Positions 1 through 64,000 of a DNA stretch of 64,000 bases are shown here, piece by piece. Location: NCBI GenBank assembly GCA_002319075.1, contig NVQB01000001.1, positions 5,270,001 through 5,334,000 on the forward strand. The letters run 5' to 3'. Every line of letters starts with the position of its first letter. The first letter of the stretch is position 1. The stretch is from Sphingobacteriaceae bacterium (GTDB lineage Bacteria; Bacteroidota; Bacteroidia; B-17B0; Aurantibacillaceae). The notes below the pieces were generated by a model. That model was not told the origin of the DNA and searched no databases. It saw nothing but the letters and a program-made list of their open reading frames with translations. The translations under genes and the position numbers were made by a program.

Positions 1-1
1 T

Positions 2-2965
2 GAATGTTACTTACGTAAAGCCGATGTTTACCGTTATGCGGAGGGTATAAAATTTATCGTGATTCCTCCGTCTTCCTTGACAGCTTCTTTTGCTATTGAG
101 CCGGAATTTATTTCTGCATTAAAGGACTATAAAAAAGAACTTGGCGCTGATCTTTATTTAGGAGCCATACGATCTTACCAGGCTAATGATGCAAAAAAGA
201 TCTTTTGTCTTGCCGAATTAGCCAAGCTCTACTCTACTCCTCTGGTAGCAATGAATGATGTGCATTACCATATGCATGAGCGGCGGGAGCTCCAGGACAT
301 TCTTACCTGCGTTCGCGAAAAATGTACTATTTACGATGCCGGTTATCGTCTACATCAAAATGCAGAGCGTTATTTAAAATCACAAGAAGAAATGCTGCGC
401 TTATTTGCGCACTATCCTGAAGCTATTGAGAATACGCAGAAGATTGCAAAGGCCTGCACGTTTTGCCTGAGTGAATTAAAATATACTTATCCTAAAGGAC
501 TTACCAATGAAGGACGCACACACCAGGAAGAACTCGCCTATCATACATGGATAGGTGCTCATAAAATGTTTGGTGAAACTCTTCCTGAAAAGATCAAACA
601 GAATATTGAATTTGAACTTGCTTTTATTCAAAGAAAAGATCTTGCTTATTATTTTCTGACCGTGTTTGATTATGTGTGTGAAGCCCGGCGTCGTGATATA
701 TTGTGCCAGGGCCGAGGTTCAGCGGCCAACTCAACTGTCTGTTATTGCCTTGGCATTACTTCTGTAAATCCTACCAAGCACAGATTATTGTTTAGCAGGT
801 TTATGAGTGATGCGCGTAACGAGCCTCCCGATATAGATGTAGATTTTGAGCACAACCGACGGGAAGAAATCATACAATATATTTACGAAAAATATGGCCG
901 GGATCACGCCGCCATTGTAGCCACTGTTACGCAAGTGCATTACAAAGGTGCTATACGTGATGTTGGCAAGGCTATGGGACTTTCGCTTGATGCAATCAAC
1001 ACACTCTCCTCATCCGGCTGGGAATTAACGGAAGAATGGCTGGAAGGGAAACAAACAACTTCATCGGGATTCAGTGCAAAAGATCCACACCTGCTTAAAG
1101 TATTAGATCTCACAAATCAATACAAAGGATTTCCACGCCAGTTAGGACAACATACAGGCGGTTTTGTGTTAACTGAAAACAAAATATCTGATCTGTGTCC
1201 AGTACTAAATGCCCGTATGGAAAACAGAACAAACATAGAATGGAACAAAGATGACATAGAAGATCTTGGCATTTTAAAAGTAGATGTTCTGGCCCTTGGT
1301 ATGCTCTCCTGCATACGCATCTGCTTTGATCTGATTAAACTGCATTACAATCTTGATTACACACTGGCAAGTGTACCGCAGGATGATCCATTGGTGTATG
1401 ATATGATTTGCAAAGCCGATACTATTGGTGTGTTTCAAATTGAAAGTCGTGCGCAGATGAGTATGTCGCCGCGTTTAAAAGCCAGGGAATTTTACGATCT
1501 TGTTATTCAGATTGCTATTGTGCGTCCCGGCCCTATTCAGGGCGGGGCCGTAAATCCTTACATACGCAGGCGTAATGGGGAGGAACTTGTTGAATATCCT
1601 AACGATGAATTGAAAGAAGTTTTAAAAAGAACACTTGGTGTAGTTTTATTCCAGGAGCAAGCTATGGAAGTAGCCATTGTTGCCGCGGGGTTTACACCCA
1701 CGGAAGCAGATCAGCTACGCCGCAGCATGGCCTCTTTTAAAGCAGATGGTAAAGTTGGATTGTTTGAAACGAAACTTCTGAAAGGCATGATGGCAAAAGG
1801 ATATACGGAAGAGTATTCGCGGGGAATTTTTAAACAACTCAAAGGCTTTAGCGGTTATGGATTTCCAGAGAGTCATTCTGCCAGCTTTGCGCTACTCGCT
1901 TATGTTTCTGCCTGGTTAAAATTCCATTACCCCGATGTGTTTGCTGCCGGATTACTGAATAGTCAGCCTATGGGATTTTATCAACCCGCACAGATTATCT
2001 CTGATGCCGGCAAGCATGGGGTTATAATTAAGCCGGTAGATATCAATTACTCTTATTGGGATAATATACTCGAAGCTAAAGAAGGAAAGTATTGTTCATT
2101 ACGTTTAGGATTCAGGCAGGTAAAAGGTTTGCGAGAGGAAGATATGCAATTACTAATAGCATTCAGAGCAACGCGCGTAAAAACAAAAGCAAAAAAAGCC
2201 AAGACTCCTGCAGCAACCATTGCCTTATTATTGGAAGCGGGCGTTGCTTTATCGGCATTAGAAAAACTAGCTGATGCTGATGCCTTTAGATCCATTGGTT
2301 TAGACAGGCGAAAAGCGCTTTGGGAAGTAGCAGCGCTTAGCGATCATGTTACAGGTTTGTTCGCCGGTATAGCAGCAGACAACAGTTTTGAAAAAGACAT
2401 CTCTTTACCAGAAATGACACTGGCGCAACACGTTATAGAAGACTACCGAACACTTGGCCTCTCTTTAAAAGAACATCCGATCAGCTTTGTGCGTGATAAA
2501 TTAAATCTCCTGAACATAACGCCTAATAAAGATCTTATTAATTGTAGTGATGGAGCTTACGTGAATGTGGCGGGATTGATATTAGTTAGGCAGCGTCCAG
2601 GTACTGCAAGCGGCATTTGTTTTATTACCATTGAAGATGAAACAGGCAATGCAAACCTGGTTGTATTTGAAAAACTATTTAGCAGGTATAGAAAAGAGAT
2701 TGTGCACAGCCGCCTGCTTATGGTAGAGGGTAAAGTGCAAAAAGAAGGTGATGTGATTCATGTAATAGCCAGCAAATGCTACGACATTACTGGTTTATTA
2801 GGCTCTTTAAACAATCCTGAAGCGAGAGCATCAGAAGATCTTACAGATGAATGGAGCGTAAGCCGTCATCCCGGCGCTGAAAAAGCAGATAAAGCACTTG
2901 TAAAACCGAATGATGGTGCCTCATTTAAATACACTGTTTTTCATGGTGGACGGAATTTCCATTAA
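2..2965 (+). CDS. dnaE2: Error-prone DNA polymerase III alpha subunit, 5' end cut by window
   Basis: The reading frame is open from base 2 with no stop upstream, so the true start lies left of the window; the GTG at 59 is only the first start-like codon. The visible part begins in the last portion of the PHP domain (PLVAMNDVHYH), followed by the C-family polymerase core with the DnaE2-type QGRGSAANS stretch and the catalytic PDIDVDFEH aspartates (about 275 residues into the visible frame), the helix-hairpin-helix region and an OB-fold (VNVAGLILVRQRPG). The C-terminus (GGRNFH) resembles the usual DnaE2 ending. In the family this enzyme performs SOS-induced translesion synthesis with ImuA/ImuB, whose genes commonly lie just upstream; they are not visible here. 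The match to DnaE2 rather than replicative DnaE is inferred from the active-site wording and C-terminus. Confidence 0.92.
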   Translation, partial: ECYLRKADVYRYAEGIKFIVIPPSSLTASFAIEPEFISALKDYKKELGADLYLGAIRSYQANDAKKIFCLAELAKLYSTPLVAMNDVHYHMHERRELQDILTCVREKCTIYDAGYRLHQNAERYLKSQEEMLRLFAHYPEAIENTQKIAKACTFCLSELKYTYPKGLTNEGRTHQEELAYHTWIGAHKMFGETLPEKIKQNIEFELAFIQRKDLAYYFLTVFDYVCEARRRDILCQGRGSAANSTVCYCLGITSVNPTKHRLLFSRFMSDARNEPPDIDVDFEHNRREEIIQYIYEKYGRDHAAIVATVTQVHYKGAIRDVGKAMGLSLDAINTLSSSGWELTEEWLEGKQTTSSGFSAKDPHLLKVLDLTNQYKGFPRQLGQHTGGFVLTENKISDLCPVLNARMENRTNIEWNKDDIEDLGILKVDVLALGMLSCIRICFDLIKLHYNLDYTLASVPQDDPLVYDMICKADTIGVFQIESRAQMSMSPRLKAREFYDLVIQIAIVRPGPIQGGAVNPYIRRRNGEELVEYPNDELKEVLKRTLGVVLFQEQAMEVAIVAAGFTPTEADQLRRSMASFKADGKVGLFETKLLKGMMAKGYTEEYSRGIFKQLKGFSGYGFPESHSASFALLAYVSAWLKFHYPDVFAAGLLNSQPMGFYQPAQIISDAGKHGVIIKPVDINYSYWDNILEAKEGKYCSLRLGFRQVKGLREEDMQLLIAFRATRVKTKAKKAKTPAATIALLLEAGVALSALEKLADADAFRSIGLDRRKALWEVAALSDHVTGLFAGIAADNSFEKDISLPEMTLAQHVIEDYRTLGLSLKEHPISFVRDKLNLLNITPNKDLINCSDGAYVNVAGLILVRQRPGTASGICFITIEDETGNANLVVFEKLFSRYRKEIVHSRLLMVEGKVQKEGDVIHVIASKCYDITGLLGSLNNPEARASEDLTDEWSVSRHPGAEKADKALVKPNDGASFKYTVFHGGRNFH

Positions 2966-3000
2966 ACGACTTATCGCATGGCTTTTTTTTAAGAGGGTAC

Positions 3001-3028
3001 TTATTGGCTTTTTTTTTTAACCCAATAA
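3001..3028 (+). terminator. Weak hairpin after dnaE2
   Basis: TTATTGG at 3001-3007 pairs with CCAATAA at 3022-3028 around a loop that contains a run of ten T. It lies 35 bp after the dnaE2 stop. The T run is in the loop rather than after the stem, so a classical intrinsic terminator is doubtful. Confidence 0.25.
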
Positions 3029-3148
3029 ACTCTAAGATTTTACATACTTCCAGGATGTGTTGGATCAAGCTAAAAAGCTTTGGGGAAGAAAATAAAGTTT
3101 GTTTGTAGTGCAGGTGCTAAGCCTATAAATAGTTTTCTATAGACGCCT

Positions 3149-3742
3149 TTAACCGAAAGCGGTGTTACGCTGTATTTGTTTCCGGATCTGGCTTAAAGAC
3201 AGGTGTGGCGGCAGAGCTTTGTGAAGAGGATAAAAAGGTGATGGCTTTTTGGTTCGTCTTCTTTTAATAGCAGCTGAAGGGATAGCAGGTGTCTTGCATG
3301 TCTTCACTTTCTCATGAGATTTTTTAATCAGCCCTTTTATGAGCAGAAGATCATACAGGCAAAGGTTTTCGCTTATTTTGAATTCCTTTAAAAGTGCCTG
3401 GGCTTCGCTTGTCTGCATCCCTTTCATTGGATCGCGCTTTCCACGAAGGGAGTCCTTATCGTTATCTGCGAGCAGGCGCATCAACTTCATAAGGCGGTGG
3501 TAAAGGCTTTTGTCTTTATGAGCAGTGTGTACTATTACCAGGCGGCGCAGAGCAGCAGCAGCGCGGGCACAAGCTGTGAATTCCTCGCTGTTCTCTCTTG
3601 ATCGGACAAATGCCGGTGAGGTTTTGAATTGTTTCCGCTTTGGCCCGCCTTTGGACCTTACCAGCCAGCCAAAGACGCTTTTGTAGAAAGAAATACCATT
3701 TACAGTACCTGAGAGTTTTATATCACCGACCTGAAATGCCAT
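3149..3742 (-). CDS. Hypothetical protein, Bacteroidota-type conserved N-terminus
   Basis: A 197-residue, strongly basic protein. The N-terminal 30 residues (GDIKLSGTVNGISFYKS, then WLVRSKGG) match a pattern I know from Bacteroidota hypothetical proteins of unknown function, followed by an R/K-rich helical part (FVRSRENSEEF, then RLMKLMRLL) and a basic tail ending in QIRKQIQRNTAFG. No signal peptide or membrane segment is visible, and I cannot name a function. I chose the ATG at 3742 over one ten codons upstream because a TAnnTTTG promoter box ends three bases before it. It is convergent with dnaE2 and stands alone. Confidence 0.7.
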   Translation of the reverse strand: MAFQVGDIKLSGTVNGISFYKSVFGWLVRSKGGPKRKQFKTSPAFVRSRENSEEFTACARAAAALRRLVIVHTAHKDKSLYHRLMKLMRLLADNDKDSLRGKRDPMKGMQTSEAQALLKEFKISENLCLYDLLLIKGLIKKSHEKVKTCKTPAIPSAAIKRRRTKKPSPFYPLHKALPPHLSLSQIRKQIQRNTAFG

Positions 3743-3745
3743 ATA

Positions 3746-3772
3746 CAAAGATAGCTGGAAATTGGATGACAA
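3746..3772 (-). promoter_or_regulatory. Bacteroidota-type promoter, TTG-N16-TATCTTTG
   Basis: On the minus strand TTG (3772-3770) is followed after 16 bp by TATCTTTG (3753-3746), a perfect TAnnTTTG -7 box. Only three bases separate the box from the ATG at 3742, so a transcript from here would be leaderless or nearly so. Confidence 0.6.
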
Positions 3773-3981
3773 ATTTGACGAATGAGTAAGAGTGTATTGA
3801 CCTCTGAGGGAAGGTGTATGAGAAGCTGAGTGAATGGATGTGTTTTATACTAAAAGACGGGATATGTACGGGGTAAGTAGGGAGTATTGCGTAAGGAACC
3901 AGGGAGTTGGTATCATTTACACACTCTTTTTGCCTGACCCAATATGTTGAGGTTTAATGATTTTACAATTATTTGTTCACC

Positions 3982-4009
3982 TTGTATTAATGCGCTGCTA
4001 ATACATTAG
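3982..4009 (+). promoter_or_regulatory. Candidate promoter, TTG-N17-TACATTAG
   Basis: TTG at 3982-3984, 17 bp spacer, then TACATTAG at 4002-4009, one mismatch from TAnnTTTG. It ends 19 bp before the ATG at 4029. Confidence 0.4.
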
Positions 4010-4028
4010 TGTTGATAATCACACACCT

Positions 4029-5849
4029 ATGTTCATCTCAATTCGAAAACAACTCATAAGCATTTTACTTTTATTTGGATTCATCACTATTTTCGTCTCT
4101 GTTGTTATTTTTTCTTATTACGAAAAAAATAAAGATTCGCTTTATGAGATCACCAAGCAGGCAGAGAAAACCCACTTTCTTCTCATTAAAGACCTCACTA
4201 TAATGCATGAATTTATAGAGAATGAAACGATTAATCCAGCATTTTTTGAATACGGTAAAAGCAGACTCGTGAGCATGCATGACAGTATTTGCATTTTATT
4301 AAAAGCCAATCTTAAAGAACTTTACGCTCTGCAAAGAAAACATGAATTCAGGCTTGACAGCAGGCTGAACCGGCTACAATACAATGTTGAAAAATACACT
4401 TCGCTCAGTTCTGAGATCATTCGTAATGTGCTTATAAGAGGATTTAAAGATTATGGAATTGAAGGCGAAATGAGAAGCCACGCACATAAACTTGAACTCT
4501 ATAAAAATGAAATGGGCCTGAATAATATCCTGCAACTTCGCCGCCATGAAAAAGATTTTATTATCCGGCAAGAGTTACCCTATGTTTCCATGCATGATAG
4601 CCTGGTAAAATTTATAAAAGAAGAAGTCTCACACAATAAAAAAATCTCATCCACTAAACAAAATGAGATCCTCAAAATTCTTGGGGACTACCAAGTTAAA
4701 TTTCAGAGTTTAGTTTTTTACGATAAAAAACTTGGATTAAAAACCAGTTCAGGTTTAAAACACGACATAGATTATATCTCACACGCCATCGAATCGTCGT
4801 TAGCCCAAACCGTTATGTTTTCTGAAGCCAATGAAAAAGAAGCTATTCATATTATCAGGCGTATTTATTTAGTTATAAGCCTGCTCTTTGCTTTGAGTGC
4901 TATACTTTCGGCATTATTTATCTCAAAAAGGGTTTCACGTTCAATAACCGATCTTACAGAAAAGATTGATGAATTTGTAAAAAGCGACTTTAGCATTCGC
5001 ACGGTTTTGCCAATTACAAAATCGGTAAATGAGGTAGATGTTTTAATTACTAATTTCAGTATTATGGAGCAGCATATTGTTGATCAAATGAAATCTCTCC
5101 GTCAATCCAATAAAGATCTTGAAATGCTTTTTCATATCACGTCGACCGACATAAAGCCACCGTTACTTAAGGTTAAAGAACTTACCAGCCAGGCTTTTGT
5201 TCGCTCTACCGATCCTCAAGTAAGGGAATCATTTTACCAGATAGGTTTGTCGTGGGACAAACTGTTAAACATAACCGATGAACTGGGAATTGTAACTAAT
5301 ATACGCACTGCCGAAATTAAAACAGAAATCATAGATTTGAATGCGCTGATCAATTCAACTTTTTCTGAATTCAGATCTCGTTCAGAAAATATAATTTTCT
5401 CAGTTGATATCCGCATGGCAAATGATTTTTTTTCCTCGAAGGTACTTGTAAAAGCAATTTTCAGAAATCTTATTGATAATAGTATTAAATATTCCTCTCC
5501 GCGATCTGAGCTCAGTTTTATTAAAATTTTGATAAGTGATCAGAACGAAGAAATGTTAAGAATCGAAGTAGAGGATAATGGAATTGGTATTCAAAAAGAT
5601 CATCTTGATGCTATTTTTAATATGTTTTTCAGAGGCACAACAAAGGGAGCAGGAACAGGCTTAGGTCTTTATGTAGTAAAATGTTCTATTGAAAAACTAC
5701 ATGGAGCTATTTCTGTAGAAAGCGATGAAAACAAAGGAACTATTTTTACATTGCTTCTGCCAAATAATTACAGGCGTAAAAACATTAAAGAGAAAATCAT
5801 ACACAACAGAAAGATCCTGGAGATCTCAGCAGTAAACCAAACTACATAA
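4029..5849 (+). CDS. Membrane sensor kinase with His-to-Thr change in the H box
   Basis: 606 residues. TM helix at about 9-30, an extracytoplasmic, largely helical sensor region to about 275 (four-helix-bundle style), second TM at about 277-300, HAMP-like segment (SKRVSRSITDLTEKIDEF), then a HisKA-like helix and HATPase domain. The ATPase motifs are intact: N box NLIDNSIKYSS, G1 DNGIGI and G2 GTGLGLYVV. The dimerisation helix reads FHITSTDIKPPLLKV; aligned with the usual SHDLxxPL, Thr373 stands where the phospho-accepting His should be. A His at 369 is four residues away. It may be an ATP-binding pseudokinase, or phosphorylate an unusual residue. The next gene, a CHAD protein, has its own promoter box. 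Confidence 0.85.
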   Translation: MFISIRKQLISILLLFGFITIFVSVVIFSYYEKNKDSLYEITKQAEKTHFLLIKDLTIMHEFIENETINPAFFEYGKSRLVSMHDSICILLKANLKELYALQRKHEFRLDSRLNRLQYNVEKYTSLSSEIIRNVLIRGFKDYGIEGEMRSHAHKLELYKNEMGLNNILQLRRHEKDFIIRQELPYVSMHDSLVKFIKEEVSHNKKISSTKQNEILKILGDYQVKFQSLVFYDKKLGLKTSSGLKHDIDYISHAIESSLAQTVMFSEANEKEAIHIIRRIYLVISLLFALSAILSALFISKRVSRSITDLTEKIDEFVKSDFSIRTVLPITKSVNEVDVLITNFSIMEQHIVDQMKSLRQSNKDLEMLFHITSTDIKPPLLKVKELTSQAFVRSTDPQVRESFYQIGLSWDKLLNITDELGIVTNIRTAEIKTEIIDLNALINSTFSEFRSRSENIIFSVDIRMANDFFSSKVLVKAIFRNLIDNSIKYSSPRSELSFIKILISDQNEEMLRIEVEDNGIGIQKDHLDAIFNMFFRGTTKGAGTGLGLYVVKCSIEKLHGAISVESDENKGTIFTLLLPNNYRRKNIKEKIIHNRKILEISAVNQTT

Positions 5850-5896
5850 TTACCAGACTTAACTCTCACTAAATGACCACTGGCATTAAATTTTAA

Positions 5897-5904
5897 TACT
5901 TTTG
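5897..5904 (+). promoter_or_regulatory. -7 box TACTTTTG three bases from the start codon
   Basis: A perfect TAnnTTTG box, separated from the ATG at 5908 by only AGT. No clear TTG is seen at -33. The spacing to ATG is the same as for the box at 3746-3753. Confidence 0.45.
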
Positions 5905-5907
5905 AGT

Positions 5908-6690
5908 ATGGATGTAAAAAAGTCAGTTAAAGAGTATTTTGACATAAGCGCAGCTAAAGTGCATAGCGTTCTGATACTGCCGTCAAAAAAATTATCACCA
6001 GACGACATTCACCGTCTAAGGGTTCATATCAAAAAAATCAGAGCATTGGTTTCATTGCGTACCAGCAAAACGGGAAACAAATCTTCTAAAAGCTTAAGGT
6101 TAATAAAAGGCCTGTTTGCCATGGCTGGGGCACTTCGGGAAGTGCAATTAAGAGCGCAGGCTATTCAGAAAAAAAACATAGATAATAAACTCTCTAACTA
6201 TCTATATTACCTCAATTTGCGCATCCACTACGAGAAGAAAAACTTTAAAAAAGAATTGCAAGTGATAAAGGATGCCAAACCTCATTTAGCTTTACTTAAA
6301 CAACAAATTAAGCAAGTTGGGAAGAAACAAATCAAAGCTTTTGAAAAAGAGGGTGATGACAGGAAACAAGAAATTCTAAAAAAGGCAAAGGTTTCTTCGG
6401 AAGAACTTCACGAATTACGAAAACAATTGAAAAAGGAACTATATATCCACGAGGCATCAGGAGATATACTATCTGTTAATGCCGGCGATAAAAAAATCTC
6501 GCAAATGCTGGGCGAATGGCATGACTGTCATGTTATGGCCGCTGATATTAAGAAAGATCTTAAAGCTGTTAAACTACCGGCAAGTGAAGTTAAACTGCTT
6601 AAAAAAATATCAAATGACTACATAACCCAAGCGAAAAGTCTTCAGTCGCTGCTAATAAACAAACTACTTACCCCTACTCCATCTGTATAA
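5908..6690 (+). CDS. CHAD domain protein
   Basis: 260 residues, very rich in Lys. The CHAD signature is seen in two halves: IHRLRVHIKKIRAL with AGALREVQLRAQ at about 35-90, and ELHELRKQLKKELYIHEASG with MLGEWHDCHVM at about 170-210. CHAD domains are conserved-His, helical domains that bind inorganic polyphosphate and in other bacteria localise to polyphosphate granules. No CYTH domain or polyphosphate kinase accompanies it here. The ATG at 5908 was chosen over a TTG two codons upstream, which lies inside a promoter box. Confidence 0.85.
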   Translation: MDVKKSVKEYFDISAAKVHSVLILPSKKLSPDDIHRLRVHIKKIRALVSLRTSKTGNKSSKSLRLIKGLFAMAGALREVQLRAQAIQKKNIDNKLSNYLYYLNLRIHYEKKNFKKELQVIKDAKPHLALLKQQIKQVGKKQIKAFEKEGDDRKQEILKKAKVSSEELHELRKQLKKELYIHEASGDILSVNAGDKKISQMLGEWHDCHVMAADIKKDLKAVKLPASEVKLLKKISNDYITQAKSLQSLLINKLLTPTPSV

Positions 6691-6717
6691 ATAAGTTATT
6701 ACCCAATGCTTCTATTC

Positions 6718-6888
6718 TTAAGCGTTCTTTGTGCGGTTCAGAGTCTTTTTGACCGAAGACTTTTTAGCCGGTCCTGCTTTTTTAGCTGTTTTTAATTTGG
6801 CTGGTTTATTACTTTCAATCTTCAAATGCGCCATAATTCTTTTTGTATTTGAAAGAATCTGTTTAAGTAATTCTTTTTCTTTTGACAT
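6718..6888 (-). CDS. Small basic Lys/Ala-rich protein, 56 residues
   Basis: An ATG-initiated frame on the minus strand: it begins MSKEKELLKQILSNTKRIM, and its second half is a K/A/P-rich tail (KLKTAKKAGPAKKSSVKK) ending NRTKNA. The composition resembles the histone-H1-like or nucleoid-associated tails found in bacteria, but the sequence is too short to assign. It is convergent with the CHAD gene, ending 28 bp from it, and follows another tiny minus-strand gene by 57 bp. A longer frame on the opposite strand here encodes an unlikely F/L-rich peptide and is judged a shadow. Confidence 0.55.
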   Translation of the reverse strand: MSKEKELLKQILSNTKRIMAHLKIESNKPAKLKTAKKAGPAKKSSVKKTLNRTKNA

Positions 6889-6945
6889 ACTAGTTGTTTT
6901 TAGATGCGTTGGTAAAATATCATTTATTTTTATTGCAGATCGCTA

Positions 6946-7050
6946 TTAAGTTATTACTGTCCATACTATAAAAAGTACCACAATGGATGCAAGGGCAAAT
7001 AGCAATTGTATCACTTCTTTCTTCGTATCAATGTCTTCGTCGTAGTTCAT
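6946..7050 (-). CDS. Small single-pass membrane protein, 34 residues
   Basis: The frame reads an acidic N-terminus (MNYDEDIDTKKEVIQ), then one hydrophobic helix (LLFALASIVVLFIVW) to the stop. An in-frame ATG at 7071 would add seven residues. The charge pattern and helix fit a small inner-membrane protein. No family is recognised. It lies just upstream of the 56-residue basic protein on the same strand and may be cotranscribed with it. Confidence 0.42.
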   Translation of the reverse strand: MNYDEDIDTKKEVIQLLFALASIVVLFIVWTVIT

Positions 7051-7071
7051 AATTACAAAATGCAGGTTCAT

Positions 7072-7462
7072 TTATAAAGTTAGTTATAACAGAAATTTAT
7101 AGTGCTGGATTAACATTAACTGGGAAAATTAATAACGTAAACTTTACGCACTGCGGGCACGAAAAATCTTCTAAAAACAAAATCATTTTGAGCGCTTTAA
7201 AACCCCAACTCGTTTATGAAAAGCGCGATCATCAGCTAAACAGCATTTTCAAAACGGGCATTTTTCAGTCTGGCTCTAACATACCAGTTTATGACCTTTA
7301 GGCTTATTGTTTAAAGTGGTGGCTAATATAAGTACGCAGCAAAATAAGCTCCAAAAACCGCAACTACGTCTAAATAAGCGCTGACATACACAATTTATTA
7401 TCAGGTATATTAATTGTTTTGTAATTTAACCTTTTGCCGTTTTTGCATTTACTTTATAAATA
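7072..7462. other. Intergenic stretch without recognised features
   Basis: About 390 bp between the tiny minus-strand gene and the antiporter gene. I see no open frame of interest, no convincing TAnnTTTG promoter and no palindrome of the kind found elsewhere in the window. Confidence 0.5.
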
Positions 7463-8740
7463 ATGACACCACTTTTGCTCCTAGTTTTTATCATTGGTTA
7501 CCTGTTTATAGCCCTTGAACAAAAACTTAATATCAATAAGGCGGCAAGTGCCCTTGTAACAGGGGTACTTTGCTGGACTGTTTACATTCTTTACACACCA
7601 GATAAACACGCGGTAAATGAAGTTCTAACACTTCATCTTGGCGACCTTTCAGGAATTCTGTTTTTCTTATTGGGAGCTATGGCAATTGTTGAATTGATTG
7701 ATGCTCACGATGGCTTCGATATTATCACCAACCGTATTACTCAAAAACATAAAGTAAAACTCTTGTGGATCATTTGCCTGCTTGCCTTTTTTCTATCTTC
7801 TATACTCGACAATCTTACCACCACGATTGTTGTAGTTTCTCTTCTCCGCAAATTAATTAAAAACGACGAAGACCGCATGTTATTTGCAGGTATGGTTGTT
7901 ATTGCAGCGAATGCAGGAGGAGCCTGGTCACCGATTGGCGATGTAACTACCACTATGCTTTGGATCGGAGGCCAGATCACGACCCAAAATATTATTGCAA
8001 AATTATTTTTACCCAGTTTAATCTGCCTTGTAACCCCCTTACTATTCCTTTCTTTTAAATTAAAGGGAAATGTAGAACGTCCAGCTTTAGCGGAGAAAAA
8101 TGACACAGAGAAATTAACCGCAAAGCAGCAATCCATTGTATTTTTTACCGGGGTTATCATTCTTATTTTAGTTCCGGTGTTTAAAACACTTACGCATTTG
8201 CCGCCCTATATGGGCATTCTTCTGGGCCTTGGCGTACTTTGGATCATTACAGAAATTCTTCATGGAGGCAAGGATGATGAAGACAAACATATTCTTTCTG
8301 TAGTTTATGCGTTACGAAAAATAGATACACCCAGCGTGCTTTTCTTTTTTGGCATACTGGTGAGCATAGCGGCACTTCAAGCAGCAGGCATTCTCACCGG
8401 TTTTGCCAACTGGATGACCACAACCCTTGGAAATGAGAATTTAATCGGTTTAAGCCTGGGTATGATTTCCGCCATTATAGATAATGTTCCTTTAGTTGCT
8501 GCAGTGCAAGGCATGTATTCGCTGGGCGATTATCCCACAGATCATTATTTCTGGGAGCTTCTGGCCTATTGCACCGGAACCGGCGGTAGTGCGTTAATTA
8601 TAGGCTCAGCAGCAGGTGTAGCAGCAATGGGTATTGAGAAGATAAGTTTTTTCTGGTACCTCAAAAAAATAAGTTTGCTTGCCTTGCTGGGTTATCTTGC
8701 CGGGGCTGGGGCGTATATGCTGCTAGCGCAATTAGCCTGA
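7463..8740 (+). CDS. nhaD: NhaD-type Na+/H+ antiporter
   Basis: 425 residues with about 11-12 hydrophobic segments throughout, as in the ion transporter superfamily. The two family-defining half-site motifs are visible: SSILDNLTTTIVVVSLLRK (about 112-130) and SAIIDNVPLVAAVQ (about 335-348), each with an Asp-Asn pair in a broken helix. AANAGGAWSPIGDVTTT and GTGGSALIIGSAAGVAAMG are the accompanying Gly-rich turns. NhaD exchanges cytoplasmic Na+ or Li+ for protons at alkaline pH and supports salt tolerance. The gene stands alone between non-related genes; the ATG at 7463 is followed directly by the first membrane segment. Confidence 0.92.
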   Translation: MTPLLLLVFIIGYLFIALEQKLNINKAASALVTGVLCWTVYILYTPDKHAVNEVLTLHLGDLSGILFFLLGAMAIVELIDAHDGFDIITNRITQKHKVKLLWIICLLAFFLSSILDNLTTTIVVVSLLRKLIKNDEDRMLFAGMVVIAANAGGAWSPIGDVTTTMLWIGGQITTQNIIAKLFLPSLICLVTPLLFLSFKLKGNVERPALAEKNDTEKLTAKQQSIVFFTGVIILILVPVFKTLTHLPPYMGILLGLGVLWIITEILHGGKDDEDKHILSVVYALRKIDTPSVLFFFGILVSIAALQAAGILTGFANWMTTTLGNENLIGLSLGMISAIIDNVPLVAAVQGMYSLGDYPTDHYFWELLAYCTGTGGSALIIGSAAGVAAMGIEKISFFWYLKKISLLALLGYLAGAGAYMLLAQLA

Positions 8741-8745
8741 TGCTG

Positions 8746-8790
8746 AAAGTTGACCGGATATTTTCTTTGCCCTGCTATAAACTCAACTTT
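8746..8790. terminator. Weak hairpin between convergent genes
   Basis: AAAGTTGA (8746-8753) pairs with TCAACTTT (8783-8790) across a 29-base loop, directly after the nhaD stop and before the end of the convergent kinase gene. The loop is long, so this is only a weak candidate. Confidence 0.25.
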
Positions 8791-8878
8791 TAAGAAACCC
8801 TGTTACAAATGGAAACAGTGCTATAACTAAATTGTTTGCCATCACCCATAAACAAGAAGCGTATTATATTTCCAACTA

Positions 8879-11800
8879 TTACTCCGTTCTACTAAATTTT
8901 ATTGTAAAAACGGTTCCTTTATCAGGAGCACTAACGACGTGAATGGTTCCACCCAGGGCTTCAATCTGAGATTTGATAATAAAAAGTCCCAGTCCTTTAC
9001 CTTCCTTATGCATGTGGAAACGCTGGTAGAGCTGGAAAATTTTATCCCGCTGAGCTTCCGAATCGAAACCGATGCCATTGTCGGCAAAGCTCAGAATGAT
9101 CTGTTCGTTTTCGACCCGGGTGCTTACCTCTATTTTTAAAAATCTTTGAAAATCTCTGTATTTTATTGCATTGCTTAACAGATTTGTAAACACACTTTCG
9201 AGGTAAGACTTATTAAACTCTACCTGCGAAGCAGCGGTGAAATCGCAGACTACTTGCGAGCCGCTTTCTTTAAGTGAGTTGTCATAGAGCAGTTTTACTT
9301 TTTCAAAAACATCTGCAAATTTTATGTTTTCTACTTTAGTGGAGGGGTTATCTTTAATAGTTAAGATTGTTGCCAGATCTCTTATAGTTTCGTCAAAAAG
9401 CAAGCTGGACGTTTTAATGCCTTTCAAAATTTTATTTAAATCAGGATCATGCAAATCATAGTTTTCGAGCAAATTTGTAAGCCCTAAAAGATTGGCTACC
9501 GGACCGCGTAAATTATGAGAAGTGATATATGCAAACTGACGCAGATCTTTGTTATTCTGGGTTAGCTGATTAATAAATGCTTGTTTTTCTGCCGCACTTC
9601 GTATGCTTTCGGAGATGTCTCTTGAAAAACAAGCTGTTCCTATAATTTCATTCTCTTTTTTTATCGGGTAAAACGAAACTTCTGACCAGAAATCTTTTGA
9701 GCTTTCACTCCTGGTGATCTCTGTAAATGCTTCTCCCTGGAAAGCCCGCTCATAGTACTTTTTAAAGAAATTCACCGTCTCGTTTCCAAACTCCTCGGTT
9801 ATCAGCTTCTCGCCTTTTGCAAGCGGGCGTTTTATAGTGGCCTGAATTAACTCATCAAAGGGTTTGTTGGAAGTGATCAATTGAAAAAACCGATCGACAC
9901 TCCACATTAGATCTTTGGTATTGTTGATTAAAGCATGCAGATTATTTTTATCAAACTCTCTTTGCAACTCAAGTTGCCTTCTTTGTGTTATGTCTCTGAA
10001 ATTTGTAACAAGTCCTTCAATGGCAGGATCGTATAAATAATTGATCACAGTGCCTTCGCACCAGATCCAACTGCCATTTTTATGTTTTAAACGGAGTGTA
10101 AAATCATAATGGGCGCCTGGTTTTTGAAGAATTGAATTTCTTTTCTCTATCAATTGAGGAGCATCTTCGGGATGGAAAAAGGACATAGCACTCTGGCCAA
10201 TAATTTCTTCGGAGCTAACCCCGAATGTTTGGCTGAGAGAAGGACTAGCGTATGAAATTTTCCCTTCCTTATTTGTCAGGGTAATCATGTCGGAACTTTT
10301 TTCAATTAGGCCACGGAATCTTTTTTCGTTTTGCTCAACAAGCAACTCCGTTTGTTCATGCCTCTTTGTTTTCTCGTAATTCTCCAATGCAAACGAAATG
10401 TCACTGGCGGCTTCCACCAGAAGGGCAATTTCATCGTCGTCAAAAAAGTCTTTTGAAGATGAATGGAAGGCCAGGAGACCGATCACTTGTCCGAACATTG
10501 TGAGCGGCAAGCTGATGCTCGATTGAACACCGTACTGCACAAATATTTCTTTTAAATGCGCTAATGCAGGATCATTTTGCATGTCGTTATTAAAAGTATA
10601 TTTTCCCGACTTAAGGGCACTGACCCAGGCAATGTTCTTCATAAGAGGATCGTTGAGATCCATTCCTGAAATTTTTCGAATAATTTCAGCTACCGGAGCC
10701 TCTGCGTGTATACTCCTTATTTCTAATTTTCCATCGGGGTTAAGTATGCCAGCATAAGCAGATTTAAATTCACCTATTTCCCTGGCGATTTCTACTACGC
10801 TCTCTAAAAGTTCATTCTCGCTTTTAATATGCACAATACTTTGATTAATAGAACTCAGGAAAGAATACAACCTGGTTTTCTTCGCCACTTTTTCTAATGC
10901 TTTTTTACGGTCGGTAATATCTACCGAAAGCACAAAAATACCTTCCGGGACCGGCTGTATGCTAAGTTCAAAATCCCGTTTTGTTCCATTGGGATACACA
11001 AACTCATTCTCCATCTGGATTGTTATACGTTTTTCCATACACCTTTTTAGCGCTGTAAATAAAGGTGACTTGTCGATACCCGGGTAGAGTTCCATCATCT
11101 GGTGACCAATCATTTTATCACCCGGATAATTCGAATAATTTGTCAAAGCACTGTTTACATACAGGTAACGCCAATCGTAACCAATGATTTGTGCACCTTC
11201 CAGCATATTATCGAGCGTTTCCCGATAGCGTTTCTCGCTATTAATAACTAATTCTTCCGCCAGTTTGTGTTTTTTTTCCTTTTCAAAATTCTCCAGGAAA
11301 AAAGAAATTTCGCTTGCAGCTTCCTCAAGAAGTGAAATTTCTTCATCATCAAAAAAATCTTTAACATCGGCATGAAAACCAATTATCCCGATAACGTTGC
11401 CAAATAAGCAAAGTGGCAATGAGATACTTGATCGAATGCTTTGGAGCGCAAACTGTTCCTTAAAAGCCTCTAAAGCAGGGTCATTTAACAAGTCGTTATT
11501 AACGACGCATTTTCCTGTAGATAGGGCCTGAGCGCTGGGTGAATTCTTTAGCAGAACACTGTTCATACCCAATGTAAAAATCTTCGAAATCTTTTTGGCA
11601 ACTTCCTGTTCAGCTTTTAAACTCTTAAACTCCAGCCTCTCACCATCTACCAATACAGCGATGAATGCCGATTTAAATTTTCCAATTTCCTGCGCAATGT
11701 TGCACACGCGATCGAAAAGTTTTTGTTCCTCTTTCTCGTGTACTATACTTTGATTGATAGCACTCAAAAAACTAAGTAACCTTGTCTTTCTTTTTAATTT

Positions 11801-12973
11801 TTCCTTCGCTTGCACACGATCGGTGATATCTCTTTCAAGCGATAAGGTTCCAATAACTTTTTCGTTTTCTATTAAGGCTGATACACGGGCTTCGATCCAG
11901 ATCTCCGTACCATCTTTACGCCTGCCCTTGTACGTGAATTCATTTTCTACAGTTTGACCACTGAGGCGTTTGTTATGCCTTTCCCATATTTCGGCATAAG
12001 ATTCTTCAGCGGTATAATCTTTCAGATTTAGTTTATCAAACTCCTGGGCGCTGAAGCCAAACATTTTAGTGAATTCTTCATTGGCAAATATCAATTTACC
12101 CTCCTGATCTTCAATGAGCAGAGATTCGTGCATGGTTTCTAAAACCGTCTTATACTTTAACTCCGTTTCTTTTATTTTTTCTTCGGCAGCTTTACGCTTG
12201 GTAATGTCTACAGATAAAATAAAAATGCCTTCGGGTACTGGCTGAATACTTAATTCAAAATAAGATCTGGTTCCATCTGGCACTACAAATTCTGTTTTGA
12301 GTCGTTCAGGTGTGCGCTCTACCATACAGCGCTCAAGTACCTTAAACAGGTCTAGTTTTTCGATACCAGGATATTCTTCGAACAGTGTTTTTCCAATCAG
12401 TTCTTCGCGTGAAGAGTTCCTTCGTTTTACTACCGTATCGTTCACATAGGTGTAAATCCAGTTAAAATCAATAATGTGCACGCCTTCCAGCATGTTGTCG
12501 AGCGTTTTTCTATATTTAATTTCACTGGCTTCTAAGACTTCTGTTTTTTGTCTTATTTCTTTTTCAAGAAGTTCGTTTTGTTTTTGAATATAGTGCTCTT
12601 TTATTTTCTTGTCGGTAAGATCTCTGGTAATTTTTAGAAAGCCAGTCACATTTCTCTTGTCATCGTGTGACGCTGTAATAAGGATACTTCCCCAAAACAT
12701 TGAGCCGTCTTTTTTGACGCGCCATCCTTCGTCACTTGCTTTGCCCTCACTTTTTGCACGTTCCAGGAGTTTTTCCGGGAGCCTATTGGCGCGATCTTCA
12801 TCGCAATAAAACAGTTTAAAACTTTTACCAATAATTTCTTCTGCCGAATATCCCTTTAGCTTTTGCGCCCCGAGATTCCATTCTTTAACCGTTCCATTTT
12901 TATCAAGTAAAAGAATCGCATAGTCCTCCAGTTCGAGTAGTAATTTACGATAGTCTTCTGATTGGGTTGCCAT
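8879..12973 (-). CDS. PAS/GAF sensor histidine kinase (1364 residues)
   Basis: Soluble: no signal or membrane segment. Domains in order, approximate residues: PAS 5-125, PAS 154-259, PAS 274-386, GAF 398-558, PAS 583-686, GAF 701-861, PAS 884-996, PAS 1008-1123, HisKA with the phospho-acceptor His1153 in YITSHNLRGPV, and HATPase 1250-1360 (DNGIGF, GKGLGLFII). The blocks PAS 154-259 and PAS 583-686 share TLDNMLEG and LSIQPVPEG, and the two GAFs share SINQSIVH and SSISLPL, so a PAS-GAF unit was duplicated. No receiver domain is attached, so it needs a separate response regulator. A TTCCA-N5-TGGAA palindrome lies 176 bp upstream, linking it to the EPS regulon described for 13-41 kb. Confidence 0.9.
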   Translation of the reverse strand: MATQSEDYRKLLLELEDYAILLLDKNGTVKEWNLGAQKLKGYSAEEIIGKSFKLFYCDEDRANRLPEKLLERAKSEGKASDEGWRVKKDGSMFWGSILITASHDDKRNVTGFLKITRDLTDKKIKEHYIQKQNELLEKEIRQKTEVLEASEIKYRKTLDNMLEGVHIIDFNWIYTYVNDTVVKRRNSSREELIGKTLFEEYPGIEKLDLFKVLERCMVERTPERLKTEFVVPDGTRSYFELSIQPVPEGIFILSVDITKRKAAEEKIKETELKYKTVLETMHESLLIEDQEGKLIFANEEFTKMFGFSAQEFDKLNLKDYTAEESYAEIWERHNKRLSGQTVENEFTYKGRRKDGTEIWIEARVSALIENEKVIGTLSLERDITDRVQAKEKLKRKTRLLSFLSAINQSIVHEKEEQKLFDRVCNIAQEIGKFKSAFIAVLVDGERLEFKSLKAEQEVAKKISKIFTLGMNSVLLKNSPSAQALSTGKCVVNNDLLNDPALEAFKEQFALQSIRSSISLPLCLFGNVIGIIGFHADVKDFFDDEEISLLEEAASEISFFLENFEKEKKHKLAEELVINSEKRYRETLDNMLEGAQIIGYDWRYLYVNSALTNYSNYPGDKMIGHQMMELYPGIDKSPLFTALKRCMEKRITIQMENEFVYPNGTKRDFELSIQPVPEGIFVLSVDITDRKKALEKVAKKTRLYSFLSSINQSIVHIKSENELLESVVEIAREIGEFKSAYAGILNPDGKLEIRSIHAEAPVAEIIRKISGMDLNDPLMKNIAWVSALKSGKYTFNNDMQNDPALAHLKEIFVQYGVQSSISLPLTMFGQVIGLLAFHSSSKDFFDDDEIALLVEAASDISFALENYEKTKRHEQTELLVEQNEKRFRGLIEKSSDMITLTNKEGKISYASPSLSQTFGVSSEEIIGQSAMSFFHPEDAPQLIEKRNSILQKPGAHYDFTLRLKHKNGSWIWCEGTVINYLYDPAIEGLVTNFRDITQRRQLELQREFDKNNLHALINNTKDLMWSVDRFFQLITSNKPFDELIQATIKRPLAKGEKLITEEFGNETVNFFKKYYERAFQGEAFTEITRSESSKDFWSEVSFYPIKKENEIIGTACFSRDISESIRSAAEKQAFINQLTQNNKDLRQFAYITSHNLRGPVANLLGLTNLLENYDLHDPDLNKILKGIKTSSLLFDETIRDLATILTIKDNPSTKVENIKFADVFEKVKLLYDNSLKESGSQVVCDFTAASQVEFNKSYLESVFTNLLSNAIKYRDFQRFLKIEVSTRVENEQIILSFADNGIGFDSEAQRDKIFQLYQRFHMHKEGKGLGLFIIKSQIEALGGTIHVVSAPDKGTVFTIKFSRTE

Positions 12974-13148
12974 ACTTTTGCGTTAATAGGTTAATGCTTT
13001 GGGAAAGGAGAGAAAAGGAAGCTTTTTAAGACATCCCTATTAACTAAAGTTACACTATTTTATTTCTTATTAAAGGAAAAGAAGGAAAAAAAATACACTT
13101 TTTACGCTAAGTAGATGGTACTTTGGCTCTTAAAACATAACTAAAAAT

Positions 13149-13163
13149 TTCCATTTTTTGGAA
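13149..13163. promoter_or_regulatory. Palindrome TTCCA-N5-TGGAA
   Basis: Perfect TTCCA(TTTTT)TGGAA in the gap between the wecA-like gene and the PAS/GAF kinase gene, 176 bp upstream of the kinase start. Unlike most sites of this family, no sigma-54-like element is found 53-55 bp downstream. Confidence 0.6.
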
Positions 13164-13189
13164 AAGATTAAAAACAATCACACGATTTT

Positions 13190-14269
13190 CTAATCTTTCT
13201 CAAGCCTTGTGAGCTTTGACTTCCAGTCGGTAAGACTTTTGTTCATAGTTAGGAGCTTGGTTATAAAATAAAACGTGAAGAGGATGAAAATAAAAATAAG
13301 TGTTTCAGAAAAAAACACAGCTAAAATTGCAGCTCCTGTAACAAGAAAAACAATAAATAAGTTAATGAGCAAGGTGATTTTTTTATGTGTGAGGCCCAAG
13401 AGCAATACCAGGTGATGGAGGTGACTTTTATCCGCGGCAAAGGGCGAATTTCCTTTTCGCATCCTGCCCAGATAAACACGTAAGGAATCGAGGACTGGTA
13501 CGCAAAAAAAACCTGCAACTAAAAACAGCACGAGGGTGGGGTTTACAACAGAGGAAGACTGGCTAAACTCCAGTATCTGAATTCCTGAAACAGTCATGAT
13601 AAATCCTAACATAAGCGAGCCGGCATCTCCCATAAATATTTTATCTGCATTTAAGTTAGCTTTTAAAAACGCTACCAAGGCTCCGATAAAAGCAACAAAA
13701 ACAGTGGCTTTCCCTATATCTCCGTATAAAAAAGACAGCACCGCCAGAATAGAAAAGCCCAGGATGGATAAACCTGCTGCCAAACCATCCACCCCATCCA
13801 TCAAATTAAAGGCATTTACTGTTCCCACAATAACAACGATGGTTAGAAGATATTGCCATTGCAGAGAAATTTCGTGAATGCCTAAAATTCCATAAAGGGA
13901 GGTGATACGTGTACCTGAGCTAACAATGGCAAAAGCGCAGGCCATTTGTATTGCCAGTTTATATTTTGCCTTCATATCAAACTTGTCGTCTAACACACCA
14001 ATTACGAGCAATAAAAAAGCAGCACCAATCATAACTCTTTGTAAAATTAGTTGTTGCATAAAAAGAGGACTCAGCAGAAGGCTCAGGAAAACGGAAAAAG
14101 CGATAGAGATGCCTCCTATAAGAGGTACAGCACTTGCGTGCACTTTTCGTTTGCCCGGATTATCAAGGAGATTGACGCGCAGCGCTATCTTTTTGAGTGC
14201 AGGTATGGCAAAGTGTGTCAAGATAAAACTTACCAGGCCAACGATTCCTATTTCTATAAAATGTATCAT
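13190..14269 (-). CDS. Polyprenyl-phosphate GlcNAc/hexose-1-P transferase, WecA/TagO type
   Basis: 359 residues, about ten membrane segments. Family motifs: RKVHASAVPLIGGISI near residue 38-53, the catalytic GVLDDKFDMKAKYKL (Asp pair), NLMDGVDGLAAG, FMGDAGSLMLG and the cytoplasmic HxHH-like DKSHLHHLVLL. These enzymes start glycan assembly by transferring a sugar-1-phosphate from UDP-sugar to undecaprenyl phosphate at the inner membrane. It is the last gene of the EPS locus and the only initiating transferase seen, so it probably primes the EPS repeat unit. The ATG at 14269 was preferred over a TTG eight codons upstream that would overlap the preceding gene. Confidence 0.9.
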   Translation of the reverse strand: MIHFIEIGIVGLVSFILTHFAIPALKKIALRVNLLDNPGKRKVHASAVPLIGGISIAFSVFLSLLLSPLFMQQLILQRVMIGAAFLLLVIGVLDDKFDMKAKYKLAIQMACAFAIVSSGTRITSLYGILGIHEISLQWQYLLTIVVIVGTVNAFNLMDGVDGLAAGLSILGFSILAVLSFLYGDIGKATVFVAFIGALVAFLKANLNADKIFMGDAGSLMLGFIMTVSGIQILEFSQSSSVVNPTLVLFLVAGFFCVPVLDSLRVYLGRMRKGNSPFAADKSHLHHLVLLLGLTHKKITLLINLFIVFLVTGAAILAVFFSETLIFIFILFTFYFITKLLTMNKSLTDWKSKLTRLEKD

Positions 14270-14279
14270 ACTAAGTGTA

Positions 14280-15497
14280 TTAAGGTTTTTCAAAAAAAAG
14301 ATGTTGGTGTTTTAAATGACCAAGGTTATGCTTTAACAGATCTTTGTCCTGCATGTTGCTTAGGGTTGCATGCACAGAGATCTTTTTGCCAGACGTTAAA
14401 GCTTCGGTAATCAGGAGATCGTATTTTTGGGCTATTAATTTCCAGTTATAACGGCGTGTAGCTATTTCTTTCATAACGTTGGCGTAATGTTTATAACGGT
14501 CTAAGGAAGTAGCAAGAATAATTTCGCGAAGATCAGAGGAGTTAGAAAAATACATAGCCTTATTTTCGGTAGTTGTTTTATTGTAGGATACATGAAAGGC
14601 AATTACCGGTAAACCCAGGTACATGGCTTCCACAAGAGAAGGATTGGTACCGCCTGCCGAATGTCCGTGAATATAAACGGTGGCATTCGCACGGAGCATA
14701 TCGATGACCCGCTGATTGTATATGGGATCAAGTAAAATAATATTGGCGTAATTTTTATAGCGCTCTCTTAACTCTCTTCCGTAGTTGCTGGTGTTCCAGT
14801 TGCCAATAATAACCAAGGTTCTGTTTTTTATTTCTGTAAAAGCTTCCAGTACCATGTGTACATTGTTTTCCGGCTCAATGCGGCAAACTTTTACTGCATA
14901 CAAAAGTTTTATAAAGGGATAGTCTTCGTAGTCTTGTTCTGTATTTTCGACAACTGCCGTGTGGTCAGCGCCATACTCAATGATGCGGCTTAAACTGCCA
15001 TAGCGCAGTGCCGTGTAGTCTTGAATGGACTCATTATCGGAAATGTCGATATGAGAAAACTTAACAGCAATTTTTTCAGCCCACCACAGATAAAGTTTTG
15101 CCGGTAAGCTCCATTTTTCTCTTTTCCATTCTATCCCGTCGATAGATATGATAATTTTTTTACGGGTGAAAAGTCTTACAAACGGGAGGATCCATGCACC
15201 TGCCACTCCTAAAACCAGGAGTACATCGGCATAAAATAAAGCATGTACAATAGAAATGGTATCGTAAAAAATACTTTGAATGCCGTTGGCATCAAAAGGT
15301 AAAAATTTAAGCTTTGCAGAAAGATATTTTTTTTGTCGCTCTCCTACTGCATATTTTTTCTTGGTACAATATACAGTAAAGTCATACTTTTCACCGAGAT
15401 TGCGTACAAGATGATCTGCCAGCGTTTCAAAACCGCCGTATTTTGCAGGGAGTCCAACGGTGCCTATAATTGCTACTTTTTTATTTGAACGCGTCAT
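14280..15497 (-). CDS. Glycosyltransferase, DUF1972 / GT4 type
   Basis: 405 residues. The N-terminus KKVAIIGTVGLPAKYGGFET is typical of DUF1972-containing glycosyltransferases (many annotated as rhamnosyltransferases); the C-terminal half has the GT4-like nucleotide-sugar site with HSAGGTNPSLVEAMYLGLP near 297-315. It should extend the lipid-linked repeat unit on the cytoplasmic face. Sugar specificity cannot be read from sequence. The ATG at 15497 is favoured over a TTG 13 codons upstream because a sigma-54-like promoter (15532-15546) would place transcription start about 23 bp before this ATG. It ends 10 bp before the WecA-like gene; the two form an operon. Confidence 0.88.
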   Translation of the reverse strand: MTRSNKKVAIIGTVGLPAKYGGFETLADHLVRNLGEKYDFTVYCTKKKYAVGERQKKYLSAKLKFLPFDANGIQSIFYDTISIVHALFYADVLLVLGVAGAWILPFVRLFTRKKIIISIDGIEWKREKWSLPAKLYLWWAEKIAVKFSHIDISDNESIQDYTALRYGSLSRIIEYGADHTAVVENTEQDYEDYPFIKLLYAVKVCRIEPENNVHMVLEAFTEIKNRTLVIIGNWNTSNYGRELRERYKNYANIILLDPIYNQRVIDMLRANATVYIHGHSAGGTNPSLVEAMYLGLPVIAFHVSYNKTTTENKAMYFSNSSDLREIILATSLDRYKHYANVMKEIATRRYNWKLIAQKYDLLITEALTSGKKISVHATLSNMQDKDLLKHNLGHLKHQHLFFEKP

Positions 15498-15531
15498 GAT
15501 AGAGTTTTTTACGAATGATAGATAAGGGTAG

Positions 15532-15546
15532 CCCAATACCGTGCCA
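15532..15546 (-). promoter_or_regulatory. Sigma-54-type promoter TGGCACG-N4-TTGG
   Basis: Minus strand TGGCACGGTATTGGG: perfect -24 box TGGCACG, degenerate -12 box. It begins 49 bp before the ATG of the DUF1972 gene, and the TTCCA-N5-AGGAA palindrome lies 53 bp upstream. Confidence 0.6.
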
Positions 15547-15587
15547 GGGCTTAAATGCCTGGTAATAAAGGCTTATAGAACTAGTAG

Positions 15588-16715
15588 CTAAATTTTTATT
15601 CCAAAAACAGGAATTTTTTCCGATTTTAAGACCTTTACTTTCTCTTCTGCCAGAAGACTCATACTCGCCTCAGAAAAATTCTGTTCATTAAACTTAGTTA
15701 TCTGTATTAAGGCTTGTGTGCGCATTTTTGAGTAGAGTGACTGATCTTCCAGAAGTCGTTTGAGTTTAGCACACAAGTCATTGAGATCATTTGAATTCAC
15801 TTTAAAACCATTCTCACCTTCAGAGACAAGTTCTGTAATACCTCCCACCGTTGGAACAATGGCTGGCAAACCGTAAGCCATCCCTTCTATGATGGTAAGT
15901 CCGAACGTTTCTATCCAGCCCTGTGGCTTTGATAAATTAAGGATCACGTTTGCCCAGCGGTAAAAGGGATGAGTATCAGCATGCGTTGGATAGATCTCGA
16001 GATTGCGTGGAAGTACTGTATTTAAAAAGAAATTATCGATTTCCTGCTGAGCAGCATTTACTACTAACCTGAAATTGCAATCAGAGAGGTGTTGAGCCAG
16101 GCGTACAAATTCAAAGACTCCTTTGTATTCTTTTAGCGAGCAGATCATAAGCACATTTTTATTCAGCTCTTTCGGTTGGTTTCTTCGGTTGGCAATTTCC
16201 AGAAAGTCGTCCTCAATGGCGTTGTAGATAACCCTTGATTTTACAGTATCAAGCTGAAGATCTTTTTTAAGATAATGCGAAACAAACACAAGTTCGCTGG
16301 CGGTCCATTTTACGATCGCAAATAAAAACCGTTTAAAAATAGCCGGCTTCATAGATGTTTCATGGATGTGATAAATAACCCTGCACCCTTTTATTTTTCC
16401 TAATACTGCTGCGCCAAAAGGAAGCACTGTATTAACGTAAATGATGTCTTCTTTTTTTACGACAAAAAGTAATTTTAAAAGCAGCAGCAGCTGGCTTAGC
16501 ATTAAATTAAATAGACGGATTAAAGGATTAGGTGCGAGCTTGTACCAAAAAAAGGAGTAGTTAGCGCCTTTAATATCGCTAAGAAATCCTTTGCGGCCTC
16601 CGGAGGTAACAATGGTTACTTGCTTATTATTTTTGATCCAGATGTTTACGAGTTGCTTCAGAACTTTTGGACTGCCGCTATAATCGTTTAAGAGGTGAAA
16701 GGCGTATATTTTCAT
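15588..16715 (-). CDS. Glycosyltransferase family 4
   Basis: 375 residues, two Rossmann-like halves. N-terminus MKIYAFHLLNDYSGSPKVLKQL is the acceptor-side GT-B start; LVFVSHYLKKDL and VIYNAIEDDFLE mark the domain border, and ETFGLTIIEGMAYGLPAIV (about 280-300) holds the E-x7-E nucleotide-sugar motif. It presumably adds one sugar of the EPS repeat. It overlaps the upstream gene by 4 bp (ATGA arrangement), indicating translational coupling. Donor and linkage cannot be predicted. Confidence 0.88.
   Translation of the reverse strand: MKIYAFHLLNDYSGSPKVLKQLVNIWIKNNKQVTIVTSGGRKGFLSDIKGANYSFFWYKLAPNPLIRLFNLMLSQLLLLLKLLFVVKKEDIIYVNTVLPFGAAVLGKIKGCRVIYHIHETSMKPAIFKRFLFAIVKWTASELVFVSHYLKKDLQLDTVKSRVIYNAIEDDFLEIANRRNQPKELNKNVLMICSLKEYKGVFEFVRLAQHLSDCNFRLVVNAAQQEIDNFFLNTVLPRNLEIYPTHADTHPFYRWANVILNLSKPQGWIETFGLTIIEGMAYGLPAIVPTVGGITELVSEGENGFKVNSNDLNDLCAKLKRLLEDQSLYSKMRTQALIQITKFNEQNFSEASMSLLAEEKVKVLKSEKIPVFGIKI
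15599..15613. promoter_or_regulatory. Palindrome TTCCA-N5-AGGAA
   Basis: TTCC-N7-GGAA with one mismatch from the best form. It sits in the last codons of the preceding GT gene, 53 bp upstream of the -24 box at 15546, the same geometry as the site at 29380. Confidence 0.55.
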
Positions 16716-17947
16716 GCTACCAAGTTTTTATAAACGTTATATAATTGTTGACCACGGACGTTCCAATCAAAATGCGTTTCAAAATGCTGACGTGCGCAAA
16801 TACTCATTCTCAAAAGATTTTGTTTGTTGTTAAAAAGACCCGCTATAGCTTTTGCAAGGTGCGTTACCGTTTGCGCATAGCCATCTTCTTTAATGGCGAA
16901 GCCACACTCGTGATCAATGAATTCACCGGGACCACAATTATCCAGGCATATTACCGGTAGTCCCACTGAAAGTGCTTCTGCAACTACCATTCCCGCCCCT
17001 TCGTGCGAAGGAAACAAAAAGGCCGACGACGATTTAAATAACTCAAGAAGGTTGTCACGCTCTATCCACTCGATAAACTGCACTTGCTTTTCGATTTTAT
17101 TTTCGATGACTAAATTTTCATAGAAAGGTAATTCAGGACCGCTGCCTACAATAATGAGCTTACATTTCTCTTTGTTTTCTTCATCAACCGATGCAATGAA
17201 CTTTGAAAATGCAAGAATCGAGAGGTCAAATCCTTTCAGGGGCACCAATCTTCCGGCAGTAATAAGTGTAAATTTATCCGGTGCAAAATCTATAGAGAAG
17301 CCTACGTCCTGTGTTGCTACAGAAGGAATAACGCTGTACTTTTTACCTTTCAGATTTAAGTGTTCAGGCACCGATTTATTCATACACAAAATGTGATCTG
17401 CTTTATGAATGGTGGTATTAAGCGCGGGAGAAAATTTCCAGAATAGTTTTTTTACCAGCCAGGTTAGACGGTCTTTTACCCAGTAACTTTTTTTATATGA
17501 AGCAAGGTATTGTTTAGGAATTAAGGGATGGTGGCCCACAGGTCCCCACACGAATGGCTTGTCAAGCTTCCAGAGGTAGCTTGGAGTCCAGTCGTTATGA
17601 AAATTAAGATTATGAACAATGTCGAACTGTAAATTCTGCGCTTTTACAAACCCCGGTAAACCCTTTTGCCACAGGGTATAATAGAGCATAGCACCCCGGC
17701 TGCCTTTCTTCCAAAAGCGCATCCAGTAAGGCAGATCGAAATAAATAAAACGCATATTGCTGTATAACTCATCCGGATGCTCAGCCATATATTTCTCAAT
17801 CGCGGGCCGATTATTCTCGCGTGTTACCGCAATTACTTTGCTAAACCTGGCTATCTGGTAGACGAAATTCCAGCCCATGCCATCTTCCGAACCTTTGTAA
17901 GGATTTACTGCATAAGCGCTGGCCAGTATGGTTCTCATTTTTATCAT
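16712..17947 (-). CDS. Glycosyltransferase family 4
   Basis: 411 residues, GT-B fold. RTILASAYAVNPYKGSEDGMGW at the N-terminus gives the acceptor-domain Gly loop; the middle has WGPVGHHPLIPK; the donor domain shows ITAGRLVPLKGFD (about 229) and HEGAGMVVAEALSVGLPVI (about 314-332) with the E-x7-E type site. Begins 2 bp after the acyltransferase gene and overlaps the next GT by 4 bp. Likely adds a sugar to the EPS repeat unit on the cytoplasmic side; specificity unknown. Confidence 0.87.
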   Translation of the reverse strand: MIKMRTILASAYAVNPYKGSEDGMGWNFVYQIARFSKVIAVTRENNRPAIEKYMAEHPDELYSNMRFIYFDLPYWMRFWKKGSRGAMLYYTLWQKGLPGFVKAQNLQFDIVHNLNFHNDWTPSYLWKLDKPFVWGPVGHHPLIPKQYLASYKKSYWVKDRLTWLVKKLFWKFSPALNTTIHKADHILCMNKSVPEHLNLKGKKYSVIPSVATQDVGFSIDFAPDKFTLITAGRLVPLKGFDLSILAFSKFIASVDEENKEKCKLIIVGSGPELPFYENLVIENKIEKQVQFIEWIERDNLLELFKSSSAFLFPSHEGAGMVVAEALSVGLPVICLDNCGPGEFIDHECGFAIKEDGYAQTVTHLAKAIAGLFNNKQNLLRMSICARQHFETHFDWNVRGQQLYNVYKNLVA

Positions 17948-17948
17948 C

Positions 17949-18638
17949 TTAATTTCTTGTTTTAATTAATTTTGCAGGTAATCCACCAATAACACTGTTA
18001 GCGGGAAATGATTTTGTAACTACCGCGCCGGCGGCTATGATGCAGCCATCGCCGATCTCAACACCGTCGAGTACGGTTACTTTACTTCCGATCCAGCAAT
18101 TCTTTCCTATTTTTATTCCTTTGCGCGTTACATCCTGGAAGCGGATAGAAACGTTAAGGTCACTAGCAACGTGGTTTTCAGGATGACAGCTTAAATACTG
18201 GCCGATGATGCATTCGTCACCGATCTCCAGGCCACCTCCCCCACCCAGGTAGGCGAATTCACCAATGGAAACGTAATTGCCAATGTGGATCGAACTTCCC
18301 AGTTTATAGAGAGAGGTAGAAACAATTATTCTGCTGAATGCGCCAATTCCAGAACCATTGCCAATAGTTAATTCTCCTTTTCCAAGAGCGCTTATATAAA
18401 CATGCGAGCCAAACTTTACAAATTTTCCCCAGGTTATTTTTGGAAGATTAAAGAATCGCACACCGGGCTCGCGCAACATCCCTTTTGGATTTTTTAAAGC
18501 TAATAGTACACGCAAGCCACGCAGGAGATTAAATACCTGTAACCAGATAAACTGCAGGAGGGCAAAATTATTTAAGCCTGTATCGAAACTAAAGTTAGGA
18601 TTGCGCAGTCTTATTATTTTCTGAAGCAGGGTTTTCAT
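17949..18638 (-). CDS. Left-handed beta-helix (hexapeptide) acyltransferase
   Basis: 229 residues. From about 85 on, hexapeptide repeats ([LIV]-G-x4) are seen: LTIGNGSGIGAFSRIIVS, IHIGNYVSIGEFAYLG, LEIGDECIIGQYLSCHPENH, then IKIGKNCWIGSKVTVLDGVEIGDGCIIAAGAVVTKS. The PENH segment carries a likely catalytic His. The first 60 residues are hydrophobic/basic. Most such enzymes in EPS loci O-acetylate a sugar using acetyl-CoA. The ATG at 18638 follows the upstream stop by 2 bp; a TTG two codons earlier is less likely. Part of the second EPS transcription unit. Confidence 0.88.
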   Translation of the reverse strand: MKTLLQKIIRLRNPNFSFDTGLNNFALLQFIWLQVFNLLRGLRVLLALKNPKGMLREPGVRFFNLPKITWGKFVKFGSHVYISALGKGELTIGNGSGIGAFSRIIVSTSLYKLGSSIHIGNYVSIGEFAYLGGGGGLEIGDECIIGQYLSCHPENHVASDLNVSIRFQDVTRKGIKIGKNCWIGSKVTVLDGVEIGDGCIIAAGAVVTKSFPANSVIGGLPAKLIKTRN

Positions 18639-18640
18639 GA

Positions 18641-21058
18641 TCAAGCTGCTTTTGTTGTGAGATCGTTAAAAATTGTGTCGAGGGTGGTGTTTAGCTCAAT
18701 ATTCTCAATGCTTGCATAATGCCCCTTTACGTTTTCATCTTTAAGAGATTGAAAAAGTTTAATGTACCTGGAATTAAGCTCCTCTATTGTTTTTGTATCC
18801 AGTTCTTTTTTACGGGCAAGAATCACTTCTGGTTTTGCGTAAAGAAAAAAGTTGAACTTAGGTCGCATCAGGAAACGAAATCCTCCGCGAATAAACGAAG
18901 TGGGAAGGATGATGTTACTGCGTTTACTGTCGTTTATAAAATCGTAATAGTAGCGATCGTACAATACAACGTAGCCGCGGCTCACGTATTTAAAATACAC
19001 TACAAACTGACCGAATAGATAGTCTGTGTAATAGTAGCTGAAACGTAATAATGATGAAAGAGCGCTTTTGTTACTTCCCTGGCGTGGCAGTCTGTTACCT
19101 GCTTCTTTTTCAGCAATAACTTTTCCTTTTGTTAGCGCGCTCAAGATGGGCAATACAGAGGGGCGGTGACGAATGACTACCACTCTTTTGCGGAGCTGTT
19201 TTTCAATTCTGTGTTTTACTTTTTCGATAACGGTAGATTTGCCCGCACCGTCTACGCCACTAAATGTAATGATCATGCCATTGAAGCGGAAGAAGCTGCG
19301 CATTGTATCTAACATATAGTTAAGGCGATTTTTTAAAGCACTGAAACCTTTGTTCACTTTATTTGATTTTAAAACAAGTCTTATGTAAGCAGCTTTATTT
19401 CCATGGTCGTCAATAAAAAAAGGAAGCAGTGCCTGGTCAATTTTCTGACCGGATTTTTCAAGCAAGTCAGCATATACTTTATATTTTTCAGGAATATTGC
19501 ATTCGTTAAGTGCGTAAAATAAACCAATGTAGCGCACGTTATCGAGTGTTTCAAGACAACGAATGCCAAAGGCGTTTACACTGGCATTTGCCAATAGCGT
19601 TTTTGCATCGAGCATTACCAGGTCTTTTCTTTTTATATTCCAGATCAAGTCAAGGCTTAGCATACTCCCGTCTTTGCAGATCAGCTGGTGATTAGCCATA
19701 AACGAGCTCTTTGTTGTTTTTAGTTTGCTCACCAGTGGATGGTTTAAAAGATATTTTTTTAACGTTTTGTTTAAAGATTCATCTACACATAGATCCACAT
19801 CAGAATATTTGTTGATGTTTTCAGGGAGAACATTCGGAAATTTTATCGCTGCGTAATTTTTCGCATTCAGGAAATCGAAAAGATCCAACAGAAGTACTTC
19901 TCTTTGTGTCTCCCAATTCAAAGCAAACTCGCTTAAGGCATCGTTCCAGGTGCTTAGTAACCAATTTACCTGTGTGTGCCAATTTTTTTGCTGTGAATAG
20001 ATCTGCAGATAATTTACGCAATTAAAAACGAGATAAAGTTGCAGGTACTCTTCTTTTGTGCCCTTGTCAAACTTAGAGAGCTTTGAAAAAGTGTTAGCAT
20101 CAATTTTCAGATCTATTTCATTTTTTATCTCCGACCAGCTTTTACGGTCTACGAGAATACCTTGTTGTATAATAAAATGAAACGCATCAAAGCCAAGTGG
20201 TCTCATAGGACTACTCAATTCCCAATCATAGATATGAAGTTTGTTATCGCACTCAAACATATTCCAGGGAGTAAAATCGCCATGACTTAAAGAGATTTCA
20301 GTTTCCGAAGTTTCATTGGTATGCCACATCATTTTTTCCAGTTTTCTAATCATCCCTTTTGGAATGCGCGGATCATTAAGCTCTTTCAAATAATTAAGAT
20401 CCTTTTTTAGTTTCGTCCAGCTACTTAGTTCATGAAGTGGTGTAAGAAAAGAGGATATTTCATTTAACTCCATCAATGCTGAAATATGCAGGGGAGTAAA
20501 ATGTTTTATTCTTACCCCGTCTTCAGAAATATCCGACAGCTCAAGAGTAGCTTCCGTTACCTTGATGGTGTCGGGGAAACAAAAATTGCGGATGTTAGAA
20601 GCGAACAGTCTGTCGAGCGCCTGTACTTCGTTTTGTATTAAGCGGGCAGCAGTTTCGGTAGTCGCAATTTTTTTGAAAGTGCCAAGGCCGTTAATCTCAT
20701 TGTATAGAACCGCTTTGTTATTAATGCCGGTAGTGCCTGTAAAAAGTGCCCAGTTTTTAAAACGCATAGCCAGCTGTGACTCCGCGCTGTGCTCTTCCAC
20801 GAATAAAGATCTGCTTTTAAAAACTAACTTATGCAGGCGGCATAAAAAGATCATTTTCACCAACAAATAAAATAAACCCGACTTGAGGCTCCCCAGGTTA
20901 TAAAACTTCAGGAACAAAGGAGTTTTTAGTTCAGCTGGCCATACCCAGCGGATAGAGCCGTCGGGGTTAAGTATGCTTAACAATTTTATTTCCTTTGAAT
21001 GTATGGCAGATTTTGTTTCCGAAACACTGTACCCTAATTTTTCGAAGATAGCTTTCAT
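18641..21058 (-). CDS. Fusion: APH-type kinase, nucleotidyltransferase-like domain, thymidylate kinase-like domain
   Basis: 805 residues, three parts. (1) About 80-360: an aminoglycoside/choline phosphotransferase-like fold with LSHGDFTPWNMF near 257 (catalytic Asp) and LHIYDWELSSP (metal-binding Asp). (2) About 395-500: a segment with YSDVDLCVD near 417, reminiscent of the nucleotidyltransferase D-x-D signature. (3) About 590-805: a P-loop domain starting ITFSGVDGAGKSTVI (Walker A near 600), with VLYDRYYYDFIND in the position of the thymidylate kinase DR-Y motif. No membrane segment. The fusion sits at the head of the second EPS transcription unit, so a role in phosphorylating sugars or lipid carriers is possible, but I cannot assign a substrate. 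Confidence 0.75.
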   Translation of the reverse strand: MKAIFEKLGYSVSETKSAIHSKEIKLLSILNPDGSIRWVWPAELKTPLFLKFYNLGSLKSGLFYLLVKMIFLCRLHKLVFKSRSLFVEEHSAESQLAMRFKNWALFTGTTGINNKAVLYNEINGLGTFKKIATTETAARLIQNEVQALDRLFASNIRNFCFPDTIKVTEATLELSDISEDGVRIKHFTPLHISALMELNEISSFLTPLHELSSWTKLKKDLNYLKELNDPRIPKGMIRKLEKMMWHTNETSETEISLSHGDFTPWNMFECDNKLHIYDWELSSPMRPLGFDAFHFIIQQGILVDRKSWSEIKNEIDLKIDANTFSKLSKFDKGTKEEYLQLYLVFNCVNYLQIYSQQKNWHTQVNWLLSTWNDALSEFALNWETQREVLLLDLFDFLNAKNYAAIKFPNVLPENINKYSDVDLCVDESLNKTLKKYLLNHPLVSKLKTTKSSFMANHQLICKDGSMLSLDLIWNIKRKDLVMLDAKTLLANASVNAFGIRCLETLDNVRYIGLFYALNECNIPEKYKVYADLLEKSGQKIDQALLPFFIDDHGNKAAYIRLVLKSNKVNKGFSALKNRLNYMLDTMRSFFRFNGMIITFSGVDGAGKSTVIEKVKHRIEKQLRKRVVVIRHRPSVLPILSALTKGKVIAEKEAGNRLPRQGSNKSALSSLLRFSYYYTDYLFGQFVVYFKYVSRGYVVLYDRYYYDFINDSKRSNIILPTSFIRGGFRFLMRPKFNFFLYAKPEVILARKKELDTKTIEELNSRYIKLFQSLKDENVKGHYASIENIELNTTLDTIFNDLTTKAA

Positions 21059-21085
21059 GAGTTGTTGATTTGATACTTATACCTT

Positions 21086-21100
21086 CCAAGTAGCTTGCCA
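21086..21100 (-). promoter_or_regulatory. Sigma-54-type promoter TGGCAAG-N4-TTGG
   Basis: Minus strand TGGCAAGCTACTTGG: GG and G spaced as in -24/-12 promoters. It begins 42 bp before the ATG at 21058; the palindrome at 21155 is 55 bp upstream. Confidence 0.6.
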
Positions 21101-21154
21101 TAAGTTCAAAGTGCTAATATTAAACCAATTACATGCTGAAAGAAGTGTTTATCA

Positions 21155-21169
21155 TTCCAATATTTGGAA
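21155..21169. promoter_or_regulatory. Palindrome TTCCA-N5-TGGAA
   Basis: Perfect arms around ATATT, in the 139-bp gap that separates the wzy-like gene from the fusion-kinase gene. Fixed 55-bp distance to the sigma-54-like element at 21100. Confidence 0.65.
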
Positions 21170-21197
21170 AACTAAAACGTTTGTTGGAATTAAACGA

Positions 21198-22490
21198 TTA
21201 AAAAGAAAGCTCTGGTCTTTTTCTTTTCAGGTAAAACTTCTGGCTTAATGTGAGGTGTGCAGAGTCTTTGAAGGAGACAGAAAAAATAAGGAGCTGGTAA
21301 AACAGAATGCCGTAGTTAGACTCGCCGAAAATACCAAATTCGGTAAATGAATTGATAACAATGGGAATAAGAATTCCGAAGACCATTAATTTTTTTTCTT
21401 TCTCAGCCGAAAGAAATCCGCGTATAGTAAAAATGATCTGGAAAATAACAATCGTAAGGCCAATAAAACCCAAACTCATCAACACCTGCATAAAAGTATT
21501 GTGTGTCATTTTACCTGGATATGTGTGAGTGCTTTGAAAATATTCTTTATAATCAATGCGCATAAAACCAAAGCCAAGCAGCGGCTCTCTTGGTAAGCCT
21601 TCATTGATGAGCGCAGTCCAAAAAGGTAAGCGACCGGTCATGCTCATCACCTCTTCCATTTTTTTGCTATCACCCCCTTTTAAAAAAACCTGGTTTACAG
21701 CTGCAGGAATGATCAGTAATACGCCCCCAATAATAGCGGCTTTGAGCTTTTTATTTTTCGATTGATTGATGTGAAAAAAAATAATCAACAAGCCACCGAT
21801 TAATGAACTCCTTGAGCCCGTCATGTACAGCGCATAAAAGATAACCAGCAGTTTGAACAAGGTCCACACTTTATTGTGATTTCTGTAGAGGTCAAAAATG
21901 AGACAAGCAACACCGGTACCTGCCAGCATTCCCAGTTCGTTGGGATTCATGATGTAGCCGCCCAGGCGCGATTCTTTTCCTCCGTCTGTTAACCGAAAAA
22001 AAGTATCAGGATCAACCCACATGCCGATTACAAAAACGCTAATGAGAATAAAAACAGTATTTCCCAGCTGGTGATACATTCTGATTTTATGACCCGGAAA
22101 ATATACATCCAGCAACATTAAACTCTTTACAAAGAAAAAGGCAAAGACCAGACTTTGAGTAGTCATTAACCACTGCAGGGCGCTGAAGCCTGGATTGGTA
22201 CTCCAGGTAAAGGACGCAAGACCAAGCAGTAAATACCCCAGGTATAGAACCGGGGCAAATACATTTATGTACTTTAACGAATCGGCGGCTCCATAGCGGA
22301 TAATTTTTTTATACGCCACAATCGAAGAGATCATTACCCCCATTCGTCCTACTACTTTTATTCCCCTTGTAATAATCACATTTTCGCTCCAGGTAAAAAA
22401 GCAAGCCACCATTAATAATAAGATCACAAAAAGAAAACGATCCATCTTCTTCAGGAACTCAGCATGCTCTTTATTTGAATCTGTCGTCAT
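21198..22490 (-). CDS. O-antigen polymerase/ligase-like membrane protein (Wzy type)
   Basis: 430 residues with about ten membrane segments and one larger extracytoplasmic loop (about 265-320). The TGSRSSLIGGLLIIFF segment is typical of the O-antigen ligase/polymerase superfamily, and a G-FGF-type stretch (REPLLGFGFMRIDY) lies in the loop, with a His-containing QSTHTYPGKMTHNTFMQ just after it. In a Wzx/Wzy-type locus this protein polymerises flipped repeat units on the periplasmic face. The ATG at 22490 is preceded by an in-frame GTG; the gene starts 5 bp after the previous stop, last in the first EPS transcription unit. Confidence 0.85.
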   Translation of the reverse strand: MTTDSNKEHAEFLKKMDRFLFVILLLMVACFFTWSENVIITRGIKVVGRMGVMISSIVAYKKIIRYGAADSLKYINVFAPVLYLGYLLLGLASFTWSTNPGFSALQWLMTTQSLVFAFFFVKSLMLLDVYFPGHKIRMYHQLGNTVFILISVFVIGMWVDPDTFFRLTDGGKESRLGGYIMNPNELGMLAGTGVACLIFDLYRNHNKVWTLFKLLVIFYALYMTGSRSSLIGGLLIIFFHINQSKNKKLKAAIIGGVLLIIPAAVNQVFLKGGDSKKMEEVMSMTGRLPFWTALINEGLPREPLLGFGFMRIDYKEYFQSTHTYPGKMTHNTFMQVLMSLGFIGLTIVIFQIIFTIRGFLSAEKEKKLMVFGILIPIVINSFTEFGIFGESNYGILFYQLLIFSVSFKDSAHLTLSQKFYLKRKRPELSF

Positions 22491-22495
22491 CACTT

Positions 22496-23608
22496 TTATG
22501 CGGCGTAAAGCGTTCCGAAATCCCTGAGGATTTTTTTCCAGTTAAATTCGCTGCTTACCATTTTTTGTGCATTATCCGAATATGCTTCAAGTTTATTTTC
22601 CTGCCAGAGAGCGTAAAAGGTTTGGAGTGCGCTGCATATTGAAGGAGCATCATTGTTCGGCAATACTATTCCCGATCTATAACGCGTTACTTGTTCTGCC
22701 ACATTTGTTGCTTTGCTTATCATACAAGGAATGCCAAGGCTCGAGGCTTCCAGTACTGATGAAGGTAATCCTTCGTTCCTTGATGGATGCGCAAACAAAT
22801 GCATTTTGCTAATCAACAGATCTTTCTCTTTTCCAAAAACGCCTCCAAATAAAATCACTTTATCACGTAAATTTTTACGCCTTACTTCCAGCTCAAACTT
22901 TTTCCTGTCTGTACCGTCACCAATGATCCACAGTTTGCTATGACTATGGGTTTTATTAAATGTCTCAAATGCATTGAGTAAAAGATCGAGCCCTTTAGTA
23001 TACACATCTAACCTGCCAACAAAGCCAACAATAAATTCTGAGCCTTTTTTATATTCATGTTCTTCTCTAACGGTGTGTACTTCGTATCCGTAAGGAAGCA
23101 GGCAGGTTTTGCCGGACTGGTAAATTTTACCAAGTCCCTCCACTTCGCTTTGTCCAATGCAATGAATTTTTGAAGCCCTTTTAAGCATAGGCTTTTCGAA
23201 TAAACTAAAATAAAGGCGTTTTGTGAAAAAGCTTCGGTTCATGGCTATGGTGTTATAAGCCCCATGTGGCGTGAATACAAAGGTTAACTTGTTTTTTGCA
23301 AACAGTTTCGAAAGTGAGGAGAAGGCAGGAATCCATCCTCCATGTACATGAAAGATCGTATCCTTACCCTTTGCTTCAATAGCTTTAACCAGGCGTGCAT
23401 CCACTTTAAAAGGATTGCGGTGCGATTTGTAGAGACGCGTGATAAAATTACGTTCGTCGTAATTTACTGTTGTTTCTTTGGTAATACCCCAAACACTCAC
23501 GTTGATACCCGCATTGAACTGGTAAGTTGCCAACTGATAAACCACTTTGTTTACCCCGTTCATGCGGTTGGGATTAGCTTTTCCTAAAACGACGTGTATT
23601 ATTTCCAT
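22496..23608 (-). CDS. Glycosyltransferase family 4
   Basis: 370 residues. GT-B features: EIIHVVLGKANPNRMNGVNKVV at the N-terminus, FHVHGGWIPAF, VGFVGRLDVYTKGLDLLL (about 193-210) and HPSRNEGLPSSVLEASSLGIPCM (about 278-300) with the E-x7-E site. It overlaps the flippase gene by 10 bp, indicating tight coupling. A sugar-adding enzyme of the EPS repeat; donor unknown. Confidence 0.88.
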   Translation of the reverse strand: MEIIHVVLGKANPNRMNGVNKVVYQLATYQFNAGINVSVWGITKETTVNYDERNFITRLYKSHRNPFKVDARLVKAIEAKGKDTIFHVHGGWIPAFSSLSKLFAKNKLTFVFTPHGAYNTIAMNRSFFTKRLYFSLFEKPMLKRASKIHCIGQSEVEGLGKIYQSGKTCLLPYGYEVHTVREEHEYKKGSEFIVGFVGRLDVYTKGLDLLLNAFETFNKTHSHSKLWIIGDGTDRKKFELEVRRKNLRDKVILFGGVFGKEKDLLISKMHLFAHPSRNEGLPSSVLEASSLGIPCMISKATNVAEQVTRYRSGIVLPNNDAPSICSALQTFYALWQENKLEAYSDNAQKMVSSEFNWKKILRDFGTLYAA

Positions 23609-24834
23609 AAGTAAAATTTGTTTTTGTTGAGTTGATACTGCCAGTATAACAGCATTAACAGCTGGTTAAGAATAAGCCCGGCAAGTACACCACCTAAGTG
23701 CCAGCGCTGAATTAAGAAATTATAGGTAGCAAAACTGAAGAGGAAGGATAAAAGATAGCCTATAAAGAAACTACGATTAAGTATAAGCATGCGCACACTC
23801 ATGCGAATGGGGTAACCAATAAAGATGATAAAATATAAAAACGACATGCCCTGCACGAGATACCCATACTCAGCATATTTAGAGCCTCCTGCCAAACTTA
23901 TAAAAGAGGTCGAAAAAATACAAAGCAGCAAAAGAACCGCACCAAAAGCGAAAGCACCTTTAACCGTTACGGAACGAAGATAGACTTTAGAGTCTGACAC
24001 AGAATGTGTATACAACCGCGTAGCCTGTGGCAATACATAATTTTCGAAAGTTTGAAGCATAACGTTAAGCACACCGAACAGTGACTGCACAAGACGCAAT
24101 GCTCCCAGCGCCTCGATGCCAATAAGTACACCAGACATAAGAACAAACAAGTTACCAGAGCCCCATTGCAGCACTGCTACAAGAAATAACCAACTTCCCT
24201 GCGTTACATGCATCTTTATATGTTGTCGCCAGTTTTTAAAGTTGAAGAAGCTGAACTCCGCATAAAGAAGTGAAAAAAAGATCGCGGGTAAATAAGCAAG
24301 ACCAGTATAAAGCAAAACGCCTGAAAGTTCTGTCAGTTCAGAGTAATAAAGAACTCCAATGGCGCAAAACTGCGATAAAGCCAAGAGTGAGTCAACCAGA
24401 AAAGCTTTTTTCGTTTTGGCTTGAGCAAGAAATGATTTCCGGAAAAAATCATGAAGTATAAATCCTGCCGAGAGTAAACTCACATAAAGAATAAAAGGCC
24501 GAAGTTCTGAAAAGAAACTTATGTTACTGAATAAGCAAAGGCAAGCAACAGATAAAAAGGTAAGCAGGAGCTGAAATGCCAGGCAAAATGACGTATAGGA
24601 CCTGTTGTTTTCTGCGGAAGAAACATTCACCTGGAAGGGCTGGATGATCAAAGCATTTGTAATACTGATGATCAGAAAGTTTACCAATATAACTGTTGAG
24701 TAAATGCCAAAATCACGCGCGCTAAGTAAACGGGCAAAAAACAAAGTCGACAGGAAGCTTGTAGCGCTGTAAATACCCTGATCGCCAAGAACCAGGAATC
24801 TATTAGAGTTTATTATGCGCTTTAAACTTTTCAT
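23599..24834 (-). CDS. Polysaccharide flippase, Wzx/MATE-like
   Basis: 411 residues, 11-12 hydrophobic segments with no large soluble domain. It begins RIINSNRFLVLGDQGIYSATSFLSTLFFARLLSARDFGIY, a start typical of Wzx proteins (a family often annotated as polysaccharide biosynthesis protein). Wzx moves undecaprenyl-PP-linked repeat units across the inner membrane. It overlaps the co-polymerase gene by 4 bp upstream and the GT gene by 10 bp downstream. Confidence 0.87.
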   Translation of the reverse strand: MKSLKRIINSNRFLVLGDQGIYSATSFLSTLFFARLLSARDFGIYSTVILVNFLIISITNALIIQPFQVNVSSAENNRSYTSFCLAFQLLLTFLSVACLCLFSNISFFSELRPFILYVSLLSAGFILHDFFRKSFLAQAKTKKAFLVDSLLALSQFCAIGVLYYSELTELSGVLLYTGLAYLPAIFFSLLYAEFSFFNFKNWRQHIKMHVTQGSWLFLVAVLQWGSGNLFVLMSGVLIGIEALGALRLVQSLFGVLNVMLQTFENYVLPQATRLYTHSVSDSKVYLRSVTVKGAFAFGAVLLLLCIFSTSFISLAGGSKYAEYGYLVQGMSFLYFIIFIGYPIRMSVRMLILNRSFFIGYLLSFLFSFATYNFLIQRWHLGGVLAGLILNQLLMLLYWQYQLNKNKFYLWK

Positions 24835-27014
24835 TTTTTAAGAAGAGAGAGTTTACTTACAAGTGATTTTACACAGGCAACACTTTGTTTAATAACACCC
24901 GGGTTGTATCCTGCACGGTTTAACACAAACCAAACATCAGGAAGTTGATATTCTTCTTTAAGAAGATCCATCTTTGTGATCTGTTTGGAAGAAGTTCTCC
25001 GCGAGTCCAGTACAACAAGGTTGCTCGAAGACACGCTCATCAATAACAGTCCTATTTTTTCATCCGCAAGAGATTGATTATTTACAACAACAACATCGCA
25101 TTCTGCAAGAAATGAATCTAAGCAGGCTTTCATTTTTATTTTTGAATACCTTGTGAACTCCGGCGGTGTAAGGTCTACGTAAAGCAGATTCTCCATAGCA
25201 GGTTTAACATGCAGGTTATTTAAATTGCCGGCCGCGTCTGCCAGTACTACTTTTCTACCTTGTAAGACCAATGCTTCGGCCAGATGCAAAGCATGAAAAT
25301 GCGCACCTTCTTTTAAGGAGGCGGAGGAAAAGGTCACAGTAGTTTGATTCTGAATAATTTTCTTTAATTCTAACTGAATGCTCTCTTTCAAAAAATGATT
25401 TTCCGTCGCCTGGTTTCCAGTAAGAAACGGCGTGCAGATAGCGACAGGTGTTGCAGAACTGGTTTGAATGGTGTAAACATCGTTAACTTTTGCTTTTGCA
25501 AAATGAACACTGTAAATAATGACTACTGATCCTAACAGAGCTAGCAGCGCTGATACAATGACAATGATGGAACGGTTAGGCGAAACCGGCGCGTTAGAAA
25601 TTTCACCGAATGAAATAATTTTGTGAAAGGCGATCTTGGCCGATTGAGCTATTTCCGCTTCAATTTTCTTTTCATTTAAAAAATTATAGGAGCCCTGAAG
25701 TAAGTCAAAATCACGGTTCAGAATCATGAGCATTTTCTCTTTTTCAGGAACATCTACAAATACTTCTTCGGCTGCCTTAATATCGGCGTTAAGTTGTTCG
25801 TATTTTACTTCCAGGTTCTTGCGGGTGTTGTTAATACTTTCAATCAAATAACTTGTAAGGTCTTTTATCTTTTCGTCTATTACCTTCACGCGCTCGTCGT
25901 TGCCAGTATATACAAGCAGAAGGTCTTTTTTATCTGCCTGTAATTTTTTAATATTCTTCACCATTTCAGTGGAGAGCAGATCGTTGAAGGCTTCAAAGTT
26001 GGGAGCTAGTTCCAAAAAATTCCCTTGTCCTGAACGGATGTAGTTGTTCAGATCTTCAATGGCAAGAAGGCTCATCTTCATATTTGTTTGTTGCACTTTT
26101 AACTGCGAAAGTTTTCTCAAATCTGTTTCTGTTTCCTGGCGGATGTTGGTGATGCTTTTTTCATTCCTGTAATCTTCTATTTTATTTTCTGACTCTGCGA
26201 GTTTATCACCGGCGTCTTTAATTTGTTTGTCAAGAAATAACACCGTAGTATTGGCTGCCTTGTATTTGTTTTCAATGTAATCGTAGATATAGGTTTCGGC
26301 GAGCTTGTTCACAAAGAGAGCAGCTTTTTCAGGGACATTGCTCTTAATGTTGATGCGGATTACAGGTACATCCTTGTCTACGGGAACAATGTCAAGCGTC
26401 TTGTTTATTTTGGCAAGCAATTTTTGCTGACTTAAAAATTCAAATTCATAAGTATCTGCCAGTTTTGCATCTGCTTTATTCTTTAAGAATTCTTTGTTTA
26501 GTGAAACAAAAAAAGTACCATAGGGAAAAGCCAGTGGCTTGTCAAACATGCCGGTTAAGGGCAGCAAAGAACCCGGTAAAAGCAGTTCATACATTTTGGG
26601 AGAAATAACTTTTAGCTTATAGCGTTTGTCTTTTGCTTTTTCAGAAGTGAAAGTACCTTCAACCAGGATGGGCGAATTGCCAAATAGCTCAACCGATTGC
26701 ACATCGCCAACGCGGTAGATCTCGAAATTAAAATTCAACCCCTCTAAGGTTTTCTCCAGGAGTGCAGTTGATTTTAAAACTTCAATTTCGCCGGCAATTT
26801 TATTTGCTGAGGCAAATACGTCGAAATTTTTAAAGAGGTTGCTGTGGGGAACGCCTTCATTGGCATCTGCAAGCTTCAGCTTAGCAGTGCTTTCATACAT
26901 AGGAGTTACATAGTTAAGGTACTTTTTCGCAAATAGAACCGCTGCAATAACTACCAGAAGTACCAGCGGAAATCCTCTCAGGAACGGTTTTAATATGCGT
27001 AAATTCTCTTCCAT
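24831..27014 (-). CDS. Wzc-like polysaccharide co-polymerase with degenerate kinase domain
   Basis: 727 residues. N-terminal Wzz domain: TM at about 15-32, then the periplasmic part to about 475 with long coiled-coil stretches (250-430), second TM at about 485-505. A C-terminal Rossmann-like domain (about 540-727) aligns with bacterial tyrosine kinases, but the Walker A region (usually EGKST) reads SASLKEGAHFHALHLAEAL near 565, lacking the GKS/T; Walker A' (VVLADAAGN) is only partly kept and Walker B (VVVVNNQSL) lacks Asp. No C-terminal Tyr cluster is seen. It should regulate EPS chain length or export with the Wza-like lipoprotein, but without autophosphorylation. The first EPS transcription unit places it between wza and wzx. 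Confidence 0.85.
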   Translation of the reverse strand: MEENLRILKPFLRGFPLVLLVVIAAVLFAKKYLNYVTPMYESTAKLKLADANEGVPHSNLFKNFDVFASANKIAGEIEVLKSTALLEKTLEGLNFNFEIYRVGDVQSVELFGNSPILVEGTFTSEKAKDKRYKLKVISPKMYELLLPGSLLPLTGMFDKPLAFPYGTFFVSLNKEFLKNKADAKLADTYEFEFLSQQKLLAKINKTLDIVPVDKDVPVIRINIKSNVPEKAALFVNKLAETYIYDYIENKYKAANTTVLFLDKQIKDAGDKLAESENKIEDYRNEKSITNIRQETETDLRKLSQLKVQQTNMKMSLLAIEDLNNYIRSGQGNFLELAPNFEAFNDLLSTEMVKNIKKLQADKKDLLLVYTGNDERVKVIDEKIKDLTSYLIESINNTRKNLEVKYEQLNADIKAAEEVFVDVPEKEKMLMILNRDFDLLQGSYNFLNEKKIEAEIAQSAKIAFHKIISFGEISNAPVSPNRSIIVIVSALLALLGSVVIIYSVHFAKAKVNDVYTIQTSSATPVAICTPFLTGNQATENHFLKESIQLELKKIIQNQTTVTFSSASLKEGAHFHALHLAEALVLQGRKVVLADAAGNLNNLHVKPAMENLLYVDLTPPEFTRYSKIKMKACLDSFLAECDVVVVNNQSLADEKIGLLLMSVSSSNLVVLDSRRTSSKQITKMDLLKEEYQLPDVWFVLNRAGYNPGVIKQSVACVKSLVSKLSLLKK

Positions 27015-27019
27015 GTTTT

Positions 27020-27763
27020 TTAAAATAAGCCAAAAATAATTGCTGCTGCGCTAATCGCTGTTGTAAAAGGAATAATGGTTGCTATGCGTTTATCAAATGT
27101 TTTGTATTTTTTGGAAGGCACAATGATGACATCACCGGGTTGTAAAGCAAGATTTTGATTCAGATAGTCTTTGTCGTGAGTCAGGTCAATGTTGGTTACC
27201 CAAACATCGGCGCCATGCTGACGTAGTACTTTCACTTTTTTAAGGTTGGCATAAAATTCAAAACCTCCTACACGGGCTACCATGTCTAATAAATTGTTGT
27301 GTTCTTTATCAACAGTTATAACACCCGGACTTTTAACTTCACCTAATAAAGTAATTTGTTTGTTCAATACCTTCACATCTACTACAGGATTCAAGATCCA
27401 CTGAGCCAACATTTTTTTTAAGGTGTCTTTTAGTTCTATTACTGTTTTTCCGAGGACCTGAAATTTGCCAAGTTTTGGGAGTTCAATATTTCCGTTTGCA
27501 TCCACCAGCAGCCACTTGCCGTACACTTCGTTTGAATTATAAATTCCGTAGGTAGAACCTACACTCACTTCATCTTGTCCCCATACGCTGATGGAGATCT
27601 TATCGTCCTCGCGGATGGTGTATTGGTAAACTGCATTGTAGGCAAATACCGAATCTGCAGCATGCTGCCCGGCCTTTACGGTAGCGCGGTTCTGAACAAG
27701 CAGGTTTTGGTTTTTACAGGAAACCACTACCAGGATGGTAAGTATGTAAAGAATAGTTTTCAT
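27020..27763 (-). CDS. Wza-like outer-membrane polysaccharide export lipoprotein
   Basis: 247 residues. Lipoprotein signal peptide MKTILYILTILVVVSC with the lipobox Cys16. The polysaccharide-export domain is at about 45-130 (YQYTIREDDKISISVWG, then LLVDANGNIELPKLGKF), followed by an SLBB domain (ITLLGEVKSPGVITV, LLDMVARVGGFEFYANL). A C-terminal hydrophobic stretch (TIIPFTTAISAAAIIFGLF) may insert in a membrane. It should form the outer-membrane channel for EPS together with the co-polymerase encoded 5 bp downstream. It starts 1 bp after the receiver gene. Confidence 0.9.
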   Translation of the reverse strand: MKTILYILTILVVVSCKNQNLLVQNRATVKAGQHAADSVFAYNAVYQYTIREDDKISISVWGQDEVSVGSTYGIYNSNEVYGKWLLVDANGNIELPKLGKFQVLGKTVIELKDTLKKMLAQWILNPVVDVKVLNKQITLLGEVKSPGVITVDKEHNNLLDMVARVGGFEFYANLKKVKVLRQHGADVWVTNIDLTHDKDYLNQNLALQPGDVIIVPSKKYKTFDKRIATIIPFTTAISAAAIIFGLF

Positions 27764-27764
27764 T

Positions 27765-28199
27765 CTAAAAAATGGAAAGTATTTTTTGAAGAAAAGAAGG
27801 ATTACTATTTCTAATCTCCTCTTTGATAAGAAAAATGCGGTCTATGACTTTCTGCATTTTAGTAGCTTCGTCATCGCCTTTAATGATGTAATCGAAAGCG
27901 CCATATTTTAAAGCTTCTACAGCCGTTTTCATATTTTCCTGCGCCGATACCATCACCACATAAATATTTGGGTCTACGCGTTTTATTTTTTTCAGTACTT
28001 CAAAACCGGTGAGCACATCCATGTTGTGATCGATAAAAATAATTTCCGGTTTCTGATGCAGATTATTCAAACAATCTACTCCGTTTGAAAAAATAGAAAT
28101 ATTGCTGAAGCCTAAATTGAGGATGTTTTGCTGGTACATATTAAGGCTAAAAGCATCGTCGTCTACTAAAAATATTTTTATGTCTTGCTGATTTTCCAT
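27765..28199 (-). CDS. Stand-alone receiver-domain response regulator
   Basis: 144 residues, a single receiver fold without output domain. Acidic pocket DDD13-15, phospho-acceptor Asp57 in IIFIDHNMD, a Ser at 89 in VVMVSAQ, and the Lys in YIIKGDD. It heads the EPS export operon, so a CheY-like role in controlling export or gliding is plausible, but its partner kinase is unknown. The ATG at 28199 is preferred over a TTG 11 codons upstream because a sigma-54-like promoter (28228-28242) would start transcription downstream of that TTG. Confidence 0.87.
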   Translation of the reverse strand: MENQQDIKIFLVDDDAFSLNMYQQNILNLGFSNISIFSNGVDCLNNLHQKPEIIFIDHNMDVLTGFEVLKKIKRVDPNIYVVMVSAQENMKTAVEALKYGAFDYIIKGDDEATKMQKVIDRIFLIKEEIRNSNPSFLQKILSIF

Positions 28200-28227
28200 G
28201 GTTATAGTGTTTTGTGTTTGATACAAA

Positions 28228-28242
28228 GCCAATAGAATGCCG
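28228..28242 (-). promoter_or_regulatory. Sigma-54-type promoter CGGCATT-N4-TGGC
   Basis: Minus strand CGGCATTCTATTGGC: GG-N10-GC, the sigma-54 spacing. It begins 43 bp before the ATG of the receiver gene; the palindrome at 28297 is 55 bp upstream. Confidence 0.6.
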
Positions 28243-28296
28243 TAATTACAATTAACTGATTGCGTGATGTTTGCGATTTCTATAGGACCCGGACTT

Positions 28297-28311
28297 TTCC
28301 AGAAAATGGAA
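28297..28311. promoter_or_regulatory. Palindrome TTCCA-N5-TGGAA
   Basis: Perfect arms around GAAAA, followed at 28316-28320 by a further TTCCA half-site. It is 98 bp upstream of the first gene of the EPS export operon. Confidence 0.65.
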
Positions 28312-28802
28312 ATTTTTCCAGTATAATAATTGCTGTGCAGAGTGCTTTTGTATTGCTTTTAAACAATCAGGCGAGTTTTGGATGTTAGGGAATATCCATC
28401 ACACTCTTTATTTTCTATGGAACTACCACCGGCGGGAGTTCATAAAATCAGAAAATAAAAATAAAGCAGTGTCGCAAAAGAAACTCTTTTCCGCCAAAGG
28501 AAACATTTTTTTTAAAGACAACTATCTTTGAACGCCTACTTCAACTACCGGCAGAGTCCAATAAACTGCAATGGCAGTTCGACTTCAACATTTTTATTTC
28601 GTTGTACTTATTTTACTATGCAGGTCCTGCTGTGAACATCCGATGCCTATATAATGATTCTTATTTTTTTAAAGTACATAGCCTCATAAAATTTATGTCT
28701 GTAAGGCTTATCCCAGAGAATTTTTATACGCCTACTTGTTTTAGGCTACGTGATTTTTTTTGAGCTCACTTTCAGGTCTGACGGCAAGAGCCTTCAGTAC
28801 AA
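28312..28802. other. Intergenic stretch, no assigned gene
   Basis: About 490 bp between the EPS operon control region and a small secreted protein. On the plus strand a TATCTTTG box (28523-28530) lies 40 bp before ATG 28571, which opens a 27-codon frame with a lipoprotein-like start (FVVLILLCRSCCE). The frame is too short to call a gene with confidence. Confidence 0.4.
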
Positions 28803-29285
28803 TCATCTTGAAACGTAATACACTTTTTCGCGGGAGGCGCATTCTTTTTTAGATTCTTTCAGTTCCTGGCCGCAGCAACTTATGTAATTATAGTCTCTGA
28901 TAGTTTTGTCGTAATATATTTTGCCCGCGTAAAGCTCGGGTTCCTGAATGTTTTTGACGGCTAACGGTTCTAAGGTAACAATGAAATTAATTTCACACCT
29001 GTAATCTTCTTTACTAAAAGTTGAAATAGTAATGGTTTTAGATCTGCACCCGGGTTTTGAGAAAGTGATTGTATAACAGTCGTTATATCCCAGCTTGAAT
29101 TTCAGGTCAGAACATTTTCCTACCTGGATCATCTCGTAAGAGTTAGAGAGTGTATAATAAGCCGTTGTTGTTTCATTGTCGTTATTCTTTATGTGCCCTT
29201 TCACAAGTAATGCCTGGGCGGGTACAGCTAACGATACACCCAGGAGGACAATGAGAATGCTAATTTTTAAGTAGATTGTTTTCAT
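28803..29285 (-). CDS. Small secreted protein, unknown function
   Basis: 160 residues. A clear signal peptide (MKTIYLKISILIVLLGVSLAVPAQA) is followed by a beta-rich region of about 70 residues (LLVKGHIKNNDNETTTAYYT to CEINFIVTLEP) that resembles carboxypeptidase regulatory-like or other Ig-like sandwich domains, and a Cys-containing tail (YISCCGQELKES). The start was placed at the ATG at 29285, before the signal peptide; an upstream in-frame start 34 codons earlier lacks a signal and would lie beyond the inferred promoter. It is predicted to be periplasmic or surface exposed and shares the control elements of the EPS operons. Confidence 0.7.
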   Translation of the reverse strand: MKTIYLKISILIVLLGVSLAVPAQALLVKGHIKNNDNETTTAYYTLSNSYEMIQVGKCSDLKFKLGYNDCYTITFSKPGCRSKTITISTFSKEDYRCEINFIVTLEPLAVKNIQEPELYAGKIYYDKTIRDYNYISCCGQELKESKKECASREKVYYVSR

Positions 29286-29312
29286 GATATTGTATTTTAT
29301 ATCATTTGATTT

Positions 29313-29327
29313 ACAGTTTGCGTGCCT
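29313..29327 (-). promoter_or_regulatory. Sigma-54-type promoter AGGCACG-N4-CTGT
   Basis: Minus strand AGGCACGCAAACTGT: good -24, weak -12. It begins 42 bp before the ATG at 29285; a TTCC-N7-GGAA palindrome lies 53 bp upstream. Confidence 0.5.
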
Positions 29328-29379
29328 TTTTATAACTCCTTCATTATCAAATGCAATTACGAATGCGATTTTATTTTCA

Positions 29380-29394
29380 TTCCGCATTCGGGAA
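29380..29394. promoter_or_regulatory. Palindrome TTCC-N7-GGAA
   Basis: TTCCGCATTCGGGAA: outer arms match the family, inner position 5 differs. It lies between the divergent small genes, 53 bp from the -24 box at 29327. Confidence 0.5.
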
Positions 29395-29450
29395 ATTAGT
29401 CCATTTTTGACAGGTAAACTGCTAACACGCTACAAGGCTTTATAAACGGC

Positions 29451-29885
29451 ATGATCAGTCCGCACGACATTAAAGAAGTCGCTTTGCTTTACGAGCCTGG
29501 TAAACCTATTAAAGTTCTAAATGAATTTTTGGCCCTGGAAAAAAAAGACGAAGAAATGGCTATGCAGACAAGCTGCAATTTAAAACTCCTGATGCGCGTC
29601 AGTCAATGCATTTTAAGTTGTAAAGACAAGGACACACGTTTTATGGTGCACTACTTCCTTGGCCTTCTGCTTGATAAAAATTTTGATAAAAGTTATAGTT
29701 ATCAGTGGCAGGAACTAAAGAGCGTGTTGTGGTATTGCAGCTTTATGAAAAACACACAAAGCTTTAAAGCATTTAAAACAAAATTAGAGAGTACACACTT
29801 TAGAACCTGTATTAGTACCTGCATAAAAACCGATGCCCTGAGCGAAAGCCGGAGGCGGCAGTTGTTTGGAGAAAACGCTGCCTGA
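29451..29885 (+). CDS. Hypothetical protein (144 residues)
   Basis: Not recognised. An alpha-helical, soluble-looking protein with several Cys (about 42, 53, 56, 96, 119, 123). No signal peptide, metal-binding motif or known domain is visible. It is divergent from the small secreted protein and ends at a strong bidirectional hairpin before the T9SS gene. Amino-acid composition is natural and the frame is long, so I treat it as a real gene of unknown function. Confidence 0.55.
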   Translation: MISPHDIKEVALLYEPGKPIKVLNEFLALEKKDEEMAMQTSCNLKLLMRVSQCILSCKDKDTRFMVHYFLGLLLDKNFDKSYSYQWQELKSVLWYCSFMKNTQSFKAFKTKLESTHFRTCISTCIKTDALSESRRRQLFGENAA

Positions 29886-30006
29886 AGCAAGCAGGTTTAT
29901 TGGCTAATACCAGCCGTCGCAGACCATAGCATTCAGATAAACTACAGTGACTTGTGACATTAATCTTCTTTGTTTTTAATTTCTCTCATCAGTGCCTGGA
30001 ATGCAA

Positions 30007-30034
30007 AAATAAGAAGATTAAAATCTTCTTATTT
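30007..30034. terminator. Strong bidirectional terminator hairpin
   Basis: AAATAAGAAGATT (30007-30019) pairs perfectly with AATCTTCTTATTT (30022-30034) over a 2-base loop. It sits between the convergent hypothetical gene and the giant T9SS gene. Confidence 0.8.
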
Positions 30035-30118
30035 AAGCCTATTTGTAACTACTAAGCATTTTTATGGAAAATCTGATCTTATACCGACCGGAAAAATCAC
30101 CGAAGGTTTGCGTTTCCC

Positions 30119-33100
30119 CTACCTCACAATTACAAGCTTTTTAAAGTGATACTGTCCATTACCATCCTGCACACGCAATTGATAAACACCGCTGGAAACA
30201 GTTTGCGCCTGGAATGTGATTTTGGAAGTGCGATTTACATTTAAACGTTTTATTAATTGCCCGTTAAGATCAAAGACTTCTGCTTTTTCGATGATGCTGC
30301 CCGACTGATATTGTTCTTTGTCGGAGAGCAGTTGCAGGGTTACATCGCTGTTGCCAGGATTCGGGAATACTAACAGAGCTTCACTTGTATATTCATAAGT
30401 TACTGTATTAAGAACAGCGTTCGTGCTAAGTGCATCTTCATAATCAAAAAAGATTGCGGCACTGTTTGGAATAAAAGCACCTTCTTCCACATCCTCTTTC
30501 ACCGTTACTGAAAATATCAGGTAGCCTTGCGAACCATTGAAATTGGACGAAGAGTCTTCTAAATTAATGTTTTCAAAACGGACATTCACTTCACCATTTT
30601 CTGAGTAGTTGAACTCACAAGGATGTGAGCTTGAAACAAAGGCAATACTACTAAAACTTAAACCTTCCGGTAGCCGGTCGCTGATAGAAATGTTAGAAGC
30701 CATGTAATTACCCACGTTCTGAAAACGCACTTTGTAAAAAAGAGTAGTTCCTTTTTTCACAAAGCCCTGATCCGCTTCCCCTCGCGGAGAAACCACAAGG
30801 TCATTGGGGTCAATGGCCCCTACTACTTCGGCAGAGTATGTTCTGGAATTATCGAGTGGCGCAAGATCGTTGCTATAAGTAGCTGTTGCGGTGAAGTTGA
30901 GGCTGCTGCCAATAGCTCTCGAAAGATAAACAGAGTCCATCAGGCTGAATGTTTTTACCTGCCCGGGTTTCAACGTATCCACCAGCCAGGTGTAAATGCC
31001 ATTATTGAAAGTAGTATAAGATGGCTGACTTGATTTTACGGTCATATAACCTCCAAAGCTTAGATTCAAAGGCACATTATAAGCCTCGCTGCTTCCATTG
31101 TTTTGAACCTGCAGGTAGACACTATTTTTAAATCCTCTTCTCATAGCGGTAGTTGCCAAGTCTACTTTTAAATCAACGCCGCTTACAGCAGATGTAAGAG
31201 GCAGCGCCACGGAATAGGAACTATTTACAGATTGAACAGATACCTGTGCAACCGGGCATCCTGCCTGCCATACTCCCTGTGGTTGGAGCGCTAAACTATA
31301 TACACCTACCGGAAGAGACGCTCTGAATTCTCCTTTGGCATTGGATATGGTGTGAAAATTGTTGCCGAGATCCACTCTCAAGCCGGCGATAGTGTTTTCA
31401 TTTCCATCTTTTACGCAATTGTTATTGCTGTCGTAAAAAGTTACTCCTGTTATTACTCCACCGCTTGGCTCAGTAATGGTATTATAGGTGTTGGCGGTTA
31501 CCTGCGTCAAATACTGCTTTTGTCCCGAAGGCCACAGAACCACAATTGAATCCATTACCGTATTTATGCCTAAGCCAAAATGGCAACGGATACTGCTCTG
31601 CCCGCCTAAACCACTTTGTGAATTTACTTCACGCGATTGCCAAACGCCTCCTGCTTTAATTTGCACCCGGGCGCCTATCGCATCTTTATTGGACAAAGAA
31701 CCTGCTAAACGAATACTAGTCCAATTGTTAGCATTGCCATTATTGGTGAAATAATAATTAATCTGACCTGAATGCGTTGGTACAAAAAGATCGAGATCAC
31801 CATCTTTATCCGCATCAAAAAAATAATTGCCCATACTGTTTCCAAAATTGGCAGCTATTATCTCATCTTGTTTTTTAGTAAAATTACCAGCCCCGTCATT
31901 CAGGTAAAGAAATTTCACACCCTTGTCGTTAGTTACATAAAGATCTAAATCCATATCGTTATCTAAATCTGCAAACGAGCATCCATGGGAGTGTCCACCA
32001 CTGTTGACTACAGGGTCGCCTGTAATCTTTGTAAACCCACCAGACTTGTTATTGAGGTATAGAAAATCATTTTCATTAGAGGCATTAGAAACAAAAAGAT
32101 CCAGCCAACCATCATTATTTATATCTCCCCAGCAACTCCCCACAGAATTCCCTCCATCGTTACATACAATTAAATTGCTTTGTCTGGTAAACGTTCCATT
32201 TCCATTATTCAGAAACAGTGAATTATTAACGCCTTCACCATTAGGAACAAACAAATCCTGATCTCCGTCGTTATCATAATCGGCCCATGAAGAACCAAGT
32301 GACATATAAGATTCAGTGCTCATAGGATTATTTGTGACCAACGAAAATGTACCATTACCATTATTATGATAAAGTTCATTAAACTTTGTGGGCATGTAGT
32401 TGCTCAGGAAAATATCAAGAAATCCATCATTGTCATAATCTGCGAAAGAACCGCTGTGAAAGTAAGCCACGTGATCGGCCACCGGGCTGTTCGACAAATT
32501 GGTGAAGCTGCCATTTCCGTTATTACGGTAAAGTGAATTAGGCTTTTTTGTGTTGTTAACCACAAGTACATCTTTGTCGCCGTCATTGTCGTAGTCGGCC
32601 CATGACGAACAGATGCTGGCAGCAGCGTCACTTGTGAGCTTAGCAATAGTTGATTTAATAAATGTATTATTGCCGGTGTTGCGATAGTAGATATTGGCAA
32701 CCGTTGCGTTCTTTACGGTGAGATAGATATCTTCTAAGCCATCGTTATCCACATCTACTATGTTTGCGGTCCATGAATCTGTAAGGTCTGCCCCGAAGTT
32801 TGCTATTGAGAACATCAGATTCGAAGTGTTGGCAGAGATAATTTGAATTCCTTCTACAGAAGAAGATTGCTGTAAGGTGCCGTTAATTTTACCGGATATG
32901 TTTGTTTCTGCACTAACAACTGTATTGTTTGGAAGCAGGCTGCCATTATTGTACATGACTTGTGCAATTACCTGGGTTTGTACCACATAACTATGAGTAG
33001 CCAGTAATGAATCCTGAACTGCAAAATTGACAAGTGTTTGAGATGTTTGTTCAGTGATTGTTCCATTTACAGAAGTATTAGTTGTTTGATCTTTTAATAC

Positions 33101-34747
33101 CGAAGATATTACCTTTGCCCCGCTGCCCACTATAACTGACACGTATGCACTATCAATGCTAAGCGGAGAGCTAAACACTATCTGCGAAGAAACCATAACC
33201 GTGTCTCCTGGTGCAGCATGATCGGCTGTTGAGCTTGAAATTTGTTTGTAACTCTGTTCCAGTGAAGATCCAAAATACATCATCCAGTTGTCGTTAAAAT
33301 TAGTATTCATCACACTGATAGGTTTGTTGGATGTGATTTTCAAATACGGTCGTTCTGGTCCGGAGTTATTGCCAGTACCGTTGTAAATAGACTGCCATTC
33401 GCTCAGCGTTAAAAAACAATCTACATAACGACCCGGTAAAACTGTATATGTTCTGTTTATGTCAATTCCATTACTATAAGCGTCTTTTACAGAAACAATA
33501 CAAGTATCATTGAATGAAAATAAATAGGCGTGCGTTACCATTTGACCAAATAATGCATTGGTAAAAGGATCTCTCACATTTTCCTCGTGACCCGGAGGTG
33601 CCATGTAAATTAGAAAGTTGTTACCAGAACTTGTACCCAGATCGGAACTCGCCATGGTACCTATGTCTGCAGTGCCCGGGCTGCCTGTTTCCAACCAATT
33701 GGCTTCAAAAACAGATACTTTTTTTCCGGCACTGCATCTTACTCTAAAACTGGTAGAGTAATTTACGCTGCCATTATTTTTACCCACCCAGTCAACGGCT
33801 GCACCCGAATTAACGGTCCAGGTTTTCATACTAACCCAGCTTCCCGCATAGTATCTTTCAAGAATTATACTATTAGAATTATCCCAGGACGCAATTCTTA
33901 TTTCCTGTTCGCCCTTTGTACCACTTTGAAAGGGAACCCCAAAATAAAAAAGTTCTCCCGCAGAGCTTCCATTTGCTGAAGGCACATATCCGCCACCGTC
34001 GCGCTCATTGCCATATAAAGCGCCATACTGAAGTGTGATAGGTTTGCTGGCTTCAATGACATAGGTGTCGCCTGAACTCATAAGATCCCGTCCTTCACCT
34101 GAGTAATAAATGATATCCTGCCCTACCATTAACATTTTCTGCACTACCACAGTCGAACTTGCAGTGCTGATATTCGTATAACCTGTAATAAGGGTTGGCG
34201 CAAAAGAGATTTTACGAATGGTAATCACTGTGCTGTCAAAATAGGCAAAAGTATTTAAGTCTCTTTTTGAGCTGGTAATTTGGGGCGCATAAACAATAAA
34301 TTTTTGTCCCAGGCCTGATTTGGTTGTTGAGGGCACCCAGTCGTGCTGCCAATCGCTGTTAGTAGATTGAGAGGCGTAAATAAGTTTATCGGAAGTAACC
34401 ATAAAATAGTCGCCATCTTGTTTTAAGGTTCCACCTGATGCATACTTCGCATCATCGTTGATGCCATTGTCCTTAATGTATAAGATATAAGACTGCCCTG
34501 CCATAAGCACACCCGTTTTTGTATCATCTGTATCGCCATCGGCACCATCGTCAATGATAGAAAAATGTGTGCTGTCTTGAATGGCAGTAATAACCAAACA
34601 TACGTCGCGATGAACAGCATCATTATTTGGTGGAACAAAAATATTGAACCAGGTAGATGGTTCGCCGGTAGCATTAGCGAATGCAAAGCTTAAAACAAAA
34701 AGAAACGTAAGAATTTGTTTTTTTAGTGTTGTGGCAATCTGTATCAT
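30119..34747 (-). CDS. Giant T9SS-secreted surface protein with FG-GAP repeats
   Basis: 1542 residues. Signal peptide at 1-26 (ILTFLFVLSFAFANA). About 60-500: IgGFc-binding-like region (WQHDWVPSTTKSGLGQKF). About 650-1000: FG-GAP/VCBS repeats with Ca-binding motifs such as DYDNDGDKDVLV, DYDNDGFLDIFLS and DYDNDGDQDLFVP (seven or more blades). About 1015-1089: ASPIC/UnbV domain (DAIGARVQIKAGG, WPSGQKQYL). About 1102: SdrD-B-like (FYDSNNNCVKDGNE). About 1315-1440: DUF11-like. About 1459-1542: T9SS type A sorting domain (VFPNPGNSDVTLQL to HFKKLVIVR). It should cross the outer membrane via T9SS and act as an adhesin or matrix protein. It shares the EPS control elements, so a function in the extracellular matrix is a fair inference. 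Confidence 0.93.
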   Translation of the reverse strand: MIQIATTLKKQILTFLFVLSFAFANATGEPSTWFNIFVPPNNDAVHRDVCLVITAIQDSTHFSIIDDGADGDTDDTKTGVLMAGQSYILYIKDNGINDDAKYASGGTLKQDGDYFMVTSDKLIYASQSTNSDWQHDWVPSTTKSGLGQKFIVYAPQITSSKRDLNTFAYFDSTVITIRKISFAPTLITGYTNISTASSTVVVQKMLMVGQDIIYYSGEGRDLMSSGDTYVIEASKPITLQYGALYGNERDGGGYVPSANGSSAGELFYFGVPFQSGTKGEQEIRIASWDNSNSIILERYYAGSWVSMKTWTVNSGAAVDWVGKNNGSVNYSTSFRVRCSAGKKVSVFEANWLETGSPGTADIGTMASSDLGTSSGNNFLIYMAPPGHEENVRDPFTNALFGQMVTHAYLFSFNDTCIVSVKDAYSNGIDINRTYTVLPGRYVDCFLTLSEWQSIYNGTGNNSGPERPYLKITSNKPISVMNTNFNDNWMMYFGSSLEQSYKQISSSTADHAAPGDTVMVSSQIVFSSPLSIDSAYVSVIVGSGAKVISSVLKDQTTNTSVNGTITEQTSQTLVNFAVQDSLLATHSYVVQTQVIAQVMYNNGSLLPNNTVVSAETNISGKINGTLQQSSSVEGIQIISANTSNLMFSIANFGADLTDSWTANIVDVDNDGLEDIYLTVKNATVANIYYRNTGNNTFIKSTIAKLTSDAAASICSSWADYDNDGDKDVLVVNNTKKPNSLYRNNGNGSFTNLSNSPVADHVAYFHSGSFADYDNDGFLDIFLSNYMPTKFNELYHNNGNGTFSLVTNNPMSTESYMSLGSSWADYDNDGDQDLFVPNGEGVNNSLFLNNGNGTFTRQSNLIVCNDGGNSVGSCWGDINNDGWLDLFVSNASNENDFLYLNNKSGGFTKITGDPVVNSGGHSHGCSFADLDNDMDLDLYVTNDKGVKFLYLNDGAGNFTKKQDEIIAANFGNSMGNYFFDADKDGDLDLFVPTHSGQINYYFTNNGNANNWTSIRLAGSLSNKDAIGARVQIKAGGVWQSREVNSQSGLGGQSSIRCHFGLGINTVMDSIVVLWPSGQKQYLTQVTANTYNTITEPSGGVITGVTFYDSNNNCVKDGNENTIAGLRVDLGNNFHTISNAKGEFRASLPVGVYSLALQPQGVWQAGCPVAQVSVQSVNSSYSVALPLTSAVSGVDLKVDLATTAMRRGFKNSVYLQVQNNGSSEAYNVPLNLSFGGYMTVKSSQPSYTTFNNGIYTWLVDTLKPGQVKTFSLMDSVYLSRAIGSSLNFTATATYSNDLAPLDNSRTYSAEVVGAIDPNDLVVSPRGEADQGFVKKGTTLFYKVRFQNVGNYMASNISISDRLPEGLSFSSIAFVSSSHPCEFNYSENGEVNVRFENINLEDSSSNFNGSQGYLIFSVTVKEDVEEGAFIPNSAAIFFDYEDALSTNAVLNTVTYEYTSEALLVFPNPGNSDVTLQLLSDKEQYQSGSIIEKAEVFDLNGQLIKRLNVNRTSKITFQAQTVSSGVYQLRVQDGNGQYHFKKLVIVR

Positions 34748-34774
34748 GTGTAATAAATTTCTTAATCCTTTAGT

Positions 34775-34789
34775 ATAAAAACCGGGCCA
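34775..34789 (-). promoter_or_regulatory. Sigma-54-like promoter TGGCCCG-N4
   Basis: Minus strand TGGCCCGGTTTTTAT: -24 box fits, -12 box is poor (TTAT rather than TTGC). It begins 42 bp before the ATG at 34747 and 55 bp below the palindrome. Confidence 0.45.
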
Positions 34790-34843
34790 AACATGTAAGA
34801 TGCTTATAAATAGAGCTTTGCAAGAAAATACTTAAGCATTGAA

Positions 34844-34858
34844 TTCCAAAAACTGGAA
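34844..34858. promoter_or_regulatory. Palindrome TTCCA-N5-TGGAA
   Basis: Perfect arms around AAAAC, 97 bp upstream of the T9SS protein start. Confidence 0.65.
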
Positions 34859-35222
34859 GCTAAATACGTATTTCGGATCGTTTGCCAGGATTTAAGGAAT
34901 CTTTCGGAAAAGTTGTGGTGAGTTAAAAATTCAGTTCGGTTTGAAGTTTACAATCTATAGTCCAACCTATGCCGCTTGATACATGGTCTACTCAGCAAAT
35001 AAGGGCGGTAAACCGTCATGCCTTTCATGGCCAATAGTTGATGCTACCAAGAGGTAGTAAGGTTTTAAAACACCGCAGTATTTCGTTACTTAGATATAGA
35101 TTATGAAAACAGTTTCCCGGATATCTACAGACTGGCAGAACATATTAAGCCTAAGTGCTCGTGTGTAAGACTTAAAAAATTGTTTAGCTATTTTGCGGAT
35201 TGGCGTTAGAAGTTGCTCCCTG
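34859..35222. other. Intergenic stretch with possible RNA structure
   Basis: About 360 bp after the palindrome. Between about 34990 and 35065 several short hairpins are stacked: CGG-TAAA-CCG, CATG-CCTTT-CATG and CTACC-AAGA-GGTAG. No known riboswitch consensus matches and no gene frame is convincing. Confidence 0.35.
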
Positions 35223-38200
35223 CTATAATTCTTCGTTCAAATCCGCGATTACTTTTTTAAGCACAACATCGGCATACTTCACCAGGTCTTCCAGTCTTTT
35301 TGAATAGATATGTTCTTTTGCTGTTTTTTCGATCTCACTTATTTCAGCTTTAAGACTTTGAATGTTCATGCCATCTATGCTGGGTTTAATGCGGTGTGCG
35401 ATCTTACCAACCGTTGGAAGATCCTTTATTGCCATAGCGGCATTTATTTGTTCCATCGAAACGCTGCACTGTTCAATAAAAATACCAATCATTTTACGCA
35501 CATAGTTTCTATCGCCCCGCGCCAGGGTTCGCAGTTTATCGAGGGTATAAAGTTTTTGTTCACCCTGAGTTTGAGGAAACTCTGCTTTGTGCAATTCTAC
35601 CTGTTTAAAAATGCTGTCTACCAGCAGTTTTTCTTCGTAAGGCTTTGTTACGCAATCGTTCATTCCCACGTTTAAACAATTTGATATTTCGTTTTTAAAA
35701 GCATTTGCTGTTAGAGCGATAATCGGGGTAGCAAGCTTTAGTTCATTTCTGATCACTTTGGTAGCCTCAATACCGTCCATTACCGGCATCTGCAGATCCA
35801 TGAGTATAACGTCGAAACGTTTTTTTCTTAGAAGATCTACTGCCTGCTGACCGTTCTCTGCTTCTGCTACAACGCAATTACTTCTCTCCAGAATTTTAAT
35901 GGCTGTGAGCCGGTTAAATTCATTATCCTCTGCCAGTAAAACACGAATCGGTTCATGGTTCTTATGTCCCTCAAACATTACCTGCTCCTGTACGATTTTT
36001 GTTTCGTCGCCCAGGGGTAACGTAAGTTCTACGGTTACAGTAGTCCCCTCATTTTTTTTGCTTTTCACCGAAATAGTTCCATTCATCAGGTGAATCAGTT
36101 CTTGTGTAATGACCATGCCAAGACCCGTTCCGCCGTATTTGCGGGAAGTAGATAAATCTTCCTGGGAAAACTTTGTAAATATTTTTTTTACGTACTCAGC
36201 ATCCATACCAATGCCCGTATCGGTAATGGAGATCTGCAGAGTCTGACTCCTCTTCGTTTCTTTTTTGAGTTCACAACCGATAGTAATGCCTCCCTTTTCT
36301 GTGAACTTAAGGGCGTTTCCAACCAGGTTTAGCAGGATTTGTTTGAGTCGTATAGGATCGCCATAAAACACCCGCTTAACTCCCTGCAGTACCGAAACAT
36401 TAAGGGCCAGATTTTTTTCAATGGCTTTGCTTCCCATAATAGAAACAATGTCGTTAAAAATGTTATTCATCTGAAAGTCCTGAAGATCAAGGTTAAATTC
36501 ACCAGACTCTATTTTAGAGATATCGAGAATATTGTTGAGGATAGAATATAAATGCTGTGAAGCAACGGATGTATTTTGCAGGTACATGCGTTGTTCACCG
36601 GTAAGTTCTTCGCGCGATAATTCGCGGATCATTCCGATAATGGCGTTTAAAGGTGTTCTGATCTCGTGACTCATGTTTGCCAGAAAAGCTTCTTTTGCTT
36701 TAGAAGACTCTTCTGCTTTTTGTTTTGATACCACCAGTTCCTGCTCCAGTTTTTTTCGCTCTGTGACATCAAAATTTATCCCGATAGATCCTGTAAGATT
36801 CCCGGCATCGTCGTAGTTGGGCGCACCGCTCACAATCCACCAGCGCAGTTCTCCCCGCTTGTTTTTCATTTGCAGTTCATATGTGTCAGACAATCCGGAT
36901 AAACGTTTCATGAATTTTTCTTTGATCAGGTCCTTGCTAGAGCCTACTACCATTATATCCACAATGCTTTTTCCTATTATTTCTTCGGCGCTGTAACCCG
37001 ATTGTTCGCAGAAGGCCTGGTTGCAGTGGCGGACTGTTTCATCTTTATCTACCTCTACAAGACCCATGTTCATGTTGGCGATAATGTTCTGATATTTTTC
37101 GTCCTTCAGACGAATGGTTTTTTCGTGTGCCTTTCTTTCTGTGATATCTATAGCGAGTGCAGTCAATTCAAAACTAGTTTCGGCGAGTGTTGCATACTGA
37201 ACACTTTGACCAATCCAGACCTCTGCACCGCTTTTAGTGCTTATGGGAAACTCAAAATAGCTTGTTGGTTTTTTTTCAATTACCTGCTGCTTATAAAATT
37301 CTAAAGCCTCCTGTTTATAAGCATCTTTAATGAGCTCAGAAAAATGCATGTTTAATAATTCGCGTTGAGAATAACCGGTTATCCGCTCTGCCACAGGATT
37401 TACGTAAGTGAAATAACCAATTTTGTTTGTTTTGTAAATAATATCGGTAGATTTTTCGATAATGTTTTTGTACTTCTCTTCACTCACCTTAAGCGCTTCC
37501 TTGGCCTGCCTTTCTTCCGAAATATCACGGGCAATTCCCAAATAACCGCTTATTTCATTCACGTCATTTTTTATGGCGCAGATGGTCAGAGATACCGGAA
37601 ATTTTTGTCCGTTTTTTCTTATGTAAGTCCATTCAAGACTTTCCACAACACCCCGCTTAGCTTTCGCAATAAAGGTTTCGAAGCTAGGTTTTATTTCCCG
37701 GGAGAGTTCTTTTGATAAGTGTACCGACCTTTCTTTTATCTCCCCAAGATCATGAAACGTAGAAGGATTATGTTTTCCAATAAGGTCTTCTGCTTTATAA
37801 CCCAACATTATTTCCGCACCCTTGTTGAATGATTGTATCATCCCATCCACATCGGTGAAAATAATAGCATAGTTGGTACCATTTAAGATTGCCTCCTGTG
37901 TACTGATAAGATAGCGAAGTGCATTTTCATTCGTTTTACGTTCTGTGATATTTCTATATTTCCATAAATGCCCCTTGTAATGGTTGTGAATATAGATTGG
38001 AATAAAGTCTCTTTCCAGGTACTGCCCATCTACTAAAACTAGCTCCTCAGACAGCACGGTTTGCTTTTCAGCAAGAAGTGTAGTTATCCTTTGAACAAAT
38101 TTTTCAGGATCGGAAAACAAATGTTTGTCATTTTCAGCGCGACCAGAAAAGTTCAATCCTTTCAGTTGCTCAGGTTCAAGCGTAATAGCAAAAAATTCGC

Positions 38201-38666
38201 TGAACATTTTGTTCGAAAATAATATATTCCGGTTTTCGTCCTCCACTAAAATTCCGGAGTTAATGTTACTCAAAAGGGTTTCCAGAAGATTAACGGTGCG
38301 ACTGAGTTCTTTTTCAGCATTCTTTCTTTCACTGATTTGTGTATTGAGATAATCGGCAATTTTTAAAAGTTCGTCGTCGTTTGCTCCGAATGTAAAATCA
38401 TCAGACCTTGCGGTTTTGTTTATGGCCTGTTTGAGTTTTTCGATAGAAAGTTTTTTTAACTCGTGTTCTTTTACAAGACTCTGATTAATGTTCTGGTATT
38501 CCTGCTCACTCATGCTGAAAGCATGCGTGAGAAGTTCACGGTCGCGGTCGTGAGCCACAAATGCATCGTTTATACCCTGCAGAAATTTATCCAGGGCGGG
38601 ATTCGCAGCAATCTCATCAGAGAGATTTTTCCGGATCTGTTTTTGAAGGTGTGGATGTAATGCCAT
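35223..38666 (-). CDS. Hybrid histidine kinase: PAS x4, HisKA, HATPase, receiver, HPt
   Basis: 1147 residues, soluble. An N-terminal helical segment (1-120) is followed by PAS at about 128-245, 252-382, 398-508 and 522-635; HisKA with His667 in NMSHEIRTPLNAI; HATPase to about 890 (GGTGLGMVI); receiver with Asp957 in VILMDLQMPVMDG; and an HPt domain with His1091 in IAHRIKPSIDG. All phosphorelay residues are present, so it can run a His-Asp-His relay on its own and pass phosphate to a separate regulator. The NtrC-like regulator encoded first in the same operon is the obvious candidate. It starts 2 bp after the FIST gene stop. Confidence 0.92.
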   Translation of the reverse strand: MALHPHLQKQIRKNLSDEIAANPALDKFLQGINDAFVAHDRDRELLTHAFSMSEQEYQNINQSLVKEHELKKLSIEKLKQAINKTARSDDFTFGANDDELLKIADYLNTQISERKNAEKELSRTVNLLETLLSNINSGILVEDENRNILFSNKMFSEFFAITLEPEQLKGLNFSGRAENDKHLFSDPEKFVQRITTLLAEKQTVLSEELVLVDGQYLERDFIPIYIHNHYKGHLWKYRNITERKTNENALRYLISTQEAILNGTNYAIIFTDVDGMIQSFNKGAEIMLGYKAEDLIGKHNPSTFHDLGEIKERSVHLSKELSREIKPSFETFIAKAKRGVVESLEWTYIRKNGQKFPVSLTICAIKNDVNEISGYLGIARDISEERQAKEALKVSEEKYKNIIEKSTDIIYKTNKIGYFTYVNPVAERITGYSQRELLNMHFSELIKDAYKQEALEFYKQQVIEKKPTSYFEFPISTKSGAEVWIGQSVQYATLAETSFELTALAIDITERKAHEKTIRLKDEKYQNIIANMNMGLVEVDKDETVRHCNQAFCEQSGYSAEEIIGKSIVDIMVVGSSKDLIKEKFMKRLSGLSDTYELQMKNKRGELRWWIVSGAPNYDDAGNLTGSIGINFDVTERKKLEQELVVSKQKAEESSKAKEAFLANMSHEIRTPLNAIIGMIRELSREELTGEQRMYLQNTSVASQHLYSILNNILDISKIESGEFNLDLQDFQMNNIFNDIVSIMGSKAIEKNLALNVSVLQGVKRVFYGDPIRLKQILLNLVGNALKFTEKGGITIGCELKKETKRSQTLQISITDTGIGMDAEYVKKIFTKFSQEDLSTSRKYGGTGLGMVITQELIHLMNGTISVKSKKNEGTTVTVELTLPLGDETKIVQEQVMFEGHKNHEPIRVLLAEDNEFNRLTAIKILERSNCVVAEAENGQQAVDLLRKKRFDVILMDLQMPVMDGIEATKVIRNELKLATPIIALTANAFKNEISNCLNVGMNDCVTKPYEEKLLVDSIFKQVELHKAEFPQTQGEQKLYTLDKLRTLARGDRNYVRKMIGIFIEQCSVSMEQINAAMAIKDLPTVGKIAHRIKPSIDGMNIQSLKAEISEIEKTAKEHIYSKRLEDLVKYADVVLKKVIADLNEEL

Positions 38667-38668
38667 AA

Positions 38669-39811
38669 TTAAATCTCGTCAAAGGTGGTGATAGTCATCG
38701 TTTGATTGTGCAGTTCGCATTTGGTTCCGCTGCTGAGTGGAGAAATTTCTCCGTAAGAATAAAAGCCTGTTGTTACCACATCTTTGCCAAGTGTGTCTCT
38801 AACCGCCTCTACTTCCTCCTCTACCCTTTTATCGAGAATTATTTTCCGGCCTACACAACTAATCAAAATGGCCAGTTTGGGATGGGCGTTATCAGAAAAA
38901 GAAAAAGTACTCTGGGCTGCTCCACTGGCGGCATCTATGAGCCTTTCAAAATCGGCCTTCATAAATCTTACGCGCGTTCCTTCTGGCACATCCCCTGCAA
39001 ATACCATACTCTCTTCTTCTTTATCAATGGAAAGAATGGTTCTTACAACTTCCGCTTCACTGCCTGGAAGTTTCACCGATAAAGGAAAAAGTAAGGCCGA
39101 GCCGGGAAGTCCTTCAGCATATTTACCGAGGTATTTTTTATAAATACCCAGTGCATTCTTGTGATCGATCTCAAAGAGTTTATTGGCACTGGATTTGGTA
39201 ATGGTTTTCTCGAGACCAAAAATATCCCAGCCCCCTTTGGATCCGTGAGATATTCTTAAAGCGTCACCATAAAAACCAATAGCCAAAATATTTCCTTTAG
39301 CAGGCTGACAATTAAGGCCAACAAGGGTAGAATTAAAATTTTCTCCATCTCCTGCAAGTCCGCCGGTAACAGGTATTTTATCAGGGTTAACTTCATCTAT
39401 TCCTCTAACCAGTTCGCTGCCGTTAACCGTGGCACCATCTGAAAGTATAAAAATATAACGCAGTGCTTTTTTATCGAGTTTACTTACCAGGTTTTTGCCT
39501 GCTTCAAAACTCGATGTAAAATCAGCACTGTTTACCATAGCTGTTTGTAAGTGTGTTTTTTCAAATGCAACCGCAGTTAGCACCAGGCTATCATCTTTTA
39601 CTTCCGAGTCTATAATTTCTCCTGCAGTAGAAGCCAGGGCTATCTGGGCATTTGGAAATTGCTTACGGAGTTCACTGTACAATGTTTCTGAGCTTAAGTT
39701 CTTTTTTCCTCCAAAACCGAGCAGCAGCTGACATTCGTCTTGGCGCATAACTGAAGAACTTTGAATTTTACCGAGTTGGTTATTCTGAAATAAATACGAT
39801 GCTACTTTCAT
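38669..39811 (-). CDS. FIST domain sensory protein
   Basis: 380 residues. FIST N domain at about 35-200 (LLLGFGGKKNLSSETLYSEL, ALASTAGEIIDSEV, GGLAGDGENF) and FIST C domain at about 205-360 (RISHGSKGGWDIFG, ALGIYKKYLG, ILISCVGRKIIL). FIST proteins are cytosolic sensory modules usually found next to or fused with signal-transduction genes; small ligands such as amino acids have been proposed. Here it lies between the NtrC-like regulator (17 bp upstream) and the hybrid kinase (2 bp downstream), so it most likely feeds information into that pair. Confidence 0.9.
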   Translation of the reverse strand: MKVASYLFQNNQLGKIQSSSVMRQDECQLLLGFGGKKNLSSETLYSELRKQFPNAQIALASTAGEIIDSEVKDDSLVLTAVAFEKTHLQTAMVNSADFTSSFEAGKNLVSKLDKKALRYIFILSDGATVNGSELVRGIDEVNPDKIPVTGGLAGDGENFNSTLVGLNCQPAKGNILAIGFYGDALRISHGSKGGWDIFGLEKTITKSSANKLFEIDHKNALGIYKKYLGKYAEGLPGSALLFPLSVKLPGSEAEVVRTILSIDKEEESMVFAGDVPEGTRVRFMKADFERLIDAASGAAQSTFSFSDNAHPKLAILISCVGRKIILDKRVEEEVEAVRDTLGKDVVTTGFYSYGEISPLSSGTKCELHNQTMTITTFDEI

Positions 39812-39828
39812 GGTAGTGGCGTTAAATT

Positions 39829-41181
39829 TTAATTAATGACAAGTTCTTTCTTTTTAATAAGATTATAGATAGTAGATTTACCAAGATCCAGTCTTCGGGC
39901 CACCTCCAGCACGTCATTGTCGTATTTTTTCATGAAAAGTTTAATGATATCCAGGGTATATTCATGCAAGGTTTTTTCTGTAGCGGTAATAACCGCTTCA
40001 CTTTGCAGTGTATTAAATGTAATGTCCTGGGCGTGTATTTCTTTACCATCACTCATCACGCAGGCAAGATCTATAATAGACTTTAATTCGCGTACGTTAC
40101 CCGGGTAGTTGTATTTTAATAAAGTTTCTTTTGCCCCGGCTGAAATAAGAATGGGTGCAAGACCGTTCCCTTTTGTAAACGCATCAGCAAAATGCCTTCC
40201 CAGGATAAGTACATCGTTTCCTCTTTCTCTGAGAGGAGAGAGTTCTATGGGGAGGCCAATAATCCTGTAAAACAAGTCTTCGCGGAAGGTTCCCTTCTTT
40301 ACTTCTTCAGCCAGATTGCGATGAGTGGCTGTAATTAAGCGGGCGTTAAATTTTATTTTTTCATTGCCGCCAAGCCTTACGATCTCACGTTCTTGTAAGG
40401 CACGTAAAATTTTGCTTTGCAAATTCAAATCCAGTTCTGCAATCTCATCCAAAAAAAGTGTGCCGCCGTTTGCTTCTTCAAATTTACCAATCTTACGGCC
40501 TACGGCACCTGTAAAGGCTCCCTTCTCGTAGCCAAAAAGTTCGCTTTCCATAAGTTCAGCGGGAATTGCCGCCATGTTTACAGCCACAAAGGGTTTTTTA
40601 TTACGCTCACTGCTATAATGAATGGCTTTGGCAACAACTTCTTTACCTGTTCCAGTTTGTCCTGTAATAGACACATTAATATTAGAGGTTACCGCTTTTT
40701 CAACGAGTGCAAAGGTTTTTTTAATGGCAGGACTTTGTCCGAGTATCGTTTTTTCAAAGCTGAATTTCTGCCCGAGTTTTTCTTTTAATTCAGCTACTTC
40801 TTCTTTCAAGGTAGAGTTTTCTCTGATTTTTTGAATAGAGTTCCATAACAGTTCTTTTGTATTATCATTCTTAACAAAGTAGTCTGCTGCACCGCCTTTT
40901 AAGAGATTAAGCGCTACAGAAATATCTTCCTGAGCGCTAATGATAATAGCTGGAATATTTTTGTTAACCGCATGGATCTTCGCCAGCAAATCATTTCCGT
41001 TCATATCGGGCAGCTCATAATCGATGCTGATGGCGTGTGGTTTTTTATAAAGATTATCAAGACATTCTTTTGCACTTGCAAAGAGATAAACTTCGTAATC
41101 CGGATTGAGAGAGAGGTGATGCTTTAAAAGATTACCAAACCATTGGTCGTCTTCTACAATAAATATTCGAAATGGCGTCAT
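39829..41181 (-). CDS. NtrC-family sigma-54 response regulator
   Basis: 450 residues. Receiver domain 1-120 with Asp54 in AISIDYELPDMNG. AAA+ activator domain from about 145 to 380: Walker A GQTGTGKE near 173, the sigma-54 contact loop GAFTGA near 220, Walker B GGTLFLDE, and an R-finger region RERGNDVL. C-terminal Fis-like helix-turn-helix (VARRLDLGKSTIYNLIKKKE). It activates sigma-54 RNA polymerase when phosphorylated. First gene of an operon with FIST and hybrid-kinase genes. The promoter has a TAnnTTTG box and a TTCCA-N5-TGGAA palindrome, so autoregulation is likely; the same palindrome precedes sigma-54-type promoters of the EPS units. Confidence 0.93.
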   Translation of the reverse strand: MTPFRIFIVEDDQWFGNLLKHHLSLNPDYEVYLFASAKECLDNLYKKPHAISIDYELPDMNGNDLLAKIHAVNKNIPAIIISAQEDISVALNLLKGGAADYFVKNDNTKELLWNSIQKIRENSTLKEEVAELKEKLGQKFSFEKTILGQSPAIKKTFALVEKAVTSNINVSITGQTGTGKEVVAKAIHYSSERNKKPFVAVNMAAIPAELMESELFGYEKGAFTGAVGRKIGKFEEANGGTLFLDEIAELDLNLQSKILRALQEREIVRLGGNEKIKFNARLITATHRNLAEEVKKGTFREDLFYRIIGLPIELSPLRERGNDVLILGRHFADAFTKGNGLAPILISAGAKETLLKYNYPGNVRELKSIIDLACVMSDGKEIHAQDITFNTLQSEAVITATEKTLHEYTLDIIKLFMKKYDNDVLEVARRLDLGKSTIYNLIKKKELVIN

Positions 41182-41227
41182 AGTACATTTTGTTAGTGGT
41201 TAAAAAATAAGTACTTAAGTTCCGTAA

Positions 41228-41235
41228 CAAATATA
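41228..41235 (-). promoter_or_regulatory. -7 box TATATTTG for the NtrC/FIST/kinase operon
   Basis: Perfect TAnnTTTG on the minus strand, 47 bp before the ATG at 41181. No TTG at the usual distance; instead the palindrome at 41258-41272 begins 23 bp upstream, in the -33 region. Confidence 0.55.
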
Positions 41236-41257
41236 GATAGTTTAAAAACTGGAATCT

Positions 41258-41272
41258 TTCCATAAACTGGAA
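41258..41272. promoter_or_regulatory. Palindrome TTCCA-N5-TGGAA overlapping the promoter
   Basis: Perfect arms around TAAAC; a further TGGAA half-site lies at 41250-41254. Its place over the -33 region of a housekeeping-type promoter suggests repression rather than activation. Confidence 0.65.
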
Positions 41273-41454
41273 CTACCACACAGATGTAAGATTTTCTTGT
41301 TTTTTGTAAGCTATTCCGTATAAGCTGAAAGTTTGTGACCCATAGAGTATGTTTGCGTTCAAGAAGGGGATGTTTTATCATAAATCTTCCTGAGATATTC
41401 TTCCCTTAGGTGGCCCCCAAAATTATTTGCCGATAAGCTACCCATTTTATTTAG

Positions 41455-41501
41455 AGGAGTTTTTCTTAGTCAGTAAGTTATAACTGACAGCTAAAACTCC
41501 T
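41455..41501. repeat. Long imperfect hairpin in the divergent intergenic region
   Basis: AGGAGTTTT (41455-41463) pairs with AAAACTCCT (41493-41501), and inside it GTCAGT (41469-41474) pairs with ACTGAC (41483-41488); a small asymmetric internal loop separates the two stems. It lies upstream of both flanking genes, so it is not an obvious terminator. Confidence 0.5.
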
Positions 41502-41770
41502 TTGTACCAGATCAATTACCTGGTATTTAAAGATCTCTGGCTTTTTCATATTTTAAGATCACTGTCTTTATTTTGGAATATCAGGTTATTTGCGCACTCT
41601 TATCAAGCTTACAAACACCTGACACTAAATCCTTAAAAACGCTTCTTAAAATTTGAAGAACAATGAGCAGAATAGTGTATATTAAGGGTCTGCATCGTTT
41701 TATTTTAGCATCGAAGAGTTTTGAACCTGGATAGTAGTTATGCTGGGTTCATTTAAAACAGTTGAAGTAT
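41502..41770. other. Remainder of the divergent intergenic region
   Basis: No clear promoter, palindrome or gene was found between the long hairpin and the start of the plus-strand kinase. The whole gap between the two divergent start codons is about 590 bp. Confidence 0.4.
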
Positions 41771-42859
41771 ATGCCAATAGAATCAGAAAACATTTATAAT
41801 TTATTAGGGTTAAAAGTTGCCGACCATGTTTCAGCAATGCTTGCTTATTGGGATAAGGATCTTATATGCCGCTTTGCCAATGCGGCCTACAGAGATTGGT
41901 TTGGAAAAACGAAGGAAGAAATGGTAAACAAGATGACCATTAAAGAATTACTGGGCCCCCTGTTTGACATAAACGAGCCATATATTTCTGGTGCCCTGGA
42001 AGGTAGATCTCAAACTTTTGAACGTGAAATACGTTTACCAACAGGTGAGCTACGTTACTCCCTCGCTAATTATTTCCCTGATAGTATGGATGGAAAAGTG
42101 AGAGGTTTTTTTGTTCATGTGGCAGACGTCAGTTCCATTAAACGGTTGGAAATGCAGCTAGTTAAATCCAATGAGATAATTACAGAACAAAACAAACGGC
42201 TAATGAATTTTGCCAATGTAACTTCTCATAACCTGGGCAACTATTCTCATGGCTTTGCAGGATATCTGGAAATGCTGGAAGAGAATGTTGCCAGTGAATC
42301 GCAAGTGAAAATAATAAATAAGCTAAAAACCATTTCAACGAATTTTACCGAGACAGTAAAGAACCTGAATGAAGTGGTTTACATGCAAAACACCGGCACG
42401 GTTGAATTAATAGAAATTAATCTGTATGATTATATTATTAAGACCATAGCAACACTGCATGTGCAAATTCGCCATAGCCAGGTGCTTATTTTCAATGCCG
42501 TTAGTGCCGACACTGTTATTTTATGCAACCCTGCCTACCTTGAAAGCATTTTAATGAACTTACTTACTAATGCTATTACCTATAGGCAACCAGAACGCGT
42601 TGCGACCATTGAGCTAAAATGTTCGGCAGAAAAAGAAGAAGTTGTTTTTTCTATTACCGACAACGGAAGAGGAATGAATTTAGAAAAACATGGCAGCGAT
42701 CTGTTTGGCATGTACAAAACATTTCATGATAACCCTAACGCGAGAGGGCTTGGCTTGTATATTACCAGGTATCAGATAGAAACCATGGGAGGAAGAATTA
42801 AAGTGGAAAGTGAAGAAGGCAGGGGCACTAAATTCACTGTTTATTTAAAACAGAAGTAG
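41771..42859 (+). CDS. PAS sensor histidine kinase, atypical H box
   Basis: 362 residues. One PAS domain at about 12-130 (ISAMLAYWDKDLICRFANAAYRDWFG-like, no membrane segment), HisKA with His153 in VTSHNLGNYSHGFAGYLEML, and HATPase (NLLTNAITY, DNGRGM, ARGLGLYIT). The His is present but the conserved Pro five residues later is replaced (GNYS rather than RxP), which may alter phosphatase or dimer properties. No receiver. The ATG at 41771 is preferred over a TTG three codons upstream. It ends 12 bp from the convergent double-receiver gene. Confidence 0.87.
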   Translation: MPIESENIYNLLGLKVADHVSAMLAYWDKDLICRFANAAYRDWFGKTKEEMVNKMTIKELLGPLFDINEPYISGALEGRSQTFEREIRLPTGELRYSLANYFPDSMDGKVRGFFVHVADVSSIKRLEMQLVKSNEIITEQNKRLMNFANVTSHNLGNYSHGFAGYLEMLEENVASESQVKIINKLKTISTNFTETVKNLNEVVYMQNTGTVELIEINLYDYIIKTIATLHVQIRHSQVLIFNAVSADTVILCNPAYLESILMNLLTNAITYRQPERVATIELKCSAEKEEVVFSITDNGRGMNLEKHGSDLFGMYKTFHDNPNARGLGLYITRYQIETMGGRIKVESEEGRGTKFTVYLKQK

Positions 42860-42870
42860 TTAAAGATGTC

Positions 42871-44283
42871 TTAATTACCCTTTTTAGGATCGGGTTCGGA
42901 AGGCTCTTCTTCGTAAGATTTTAACCGGTTAAGCTCTTCCTTATAAAATTTCAGCAGACAACTTACTTCAACTTCTATCACCTGCAAAGTTGGCTTAATA
43001 TCTACCGGTGTGCTAAGTGCGTTGAGATCCGTTAACTGCCAAATAGCCTCTTTCATAACCGTGGCTCCAAAATAGACTCCATAATTTAAGAGCTGGTGAA
43101 GAGATTTAGGATTAATACTCTCAATCAGATTTTTTTTAAGCAGTTCAAATTCAGAAGCCTCGTTTTCTAATATAACGATAAACTCCTGGATCCATTTTTG
43201 CAGCTGGCTGGATGAATCTCCCGTAATCGAAAGAGCCATGGAATAATCGTAATTAACAGAAGTATTCGGTTTACTACTTTCTTCCACCGAAAAATTTACG
43301 CCTACATACTTTCCCACGGTCCTCCTAAAGTCTTCTACACTTAGGGGCTTTAAAAGATAATCATCATAAACAAGCAATTTATTATCACGTCGAATTTCGT
43401 CTTCTGAGTAGCCGGAAATAATAATAAGCGGAGCGCTGTTGCCTTGTGCATTCAGGCTCTTTACTATTTCCAAAGCGGACATATCGGGCAGGCTAACATC
43501 CAGCAAAATCAAATCTACTTTGTGGATTTTTGCCTGCTGAAGTGCTTTTTTTCCGGTACCGGCTATTATTGCCTGATATCCTATTTCATCCACTAATGAT
43601 CCGATGTAAGCCTGATTTAAAGCATTGTCTTCAATTACTAAGACAATGCCTTTTGATTGAGCTGCTACCGTTTTTGGGGTCATTTTATAACCACCCTCAT
43701 TAAGCAATAAATTATCAGAATCGTTTGAATAGGCTGGCATTAGAGGCTCAGGACTTACAACACTTTTTGCAAGAGATTTTTTTTTACTGCCAGGAAATTT
43801 ACCGGTACTTTGTTTTTGAATTTCAAGTTTCACTTCGGTAAGTTCAAAAACCGTTTTAATTTTACTGCTGAAGTTACTACCTTTCTCATTAAGGACTAAA
43901 TTCGTTACACTATTAAGCCGGAAAAGCAATTCAGATGTTACCACGGGTTTACAAATGAAATCGATGTTCGTATAAACTCTCAGTAAATCTAAGATCTCAT
44001 TTTTAAGTACAGAAAAGATAAACATCACCGGAATGTGAGAAAGAGCCACACTCTCTCTCAAGTCTTTAAACAAGTCGATAGCTAGTAACGGCGATTCTGC
44101 CCCTAATAAAATAACATCGGGGCTTTTAGTGAGTGCCATTTTTTTTGCCTGACTGTGAGTGCGTGATACAAGAACATCATATCCATTGGTTTGCAAGAAT
44201 GTGCCAATTAGTTTTATGTCGTCGGTATTCGTCTCAATAAGTAAAACCTTATTTCCAGCTATTTTTGGTTTGTCAGCATCCAT
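42871..44283 (-). CDS. Double-receiver protein with HPt-like C-terminus
   Basis: 470 residues. The first receiver (about 10-125) has lost its active site: Gly61 in VILLGAESP replaces the phospho-acceptor Asp, and the acidic pair is ET instead of DD. The second receiver (about 210-325) is intact (VIEDNALNQ, ILLDVSLPDMSA, LLKPLSVED). A helical C-terminus contains LHQLLNYGVYFGA, which lines up with the HPt signature HxLKG-x5-GA and keeps the His. It resembles a phosphorelay hub between hybrid kinases and regulators. Neighbouring kinase genes on both sides fit this role. Confidence 0.8.
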   Translation of the reverse strand: MDADKPKIAGNKVLLIETNTDDIKLIGTFLQTNGYDVLVSRTHSQAKKMALTKSPDVILLGAESPLLAIDLFKDLRESVALSHIPVMFIFSVLKNEILDLLRVYTNIDFICKPVVTSELLFRLNSVTNLVLNEKGSNFSSKIKTVFELTEVKLEIQKQSTGKFPGSKKKSLAKSVVSPEPLMPAYSNDSDNLLLNEGGYKMTPKTVAAQSKGIVLVIEDNALNQAYIGSLVDEIGYQAIIAGTGKKALQQAKIHKVDLILLDVSLPDMSALEIVKSLNAQGNSAPLIIISGYSEDEIRRDNKLLVYDDYLLKPLSVEDFRRTVGKYVGVNFSVEESSKPNTSVNYDYSMALSITGDSSSQLQKWIQEFIVILENEASEFELLKKNLIESINPKSLHQLLNYGVYFGATVMKEAIWQLTDLNALSTPVDIKPTLQVIEVEVSCLLKFYKEELNRLKSYEEEPSEPDPKKGN

Positions 44284-44572
44284 TTAGTGTTATAATAACA
44301 AGTTACATTTAAATTCATTCTATCCCTTTTTATAAATGACAAGGGATAAAAAAGAAAATTTAAACAAAATACAAAAGAGAAAAGTAAGACGTGGGCCATA
44401 TCCCTCTTTCATTCTTCATTTTTTTAATTTAGTGTAGCTGTTAGAACAAGGGCAATCTTCGCTACTTTTTACTTTGTTAAAAAGATTGGATGCAATTAAC
44501 AAACTTATTTTTTTCAGAAACATTGATTTAGTGTTTAAACAAAAGCGCTCTGTAAATGTTTAAACTTTAATT

Positions 44573-45931
44573 TTAAAGTTCAGGGAGATTTCTTTGTTTC
44601 CGCTTGCTATCAGGCTGGGAGACACTGTTAAACTCTACCACAACAACAGTTCCCACATCCACCTTACTTTCAATGACGATCTTTGCATCCATCATATGAA
44701 CCAGCTTATTAGTGATTGTTAATCCCAAACCAGTACCACCGTATTTTCGGGTGCTTTGTCCATCCATTTGCATAAAGGGTTCAAAAACAACCTCCTGTTC
44801 AACATTTGGAATGCCAATACCTGTATCAGAAATCCGGAATATCATTTTGATTTTTCCATCCACCTGAGGTTCAGAATTAACATGAATGATAACACCGCCT
44901 GTTTTTGTAAACTTAATGGCGTTACCTATCAGATTAAACAGAATTTGTCTGAGTCTAACTTCATCAAGAAGTATCAACTTAGGTGTTTCCGGCTCAATAA
45001 AATAGCTCAAATCAAGTTCTTTTTCTTTAGCGCGTTGCCGAAACATAAAATAAAGCTCTGTCATTAAAACTTCAAGATTCATTACCCGTGTCTGCAACTT
45101 CATTTTTCCAGCCTCGATTTTAGACAAATCCAGAATATCGTTTATAAGTGACATTAAGTTACGCCCACCTATCAATATACCATCGACGTAGTTTTCGTAT
45201 TTCTGCGATAGGGTATTACCCTTCAATAACTCTGAAAATCCAAGTATGGCATTCATTGGAGTTCTTATTTCATGACTCATATTGGTAAGAAATTCAGTTT
45301 TGGCCTTATTAGCGAACTCGGCTTTTTCTTTTTCATGAAGGAGTTTTTGGTTGAGTTTTATATACTGAAGGTTTAGGGCTTCGTATTCTGCGTTGCTCTG
45401 TTTGAGTTTGCTGACATCGGTTGCGGTGCATAAAATCCCGGTAATTTCACCATCTTCTGCAAGTATGGGAGACGAAGAAAACAATATATTTATTTTTTTG
45501 CCCGATTTTGACGCATACACTTTTTCTTCTCTTTCAATGCTAAGGTGATGAGGCAAATTATTGGCAAGCGTTTGCTGGTGCGAGAAGTCTTTTTCTAAAA
45601 AGAGTATATCGATAGGCTTTCCTATGAGTTCATTTTCATCGTATTCGAGAATTTTCCGTGCAGCATGATTGATTGATTTTATAACGCCCGTGCAATCGAG
45701 TATGATAAAAATCTCATTAATAGATTTGAGAATGTTATTAGAATATTCTTTTTCTTTCGCGATACTATCTAAACTATCCTTAAGATCGTCAACCATTAAG
45801 TTTATACCCATGGCCAGTGAATCGAGGTGATCATTTTCACCCGAAAGTTTTATCTGAGCCTCATAGTTACCCTGGGCTACATGCAAAATGGTATCCAGCA
45901 TGCTTTGCAACCTGTCTTTGTCTGTATTCAT
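44573..45931 (-). CDS. PAS sensor histidine kinase
   Basis: 452 residues, soluble. A HAMP-like helical start (1-60), a PAS domain (about 62-185), HisKA (NMSHEIRTPMNAILGFSELL) and HATPase (NLIGNAIKFTKTG, DTGIGI, GGTGLGLTI). The kinase core is very similar to that of the 1849-residue kinase encoded two genes upstream (same LMSLINDILDLSKIEAGK and LSYFIEP segments), so the two are paralogues. No receiver is attached. Lies 94 bp after the STAS-like gene. Confidence 0.9.
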   Translation of the reverse strand: MNTDKDRLQSMLDTILHVAQGNYEAQIKLSGENDHLDSLAMGINLMVDDLKDSLDSIAKEKEYSNNILKSINEIFIILDCTGVIKSINHAARKILEYDENELIGKPIDILFLEKDFSHQQTLANNLPHHLSIEREEKVYASKSGKKINILFSSSPILAEDGEITGILCTATDVSKLKQSNAEYEALNLQYIKLNQKLLHEKEKAEFANKAKTEFLTNMSHEIRTPMNAILGFSELLKGNTLSQKYENYVDGILIGGRNLMSLINDILDLSKIEAGKMKLQTRVMNLEVLMTELYFMFRQRAKEKELDLSYFIEPETPKLILLDEVRLRQILFNLIGNAIKFTKTGGVIIHVNSEPQVDGKIKMIFRISDTGIGIPNVEQEVVFEPFMQMDGQSTRKYGGTGLGLTITNKLVHMMDAKIVIESKVDVGTVVVVEFNSVSQPDSKRKQRNLPEL

Positions 45932-46025
45932 CGTTTTTAGATTTCTTTAAGCCTTTCAGCCGAAACAGCATGGTCGCTTTTTAAACTCATACGTGTGGTG
46001 GTTGCATTGCTAAATGTAGTTCGAA

Positions 46026-46430
46026 TCATTTCTCTTTTAACCATAGTAAAGCCTCTGTTTTTGTTTTAAAGAGGGCTATCTCTTTTTTTTGTGAAATACC
46101 GATATAAAAAGTTGCCAGCACTTTTGCCACCGGGTGCATGCCTATAAATGCCAATCGGCCTACCTCGGTACATTCGATAAATTTCTTCAGAATTTTCCTG
46201 GCCTCTAATGAGGGCTTTCCTGCGTGCGTAAGGTCTACAAGTACACTACTGGGCTTACCATTCAAGCACGCCAGGGTAAGATTGGCGTCTTTAATGGCCT
46301 GCGCTGTTTCCATGCTTGGCGTACCATAGGCTTCATTACAAATAATATCATCCTCGTTCAGATAAATTTTACTTTCATTTACCTGGAATTCCCGCATATT
46401 GATCCGGGTGATTTTTAGAGTTGGGTTCAT
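46026..46430 (-). CDS. Small STAS/SpoIIAA-like protein
   Basis: 134 residues. The alternating strand-helix pattern (KIYLNEDDIICNEAYG; SVLVDLTHAGKPSLEARKILKKF; GRLAFIGMHPVAKVLATFYIG; EIALFKTKTEALLWLKEK) fits the STAS-like/SpoIIAA fold that Bacteroidota encode next to histidine kinases. No conserved phospho-Ser is certain, so a partner-switch role is only a suggestion. It lies 32 bp after the large hybrid kinase and is probably cotranscribed with it. The ATG at 46397 is an alternative start. Confidence 0.65.
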   Translation of the reverse strand: MNPTLKITRINMREFQVNESKIYLNEDDIICNEAYGTPSMETAQAIKDANLTLACLNGKPSSVLVDLTHAGKPSLEARKILKKFIECTEVGRLAFIGMHPVAKVLATFYIGISQKKEIALFKTKTEALLWLKEK

Positions 46431-46462
46431 GATCTTGTTCTTTATTTATGAGTGAAATGTGG

Positions 46463-49400
46463 TTAGGTTACTTCCGAAAATTCATTAAACAGGAGCGTAA
46501 GATTTTCGATGTCGAAGCTATGGGCGTAGTAGTTTAATTTTTCACCATATCTTTCAAGTTTCTTGTTTTTATTTGTTTTTGCATAACGAATTATCTCATT
46601 TGCAAAAATCTTAATGTCATCCAGGCTCATGAGATCAGACACTTCTTTCCACTTATTGTCAAATAGTATGCGCTCCTGTGGATCAATCTGAAAATCCGTT
46701 GCTTTTTTGGAAGCAATACTTTTCTTCACAGTCATTTTCGATTCAACCTCTGGTGAGTTATCCAGGAGTTGAAAAGCAAGATAATATTTGAGAATGGCAA
46801 TTAATTTATCTCTACTAAAGGGCTTGCGAATGTAGTCGTCGCAAAATTTACGGATATTACTTTCGTTGTGCGTAAGGGCCAATGCTGTAAGGGCAACAAT
46901 GGGAATATGCTGCAAATGTTTTTGCGATCTGATTCTTTCTACAGTTTCATAACCGTCCATTACCGGCATCATCATGTCGAGCAGAATAAGATCGGGTTGT
47001 ACTGTTTCCAGCATTTCCAAAGCAACTTTTCCGTTTTCGGCTTCAATAATTTTAAGATTAGTAGACTCCAGAAATCCTTTAACAATTTGCCGGTTGGATT
47101 CTACATCTTCGACTAATAAAACAGTTTGATCTTTAAAAATAACAGTTTGTGGTTTCTTTGATGGGTTTACCTTTTTTAATTCGGGCGCCACAACACCTAC
47201 ATTTTCTAAAATCACAGAAACGGTTGTACCAACATTTACCATACTTGTAATGCTTATGATACCATTCATCATGTTCACCAGGCGTTTGGTAATAGCCAGA
47301 CCCAGTCCGGTTCCTCCATACTTGCGTGTACTTTGACCATCCATTTGCCTGAATGGTTCAAAAATAATTTCTTTCTGATCTTCGGGTATTCCAATTCCTG
47401 TGTCAATTACGCGGATGATCAGTTTAAAGGTGCTATCATTTTCTTTCCAGTTGGAACTAATGTTTACTGACACCTGGCCAGACTGAGTAAACTTTATAGC
47501 ATTACCCAGCAAATTAAATAAAATCTGTTTTAAACGCCCTTCATCAATAAGAAGGCACTTCGGAATATCCGGCTCAATAAAATAACTAAGACTTAATTTT
47601 TTTTCTTTAGCCGTTTGCTTAAACACATTATACAACTCCTTCATCAATGGCTCGATATTTACTATAGAATTATGGATCTCTATTTTACCAGCTTCAATTT
47701 TAGAGAGGTCTAAAATGTCGTTTATCAATGACATTAAACTGCGTCCGCCTGCCAAAATACCTTCCAGATATCTCTCATGTTTTGCGGAAGTGGTTTTACC
47801 GCGTAACAAATCGGCAAATCCAAGTATCGCGTTCATGGGTGTTCTTATCTCGTGACTTATGTTGGCCAGGAATTCTGTCTTAGCAATATTTGCAAATTCT
47901 GCATGATCTTTTGCACGAATGTATTCCAATTCAAATTTGCTCCTGGTAAGCGCGTCAGAAATAACATTTGCTACTACCTTAATTTTCGCGATCTGGTCGT
48001 CTGAAAAATTTAAAAGAAATGTGTTTGTTGCCACTCCAAAAATGCCGAAAGGAGCGCCATTATTATCAAGCCTGACAAACAAAACAGAACCCATGCCCTG
48101 CTCTTCCCATTCTTCTTTCTCTGCGGCCAGATCTAAGGACACATCGCGAATGTTTGGCACAATAAATACTTGTTGTTTGTAAATATGTTCTGCAAACCAG
48201 GGGAATTGATCGAGCGGCAAATTTTGAACGCGGTGTTTTGCAGAAAGAATACCCTCTGCATGCCAATCGTGGGTATTTGAAAATAAAAAATCTTTAATTT
48301 GAAAAACGAAACACCTTTCAACTCCTATAAACTGACCGAAGAGCTTGAGCGAATTACTGACAACCTCTTCTATATTTGCGACGTTAGCTTTTACAAGGTT
48401 TGTTGAAATTTCAGCGATTAGTTTTTGAAATTCATTTTGTTGTTCAATAATTAACTGTGTTTCGCGTTTGGCAGTAATATCCCTGAATGTTCCATAGATT
48501 CGCTGTATCCTGCCTTGCTGTATATCAGCTTTGCCTATAGCTTCTACCCATTTATTAGTACCGCCCCTATTGATAAGTTCAAGTTCGAGGTTAAAACCCT
48601 CTCCGGAGACCAGTATTTTTTCGAGTGCTTTTTGGATGCTGTCTCTGCTCTCTCCCTCTTTGTAAAAAAGCGAAAAATCTTTCGTGGGCGTGTAGGTCTC
48701 ATCTACCTGGTAAATGAGGCGGGTAATAACAGACCACATTGTGATGCCTGTTTCCAGATCATACTCCCAGCTGCCGAGCATGGCAACTAAGTTGGCCTGT
48801 TCAAGATTTTCTGTTAACCGTATCAACTCCAGTTCTGAAGACTTTCTGTAAGTTATATCCTGCACTATACCGACAGACTTAACTGGGTTTTCGTTTTGAT
48901 CATAATGCGTGATACAAGACGTCATTACCCATTTCGTTTTTCCATCGGGCGTTATCAAACGATGTTCTGTCTGATAGTCTGTATTATTTATCAGCGAATC
49001 TTTATAAGCGGCATTTACTCTTTCCTTATCTTCAGGATGGATGCTGTTAAGCAGGTCGTCATAGGTCAACGCTTTCTTTTCGTCAGGAAGCTCCCAAATC
49101 TTAAATACGTTTTCAGACCACCAGAGTTTATTGCTAAGCAAATCAAGTTCCCATCTCCCAATCTTGGCAATATCTTTAGCCTGTTTTAAATTTGCCTGAC
49201 TCTCTTTTAAACTTTGCTCCGAAAGTTTAGTAACAGAAATATCAGAAATGTACCCATCAATCCTTATAATTTTATCTTGTTCGTCTCTAATAAGTTTCCC
49301 TTTACTTCTTATCCATTTCGAACTGCCTTTAGCATCTACAATTTTATATTCTTCTTCGTAAGCACCTTCATCATTAAAAAGCTTTTCGCGTATTTTTTCC

Positions 49401-52012
49401 ACTACAATTTCATCTTCACCAAATACTACTTTCTCCCAAATCGCTTTGTTTGCCATAAATTCTTCAGCTGAAATGCCAAAAAGCTTGCTGATAGATGGGG
49501 TAATAAACAACAGCTTCATAGAGGGCATGCTTACTGACCAAATAACATCCTCTATTTCATCAAAAATACTGTCGAGTTTTTCTTTTGCATACTTAAGTTC
49601 ATTTTCGCTTTGAATTATTTTCGTAATGTCTGTGGCCACTGAGTCAATACGAACAACTTCGTCTGCCGGATTTTTTACAAGCTTACTTTTAGTCGAAACC
49701 CATTTGTTTTCGCCTGATTTTGTTTTAATTTCATATTCACGTTCAACGGTTCCTTTCTCAAATAGTTCTAAATTGTATCCTCGTATTTTTTCTAATGTTT
49801 CAGAAGAATACATTTTTTTCCATGTATTTTTATCCTGAATAAATTCCCCGATCGAATAACCAGAAAGCCGCTCAGAAGCTTCATTGATGAAAATAAAATT
49901 GCCTTTGATGTCTGTAGACCAAACAGCACTTTCAACGTTGTTGATTATATCATCCATTTGCTTTTTAACGGTAGTCAACTCAAATTCAGCATTTTTGCGT
50001 TGCGTTACTTCATAGCTTATAGAAAGAAACTCTTCCATTTCTCCCTCTGCGTTAAAAATGGGATTTACCACAGAGTAGACCCAGTAATGACAACCATCTT
50101 TGCGTTTATTTTTCACTTCACCCGTCCAGATCTCTCCCAAACAAATACTATCCCAGAAAGCTTTCCAGAAAATTTCAGTATGATAGTCTGAATTGAGAAG
50201 TGAATAGTGTTGGCCCACTATTTCATTGCTTGCATACCCGGATATTTTACAGAACAGTTCGTTCACAAAAACAACAAGTCCTTTTGTATTTAAGCGCACA
50301 ACCATTGCGCCCTGGTTCACGGTTTCAGTAAACTCTCTGAGTTGTTTATTCTGCAGTTCCAGTTTTCTTTCAATTTCCTTTCTTTCCGATATGTCCTGCC
50401 CTGTTCCTCTTAACCTTACAACTACGTCTTTTTCATTTAAAACACATTCACCTGTATTTAGGATATATTTAATCTCGCCATTGTTGCACCTGATACGATA
50501 TTCAAATTGATAATCCTTTTTCTCAAGAAGTGCTTTATCGATAATTTCTTCAATTAAAAACAAATCTTCTTTAATAATTTTTTTGCTGCATACTTCTAAT
50601 ATGTCTGCATTAGAAGACGGAGATAGCTCGTAAAGCTCGTAATGTTGTTTTGAAAAAAAGAGAGACCTTGTCTTAAGATCAAATTCCCAACTACCGATTT
50701 TGGCCAGCGATTGAGCATGGTTTAATCCACGTTCTGCCTCCCGAAGATTCGTGATGTCTGAAAATACGCCAAGTGTTCTGGACAGTTTGTTTGCAGCGTC
50801 TTTCTCTACCTTAACGCGTGCAAATACGATTATTTCTGTTTTGTCTTTTTTTATTGCTCTGTACTCCAGTTCAACTTTACTATCATGTTTTTTTAATGAC
50901 TGATATTTCTTAATGATAACTTCCAGATCTTCAGGATGAATGATCTTCCACCACAAATCTTTATCGTCGGTAAATTCTTTCGACGTGTATCCAAATATTT
51001 TGAAAGCATTTTTCCCATAGAAATGTTCGCCGGTGTTACGATCGACATACCATAACATATCGTCAATCGATTCTACAATATCATTGATTCTATCTTTGAT
51101 TTGCAACACTTCGCCTTCATTTTTTTTTCTCTCCGTTATATCACTTAAAATAAGATAAGCGTGTGTTATTTTAGTATGGTCTTTTACCGGAACTATCTGA
51201 ATAGAAAAGTAGCGTCTAAAAGATTTATCATCGCAGGTTGTGAACTCCTCGTGAATAGTTACGCCATTTAAAAAAACATTGCGAAGCCATTTCGTATATA
51301 AAGGTTTTACATCGTAGGGAAGTTGCTGGAGGATGTGATCCCCGGCGCTGACACTAGCGTTATGAAAGAACTCACGTACTTTATTAATGTAAGATATTTT
51401 GTAATCTGTATTTACAATGGTTAAAAGATCAGGTGAATTCTCTGTAACAATCCTGTTTTTTTTTTGTTCTTCCTGAAGTTTCTTCTCGCTTTCAGCCCTA
51501 TAAATAAGGCCGCCAATTTGCTTGGCGAAAAGCTCAATATTTTCATGGTCAGTAAGTTCCTGACCTTTTGTAAGCACCAGCATCAATGTACCTATAACTT
51601 CCTTAGGACTATAAATACCAACCGAGTAAATATCCCCTATGTTCAATGCTTGCTTTAATACTCTTAATAGTCGTGCATGTACGAGAGTGCTTGTGCTTTC
51701 AACGTTAGTGCGCCGTACCAATGTCTTTGAGCCAAGCGCTTCTAAACCAAATTCCTCAAGAGGCCACTCCTTGCCTACTATCTCAAAACCAAAAAAACCC
51801 ACAGCTTTCAGAATATTTTTCTTTATTCCCGAAAGAGCGATGCTTTTAATCTTTGCCTTATCCTCTGAAAGAAAATTAATGATTGCGTAACTGGCCCCGG
51901 ATAAACGAAGCAAGTCGTCGCATAGTTCTGAATAATCTATATTCTCTGCGTTAATAGCATAATACTTAGAAGAAACTTCTTTAAATACCCGAAATTTTTC
52001 TTGTGATGACAT
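46463..52012 (-). CDS. Giant hybrid histidine kinase: GAF, eight PAS, GAF, HisKA, HATPase, receiver
   Basis: 1849 residues, soluble. GAF at about 15-180; eight PAS/PAC units in series (boundaries marked by SDITERKKNE, SDITNLREAE, QDISERKEIE, EVTQRKNAE, TDITKIIQ, SDISVTKLSE, QDITYRKSSE, RDITAKRET); second GAF at about 1210-1365; HisKA with His1387 in NISHEIRTPMNAI; HATPase; receiver with Asp1679 in LILLDMMMPVMDG; then a C-terminal helical tail (about 1780-1849) of the kind that replaces HPt in many such hybrids. It should integrate several cytoplasmic signals. Its promoter region is divergent from the LuxR-type regulator gene, which may be its partner. Confidence 0.92.
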   Translation of the reverse strand: MSSQEKFRVFKEVSSKYYAINAENIDYSELCDDLLRLSGASYAIINFLSEDKAKIKSIALSGIKKNILKAVGFFGFEIVGKEWPLEEFGLEALGSKTLVRRTNVESTSTLVHARLLRVLKQALNIGDIYSVGIYSPKEVIGTLMLVLTKGQELTDHENIELFAKQIGGLIYRAESEKKLQEEQKKNRIVTENSPDLLTIVNTDYKISYINKVREFFHNASVSAGDHILQQLPYDVKPLYTKWLRNVFLNGVTIHEEFTTCDDKSFRRYFSIQIVPVKDHTKITHAYLILSDITERKKNEGEVLQIKDRINDIVESIDDMLWYVDRNTGEHFYGKNAFKIFGYTSKEFTDDKDLWWKIIHPEDLEVIIKKYQSLKKHDSKVELEYRAIKKDKTEIIVFARVKVEKDAANKLSRTLGVFSDITNLREAERGLNHAQSLAKIGSWEFDLKTRSLFFSKQHYELYELSPSSNADILEVCSKKIIKEDLFLIEEIIDKALLEKKDYQFEYRIRCNNGEIKYILNTGECVLNEKDVVVRLRGTGQDISERKEIERKLELQNKQLREFTETVNQGAMVVRLNTKGLVVFVNELFCKISGYASNEIVGQHYSLLNSDYHTEIFWKAFWDSICLGEIWTGEVKNKRKDGCHYWVYSVVNPIFNAEGEMEEFLSISYEVTQRKNAEFELTTVKKQMDDIINNVESAVWSTDIKGNFIFINEASERLSGYSIGEFIQDKNTWKKMYSSETLEKIRGYNLELFEKGTVEREYEIKTKSGENKWVSTKSKLVKNPADEVVRIDSVATDITKIIQSENELKYAKEKLDSIFDEIEDVIWSVSMPSMKLLFITPSISKLFGISAEEFMANKAIWEKVVFGEDEIVVEKIREKLFNDEGAYEEEYKIVDAKGSSKWIRSKGKLIRDEQDKIIRIDGYISDISVTKLSEQSLKESQANLKQAKDIAKIGRWELDLLSNKLWWSENVFKIWELPDEKKALTYDDLLNSIHPEDKERVNAAYKDSLINNTDYQTEHRLITPDGKTKWVMTSCITHYDQNENPVKSVGIVQDITYRKSSELELIRLTENLEQANLVAMLGSWEYDLETGITMWSVITRLIYQVDETYTPTKDFSLFYKEGESRDSIQKALEKILVSGEGFNLELELINRGGTNKWVEAIGKADIQQGRIQRIYGTFRDITAKRETQLIIEQQNEFQKLIAEISTNLVKANVANIEEVVSNSLKLFGQFIGVERCFVFQIKDFLFSNTHDWHAEGILSAKHRVQNLPLDQFPWFAEHIYKQQVFIVPNIRDVSLDLAAEKEEWEEQGMGSVLFVRLDNNGAPFGIFGVATNTFLLNFSDDQIAKIKVVANVISDALTRSKFELEYIRAKDHAEFANIAKTEFLANISHEIRTPMNAILGFADLLRGKTTSAKHERYLEGILAGGRSLMSLINDILDLSKIEAGKIEIHNSIVNIEPLMKELYNVFKQTAKEKKLSLSYFIEPDIPKCLLIDEGRLKQILFNLLGNAIKFTQSGQVSVNISSNWKENDSTFKLIIRVIDTGIGIPEDQKEIIFEPFRQMDGQSTRKYGGTGLGLAITKRLVNMMNGIISITSMVNVGTTVSVILENVGVVAPELKKVNPSKKPQTVIFKDQTVLLVEDVESNRQIVKGFLESTNLKIIEAENGKVALEMLETVQPDLILLDMMMPVMDGYETVERIRSQKHLQHIPIVALTALALTHNESNIRKFCDDYIRKPFSRDKLIAILKYYLAFQLLDNSPEVESKMTVKKSIASKKATDFQIDPQERILFDNKWKEVSDLMSLDDIKIFANEIIRYAKTNKNKKLERYGEKLNYYAHSFDIENLTLLFNEFSEVT

Positions 52013-52038
52013 ACTCTAGTTTATATGAAATTACAACA

Positions 52039-52046
52039 TAAATGTA
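52039..52046 (-). promoter_or_regulatory. Candidate -7 box TACATTTA
   Basis: One mismatch from TAnnTTTG, 27 bp before the ATG of the giant hybrid kinase. No clear -33 TTG. The divergent promoter also carries TACATTTA. Confidence 0.35.
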
Positions 52047-52088
52047 TCACTCTGTAGTTAAAAGAACGCATAAAGACCTGCTTGTTAC

Positions 52089-52104
52089 TAGGGTATTTAC
52101 CCTA
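52089..52104. promoter_or_regulatory. Palindrome TAGGGTA-TT-TACCCTA
   Basis: Perfect 7-bp inverted repeat with 2-bp centre between the divergent hybrid-kinase and LuxR-type regulator genes. A near copy lies at 54504-54522. Confidence 0.55.
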
Positions 52105-52211
52105 TTCGATTAGGCCTTTTACAAGTTGTTTATTCCATATTTTTCAAGTATAAATTCTCCGGTTAAAAACAATTCTCATTTTAAAACTGCTACTAGTGAA
52201 AAAGTTATTGC

Positions 52212-52239
52212 TTGAATGCCGCGTATTTCGCTACATTTA
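52212..52239 (+). promoter_or_regulatory. Candidate promoter TTG-N17-TACATTTA
   Basis: TTG at 52212-52214, 17 bp, then TACATTTA at 52232-52239, 13 bp before the ATG at 52253. It argues against the upstream GTG at 52196 as start. Confidence 0.45.
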
Positions 52240-52252
52240 CCAAAAATTAACA

Positions 52253-52909
52253 ATGGTAAATATTTTTTTAGTTGACGATCATCAAATTGTTAAACAAGGA
52301 ATAAAATCTTTGCTGAATGAGATTGATTTATACCAAATTGTTGGAGAAGCGGCAAGCGGTGAAGAGTTGTTAAGCCAATTAGGGAAATCAAAAATTGATC
52401 TTGTTATCACCGACATTACCCTGGAAGGAATGGACGGAATTGAACTAACAAAAAAGATAAAAAAAACTGCCGGAGAGTCTGTTAAGGTTATCGTCTTAAC
52501 AATGCATGCAGATAATTATCATATTAACCAGTGCTTTGAAGCGGGAGCAAATGGTTATATGCTGAAAGATTTTATAAAAAATGAACTTTTTACCGCCATT
52601 GAAATGGTGATGCGAAATGAAGTATACACAAGTCGTACCATATCTAACGTGCTTGCCAACAATTATCTTAACCGAGAATTTCCCCAAAAAAAGAATGCAA
52701 ATTTTAAGGTAGATATTTCAAAGAGAGAGAAAGAAATTATTGAATTAATTAGCAGCGGGCTGAGTAATAAAGAAATTGCCGCAAAAATACATCTGAGTGT
52801 GAGTACCGTGGATGCGCACAGATGTAATGTTTTTAAAAAACTTGAAGTAAAAAATACTGCCGGAATGATCATGAAGGCGTTAAAGTTAAAAATTATTGAC
52901 GTAAAGTAA
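52253..52909 (+). CDS. LuxR/NarL-family response regulator
   Basis: 218 residues. Receiver 1-120 with DDH8-10 and Asp54 in LVITDITLEGMDG; Lys in MLKDFIKNE. C-terminal LuxR-type HTH at about 152-215: KREKEIIELISSGLSNKEIAAKIHLS, then VDAHRCNVFKKLEVKN. It binds DNA as a dimer, typically at inverted repeats, and may recognise the 7-2-7 palindrome in its own upstream region. The partner is probably the divergent giant hybrid kinase. The ATG at 52253 is chosen because it directly precedes the receiver fold and follows a promoter-like element. Confidence 0.92.
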   Translation: MVNIFLVDDHQIVKQGIKSLLNEIDLYQIVGEAASGEELLSQLGKSKIDLVITDITLEGMDGIELTKKIKKTAGESVKVIVLTMHADNYHINQCFEAGANGYMLKDFIKNELFTAIEMVMRNEVYTSRTISNVLANNYLNREFPQKKNANFKVDISKREKEIIELISSGLSNKEIAAKIHLSVSTVDAHRCNVFKKLEVKNTAGMIMKALKLKIIDVK

Positions 52910-52965
52910 TACCGCGTACATTCATTGAACTAACTTAACTCGTTTCGTCACCAGCAAGGCTTAAT

Positions 52966-53529
52966 TTATTTTTCAAGTAAAAACGAAATTATTTTTCGCT
53001 CTGTAAATATGTAATCCACACATTTAAGCGCCAGAGCAGCAGCTGGCATAAAGGGTGCACTGCATTCTTCAGGATCCTGCACTATAGTAGTTCCACCATT
53101 ATTTTTTACCGCGAGCATACCATGTGCCCCATCTTTATTTGCGCCGGTTAGCAGAATCCCGATCAATCCACTTTTATAAACTTTTGCAGCGGTTTGAAAG
53201 GTAAGGTCAATGGCGGGCCGGGAGTAATTTACCAGTCGGTCTGTTGAAAGTGAGAATGTTTTGTCGCTGCCAATAAGGAGGTGGTAGTTAGAAGGTGCAA
53301 TATAAATATTACCCGGAAGAATAGGCTCTTTATCATTTGGCTCGAAAAGGGCGCAGTTGGCATTTAATTCGAATACCTCTTTGATTCCTTCGGCGACATT
53401 TTTCATGCGGTGAACACATACAATAACCGGCAAAGGAAATAGTTTTGGTAATGCTGCAATAATTGTATTAAGCACCGGGATGCTTCCTGCCGAACCTCCA
53501 ATTACAACTGCCTGCCTGTTGTTTAGCAT
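52966..53529 (-). CDS. Stand-alone CheB-type methylesterase domain
   Basis: 187 residues, catalytic domain only. Active-site residues are present: Ser13 in VVIGGSAGS, His40 in IVCVHRMKN, and the Asp in GILLTGANKDGAHG. The receiver domain of normal CheB is missing, so activity would not depend on CheA phosphorylation, or another regulator is used. Such domains demethylate (deamidate) chemoreceptor Glu (Gln) residues. It forms a two-gene operon with the CheR gene 3 bp upstream. A complete CheB is encoded at 59.6 kb. Confidence 0.88.
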   Translation of the reverse strand: MLNNRQAVVIGGSAGSIPVLNTIIAALPKLFPLPVIVCVHRMKNVAEGIKEVFELNANCALFEPNDKEPILPGNIYIAPSNYHLLIGSDKTFSLSTDRLVNYSRPAIDLTFQTAAKVYKSGLIGILLTGANKDGAHGMLAVKNNGGTTIVQDPEECSAPFMPAAALALKCVDYIFTERKIISFLLEK

Positions 53530-53532
53530 AAA

Positions 53533-54348
53533 TTAAATCAGTTGGTAAATTTTTTCTATCGAATCGTATTCGGAGAAACTTCTGAAATTTTCATAATAAG
53601 ACATCGTTTCTTTTTTTCCAATTACAACGAAACCCTTTTTGAACAAGCTTTGATGAAACAAATGAAAAACTCTCTCCTGCAATGTTTTATTAAAATAAAT
53701 CATGACGTTTCTGCAAAGAATCATATCAAATTTTGAAAAACTTGATCCTGCTGATAAATCATGTTTCAGGAATTTTACATTTTCCAATAAATAGGGATCC
53801 ATAATTACATCTGAATCTTTTGTGGTATAATAGTCTGACAAAGCGTGTCTGCCGCCCGATTTAATGTAATTCTCCTCGTTAAGCGGCATAGACTTTAAGG
53901 AGTATTTTCCTTTAGTAGCATTTAAAATAACTTCTTTATTGAGGTCGGAGGCAACCATTTTTGCTTTATGGTATAAGCCTTCTTCTTTGAGAAGTATAGC
54001 CATTGAAAAAACTTCTTCGCCCGAAGAGCAGCCCGCGTGCCATATTCTAATGGAAGGAAATTCTTTCAGGTGCTTTAAAATCTCAGTCCGAATACTATTC
54101 CAGCATTGCGGATCGCGAAACATTTCAGTAGTATTTACAGTGATCTCCTGCACAAACAAATCAAAAAAAGTGACATCGTTTAAAAGCTTTTGAGTTAAGG
54201 CAACTACATCTTCAAATGGGTGAAGACTTAAAAACCTCTCTATCCTGCGCTCCAGTGAGGCCGCGGCATAGTTTGAAAGATCGAGATTGTATTTATTCTG
54301 CAACTTTTCGTAAAGCGAATCCAGATTCCAGTTTTCAATTTTATTCAT
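53533..54348 (-). CDS. cheR: CheR-type methyltransferase
   Basis: 271 residues. N-terminal helical domain to about 75, then an AdoMet-binding Rossmann domain: IRIWHAGCSSGEEVFSMAIL (about 98-117), MVASDLNKEVIL, and FDMILCRNVMIYFN (about 211-224). CheR methylates Glu residues of chemoreceptors. It lacks the C-terminal pentapeptide-binding TPR found in some homologues. Transcribed with the methylesterase domain; promoter at 54366-54394. A second cheR ends the plus-strand cluster. Confidence 0.93.
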   Translation of the reverse strand: MNKIENWNLDSLYEKLQNKYNLDLSNYAAASLERRIERFLSLHPFEDVVALTQKLLNDVTFFDLFVQEITVNTTEMFRDPQCWNSIRTEILKHLKEFPSIRIWHAGCSSGEEVFSMAILLKEEGLYHKAKMVASDLNKEVILNATKGKYSLKSMPLNEENYIKSGGRHALSDYYTTKDSDVIMDPYLLENVKFLKHDLSAGSSFSKFDMILCRNVMIYFNKTLQERVFHLFHQSLFKKGFVVIGKKETMSYYENFRSFSEYDSIEKIYQLI

Positions 54349-54365
54349 GCCTGACTATTTTACCG

Positions 54366-54394
54366 CAAAAGTATATTTAAATGGCTATCTACAA
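54366..54394 (-). promoter_or_regulatory. Bacteroidota-type promoter TTG-N18-TACTTTTG
   Basis: TTG at 54394-54392, 18 bp spacer, TACTTTTG at 54373-54366 on the minus strand, 17 bp before the ATG of cheR. Both boxes are perfect. Confidence 0.7.
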
Positions 54395-54503
54395 TGTTTA
54401 AAATGCCGGCCTGAATTTAAACACGCGTAATTTTCTTAAAATTATGAATAGCCGCGCGAACCCTGTTAACACAGGCCACTACAGACTTTTCTCTACCTCA
54501 TGA

Positions 54504-54522
54504 ACTAGGTATTTACCCTAGT
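54504..54522. promoter_or_regulatory. Palindrome ACTAGG-TATTTA-CCCTAGT
   Basis: Shares ACTAGG(G)TATTTACCCTA with the site at 52089-52104, with one base missing in the left arm. It lies 100 bp upstream of parA and 156 bp upstream of the divergent cheR. Confidence 0.5.
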
Positions 54523-54622
54523 ATCAATAGTGTTTTCCGAGGCTTTACAGGAATAACATTCGGCTTTTCACCTTATTCCTTTCCGCTTGAAGATTGCATT
54601 AGTTTGTAGGGAGATTAAAACC

Positions 54623-55390
54623 ATGATAATTGCTTTTGCCAATCATAAAGGAGGAACCGGAAAGACTACCTCAGTCATAAATCTAGGGAAAGCTCTGAGC
54701 GATTCCGGTAAGAGAGTTCTGCTCATTGATCTCGATCCTCAGGGAAATCTGAGCTACTCGCTCGGACTGGCAAAACAGCAACTGACAGTTGCCGATTTTA
54801 TGCTTGGCACCCATTCTTTTGAAGAGGTTGCCTGCGATGTAAATAATGTGCATGTACTGAGTGCTGACGGCAGACTCTACACAAGCATGGAATTAATTGC
54901 TGCGAAAGCGGATAAAGAATTTTTATTAAAAAAAGCTCTTGATAAAATAACAAACAACTACGATTTTATAATTATAGATTGCGCCCCTTCTCTTTCCATC
55001 TACACGGTTAACGCTTTTACAGCGGCTAATGGAATAATTATCCCTTTGGTTTTTGAAATACTATCCATACAAGGACTTGATCAGATATTAGTGGAAGTAA
55101 CCAGAATTCAAACTACAACAAACCCTCATCTTAAAGTGATCGGCGCACTGGGTGTTATTGTGAATGAAAGCAGAAAATTGTCAGAAGAAGTATTAACATA
55201 CATTAGAGACAATTACAGCGTAAACGTTTTTAATAACCACGTACGCAACAATGTTAAAGCCGCTGAAGCTCCCTCGTTTGGTATAAGCGTTATAGAATAC
55301 GCTCCCACATCCACCAGCGCCAAAGATTATATAAATATCTCAAACGAACTTTTGACGATTCTTAAACACACAACCGAACATATCAATTAA
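54623..55390 (+). CDS. ParA/MinD-family ATPase of a chemosensory cluster
   Basis: 255 residues. Deviant Walker A KGGTGKT with signature Lys9 and Lys14, VLLIDLDPQGNLS (Walker A'), FIIIDCAPSLS (Walker B). The ATG at 54623 is preceded by an AGGGAG stretch and gives the usual short N-terminus (MIIAFANHKGG); a TTG 12 codons upstream is less likely. It stands directly before a soluble chemoreceptor, the arrangement known for PpfA and TlpT of Rhodobacter sphaeroides, where the ParA homologue positions the cytoplasmic chemoreceptor array on the nucleoid. No ParB or parS-like site is seen. A role in array positioning is inferred from context. Confidence 0.88.
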   Translation: MIIAFANHKGGTGKTTSVINLGKALSDSGKRVLLIDLDPQGNLSYSLGLAKQQLTVADFMLGTHSFEEVACDVNNVHVLSADGRLYTSMELIAAKADKEFLLKKALDKITNNYDFIIIDCAPSLSIYTVNAFTAANGIIIPLVFEILSIQGLDQILVEVTRIQTTTNPHLKVIGALGVIVNESRKLSEEVLTYIRDNYSVNVFNNHVRNNVKAAEAPSFGISVIEYAPTSTSAKDYINISNELLTILKHTTEHIN

Positions 55391-55416
55391 ACAATAAATA
55401 ATTAAAACACTCTACT

Positions 55417-58400
55417 ATGGCTTTAGGAAATAATATGAAAAAATCGGATGATACGTTCAACACTTCCGAAAATCAAAACGAATTTGGCACAGACCAACGT
55501 ACTACTAACGGAAATGGATCTATGACTCAGAGCACTTTGGAAAATCAACGCATGCAGGGAATTGCAGACGCTATTGATGCCTCTTATGCCTTTATTGAAT
55601 TTGATATTAACGGGGAAATTATCACAGCGAATGGAAACTTTTTGAATTCGATGGGTTATAACCTGAACGAAATTAAAGGTAAACACCATCGCATATTTGT
55701 TGAAAGTAGCTATGGTAATTCGATAGACTACGTTAAATTCTGGGAAGACCTCAAACAAGGCAACGTTCAGATAAACGAATTTAAGAGGATAACCAAATCG
55801 GGAAAAGAAATTTGGCTGCAGGCAGTTTACTCGCCGGTTAAAGACGAAATGGGAAGAATACTAAAGGTAGTTAAAATAGCTACCGACGTGTCTCCGCAGG
55901 TACAAATGCGTGAAGAAGCAAAACAATCGGCTGAGGAATTAAAGGCACAGGAGGAAGAGATCCGCCAGCAGATGGAAGAAATGTCGGCTACACAAGAGGA
56001 GATGGCTAGGGCAAGTGCTGAAATGAAAGGTATAACTACCGCTATAGATACTTCCTTTGCCTCAATTGAATTTGATACTAACGGAAACATTCTCACCGCA
56101 AATGCAAATTTTTTAAAAGCTGTAGGCTATTCTTTAGAAGACATTAAAGGTAAACACCACCGCCTATTCGTTGACAAAAATTATGCTAACACTGCCGACT
56201 ATTCAAGATTCTGGGTAGATCTCGCCAACGGAAAAGAAAACAATGATCAGTTTAAACGCATCACAAAATCAGGCGATGAAATTTGGTTGCAGGCTGTTTA
56301 TTCTCCTGTAAAAGATAGCACCGGTAAAGTAATAAAAGTGATTAAAATCGCTACCGATATTACAAATCAAAAAAATGCGGCACTTAATGCACAAGGTTTA
56401 AAAACGACTGTAGATGCTTCGTTCGCCGAGATTGAATTTGATACAAAAGGGAATATTTTAGAGGTTAACGAAAACTTTGTAAGAACGCTGGGTTACAATT
56501 CCTCAAAAGACATTCTCGGAGGTCATCATTCTATGTTTGTGGATAATGAGTATAAACGTTCTTTAGAGTATAAAAAATTCTGGGATGATCTGGGTAACGG
56601 CCTCACGCAAGCCGGAGAATTTAAACGCATTACCAGAGATGGGAAAGAAGTATGGATCCAGGCGGCCTACACTCCAGTTACCAATGAAGAAGGCAAAGTA
56701 ATTAAAGTTATTAAGATCGCAACCGATATCTCTTCACAGGTACAAATGCGTGAAGAAGCCAAACAGGCAGCCGAAGAATTAAAAGCACAGGAAGAAGAGA
56801 TCCGCCAGCAGATGGAGGAAATGTCGGCCACACAAGAGGAGATGGCCAGGGCAAGTGCTGAAATGAAGGGCATAACCACAGCTATCGACTCATCCTTTGC
56901 CTCTATCGAATTCGATCCTAACGGTAACATCCTTACCGCAAATACAAATTTTCTAAAAGCAGTAGGGTATTCTTTGGAAGAAATTAAAGGAAAACACCAC
57001 CGCATATTCGTTGACAAAAATTATAGTAACACACCTGATTATTCGAGATTCTGGATGGATCTTTCAAACGGGAAAGAAAACAACGATCAGTTTAAACGTA
57101 TTACCAGATCAGGCGATGAAATATGGCTACAGGCTGTATATTCCCCGGTAAAAGATAACACCGGCAAAGTCATAAAAGTGATTAAAATCGCTACCGATAT
57201 TACCCTTCAGAAAATCGCAGCGCTAAATGCACAAGGCTTAAAATCAACAGTGGATGCCTCTTTCGCCGAAATCGAATTTGATACGAAAGGAACCATCATT
57301 GACGCCAATGAAAATTTCGTAAGCACACTAGGCTATTCAAACGCTAAAGATTTAGTCGGCAATCATCACTCTATGTTTATCGACTCCGAAACTAAACGTT
57401 CATCTGAATACAAAAAATTCTGGGACGATCTGGGTAATGGCATTACACAGCAGGGACAGTTTAAGCGCATGACCAGGGACGGAAAAGAAGTGTGGATCCA
57501 GGCAGCTTACACCCCTGTAAAAAACGACGAAGGCAAAGTAGTAAAGGTTATTAAAATTGCCATTGATATTACTGCGCAAAAGGAAGCAACACTCGAAACC
57601 GAAAAATCAACTATAGAAGTTAAACGCGTTGTAAGTGCGCTTGCTTCGGGTGATCTTACCCAACGGTATGCGATTGATTCAAAAGGAGAACTAAAAATGA
57701 TGGGTGATTCTCTTAACACCGCAACTGCTAATTTAAACAGCTTACTAAGCAATATTTCCCAGATCGCGAATCTTGTAGCTTCCTCGGCAGAAGAACTTTT
57801 AACCAAAGGAGAGCAAATGAAAAACACCACCCAGGAGGTGGCCTCAGCAACACAGCAAATGGCTGAAGGAGCGCAACAGCAAGCTCAACAAACAGACGAG
57901 TCGAGCAAACTGATAGATGGCGTTTTGAAATCGGCAAATGAAATGGGTAAAAAAGCAGAAGTAATTAATGTTGCGGCAGAACGTGGTCAGAAAAGTGCCA
58001 CCGAAGGTTTGTCTACGATACGCAAAGTGGTGGATAACATGAGCGAAATTTTAAACTCAGCTTCTATCACTTCCAATTCTATTAATATCCTGGCACAACG
58101 TTCTGAAGAGATCGCAAGCACACTAAGCGTTATTACAGACATTGCGTCTCAAACAAATTTACTGGCCTTAAACGCAGCTATCGAGGCAGCGCGTGCAGGT
58201 GAGGCTGGCAGAGGCTTTGCTGTGGTTGCTGAAGAAATCAGAAAACTGGCGGAAGGTTCACGTAAATCGGCCATAGATATTGAAAAAGTGATTCGTGAAG
58301 TGCAAAAAGACGTTTCGTCTGCGGGTAAGTCTATTGAAACAATGGAAGTGAGTGTTAAAAGCGGGAATACCGCCTCTAAGGAAGCTGAAGTTGTGTTTCA

Positions 58401-58671
58401 GAACATTGAGAAAACCAGCAGTGAAACGCTCGATCTTTCAAAAGAAATTGTTGATGCTACGGTTATTCAAAAAGAATCGATCAACTCCACTGTGAAAAAT
58501 ATCGAAAAAATTGTAGTGGTAGCAGAAGAAACAGCCTCAGGCACCGAACAGGTAGCGAGTTCTGGAAAAGAACTAAGTCAGGGTATGAATGAAGTTACTG
58601 CAACCAGCAAAGATCTGGCAAATGTAGCGAATCAGCTACAAGACAGTATTTCCAAATTCAAACTAAAATAA
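55417..58671 (+). CDS. Soluble chemoreceptor with five PAS domains
   Basis: 1084 residues, no membrane segment. A polar, Asn/Ser-rich N-terminus (1-40) is followed by PAS1 (about 45-155), a coiled-coil linker, PAS2 and PAS3 (about 200-435), a second linker, PAS4 and PAS5 (about 485-720), a HAMP-like piece ([19 protein letters not shown]) and the methyl-accepting domain with hairpin tip [16 protein letters not shown]. Each PAS has a GxHHxxFV/I motif ([16 protein letters not shown]) and an EF/QFKRxTxxGxExWxQA segment, as in BdlA/Aer-type cytosolic receptors. The unit 161-440 is repeated exactly as 441-720. It should sense cytoplasmic redox, ligand or metabolic state and control CheA. Confidence 0.93.
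55897..57576 (+). repeat. In-frame tandem duplication, two units of 840 bp
   Basis: The linker plus two PAS domains at 55897-56736 recur at 56737-57576, starting each time with CAGGTACAAATGCGTGAAG. Linker identity at DNA level is high; the PAS parts have diverged more at third positions. Confidence 0.85.
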
Positions 58672-58691
58672 TAACCCTTAAAACAATCACT

Positions 58692-59237
58692 ATGAGTTCA
58701 ACCACAGAATATACATTAGATGATGTAAAGCGTGAAGCCGGGAAGGAGATTCAAAAGCGCGAACATTCTGAAAGAATGCAGCTCATTATTTTCAAACTTG
58801 GAAGTGAAGAGTATGGCCTGTCCATCGAACAAATCAAAGAAGTTGTTTTAACTCCAAGAATTGCAAGAATGCCGCAAACCTCCGAACACATAAAGGGAGT
58901 AGCCAACATACGCGGTAGTATAATTGCGATAATGGACCTGGAGCAAAAATTTGGTTTAACAAAAATAACATCAGCAGAGGTATCGGCTAATTCCAATTAC
59001 ACTTTAGTTGTTGAAAGCGAAGAGTATAAAGTGGGTGTGCTTGTAAAAGAAGTTCCGAATACCCTCTCTATCAATGTATCTGATATTGACACAGCCTCTA
59101 ACTTCGTTCAATACACTTCGTTTGACACCAACAGTGTTATAGGAGTAGTGAAATCGGGAGAGCGAATGATTATTCTGATCGACATGATCAAATTGATAGA
59201 AGCAGAAAACACTAAAGACGTATTAATAAAACAATAA
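58692..59237 (+). CDS. cheW: CheW coupling protein
   Basis: 181 residues. CheW fold from about 28: LIIFKLGSEEYGLSIEQIKEVVL, HIKGVANIRGSIIAIMDLEQKFG, and the closing SGERMIILIDMIKLI. The first 28 residues are a charged extension. CheW links receptors to CheA. It is 20 bp downstream of the receptor gene and 13 bp before cheY. Confidence 0.93.
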   Translation: MSSTTEYTLDDVKREAGKEIQKREHSERMQLIIFKLGSEEYGLSIEQIKEVVLTPRIARMPQTSEHIKGVANIRGSIIAIMDLEQKFGLTKITSAEVSANSNYTLVVESEEYKVGVLVKEVPNTLSINVSDIDTASNFVQYTSFDTNSVIGVVKSGERMIILIDMIKLIEAENTKDVLIKQ

Positions 59238-59250
59238 CTAAAATACCATT

Positions 59251-59619
59251 ATGAGCAAAAGAGTTTTAATAGTTGATGATTCATTGTACATGCGTACCAT
59301 GATAAACGAAGCATTAAAAAATGCTGGTTATGATGTTGTAGGTCAAGCAGGAAACGGGGAGTCGGCAATAGACATGGCCCTTGAATTAAAACCTGACCTC
59401 ATAACACTTGACAATATTCTTCCCGACATGATAGGAACGGACATTTTAAAAGTACTGAAGCAAGACGAAGGCATAGCTTCAAAAGTCATTATGATAAGCG
59501 CTGTAGGACAGGAATCTGTCATACAGGAAGGCATGACTCTTGGCGCTTCAGATTACATTGTAAAACCTTTCACCACTGAGGGCCTGATTACCGCTGTGAA
59601 TAAAGTAATGACTTCCTAA
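59251..59619 (+). CDS. cheY: CheY-type single-domain response regulator
   Basis: 122 residues. Acidic pair DD9-10, phospho-acceptor Asp54 in LITLDNILPDMIG, Ser in VIMISAVGQ and Lys in DYIVKPFTTEG. It is the diffusible output of CheA. What it acts on (gliding machinery, type IV pili or another target) cannot be told: no flagellar or pilus genes are in the window. Confidence 0.92.
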   Translation: MSKRVLIVDDSLYMRTMINEALKNAGYDVVGQAGNGESAIDMALELKPDLITLDNILPDMIGTDILKVLKQDEGIASKVIMISAVGQESVIQEGMTLGASDYIVKPFTTEGLITAVNKVMTS

Positions 59620-59632
59620 ATTCATATAGAAG

Positions 59633-60676
59633 GTGGGACTTAACAAAACTATAAGGGTGCTGATTGCAGACGACTCTGTATTTATGAGGATACTCATAAA
59701 AGATATTCTCGAAGGAGAAAGCCAGATACAGGTTATAGCGCAGGCCAAAGACGGCAAGGAAGCCGCGGCATTGTGTGCTTTGCACAAACCCGATGTTGTT
59801 TTGCTGGATATGACCATGGGAGAGTATGATGGAATTTATGGCGTAAAAAAAATAATGGAATCTTGTGCCACACCCATCATTATTTTAAGTGCTTTGGGTA
59901 ACACAGATATGTCGCCGGTTATGGAAGCATTATCTCTTGGAGCTATAGATTATCTTAATAAACCCGCCAATAACAATTCAAACATCCGCGAAGTTGGAGA
60001 GCCCTTAATAAGAAAAGTAAAAGAGGCGTCAGAAATCAGCCTTGCGCATCCGGTAAAAATTGACAAAATAATAAACATCAATCCCCATTCTTTTATTGAT
60101 CAATCAAACTTTGACATTATTGTAATAGGGTCTTCTACCGGCGGGCCCACAGCTGTTGAAAAAGTAATCACGAATTTACCTGGCAACTTAAACATTCCTG
60201 TTTTAATTGCTCAGCACATGCCCTCTAATTTTGTTCCTTCTTTTGCTTCCAGGTTGGATGCGCTAACACCCCTGTCGGTGAGTATGGCAAGAAAAGACGA
60301 CATCATTGAAAAAGGAAAGATATTGATAGCTCCCGGGAGCAGGAACATCATTGTGCGAAGAGAAAATGACAAAGTGCTGATCGACTACACACATCAAAGG
60401 TATAAAGAATTTAATTTTCCATCAGTTACCGGACTCATGTTATCCGTTGCCCAGGTTTATGGAAGTAAGAGCATTGGGGTTATACTTACCGGAATGGGTA
60501 AGGACGGCGTTGAAGGTATGAAAGCTATTTATGAATCAGGCGGATATACCATTGCTCAAAACCAGGAAAGCTGCGTCGTATATGGCATGCCACGAGCTGC
60601 AGTAGAAGAAGGATGTATCAGACAAATTGTTCCCTTGAATGAAATAGGCGGTTTTCTAACAAGTTGCCTTTCTTAA
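59633..60676 (+). CDS. cheB: CheB protein-glutamate methylesterase
   Basis: 347 residues. Receiver 1-125 with Asp59 in VVLLDMTMGEYDG, then the esterase domain from about 160: IVIGSSTGGPTAV (catalytic Ser), LIAQHMPSNF (His) and GVILTGMGKDGVEGM (Asp). The start is a GTG at 59633, 13 bp after cheY; no ATG precedes the receiver fold. Full length for the family. Demethylates the receptor when phosphorylated by CheA. Confidence 0.93.
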   Translation: MGLNKTIRVLIADDSVFMRILIKDILEGESQIQVIAQAKDGKEAAALCALHKPDVVLLDMTMGEYDGIYGVKKIMESCATPIIILSALGNTDMSPVMEALSLGAIDYLNKPANNNSNIREVGEPLIRKVKEASEISLAHPVKIDKIININPHSFIDQSNFDIIVIGSSTGGPTAVEKVITNLPGNLNIPVLIAQHMPSNFVPSFASRLDALTPLSVSMARKDDIIEKGKILIAPGSRNIIVRRENDKVLIDYTHQRYKEFNFPSVTGLMLSVAQVYGSKSIGVILTGMGKDGVEGMKAIYESGGYTIAQNQESCVVYGMPRAAVEEGCIRQIVPLNEIGGFLTSCLS

Positions 60677-60687
60677 AAATTAATTTT

Positions 60688-62487
60688 ATGAGTAAAGAAA
60701 AAGAATACAGGGAAATATTTTTAGCTGAAGCCCAGGAAGGTTATGAAGAGTTGAATAATCTCTTCACCGAACTTGAAAAAGACATTCATAACAAATCTGC
60801 AGTGGATGCAATATTCAGGATCACACATACTTTGAAAGGCAATGCTATGGGCATGGGCTTCGCATCCATCGCCGAACTCAGCCATGTGATGGAAGATATT
60901 TTTAACGAAGTAAAATCAACCAGGTTAAAATTAGACTCTATTATTTTCAGCAGCCTATTTAAAGCCAACGATGTTTTAGGCCAGTTGATAAATTCTTTGA
61001 ACACAGGAGAAGAAATCAAATACAAAGGCATAAAAACAAAACTGGAGGTAATACTTAAAAACGTAAGACGCAACGATCAGGTTAACGATCAGGTTAACGA
61101 TCAAAAAGCAACTGACAACAATCCAGCTGAAATCATTTCGGCAACAAACGATCAAAAAATAAACGCACTTACTTCCATCGTAGAAACTAGTGAAGCTAAA
61201 CATCCCGTTCAAACAGAATCAGAGGGAGAAGAAGAAGAAAACATTGAACAAAAAATCGTTCTCTCTGATGTGGTTCAGGTGCCTGTGCGCAAGTTAGACG
61301 CCCTGCTCAACATTATCGGGGAGCTGATTATTGAAAAAGATACACTCACGGCACTAAACATAGAGCGCGGATACCAGTCAACCGATCTGGCAAGACTTCA
61401 CCGGATAACATCCGACCTGCAATACGGCATTATGGATGTGCGCTTGGTGCAGATAGGTTTTTTATTTAATAAGTTTCACCGCATTTTACGCGACGTGGCC
61501 GTTATTGAAAATAAAAAAGTAGACCTGATACTGGAAGGAACTGAGATAGAAATTGACAGAAATATACTGCGTATTATGAGCGATTCGCTCGTTCATTTAG
61601 TTAGAAATTCTGTTAGTCACGGTATCGAATCTCCCCAGGAAAGAGTTGACCGGGGTAAACCTGAAACGGGAAAAGTAACGCTCCGGGCCATTAATGAAAA
61701 AGACACTGTATATATTGAAGTGCATGACGATGGAAACGGAATAGATCTGGCTGTAATAAAAAGGAAAGCCATTGAGAAAGGAATTATTTCGCAGGAGTAC
61801 GCAAAAATTATCAGTGATGACGAAATAATGATGTGCCTTTTTGAGCCGGGTTTTTCGAACGCTGAAAAAATCACGGAGGTTTCGGGAAGGGGTGTAGGAA
61901 TGGATGTAGTAAGACGTTCAGTAGAATCTATTGGTGGAAAAATTACTATAAGCACCCAACTTGGCAAAGGTTCTGTTTTCACCTTATCGTTGCCTTCCTC
62001 CATGGCTGTTAAAGGGGCCCTGTTATTTGAACTAAATAATCAAACCTTTGCTCTTGCGCTCACGCATACCGAAGCTGTCATCTCTATCGAACGCAAAGAC
62101 ATCCACAAAATAAGCACAGGCCTCATATCCAAATACCTTGGAAAAACCATCTCTATCATTTTTTTAAACGATCTATTTGAAATGGAAAGTCTGCAAGTAG
62201 CCATAGAAGAAGGCGCTTTTCATGAAACTTTTGATAAGATAAAAGAGGGACAAAAATTAGACGTGGTTATTGTTTCATATAACAAACACCTGGTAGGACT
62301 TGTGGTTGATAAATTAATGCAGCAGAAAGAAATCGTAGAAAAAGCATTGGAAAAACCTGTACAGCACATTCACATGTTCAGTGGTGCAACCATTCTCGGA
62401 GATGGAAATATTTGCCTGGTACTGGACGTTGCAGGCATACTGAAAAATCTATTTAAGGAAAAACTAACCTCAAAAATTGAAATTTAA
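60688..62487 (+). CDS. cheA: CheA chemotaxis histidine kinase
   Basis: 599 residues. HPt (P1) domain at about 1-105 with His47 in RITHTLKGNAMGMG. A linker of about 100 residues with a (VNDQ)3 repeat replaces the usual P2 domain. Dimerisation P3 at about 205-270 (VPVRKLDALLNIIGELI), HATPase (LVRNSVSHGIESP, DDGNGIDL, GRGVGMDVVRR) and a CheW-like P5 domain to the end. All kinase motifs are intact. The ATG at 60688 is 11 bp after the cheB stop; an in-frame TTG inside cheB is less likely. It ends one base before the cheC-like gene. Confidence 0.94.
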   Translation: MSKEKEYREIFLAEAQEGYEELNNLFTELEKDIHNKSAVDAIFRITHTLKGNAMGMGFASIAELSHVMEDIFNEVKSTRLKLDSIIFSSLFKANDVLGQLINSLNTGEEIKYKGIKTKLEVILKNVRRNDQVNDQVNDQKATDNNPAEIISATNDQKINALTSIVETSEAKHPVQTESEGEEEENIEQKIVLSDVVQVPVRKLDALLNIIGELIIEKDTLTALNIERGYQSTDLARLHRITSDLQYGIMDVRLVQIGFLFNKFHRILRDVAVIENKKVDLILEGTEIEIDRNILRIMSDSLVHLVRNSVSHGIESPQERVDRGKPETGKVTLRAINEKDTVYIEVHDDGNGIDLAVIKRKAIEKGIISQEYAKIISDDEIMMCLFEPGFSNAEKITEVSGRGVGMDVVRRSVESIGGKITISTQLGKGSVFTLSLPSSMAVKGALLFELNNQTFALALTHTEAVISIERKDIHKISTGLISKYLGKTISIIFLNDLFEMESLQVAIEEGAFHETFDKIKEGQKLDVVIVSYNKHLVGLVVDKLMQQKEIVEKALEKPVQHIHMFSGATILGDGNICLVLDVAGILKNLFKEKLTSKIEI

Positions 62488-63108
62488 ATGATGAATAAAA
62501 TTAGTGATATAGAACTTTCTGCTGCCAGCGAAATAGTAAACAAAGGTTTGTTTAAAGCAGCCGAATCTCTTTCGTTTTTTATGAAAGAGAAAATTTCGCT
62601 CGACGAGATGGATTATAGTTTTAATAAATCGTCAGAACCTGCAGATTTTACAAGCAAGAAAGGCAATAACATTCATCTGTTGTTAACTGAGATAATCGGA
62701 GATCTAAAAGGAATTTGCTGTCTTATTTTTAGCGAAGAAGAGGCCGACAAACTCCGCCAGGCTGCCCTACCCGAAGAAATAAGAAACAATCCTGCTATCA
62801 TGGCCGAAATGAGCGACGGAATTTTGCTGGAGGTTGACAACATTATTTCAGCCTCTGTGATCACACAATTTTCTAACATTCTAAAGCATAAAATATATGG
62901 AGGCGTACCCGCTCTCAAAAAAATCAGCAGCGAACAGATCAATCAGTACATCAAAGGTAAACTCGAAGACGATATGTTCGTTGTGAGTTTTAACACCCAT
63001 TTTGTTTCCGAGAACCTTGACTTTGGTCCGCAATTCTTATGGCTTTTTGACTCTTCTTTTGCTGAAAGTATTAAAAAATACACAGCACAGTTAAATACAA
63101 TGCAATAA
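62488..63108 (+). CDS. CheC-like CheY phosphatase
   Basis: 206 residues. Two CheC signature stretches are visible: ASEIVNKGLFKAAESLS (about 12-28; E-x2-N-x-G pattern) and LEVDNIISASVITQFSNIL (about 114-132; E-x2-N). These hold the E and N residues used to dephosphorylate CheY-P. It starts directly after the cheA stop. The sequence is divergent, so CheX-like activity cannot be excluded. Confidence 0.72.
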   Translation: MMNKISDIELSAASEIVNKGLFKAAESLSFFMKEKISLDEMDYSFNKSSEPADFTSKKGNNIHLLLTEIIGDLKGICCLIFSEEEADKLRQAALPEEIRNNPAIMAEMSDGILLEVDNIISASVITQFSNILKHKIYGGVPALKKISSEQINQYIKGKLEDDMFVVSFNTHFVSENLDFGPQFLWLFDSSFAESIKKYTAQLNTMQ

Positions 63109-63150
63109 GCCAAACTTTTAAAAATTTATTTACTCTAATTTTTTCTATCT

Positions 63151-64000
63151 ATGTCAGGCTTGCTCAAAGAAATATCTCAGCGCATTGAAATAAGCAATGA
63201 AGAACTAAATTCATTAACCACAGCGATAAAAACCCGTTATGGCATTGACTTTACAAGCTATGAACCTAAATCACTTAAAAGAGGATTTGCAAGACTCATA
63301 GCCAAAAACGATTTAGGTTCACTTGTCGGCTTATGGTCAAAAATCCTCAAGGACAAAGAGTTCCTTGTAAAATATATTGATGATCTTCTAGTAAACCTAA
63401 CCGAATTATTTCGAAATCCGGAAGTATGGTTAAAAATAAAAGATGATTTACTTGAGACGCTTAAGTCAAAATCTAATATCAACATCTGGCATGCCGGCTG
63501 TTCAACAGGCGAAGAAATTTACTCTATGGCCATTGTTTTACGAGAACAACACCTGCTCAATAAAAGCAAGGCCCATGCCACTGATCTTAGCACAACCGCT
63601 CTTAATACAGCCAGACAGGGCGTTTATAATAAAATGCTTCTTAAAAAATACACCGAATCTTATCTCAGCTACTTTCCTAAAGGTGATCCAACCAGGTATT
63701 TTAAGGTTGAGGAAAATACGATTATTGTGAAAGATGAACTCAAGGGACACGTTACTTTTAATGTGCATAATCTTGTTCAGGATAAGATGCATAAAAAATT
63801 TAACCTGATCTTTTGCAGAAACGTGATGATCTATTTTGATGAACATCTTAAAATGAAAGTACTCCGTTTGTTTTACGATTCGTTAGAAGACGATGGTTAT
63901 TTTATTATAGGTTATTATGACATGCTGCCTGATAGTTCAAAAGAACTATTCACTTTGTACGATGCCACTACCAGAATCTATAAAAAAAATAAATTAAACA
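63151..64000 (+). CDS. Second CheR methyltransferase, 3' end cut by window
   Basis: 283 codons are visible and the frame is still open at the window edge. It starts MSGLLKEISQRIEISNEEL and shows the AdoMet motif NIWHAGCSTGEEIYSMAIV (about 110-129) and FNLIFCRNVMIYFD (about 217-230). Very similar in layout to the CheR at 53.5 kb, so the locus has two receptor methyltransferases. It follows the cheC-like gene by 42 bp and is probably the last core gene of the cluster. Confidence 0.9.
   Translation, partial: MSGLLKEISQRIEISNEELNSLTTAIKTRYGIDFTSYEPKSLKRGFARLIAKNDLGSLVGLWSKILKDKEFLVKYIDDLLVNLTELFRNPEVWLKIKDDLLETLKSKSNINIWHAGCSTGEEIYSMAIVLREQHLLNKSKAHATDLSTTALNTARQGVYNKMLLKKYTESYLSYFPKGDPTRYFKVEENTIIVKDELKGHVTFNVHNLVQDKMHKKFNLIFCRNVMIYFDEHLKMKVLRLFYDSLEDDGYFIIGYYDMLPDSSKELFTLYDATTRIYKKNKLN

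Follow-up and report, generated by a model that had tools for sequence, protein, structure and literature searches.

Our analysis suggests that five sites within a 64,000-nt stretch of DNA (hereafter the window) are sigma-54 promoters, and that they are activated by an NtrC-type regulator encoded in the same window (39829-41181, - strand) or by a close paralog. We regard both statements as very likely, in the absence of start-site, binding or expression data; binding, activation, bending, signal and feedback are all inferred. Around relatives of this regulator, the distance from a palindrome, TTCC-N7-GGAA, to the -24 element is quantised by the DNA helix, forming a helical series and not a single constant.

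Five probable promoters with a shared geometry

All five sites lie on the - strand, where TTCC-N7-GGAA is followed, after 52 or 54 bases, by a GGC-type -24 element. The palindromes have their low ends at 15599, 21155, 28297, 29380 and 34844, and the -24 elements their first bases at 15546, 21100, 28242, 29327 and 34789, giving differences of 53, 55, 55, 53 and 55. From the first -24 base to the ATG the distances are 49, 42, 43, 42 and 42, in the same order. GGC is present at -24 in all five. The -12 words are TGGG (15546), TTGG (21100), TGGC (28242), CTGT (29327) and TTAT (34789), and thus four of the five carry the expected G, with an A instead at 34789. The strict textbook sigma-54 pattern matches none of the five window promoters.

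The window contains seven exact palindromes, and those at 13149 (13149-13163, no strand assigned) and 41258 have no in-phase GGC element on their gene side. Over any pair of offsets, the best agreement is five of the seven. Chance can be rejected as the origin of this geometry, because none of 5000 random placements of seven points reached five agreeing spacings: the maximum was four, seen in just four of them. Had a single promoter been copied in this region, the common order and spacing of elements would be accounted for, but this origin is all but excluded. The five spacers share only 15-41% ungapped identity and cannot be aligned, which rules out recent duplication as the source, and copying would not produce the discrete helical steps found in other genomes. 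A composite on the + strand at 29380 (gap 52) was judged spurious, since its GGC word shares bases with the start codon of the ORF at 29451.

The first-pass annotation had proposed these five palindrome/-24 pairs, and its positions, spacings, ATG distances and GGC boxes were all verified, as was its argument that such constant phasing is hard to obtain by chance. Its five -12 words were correct, listed in an order other than that of the coordinates, and the palindromes in its promoters are five of seven exact copies. Its inference that the geometry fixes several start codons is sound: in three of the five promoter-led genes (14280-15497, 27765-28199 and 28803-29285) the start differs from that of the longest ORF. 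What it did not include is the activator gene in the window, the helical spacing series, the IHF-like element present in part of the cases and a detached receiver as the commonest target.

Genes behind the promoters

All features described here are on the - strand. Promoter 1 has its palindrome at 15599-15613, inside the 3' end of the ORF 15588-16715, and its -24/-12 element at 15531-15546 (TGGCACGGTATTGGGC; ATG at 15497). The first gene of this unit encodes a DUF1972/GT4 glycosyltransferase (14280-15497, Pfam), a gene also found downstream of phased sites in other genomes, and is followed by that of a WecA-like undecaprenyl-phosphate sugar transferase (13190-14293) scoring below the NCBIfam cut-off of ECA_wecA. 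Promoter 2 (palindrome 21155-21169, with an extra TTCC 20 bp upstream; element 21085-21100, TGGCAAGCTACTTGGA; ATG at 21058) precedes a gene for an 805-aa protein with weak choline-kinase-like and thymidylate-kinase-like stretches (18641-21058); a hexapeptide transferase and two GT4 glycosyltransferases make up the remainder of the unit (15588-18644).

Promoter 3 (palindrome 28297-28311; element 28227-28242, CGGCATTCTATTGGCT; ATG at 28199) leads the exopolysaccharide (EPS) export unit, whose first gene encodes a stand-alone receiver of 144 aa (27765-28199, identified by Pfam and by a tree). The remainder (21198-27763) comprises Wza-like, Wzc-like, membrane, GT4 and Wzy-like proteins; the membrane protein has no Pfam match and may be a flippase, as inferred from its position. 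Promoter 4 (palindrome 29380-29394; element 29312-29327, AGGCACGCAAACTGTA; ATG at 29285) precedes a gene for a small protein (28803-29285) with, by eye, a signal-peptide-like start and no family match. Promoter 5 (palindrome 34844-34858; element 34774-34789, TGGCCCGGTTTTTATA, without the -12 G; ATG at 34747) precedes a gene for a 1542-aa FG-GAP protein with a T9SS sorting tail (30119-34747; PF18962 and TIGR04183). Related bacteria have the palindrome and -24 element, under the same spacing rule, ahead of exopolysaccharide and secreted-protein genes in the neighbourhood of the likely activator's gene.

The proposed activator and its neighbours

The product of 39829-41181 meets the criteria of an NtrC-type regulator: receiver, sigma-54 interaction domain and helix-turn-helix. 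The first two rest on matches above cut-off (PF00072 and PF00158), the last, at the C-terminus, on the alignment and a sub-cut-off Pfam match. The protein contains the string GAFTGA, as do 85 of the 101 rows of the alignment. Upstream of its gene lies a palindrome (41258-41272, - strand) adjoining TATATTTG, through which autoregulation is possible; across loci, only 31 of 81 activator genes have a palindrome upstream. The neighbouring genes, also on the - strand, encode a hybrid histidine kinase (35223-38666) with PAS domains, HisKA, HATPase, a receiver and a weak Hpt match (E 0.006), and a FIST protein that may be a sensor (38669-39811; PF08495 and PF10442). The latter misses the NosP (NF041558) cut-off, with 50.3 bits against 450. 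This kinase-FIST order repeats beside activator orthologs, and elsewhere an H-NOX sensor is found. Nitric-oxide input through FIST or H-NOX is a possible hypothesis, with heme and NO binding untested.

The genome encodes two sigma-54 factors and eight strong activators. That the window activator pairs with TTCC-N7-GGAA is likely, being strongly inferred from the comparisons below, and is not shown, there being no binding data. A paralog (G000:C1:4135371-4136699), 66% identical to it, might drive the promoters instead, or both might act. This is possible: at the paralog's own gene and at the receiver gene after its kinase there is a palindrome with GGC 55 bases away. Against this, the window activator adjoins the EPS units, and it is beside its orthologs that the kinase-FIST order recurs. 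We rate this alternative as less likely than not; either of the two paralogs could act at these promoters.

A helical series of spacings

Our comparison covered 100 loci of relatives of the window activator, at which TTCC-Nk-GGAA peaks at k=7. In the 80 named loci this form occurs 147 times, against 19-64 for other spacers, and the extended form TTCCA-N5-TGGAA is found 78 times, against 1-10. The k=7 excess is absent at eleven loci with more distant activators, where the recognition helix differs. The excess tracks activator identity, showing that the motif depends on the activator clade.

At the loci of activator relatives, the gap from palindrome to -24 peaks near 53, 65, 73 and 85. Since these peaks were picked after viewing the histogram, the evidence rests on the test for periodicity and on the control motifs, not on the peak count. 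The gaps follow a period of 10.5 bp (R 0.46, n=169, p ~1e-16; R 0.43, n=138, p ~6e-12 after dereplication), for which six control motifs are flat (p 0.25-0.89). The p-values ignore the kinship of rows, the family and named sets overlap, and merging covered identical or similar sites only, not locus counts. The gap-65 composites of six Chryseobacterium or similar loci (L144, L146, L151, L154, L155, L162) seem to sit inside the Wza gene; all six were kept in the gap-peak and period counts, and five are among the 66 composites behind the dereplicated and spacer analyses and the target count. The sets used for the -12 G and the spacers, and part of the dereplicated set, were chosen on the GGC word at peak gaps, and for this reason their gap histogram is no evidence of phasing.

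Within the DNA examined, only 42 of the 80 named loci have a promoter-like phased composite. The sigma-54 identity and the phasing claimed by the first-pass annotation are supported by these composites in other genomes, at equal spacing or whole helical turns off. Its short leaders are supported by the -24-to-ATG distance, which peaks at 40-43 (26/80), with transcription starts unmapped. A different DNA-binding protein might recognise the palindrome, with ordinary Bacteroidota sigma-A promoters and a coincidental GGC; the poor -12 in one of the five promoters and the palindrome near the TATATTTG box upstream of the activator would fit. We consider this very unlikely given the helical quantisation relative to the -24 word, the -12 G present in 49 of 58 composites over all loci without having been a selection criterion, and the tracking of the activator clade by the motif.

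The consensus of IHF is WATCARNNNNTTR. An exact match occurs in 20 of 53 spacers, mostly at one place, against a mean of 0.8 in shuffles that preserve base composition only. Among the five window promoters only promoter 3 has one (AATCAGTTAATTG, 28249-28261, - strand, 19 bp upstream of the first -24 base). The genome has four HU/IHF-family genes, and the binder of this element is unknown.

Occurrence in this genome and in the family

A scan of the whole genome returned 36 composite matches, 30 of them with loci. In 27 of these 30 the palindrome lies inside an open frame of at least 120 codons, and in three outside; two of the three (L215, L216), where GGC stands 55 bases off, are part of a paralogous activator/receiver set. 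We also scanned 40 family genomes. In genomes whose ortholog reaches 69% identity or more, all 11 matches lie outside ORFs, at 53, 65 or 73; in the remaining 33 genomes all 14 matches lie inside ORFs. Activator and motif are not simply linked, because 13 of these 33 genomes without such promoters still encode a more distant activator relative. One locus (L228) has tandem sites, the first fitting one at a gap of 73 and its partner at 53.

A putative mechanism and the detached receiver

In the mechanism we propose, activator dimers would bind TTCC-N7-GGAA centred near -87 relative to the inferred start, sometimes together with another site 20 bp farther upstream. The spacer DNA would loop, in some cases bent at the IHF-like site ~19 bp upstream of -24, and bring the activator ATPase to the sigma-54 polymerase. 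As the face on which the activator sits has to be aligned with the polymerase, most permitted spacings would differ by whole turns of the helix (53, 65, 73, 85). The neighbouring hybrid kinase, with its FIST (elsewhere H-NOX) sensor, would probably set activator phosphorylation. The output would link the assembly and export of exopolysaccharide with secreted proteins, both T9SS-sorted and others, making matrix and matrix proteins together, and the first gene of the Wza/Wzc unit, a detached activator receiver, would probably feed back on the phosphorelay.

The stand-alone receiver is the commonest target of phased sites, and its domain is shown by the tree to be sister to the activator's own receiver. 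The tree included 35 of 67 stand-alone and 30 of 82 activator receivers (those of window and paralog fixed, the others random draws), and its outgroups come solely from the loci studied and this genome; three weakly similar receivers do not group within the sister clade, and a number of the branches are long. The phospho-acceptor Asp is present in 67/67 stand-alone receivers. As a point against the model, the palindrome accompanies only 12 of the 27 receivers that are not next to Wza and not divergently placed to the activator. Feedback on the phosphorelay remains an inferred hypothesis. Rather than a brake, the receiver might be a positive part of the relay. Such a role has been proposed for the single-domain receiver EpsW, which Myxococcus xanthus needs for EPS (PMC4671073), and the universally kept Asp agrees with this. 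Yet its sisterhood to the activator receiver and its place under the activator's apparent promoter make phosphate competition at least as good a fit, and we lean slightly away from the positive role.

A bolder reading joins these elements. The activator's receiver would have been copied early into a free protein under the activator's promoter, often as first EPS export gene, where a competitor for, or relay of, activator phosphate would act as a built-in limiter; the interchangeable FIST/H-NOX input would make a nitric-oxide (or heme) gated matrix switch, with promoters tolerating only whole helical turns. Taken jointly, we judge this reading less likely than not.

Relation to known systems

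The literature we searched says little about control of exopolysaccharide and T9SS cargo by sigma-54 in Bacteroidota. We found no paper in the open-access PMC literature recognisably on this regulon (subscription papers are mostly outside that search), and a text search for the motif in open-access literature returned one unrelated copper paper only. The analysis supplies a candidate regulator and operator, together with a promoter grammar and a list of targets, all of which can be scanned for in any genome. The natural spacings 53, 65, 73 and 85 bear on the relative orientation that activator and polymerase require, and with the detached receiver, competition for phosphate can be tested directly against relay.

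In Flavobacterium psychrophilum, a member of the same phylum, the SM4 sigma-54 regulon has mapped -24/-12 promoters, with gliding and exported proteins among its targets (PMC9723704). Chaperones and gliding genes make up most of those shown; the relevant sections describe no regulon of the present kind, and the string TTCC is absent from the text. NosP/NahK and H-NOX/kinase pairs, each joining a heme-based sensor of NO to an adjacent histidine kinase, control biofilm (PMC11784011, PMC8738867); unlike NosP, the window FIST protein is far below the NosP cut-off, and the output would be a sigma-54 activator. In M. xanthus, the NtrC-like regulator Nla24/EpsI and the single-domain receiver EpsW are both needed for EPS (PMC7484181, PMC4671073). 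Unlike the window receiver in its setting, EpsW serves as substrate for the chemosensory kinase DifE, and neither an origin of EpsW from the regulator's receiver nor its control by the regulator is described in the relevant sections of these papers.

A close likeness is to PrsK/PrsR and the PEP-CTERM sigma-54 element of Proteobacteria, where an NtrC-like regulator works with a kinase and a spacer of 62.8 +- 10.6 separates the -24/-12 motif from another motif upstream of it (PMC1569441, PMC9850573). Both systems share this regulator-kinase pair, the motif-spacer--24/-12 arrangement and the tie between EPS and sorted surface proteins. Nevertheless, the window activator fails the PrsR (TIGR02915) cut-off, with 347.0 bits against 502.6, and its system differs in operator (TTCC-N7-GGAA), helical-step spacing, T9SS-tailed cargo and stand-alone receiver. 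No PEP-CTERM link emerged, without a dedicated search for such proteins or exosortase (EpsH); the large secreted protein has a T9SS tail instead. The system resembles the PrsR/PEP-CTERM regulon without matching it in these features.

Promoter architecture of the window

On the sequence features tested, the window very likely contains a sigma-54 regulon, although neither binding nor transcription starts have been shown. The first-pass annotation had proposed five pairs of palindrome and -24 element (15599/15546, 21155/21100, 28297/28242, 29380/29327 and 34844/34789), and all five were found at these positions on the reverse strand. Each palindrome has the form TTCC-N7-GGAA. The gap between the palindrome and the -24 word, which reads TGGC, CGGC or AGGC, is 52 or 54 bases at every promoter. 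The claimed distances from the first base of this word to the ATG (49, 42, 43, 42 and 42 bases) also held. The -12 G is in register at four of the five promoters and absent at 34789. Sigma-54 transcripts usually start about 12 nt past the -12 element; if this is assumed, the claim of short leaders of 16-23 nt holds as well, but the starts are unmapped. The window (contig positions 5270001-5334000, G+C 38.8%), drawn from a 5.65-Mb genome, has seven exact palindromes, two of which, at 13149 and 41258, have no phased GGC word towards the gene. When seven random points were drawn 5000 times and the best offset pair was scored, five agreeing spacings were never reached. The palindrome at 13149-13163 is perfect and sits between the WecA-like gene and a PAS/GAF kinase gene (8879..12973).

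The first unit encodes a DUF1972 glycosyltransferase and a WecA-like transferase, and the second an 805-aa kinase-like protein, a hexapeptide transferase and two glycosyltransferases. The third, for exopolysaccharide (EPS) export, starts with a 144-aa stand-alone receiver (27765..28199); next come Wza-like and Wzc-like proteins, a membrane protein that matched no family, a glycosyltransferase and a Wzy-like protein. The fourth encodes a small protein whose start resembles a signal peptide, and the product of the fifth is a 1542-aa FG-GAP protein bearing a T9SS sorting tail. Three genes lie upstream of the five units in the same direction: 35223-38666 codes for a hybrid histidine kinase, 38669-39811 for a FIST protein and 39829-41181 for an NtrC-type response regulator, the putative activator. 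The genome has eight strong and three weak matches to sigma-54 activators, and two sigma-54 genes (contig NVQB01000001.1, 2410762-2411235 and 3265633-3266109). Judged by its translations, 42871-63108 is densely packed with signalling genes, including more PAS kinases, hybrid kinases, and CheR-, CheB-, CheW-, CheA- and methyl-accepting-like proteins.

Motif and spacing in other genomes

We analyzed 20 regions around activator relatives from genomes of the same family and 80 named loci (80 of 202 confirmed); these sets overlap, and near-identical sites were merged in the gap tests. In the named set, TTCC-Nk-GGAA peaked at k=7 (147 occurrences, against 19-64 for the 20 other values of k between 0 and 20), and TTCCA-N5-TGGAA occurred 78 times, against 1-10 for other spacers. 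The gaps between the palindrome and a -24-like word peaked at 53-54, 64-66, 72-75 and 85, with a 10.5 bp period over gaps of 40-130 (R = 0.46, 169 gaps, p ~1e-16). In this test, six control motifs taken from that DNA showed no periodicity (p 0.25 to 0.89). The dereplicated set of 138 gaps gave R = 0.43 (p ~6e-12). All these p-values count related rows as independent. A promoter-like phased composite of palindrome and GGC word was present in the DNA examined of 42 of the 80 named loci. In close relatives, a family of small secreted-looking proteins (111-115 aa) is found behind phased composites at loci L222, L224, L226, L241, L245 and L228 (around position 1500 in the last).

The excess of palindromes tracks the identity of the local activator to that of the window. 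Counts at k=7, compared with the average over 17 other spacers, were 54 versus 8.0 at identities of at least 65% (25 loci), 100 versus 23.5 at 60-65% (53 loci) and 16 versus 1.9 at 55-60% (11 loci), and showed no excess below 55% (5 versus 4.6; 11 loci, L096-L106). The residue after the recognition-helix Tyr is R in all 11 activators of this last group, and N in 49, K in 34 and R in 4 (3 gaps) of the 90 at or above 55%. A stricter composite gave 25 matches in 40 genomes of the family. In the seven genomes whose ortholog reaches 69% identity or more, all 11 lay outside ORFs and had gaps of 53, 65 or 73; all 14 matches from the remaining 33 genomes lay inside ORFs. Since 13 of these 33 genomes, devoid of non-ORF composites, do have a more distant relative (51-60%), a mere relative of the activator is not enough for such promoters.

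Part of the composites carry a further half-site 20 bp upstream: TTCC occurs at -20 in 11/66 and GGAA at -9 in 16/66, against an average of 0.5-0.7 per position. Exact palindromes are paired at 20 bp in eight cases and at 18 bp in three, some of which may be repeats because loci overlap. Between the palindrome and the -24 word, 20 of 53 dereplicated spacers contain an exact IHF consensus (mean 0.8, maximum 4 in 200 composition shuffles). Of its 22 occurrences, eight start at -19 in one orientation and six at -31 in the other, which are one core read both ways; the others lie elsewhere or one base off (-29 twice, -30, -32, -35, -39, -41 and -53). Among the window promoters, only the third has the exact consensus (28261-28249). 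The genome encodes four HU/IHF-family proteins, for which this element may be a bend site, an inference from sequence without binding data.

The stand-alone receiver

Among 66 distinct small receivers collected by similarity, 48 are preceded by a palindrome at a distance of up to 300 bp, and 37 by a phased -24 word. The palindrome accompanies 23/25 receivers that are followed by a Wza gene, 13/16 that diverge from the activator and 12/27 others. Conversely, the genes behind 66 promoter-like composites, identified by simple text patterns, encode a receiver in 36 cases, a DUF1972 transferase in five, the FG-GAP protein in four, the 805-aa protein in four and other products in 12, with five composites within Wza. 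The phospho-acceptor Asp is kept in 67/67 receivers and the Lys in 64/67. In the tree, 32 of 35 stand-alone receivers form the sister group of all 30 activator receivers (joint branch 100/98), and the receivers of kinases and of other activators fall outside this pair. The gene that opens the EPS export unit thus looks like a copy of the activator's receiver that became detached long ago.

The stand-alone receiver might act as a relay, by analogy with EpsW (PMC4671073), or it might be a phosphate sink; both remain possible. As the receiver gene is apparently driven by the activator, we slightly favour a role in feedback, the sign of which has not been shown.

Signal input and a second module

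Our survey covered 81 activator genes, from the 80 named loci and the window; in nine cases the contig stops no more than 2.5 kb away. Of the 81, 71 have a hybrid-kinase-like gene at a distance of 2.2 kb or less, and the activator gene is followed by FIST in 23 and by H-NOX in seven, never by both. H-NOX takes the place of FIST at loci L135, L136, L140, L143, L145, L149 and L167. Proteins of both types are NO sensors beside kinases in other systems (PMC8738867, PMC11784011). The window FIST protein scored 50.3 bits against the NosP model, under the cut-off of 450. Gating of the module by NO is a hypothesis, the signal being unshown. A palindrome precedes the activator gene itself in 31/81 cases, and that of the window adjoins TATATTTG; because of this upstream palindrome, the activator may regulate its own expression.

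The composite scan of the window's own genome gave 36 matches. Thirty of these were examined in their loci; the six left aside are one at 4957746 and five that belong to the window, namely four of its five promoters plus 21155 read in reverse. In 27 of the 30, the palindrome is inside an open frame of at least 120 codons. The remaining three are L212 (gap of 69, inside a 115-codon frame), L215, upstream of a paralogous activator, and L216, upstream of a second stand-alone receiver located after the kinase gene of this paralog; in the last two the GGC is 55 bases from the palindrome. The genome has a second copy of the module (L219:7287-12371, contig positions ~4135287-4140371), made up of the paralogous activator, its hybrid kinase and the second stand-alone receiver, where palindromes with GGC 55 bases away precede the activator and the receiver.

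Comparison with known systems

Of 198 genomes sampled throughout the phylum, the window's own among them, 16 have an activator ortholog (E at most 1e-140), and the named matches include Pontibacter, Flavobacterium, Chryseobacterium, Pedobacter, Spirosoma, Hymenobacter and Algoriphagus. Sigma-54 has been argued to be in general a controller of the cell exterior (PMC3162934). In Proteobacteria, the PrsR/PEP-CTERM element associates a motif, a spacer of 62.8 +- 10.6 and a sigma-54 motif (PMC1569441). The window system appears to work in the same manner, but its activator falls under the PrsR cut-off, and it differs by its operator, by the helical steps of its spacing and by its T9SS-tailed cargo.
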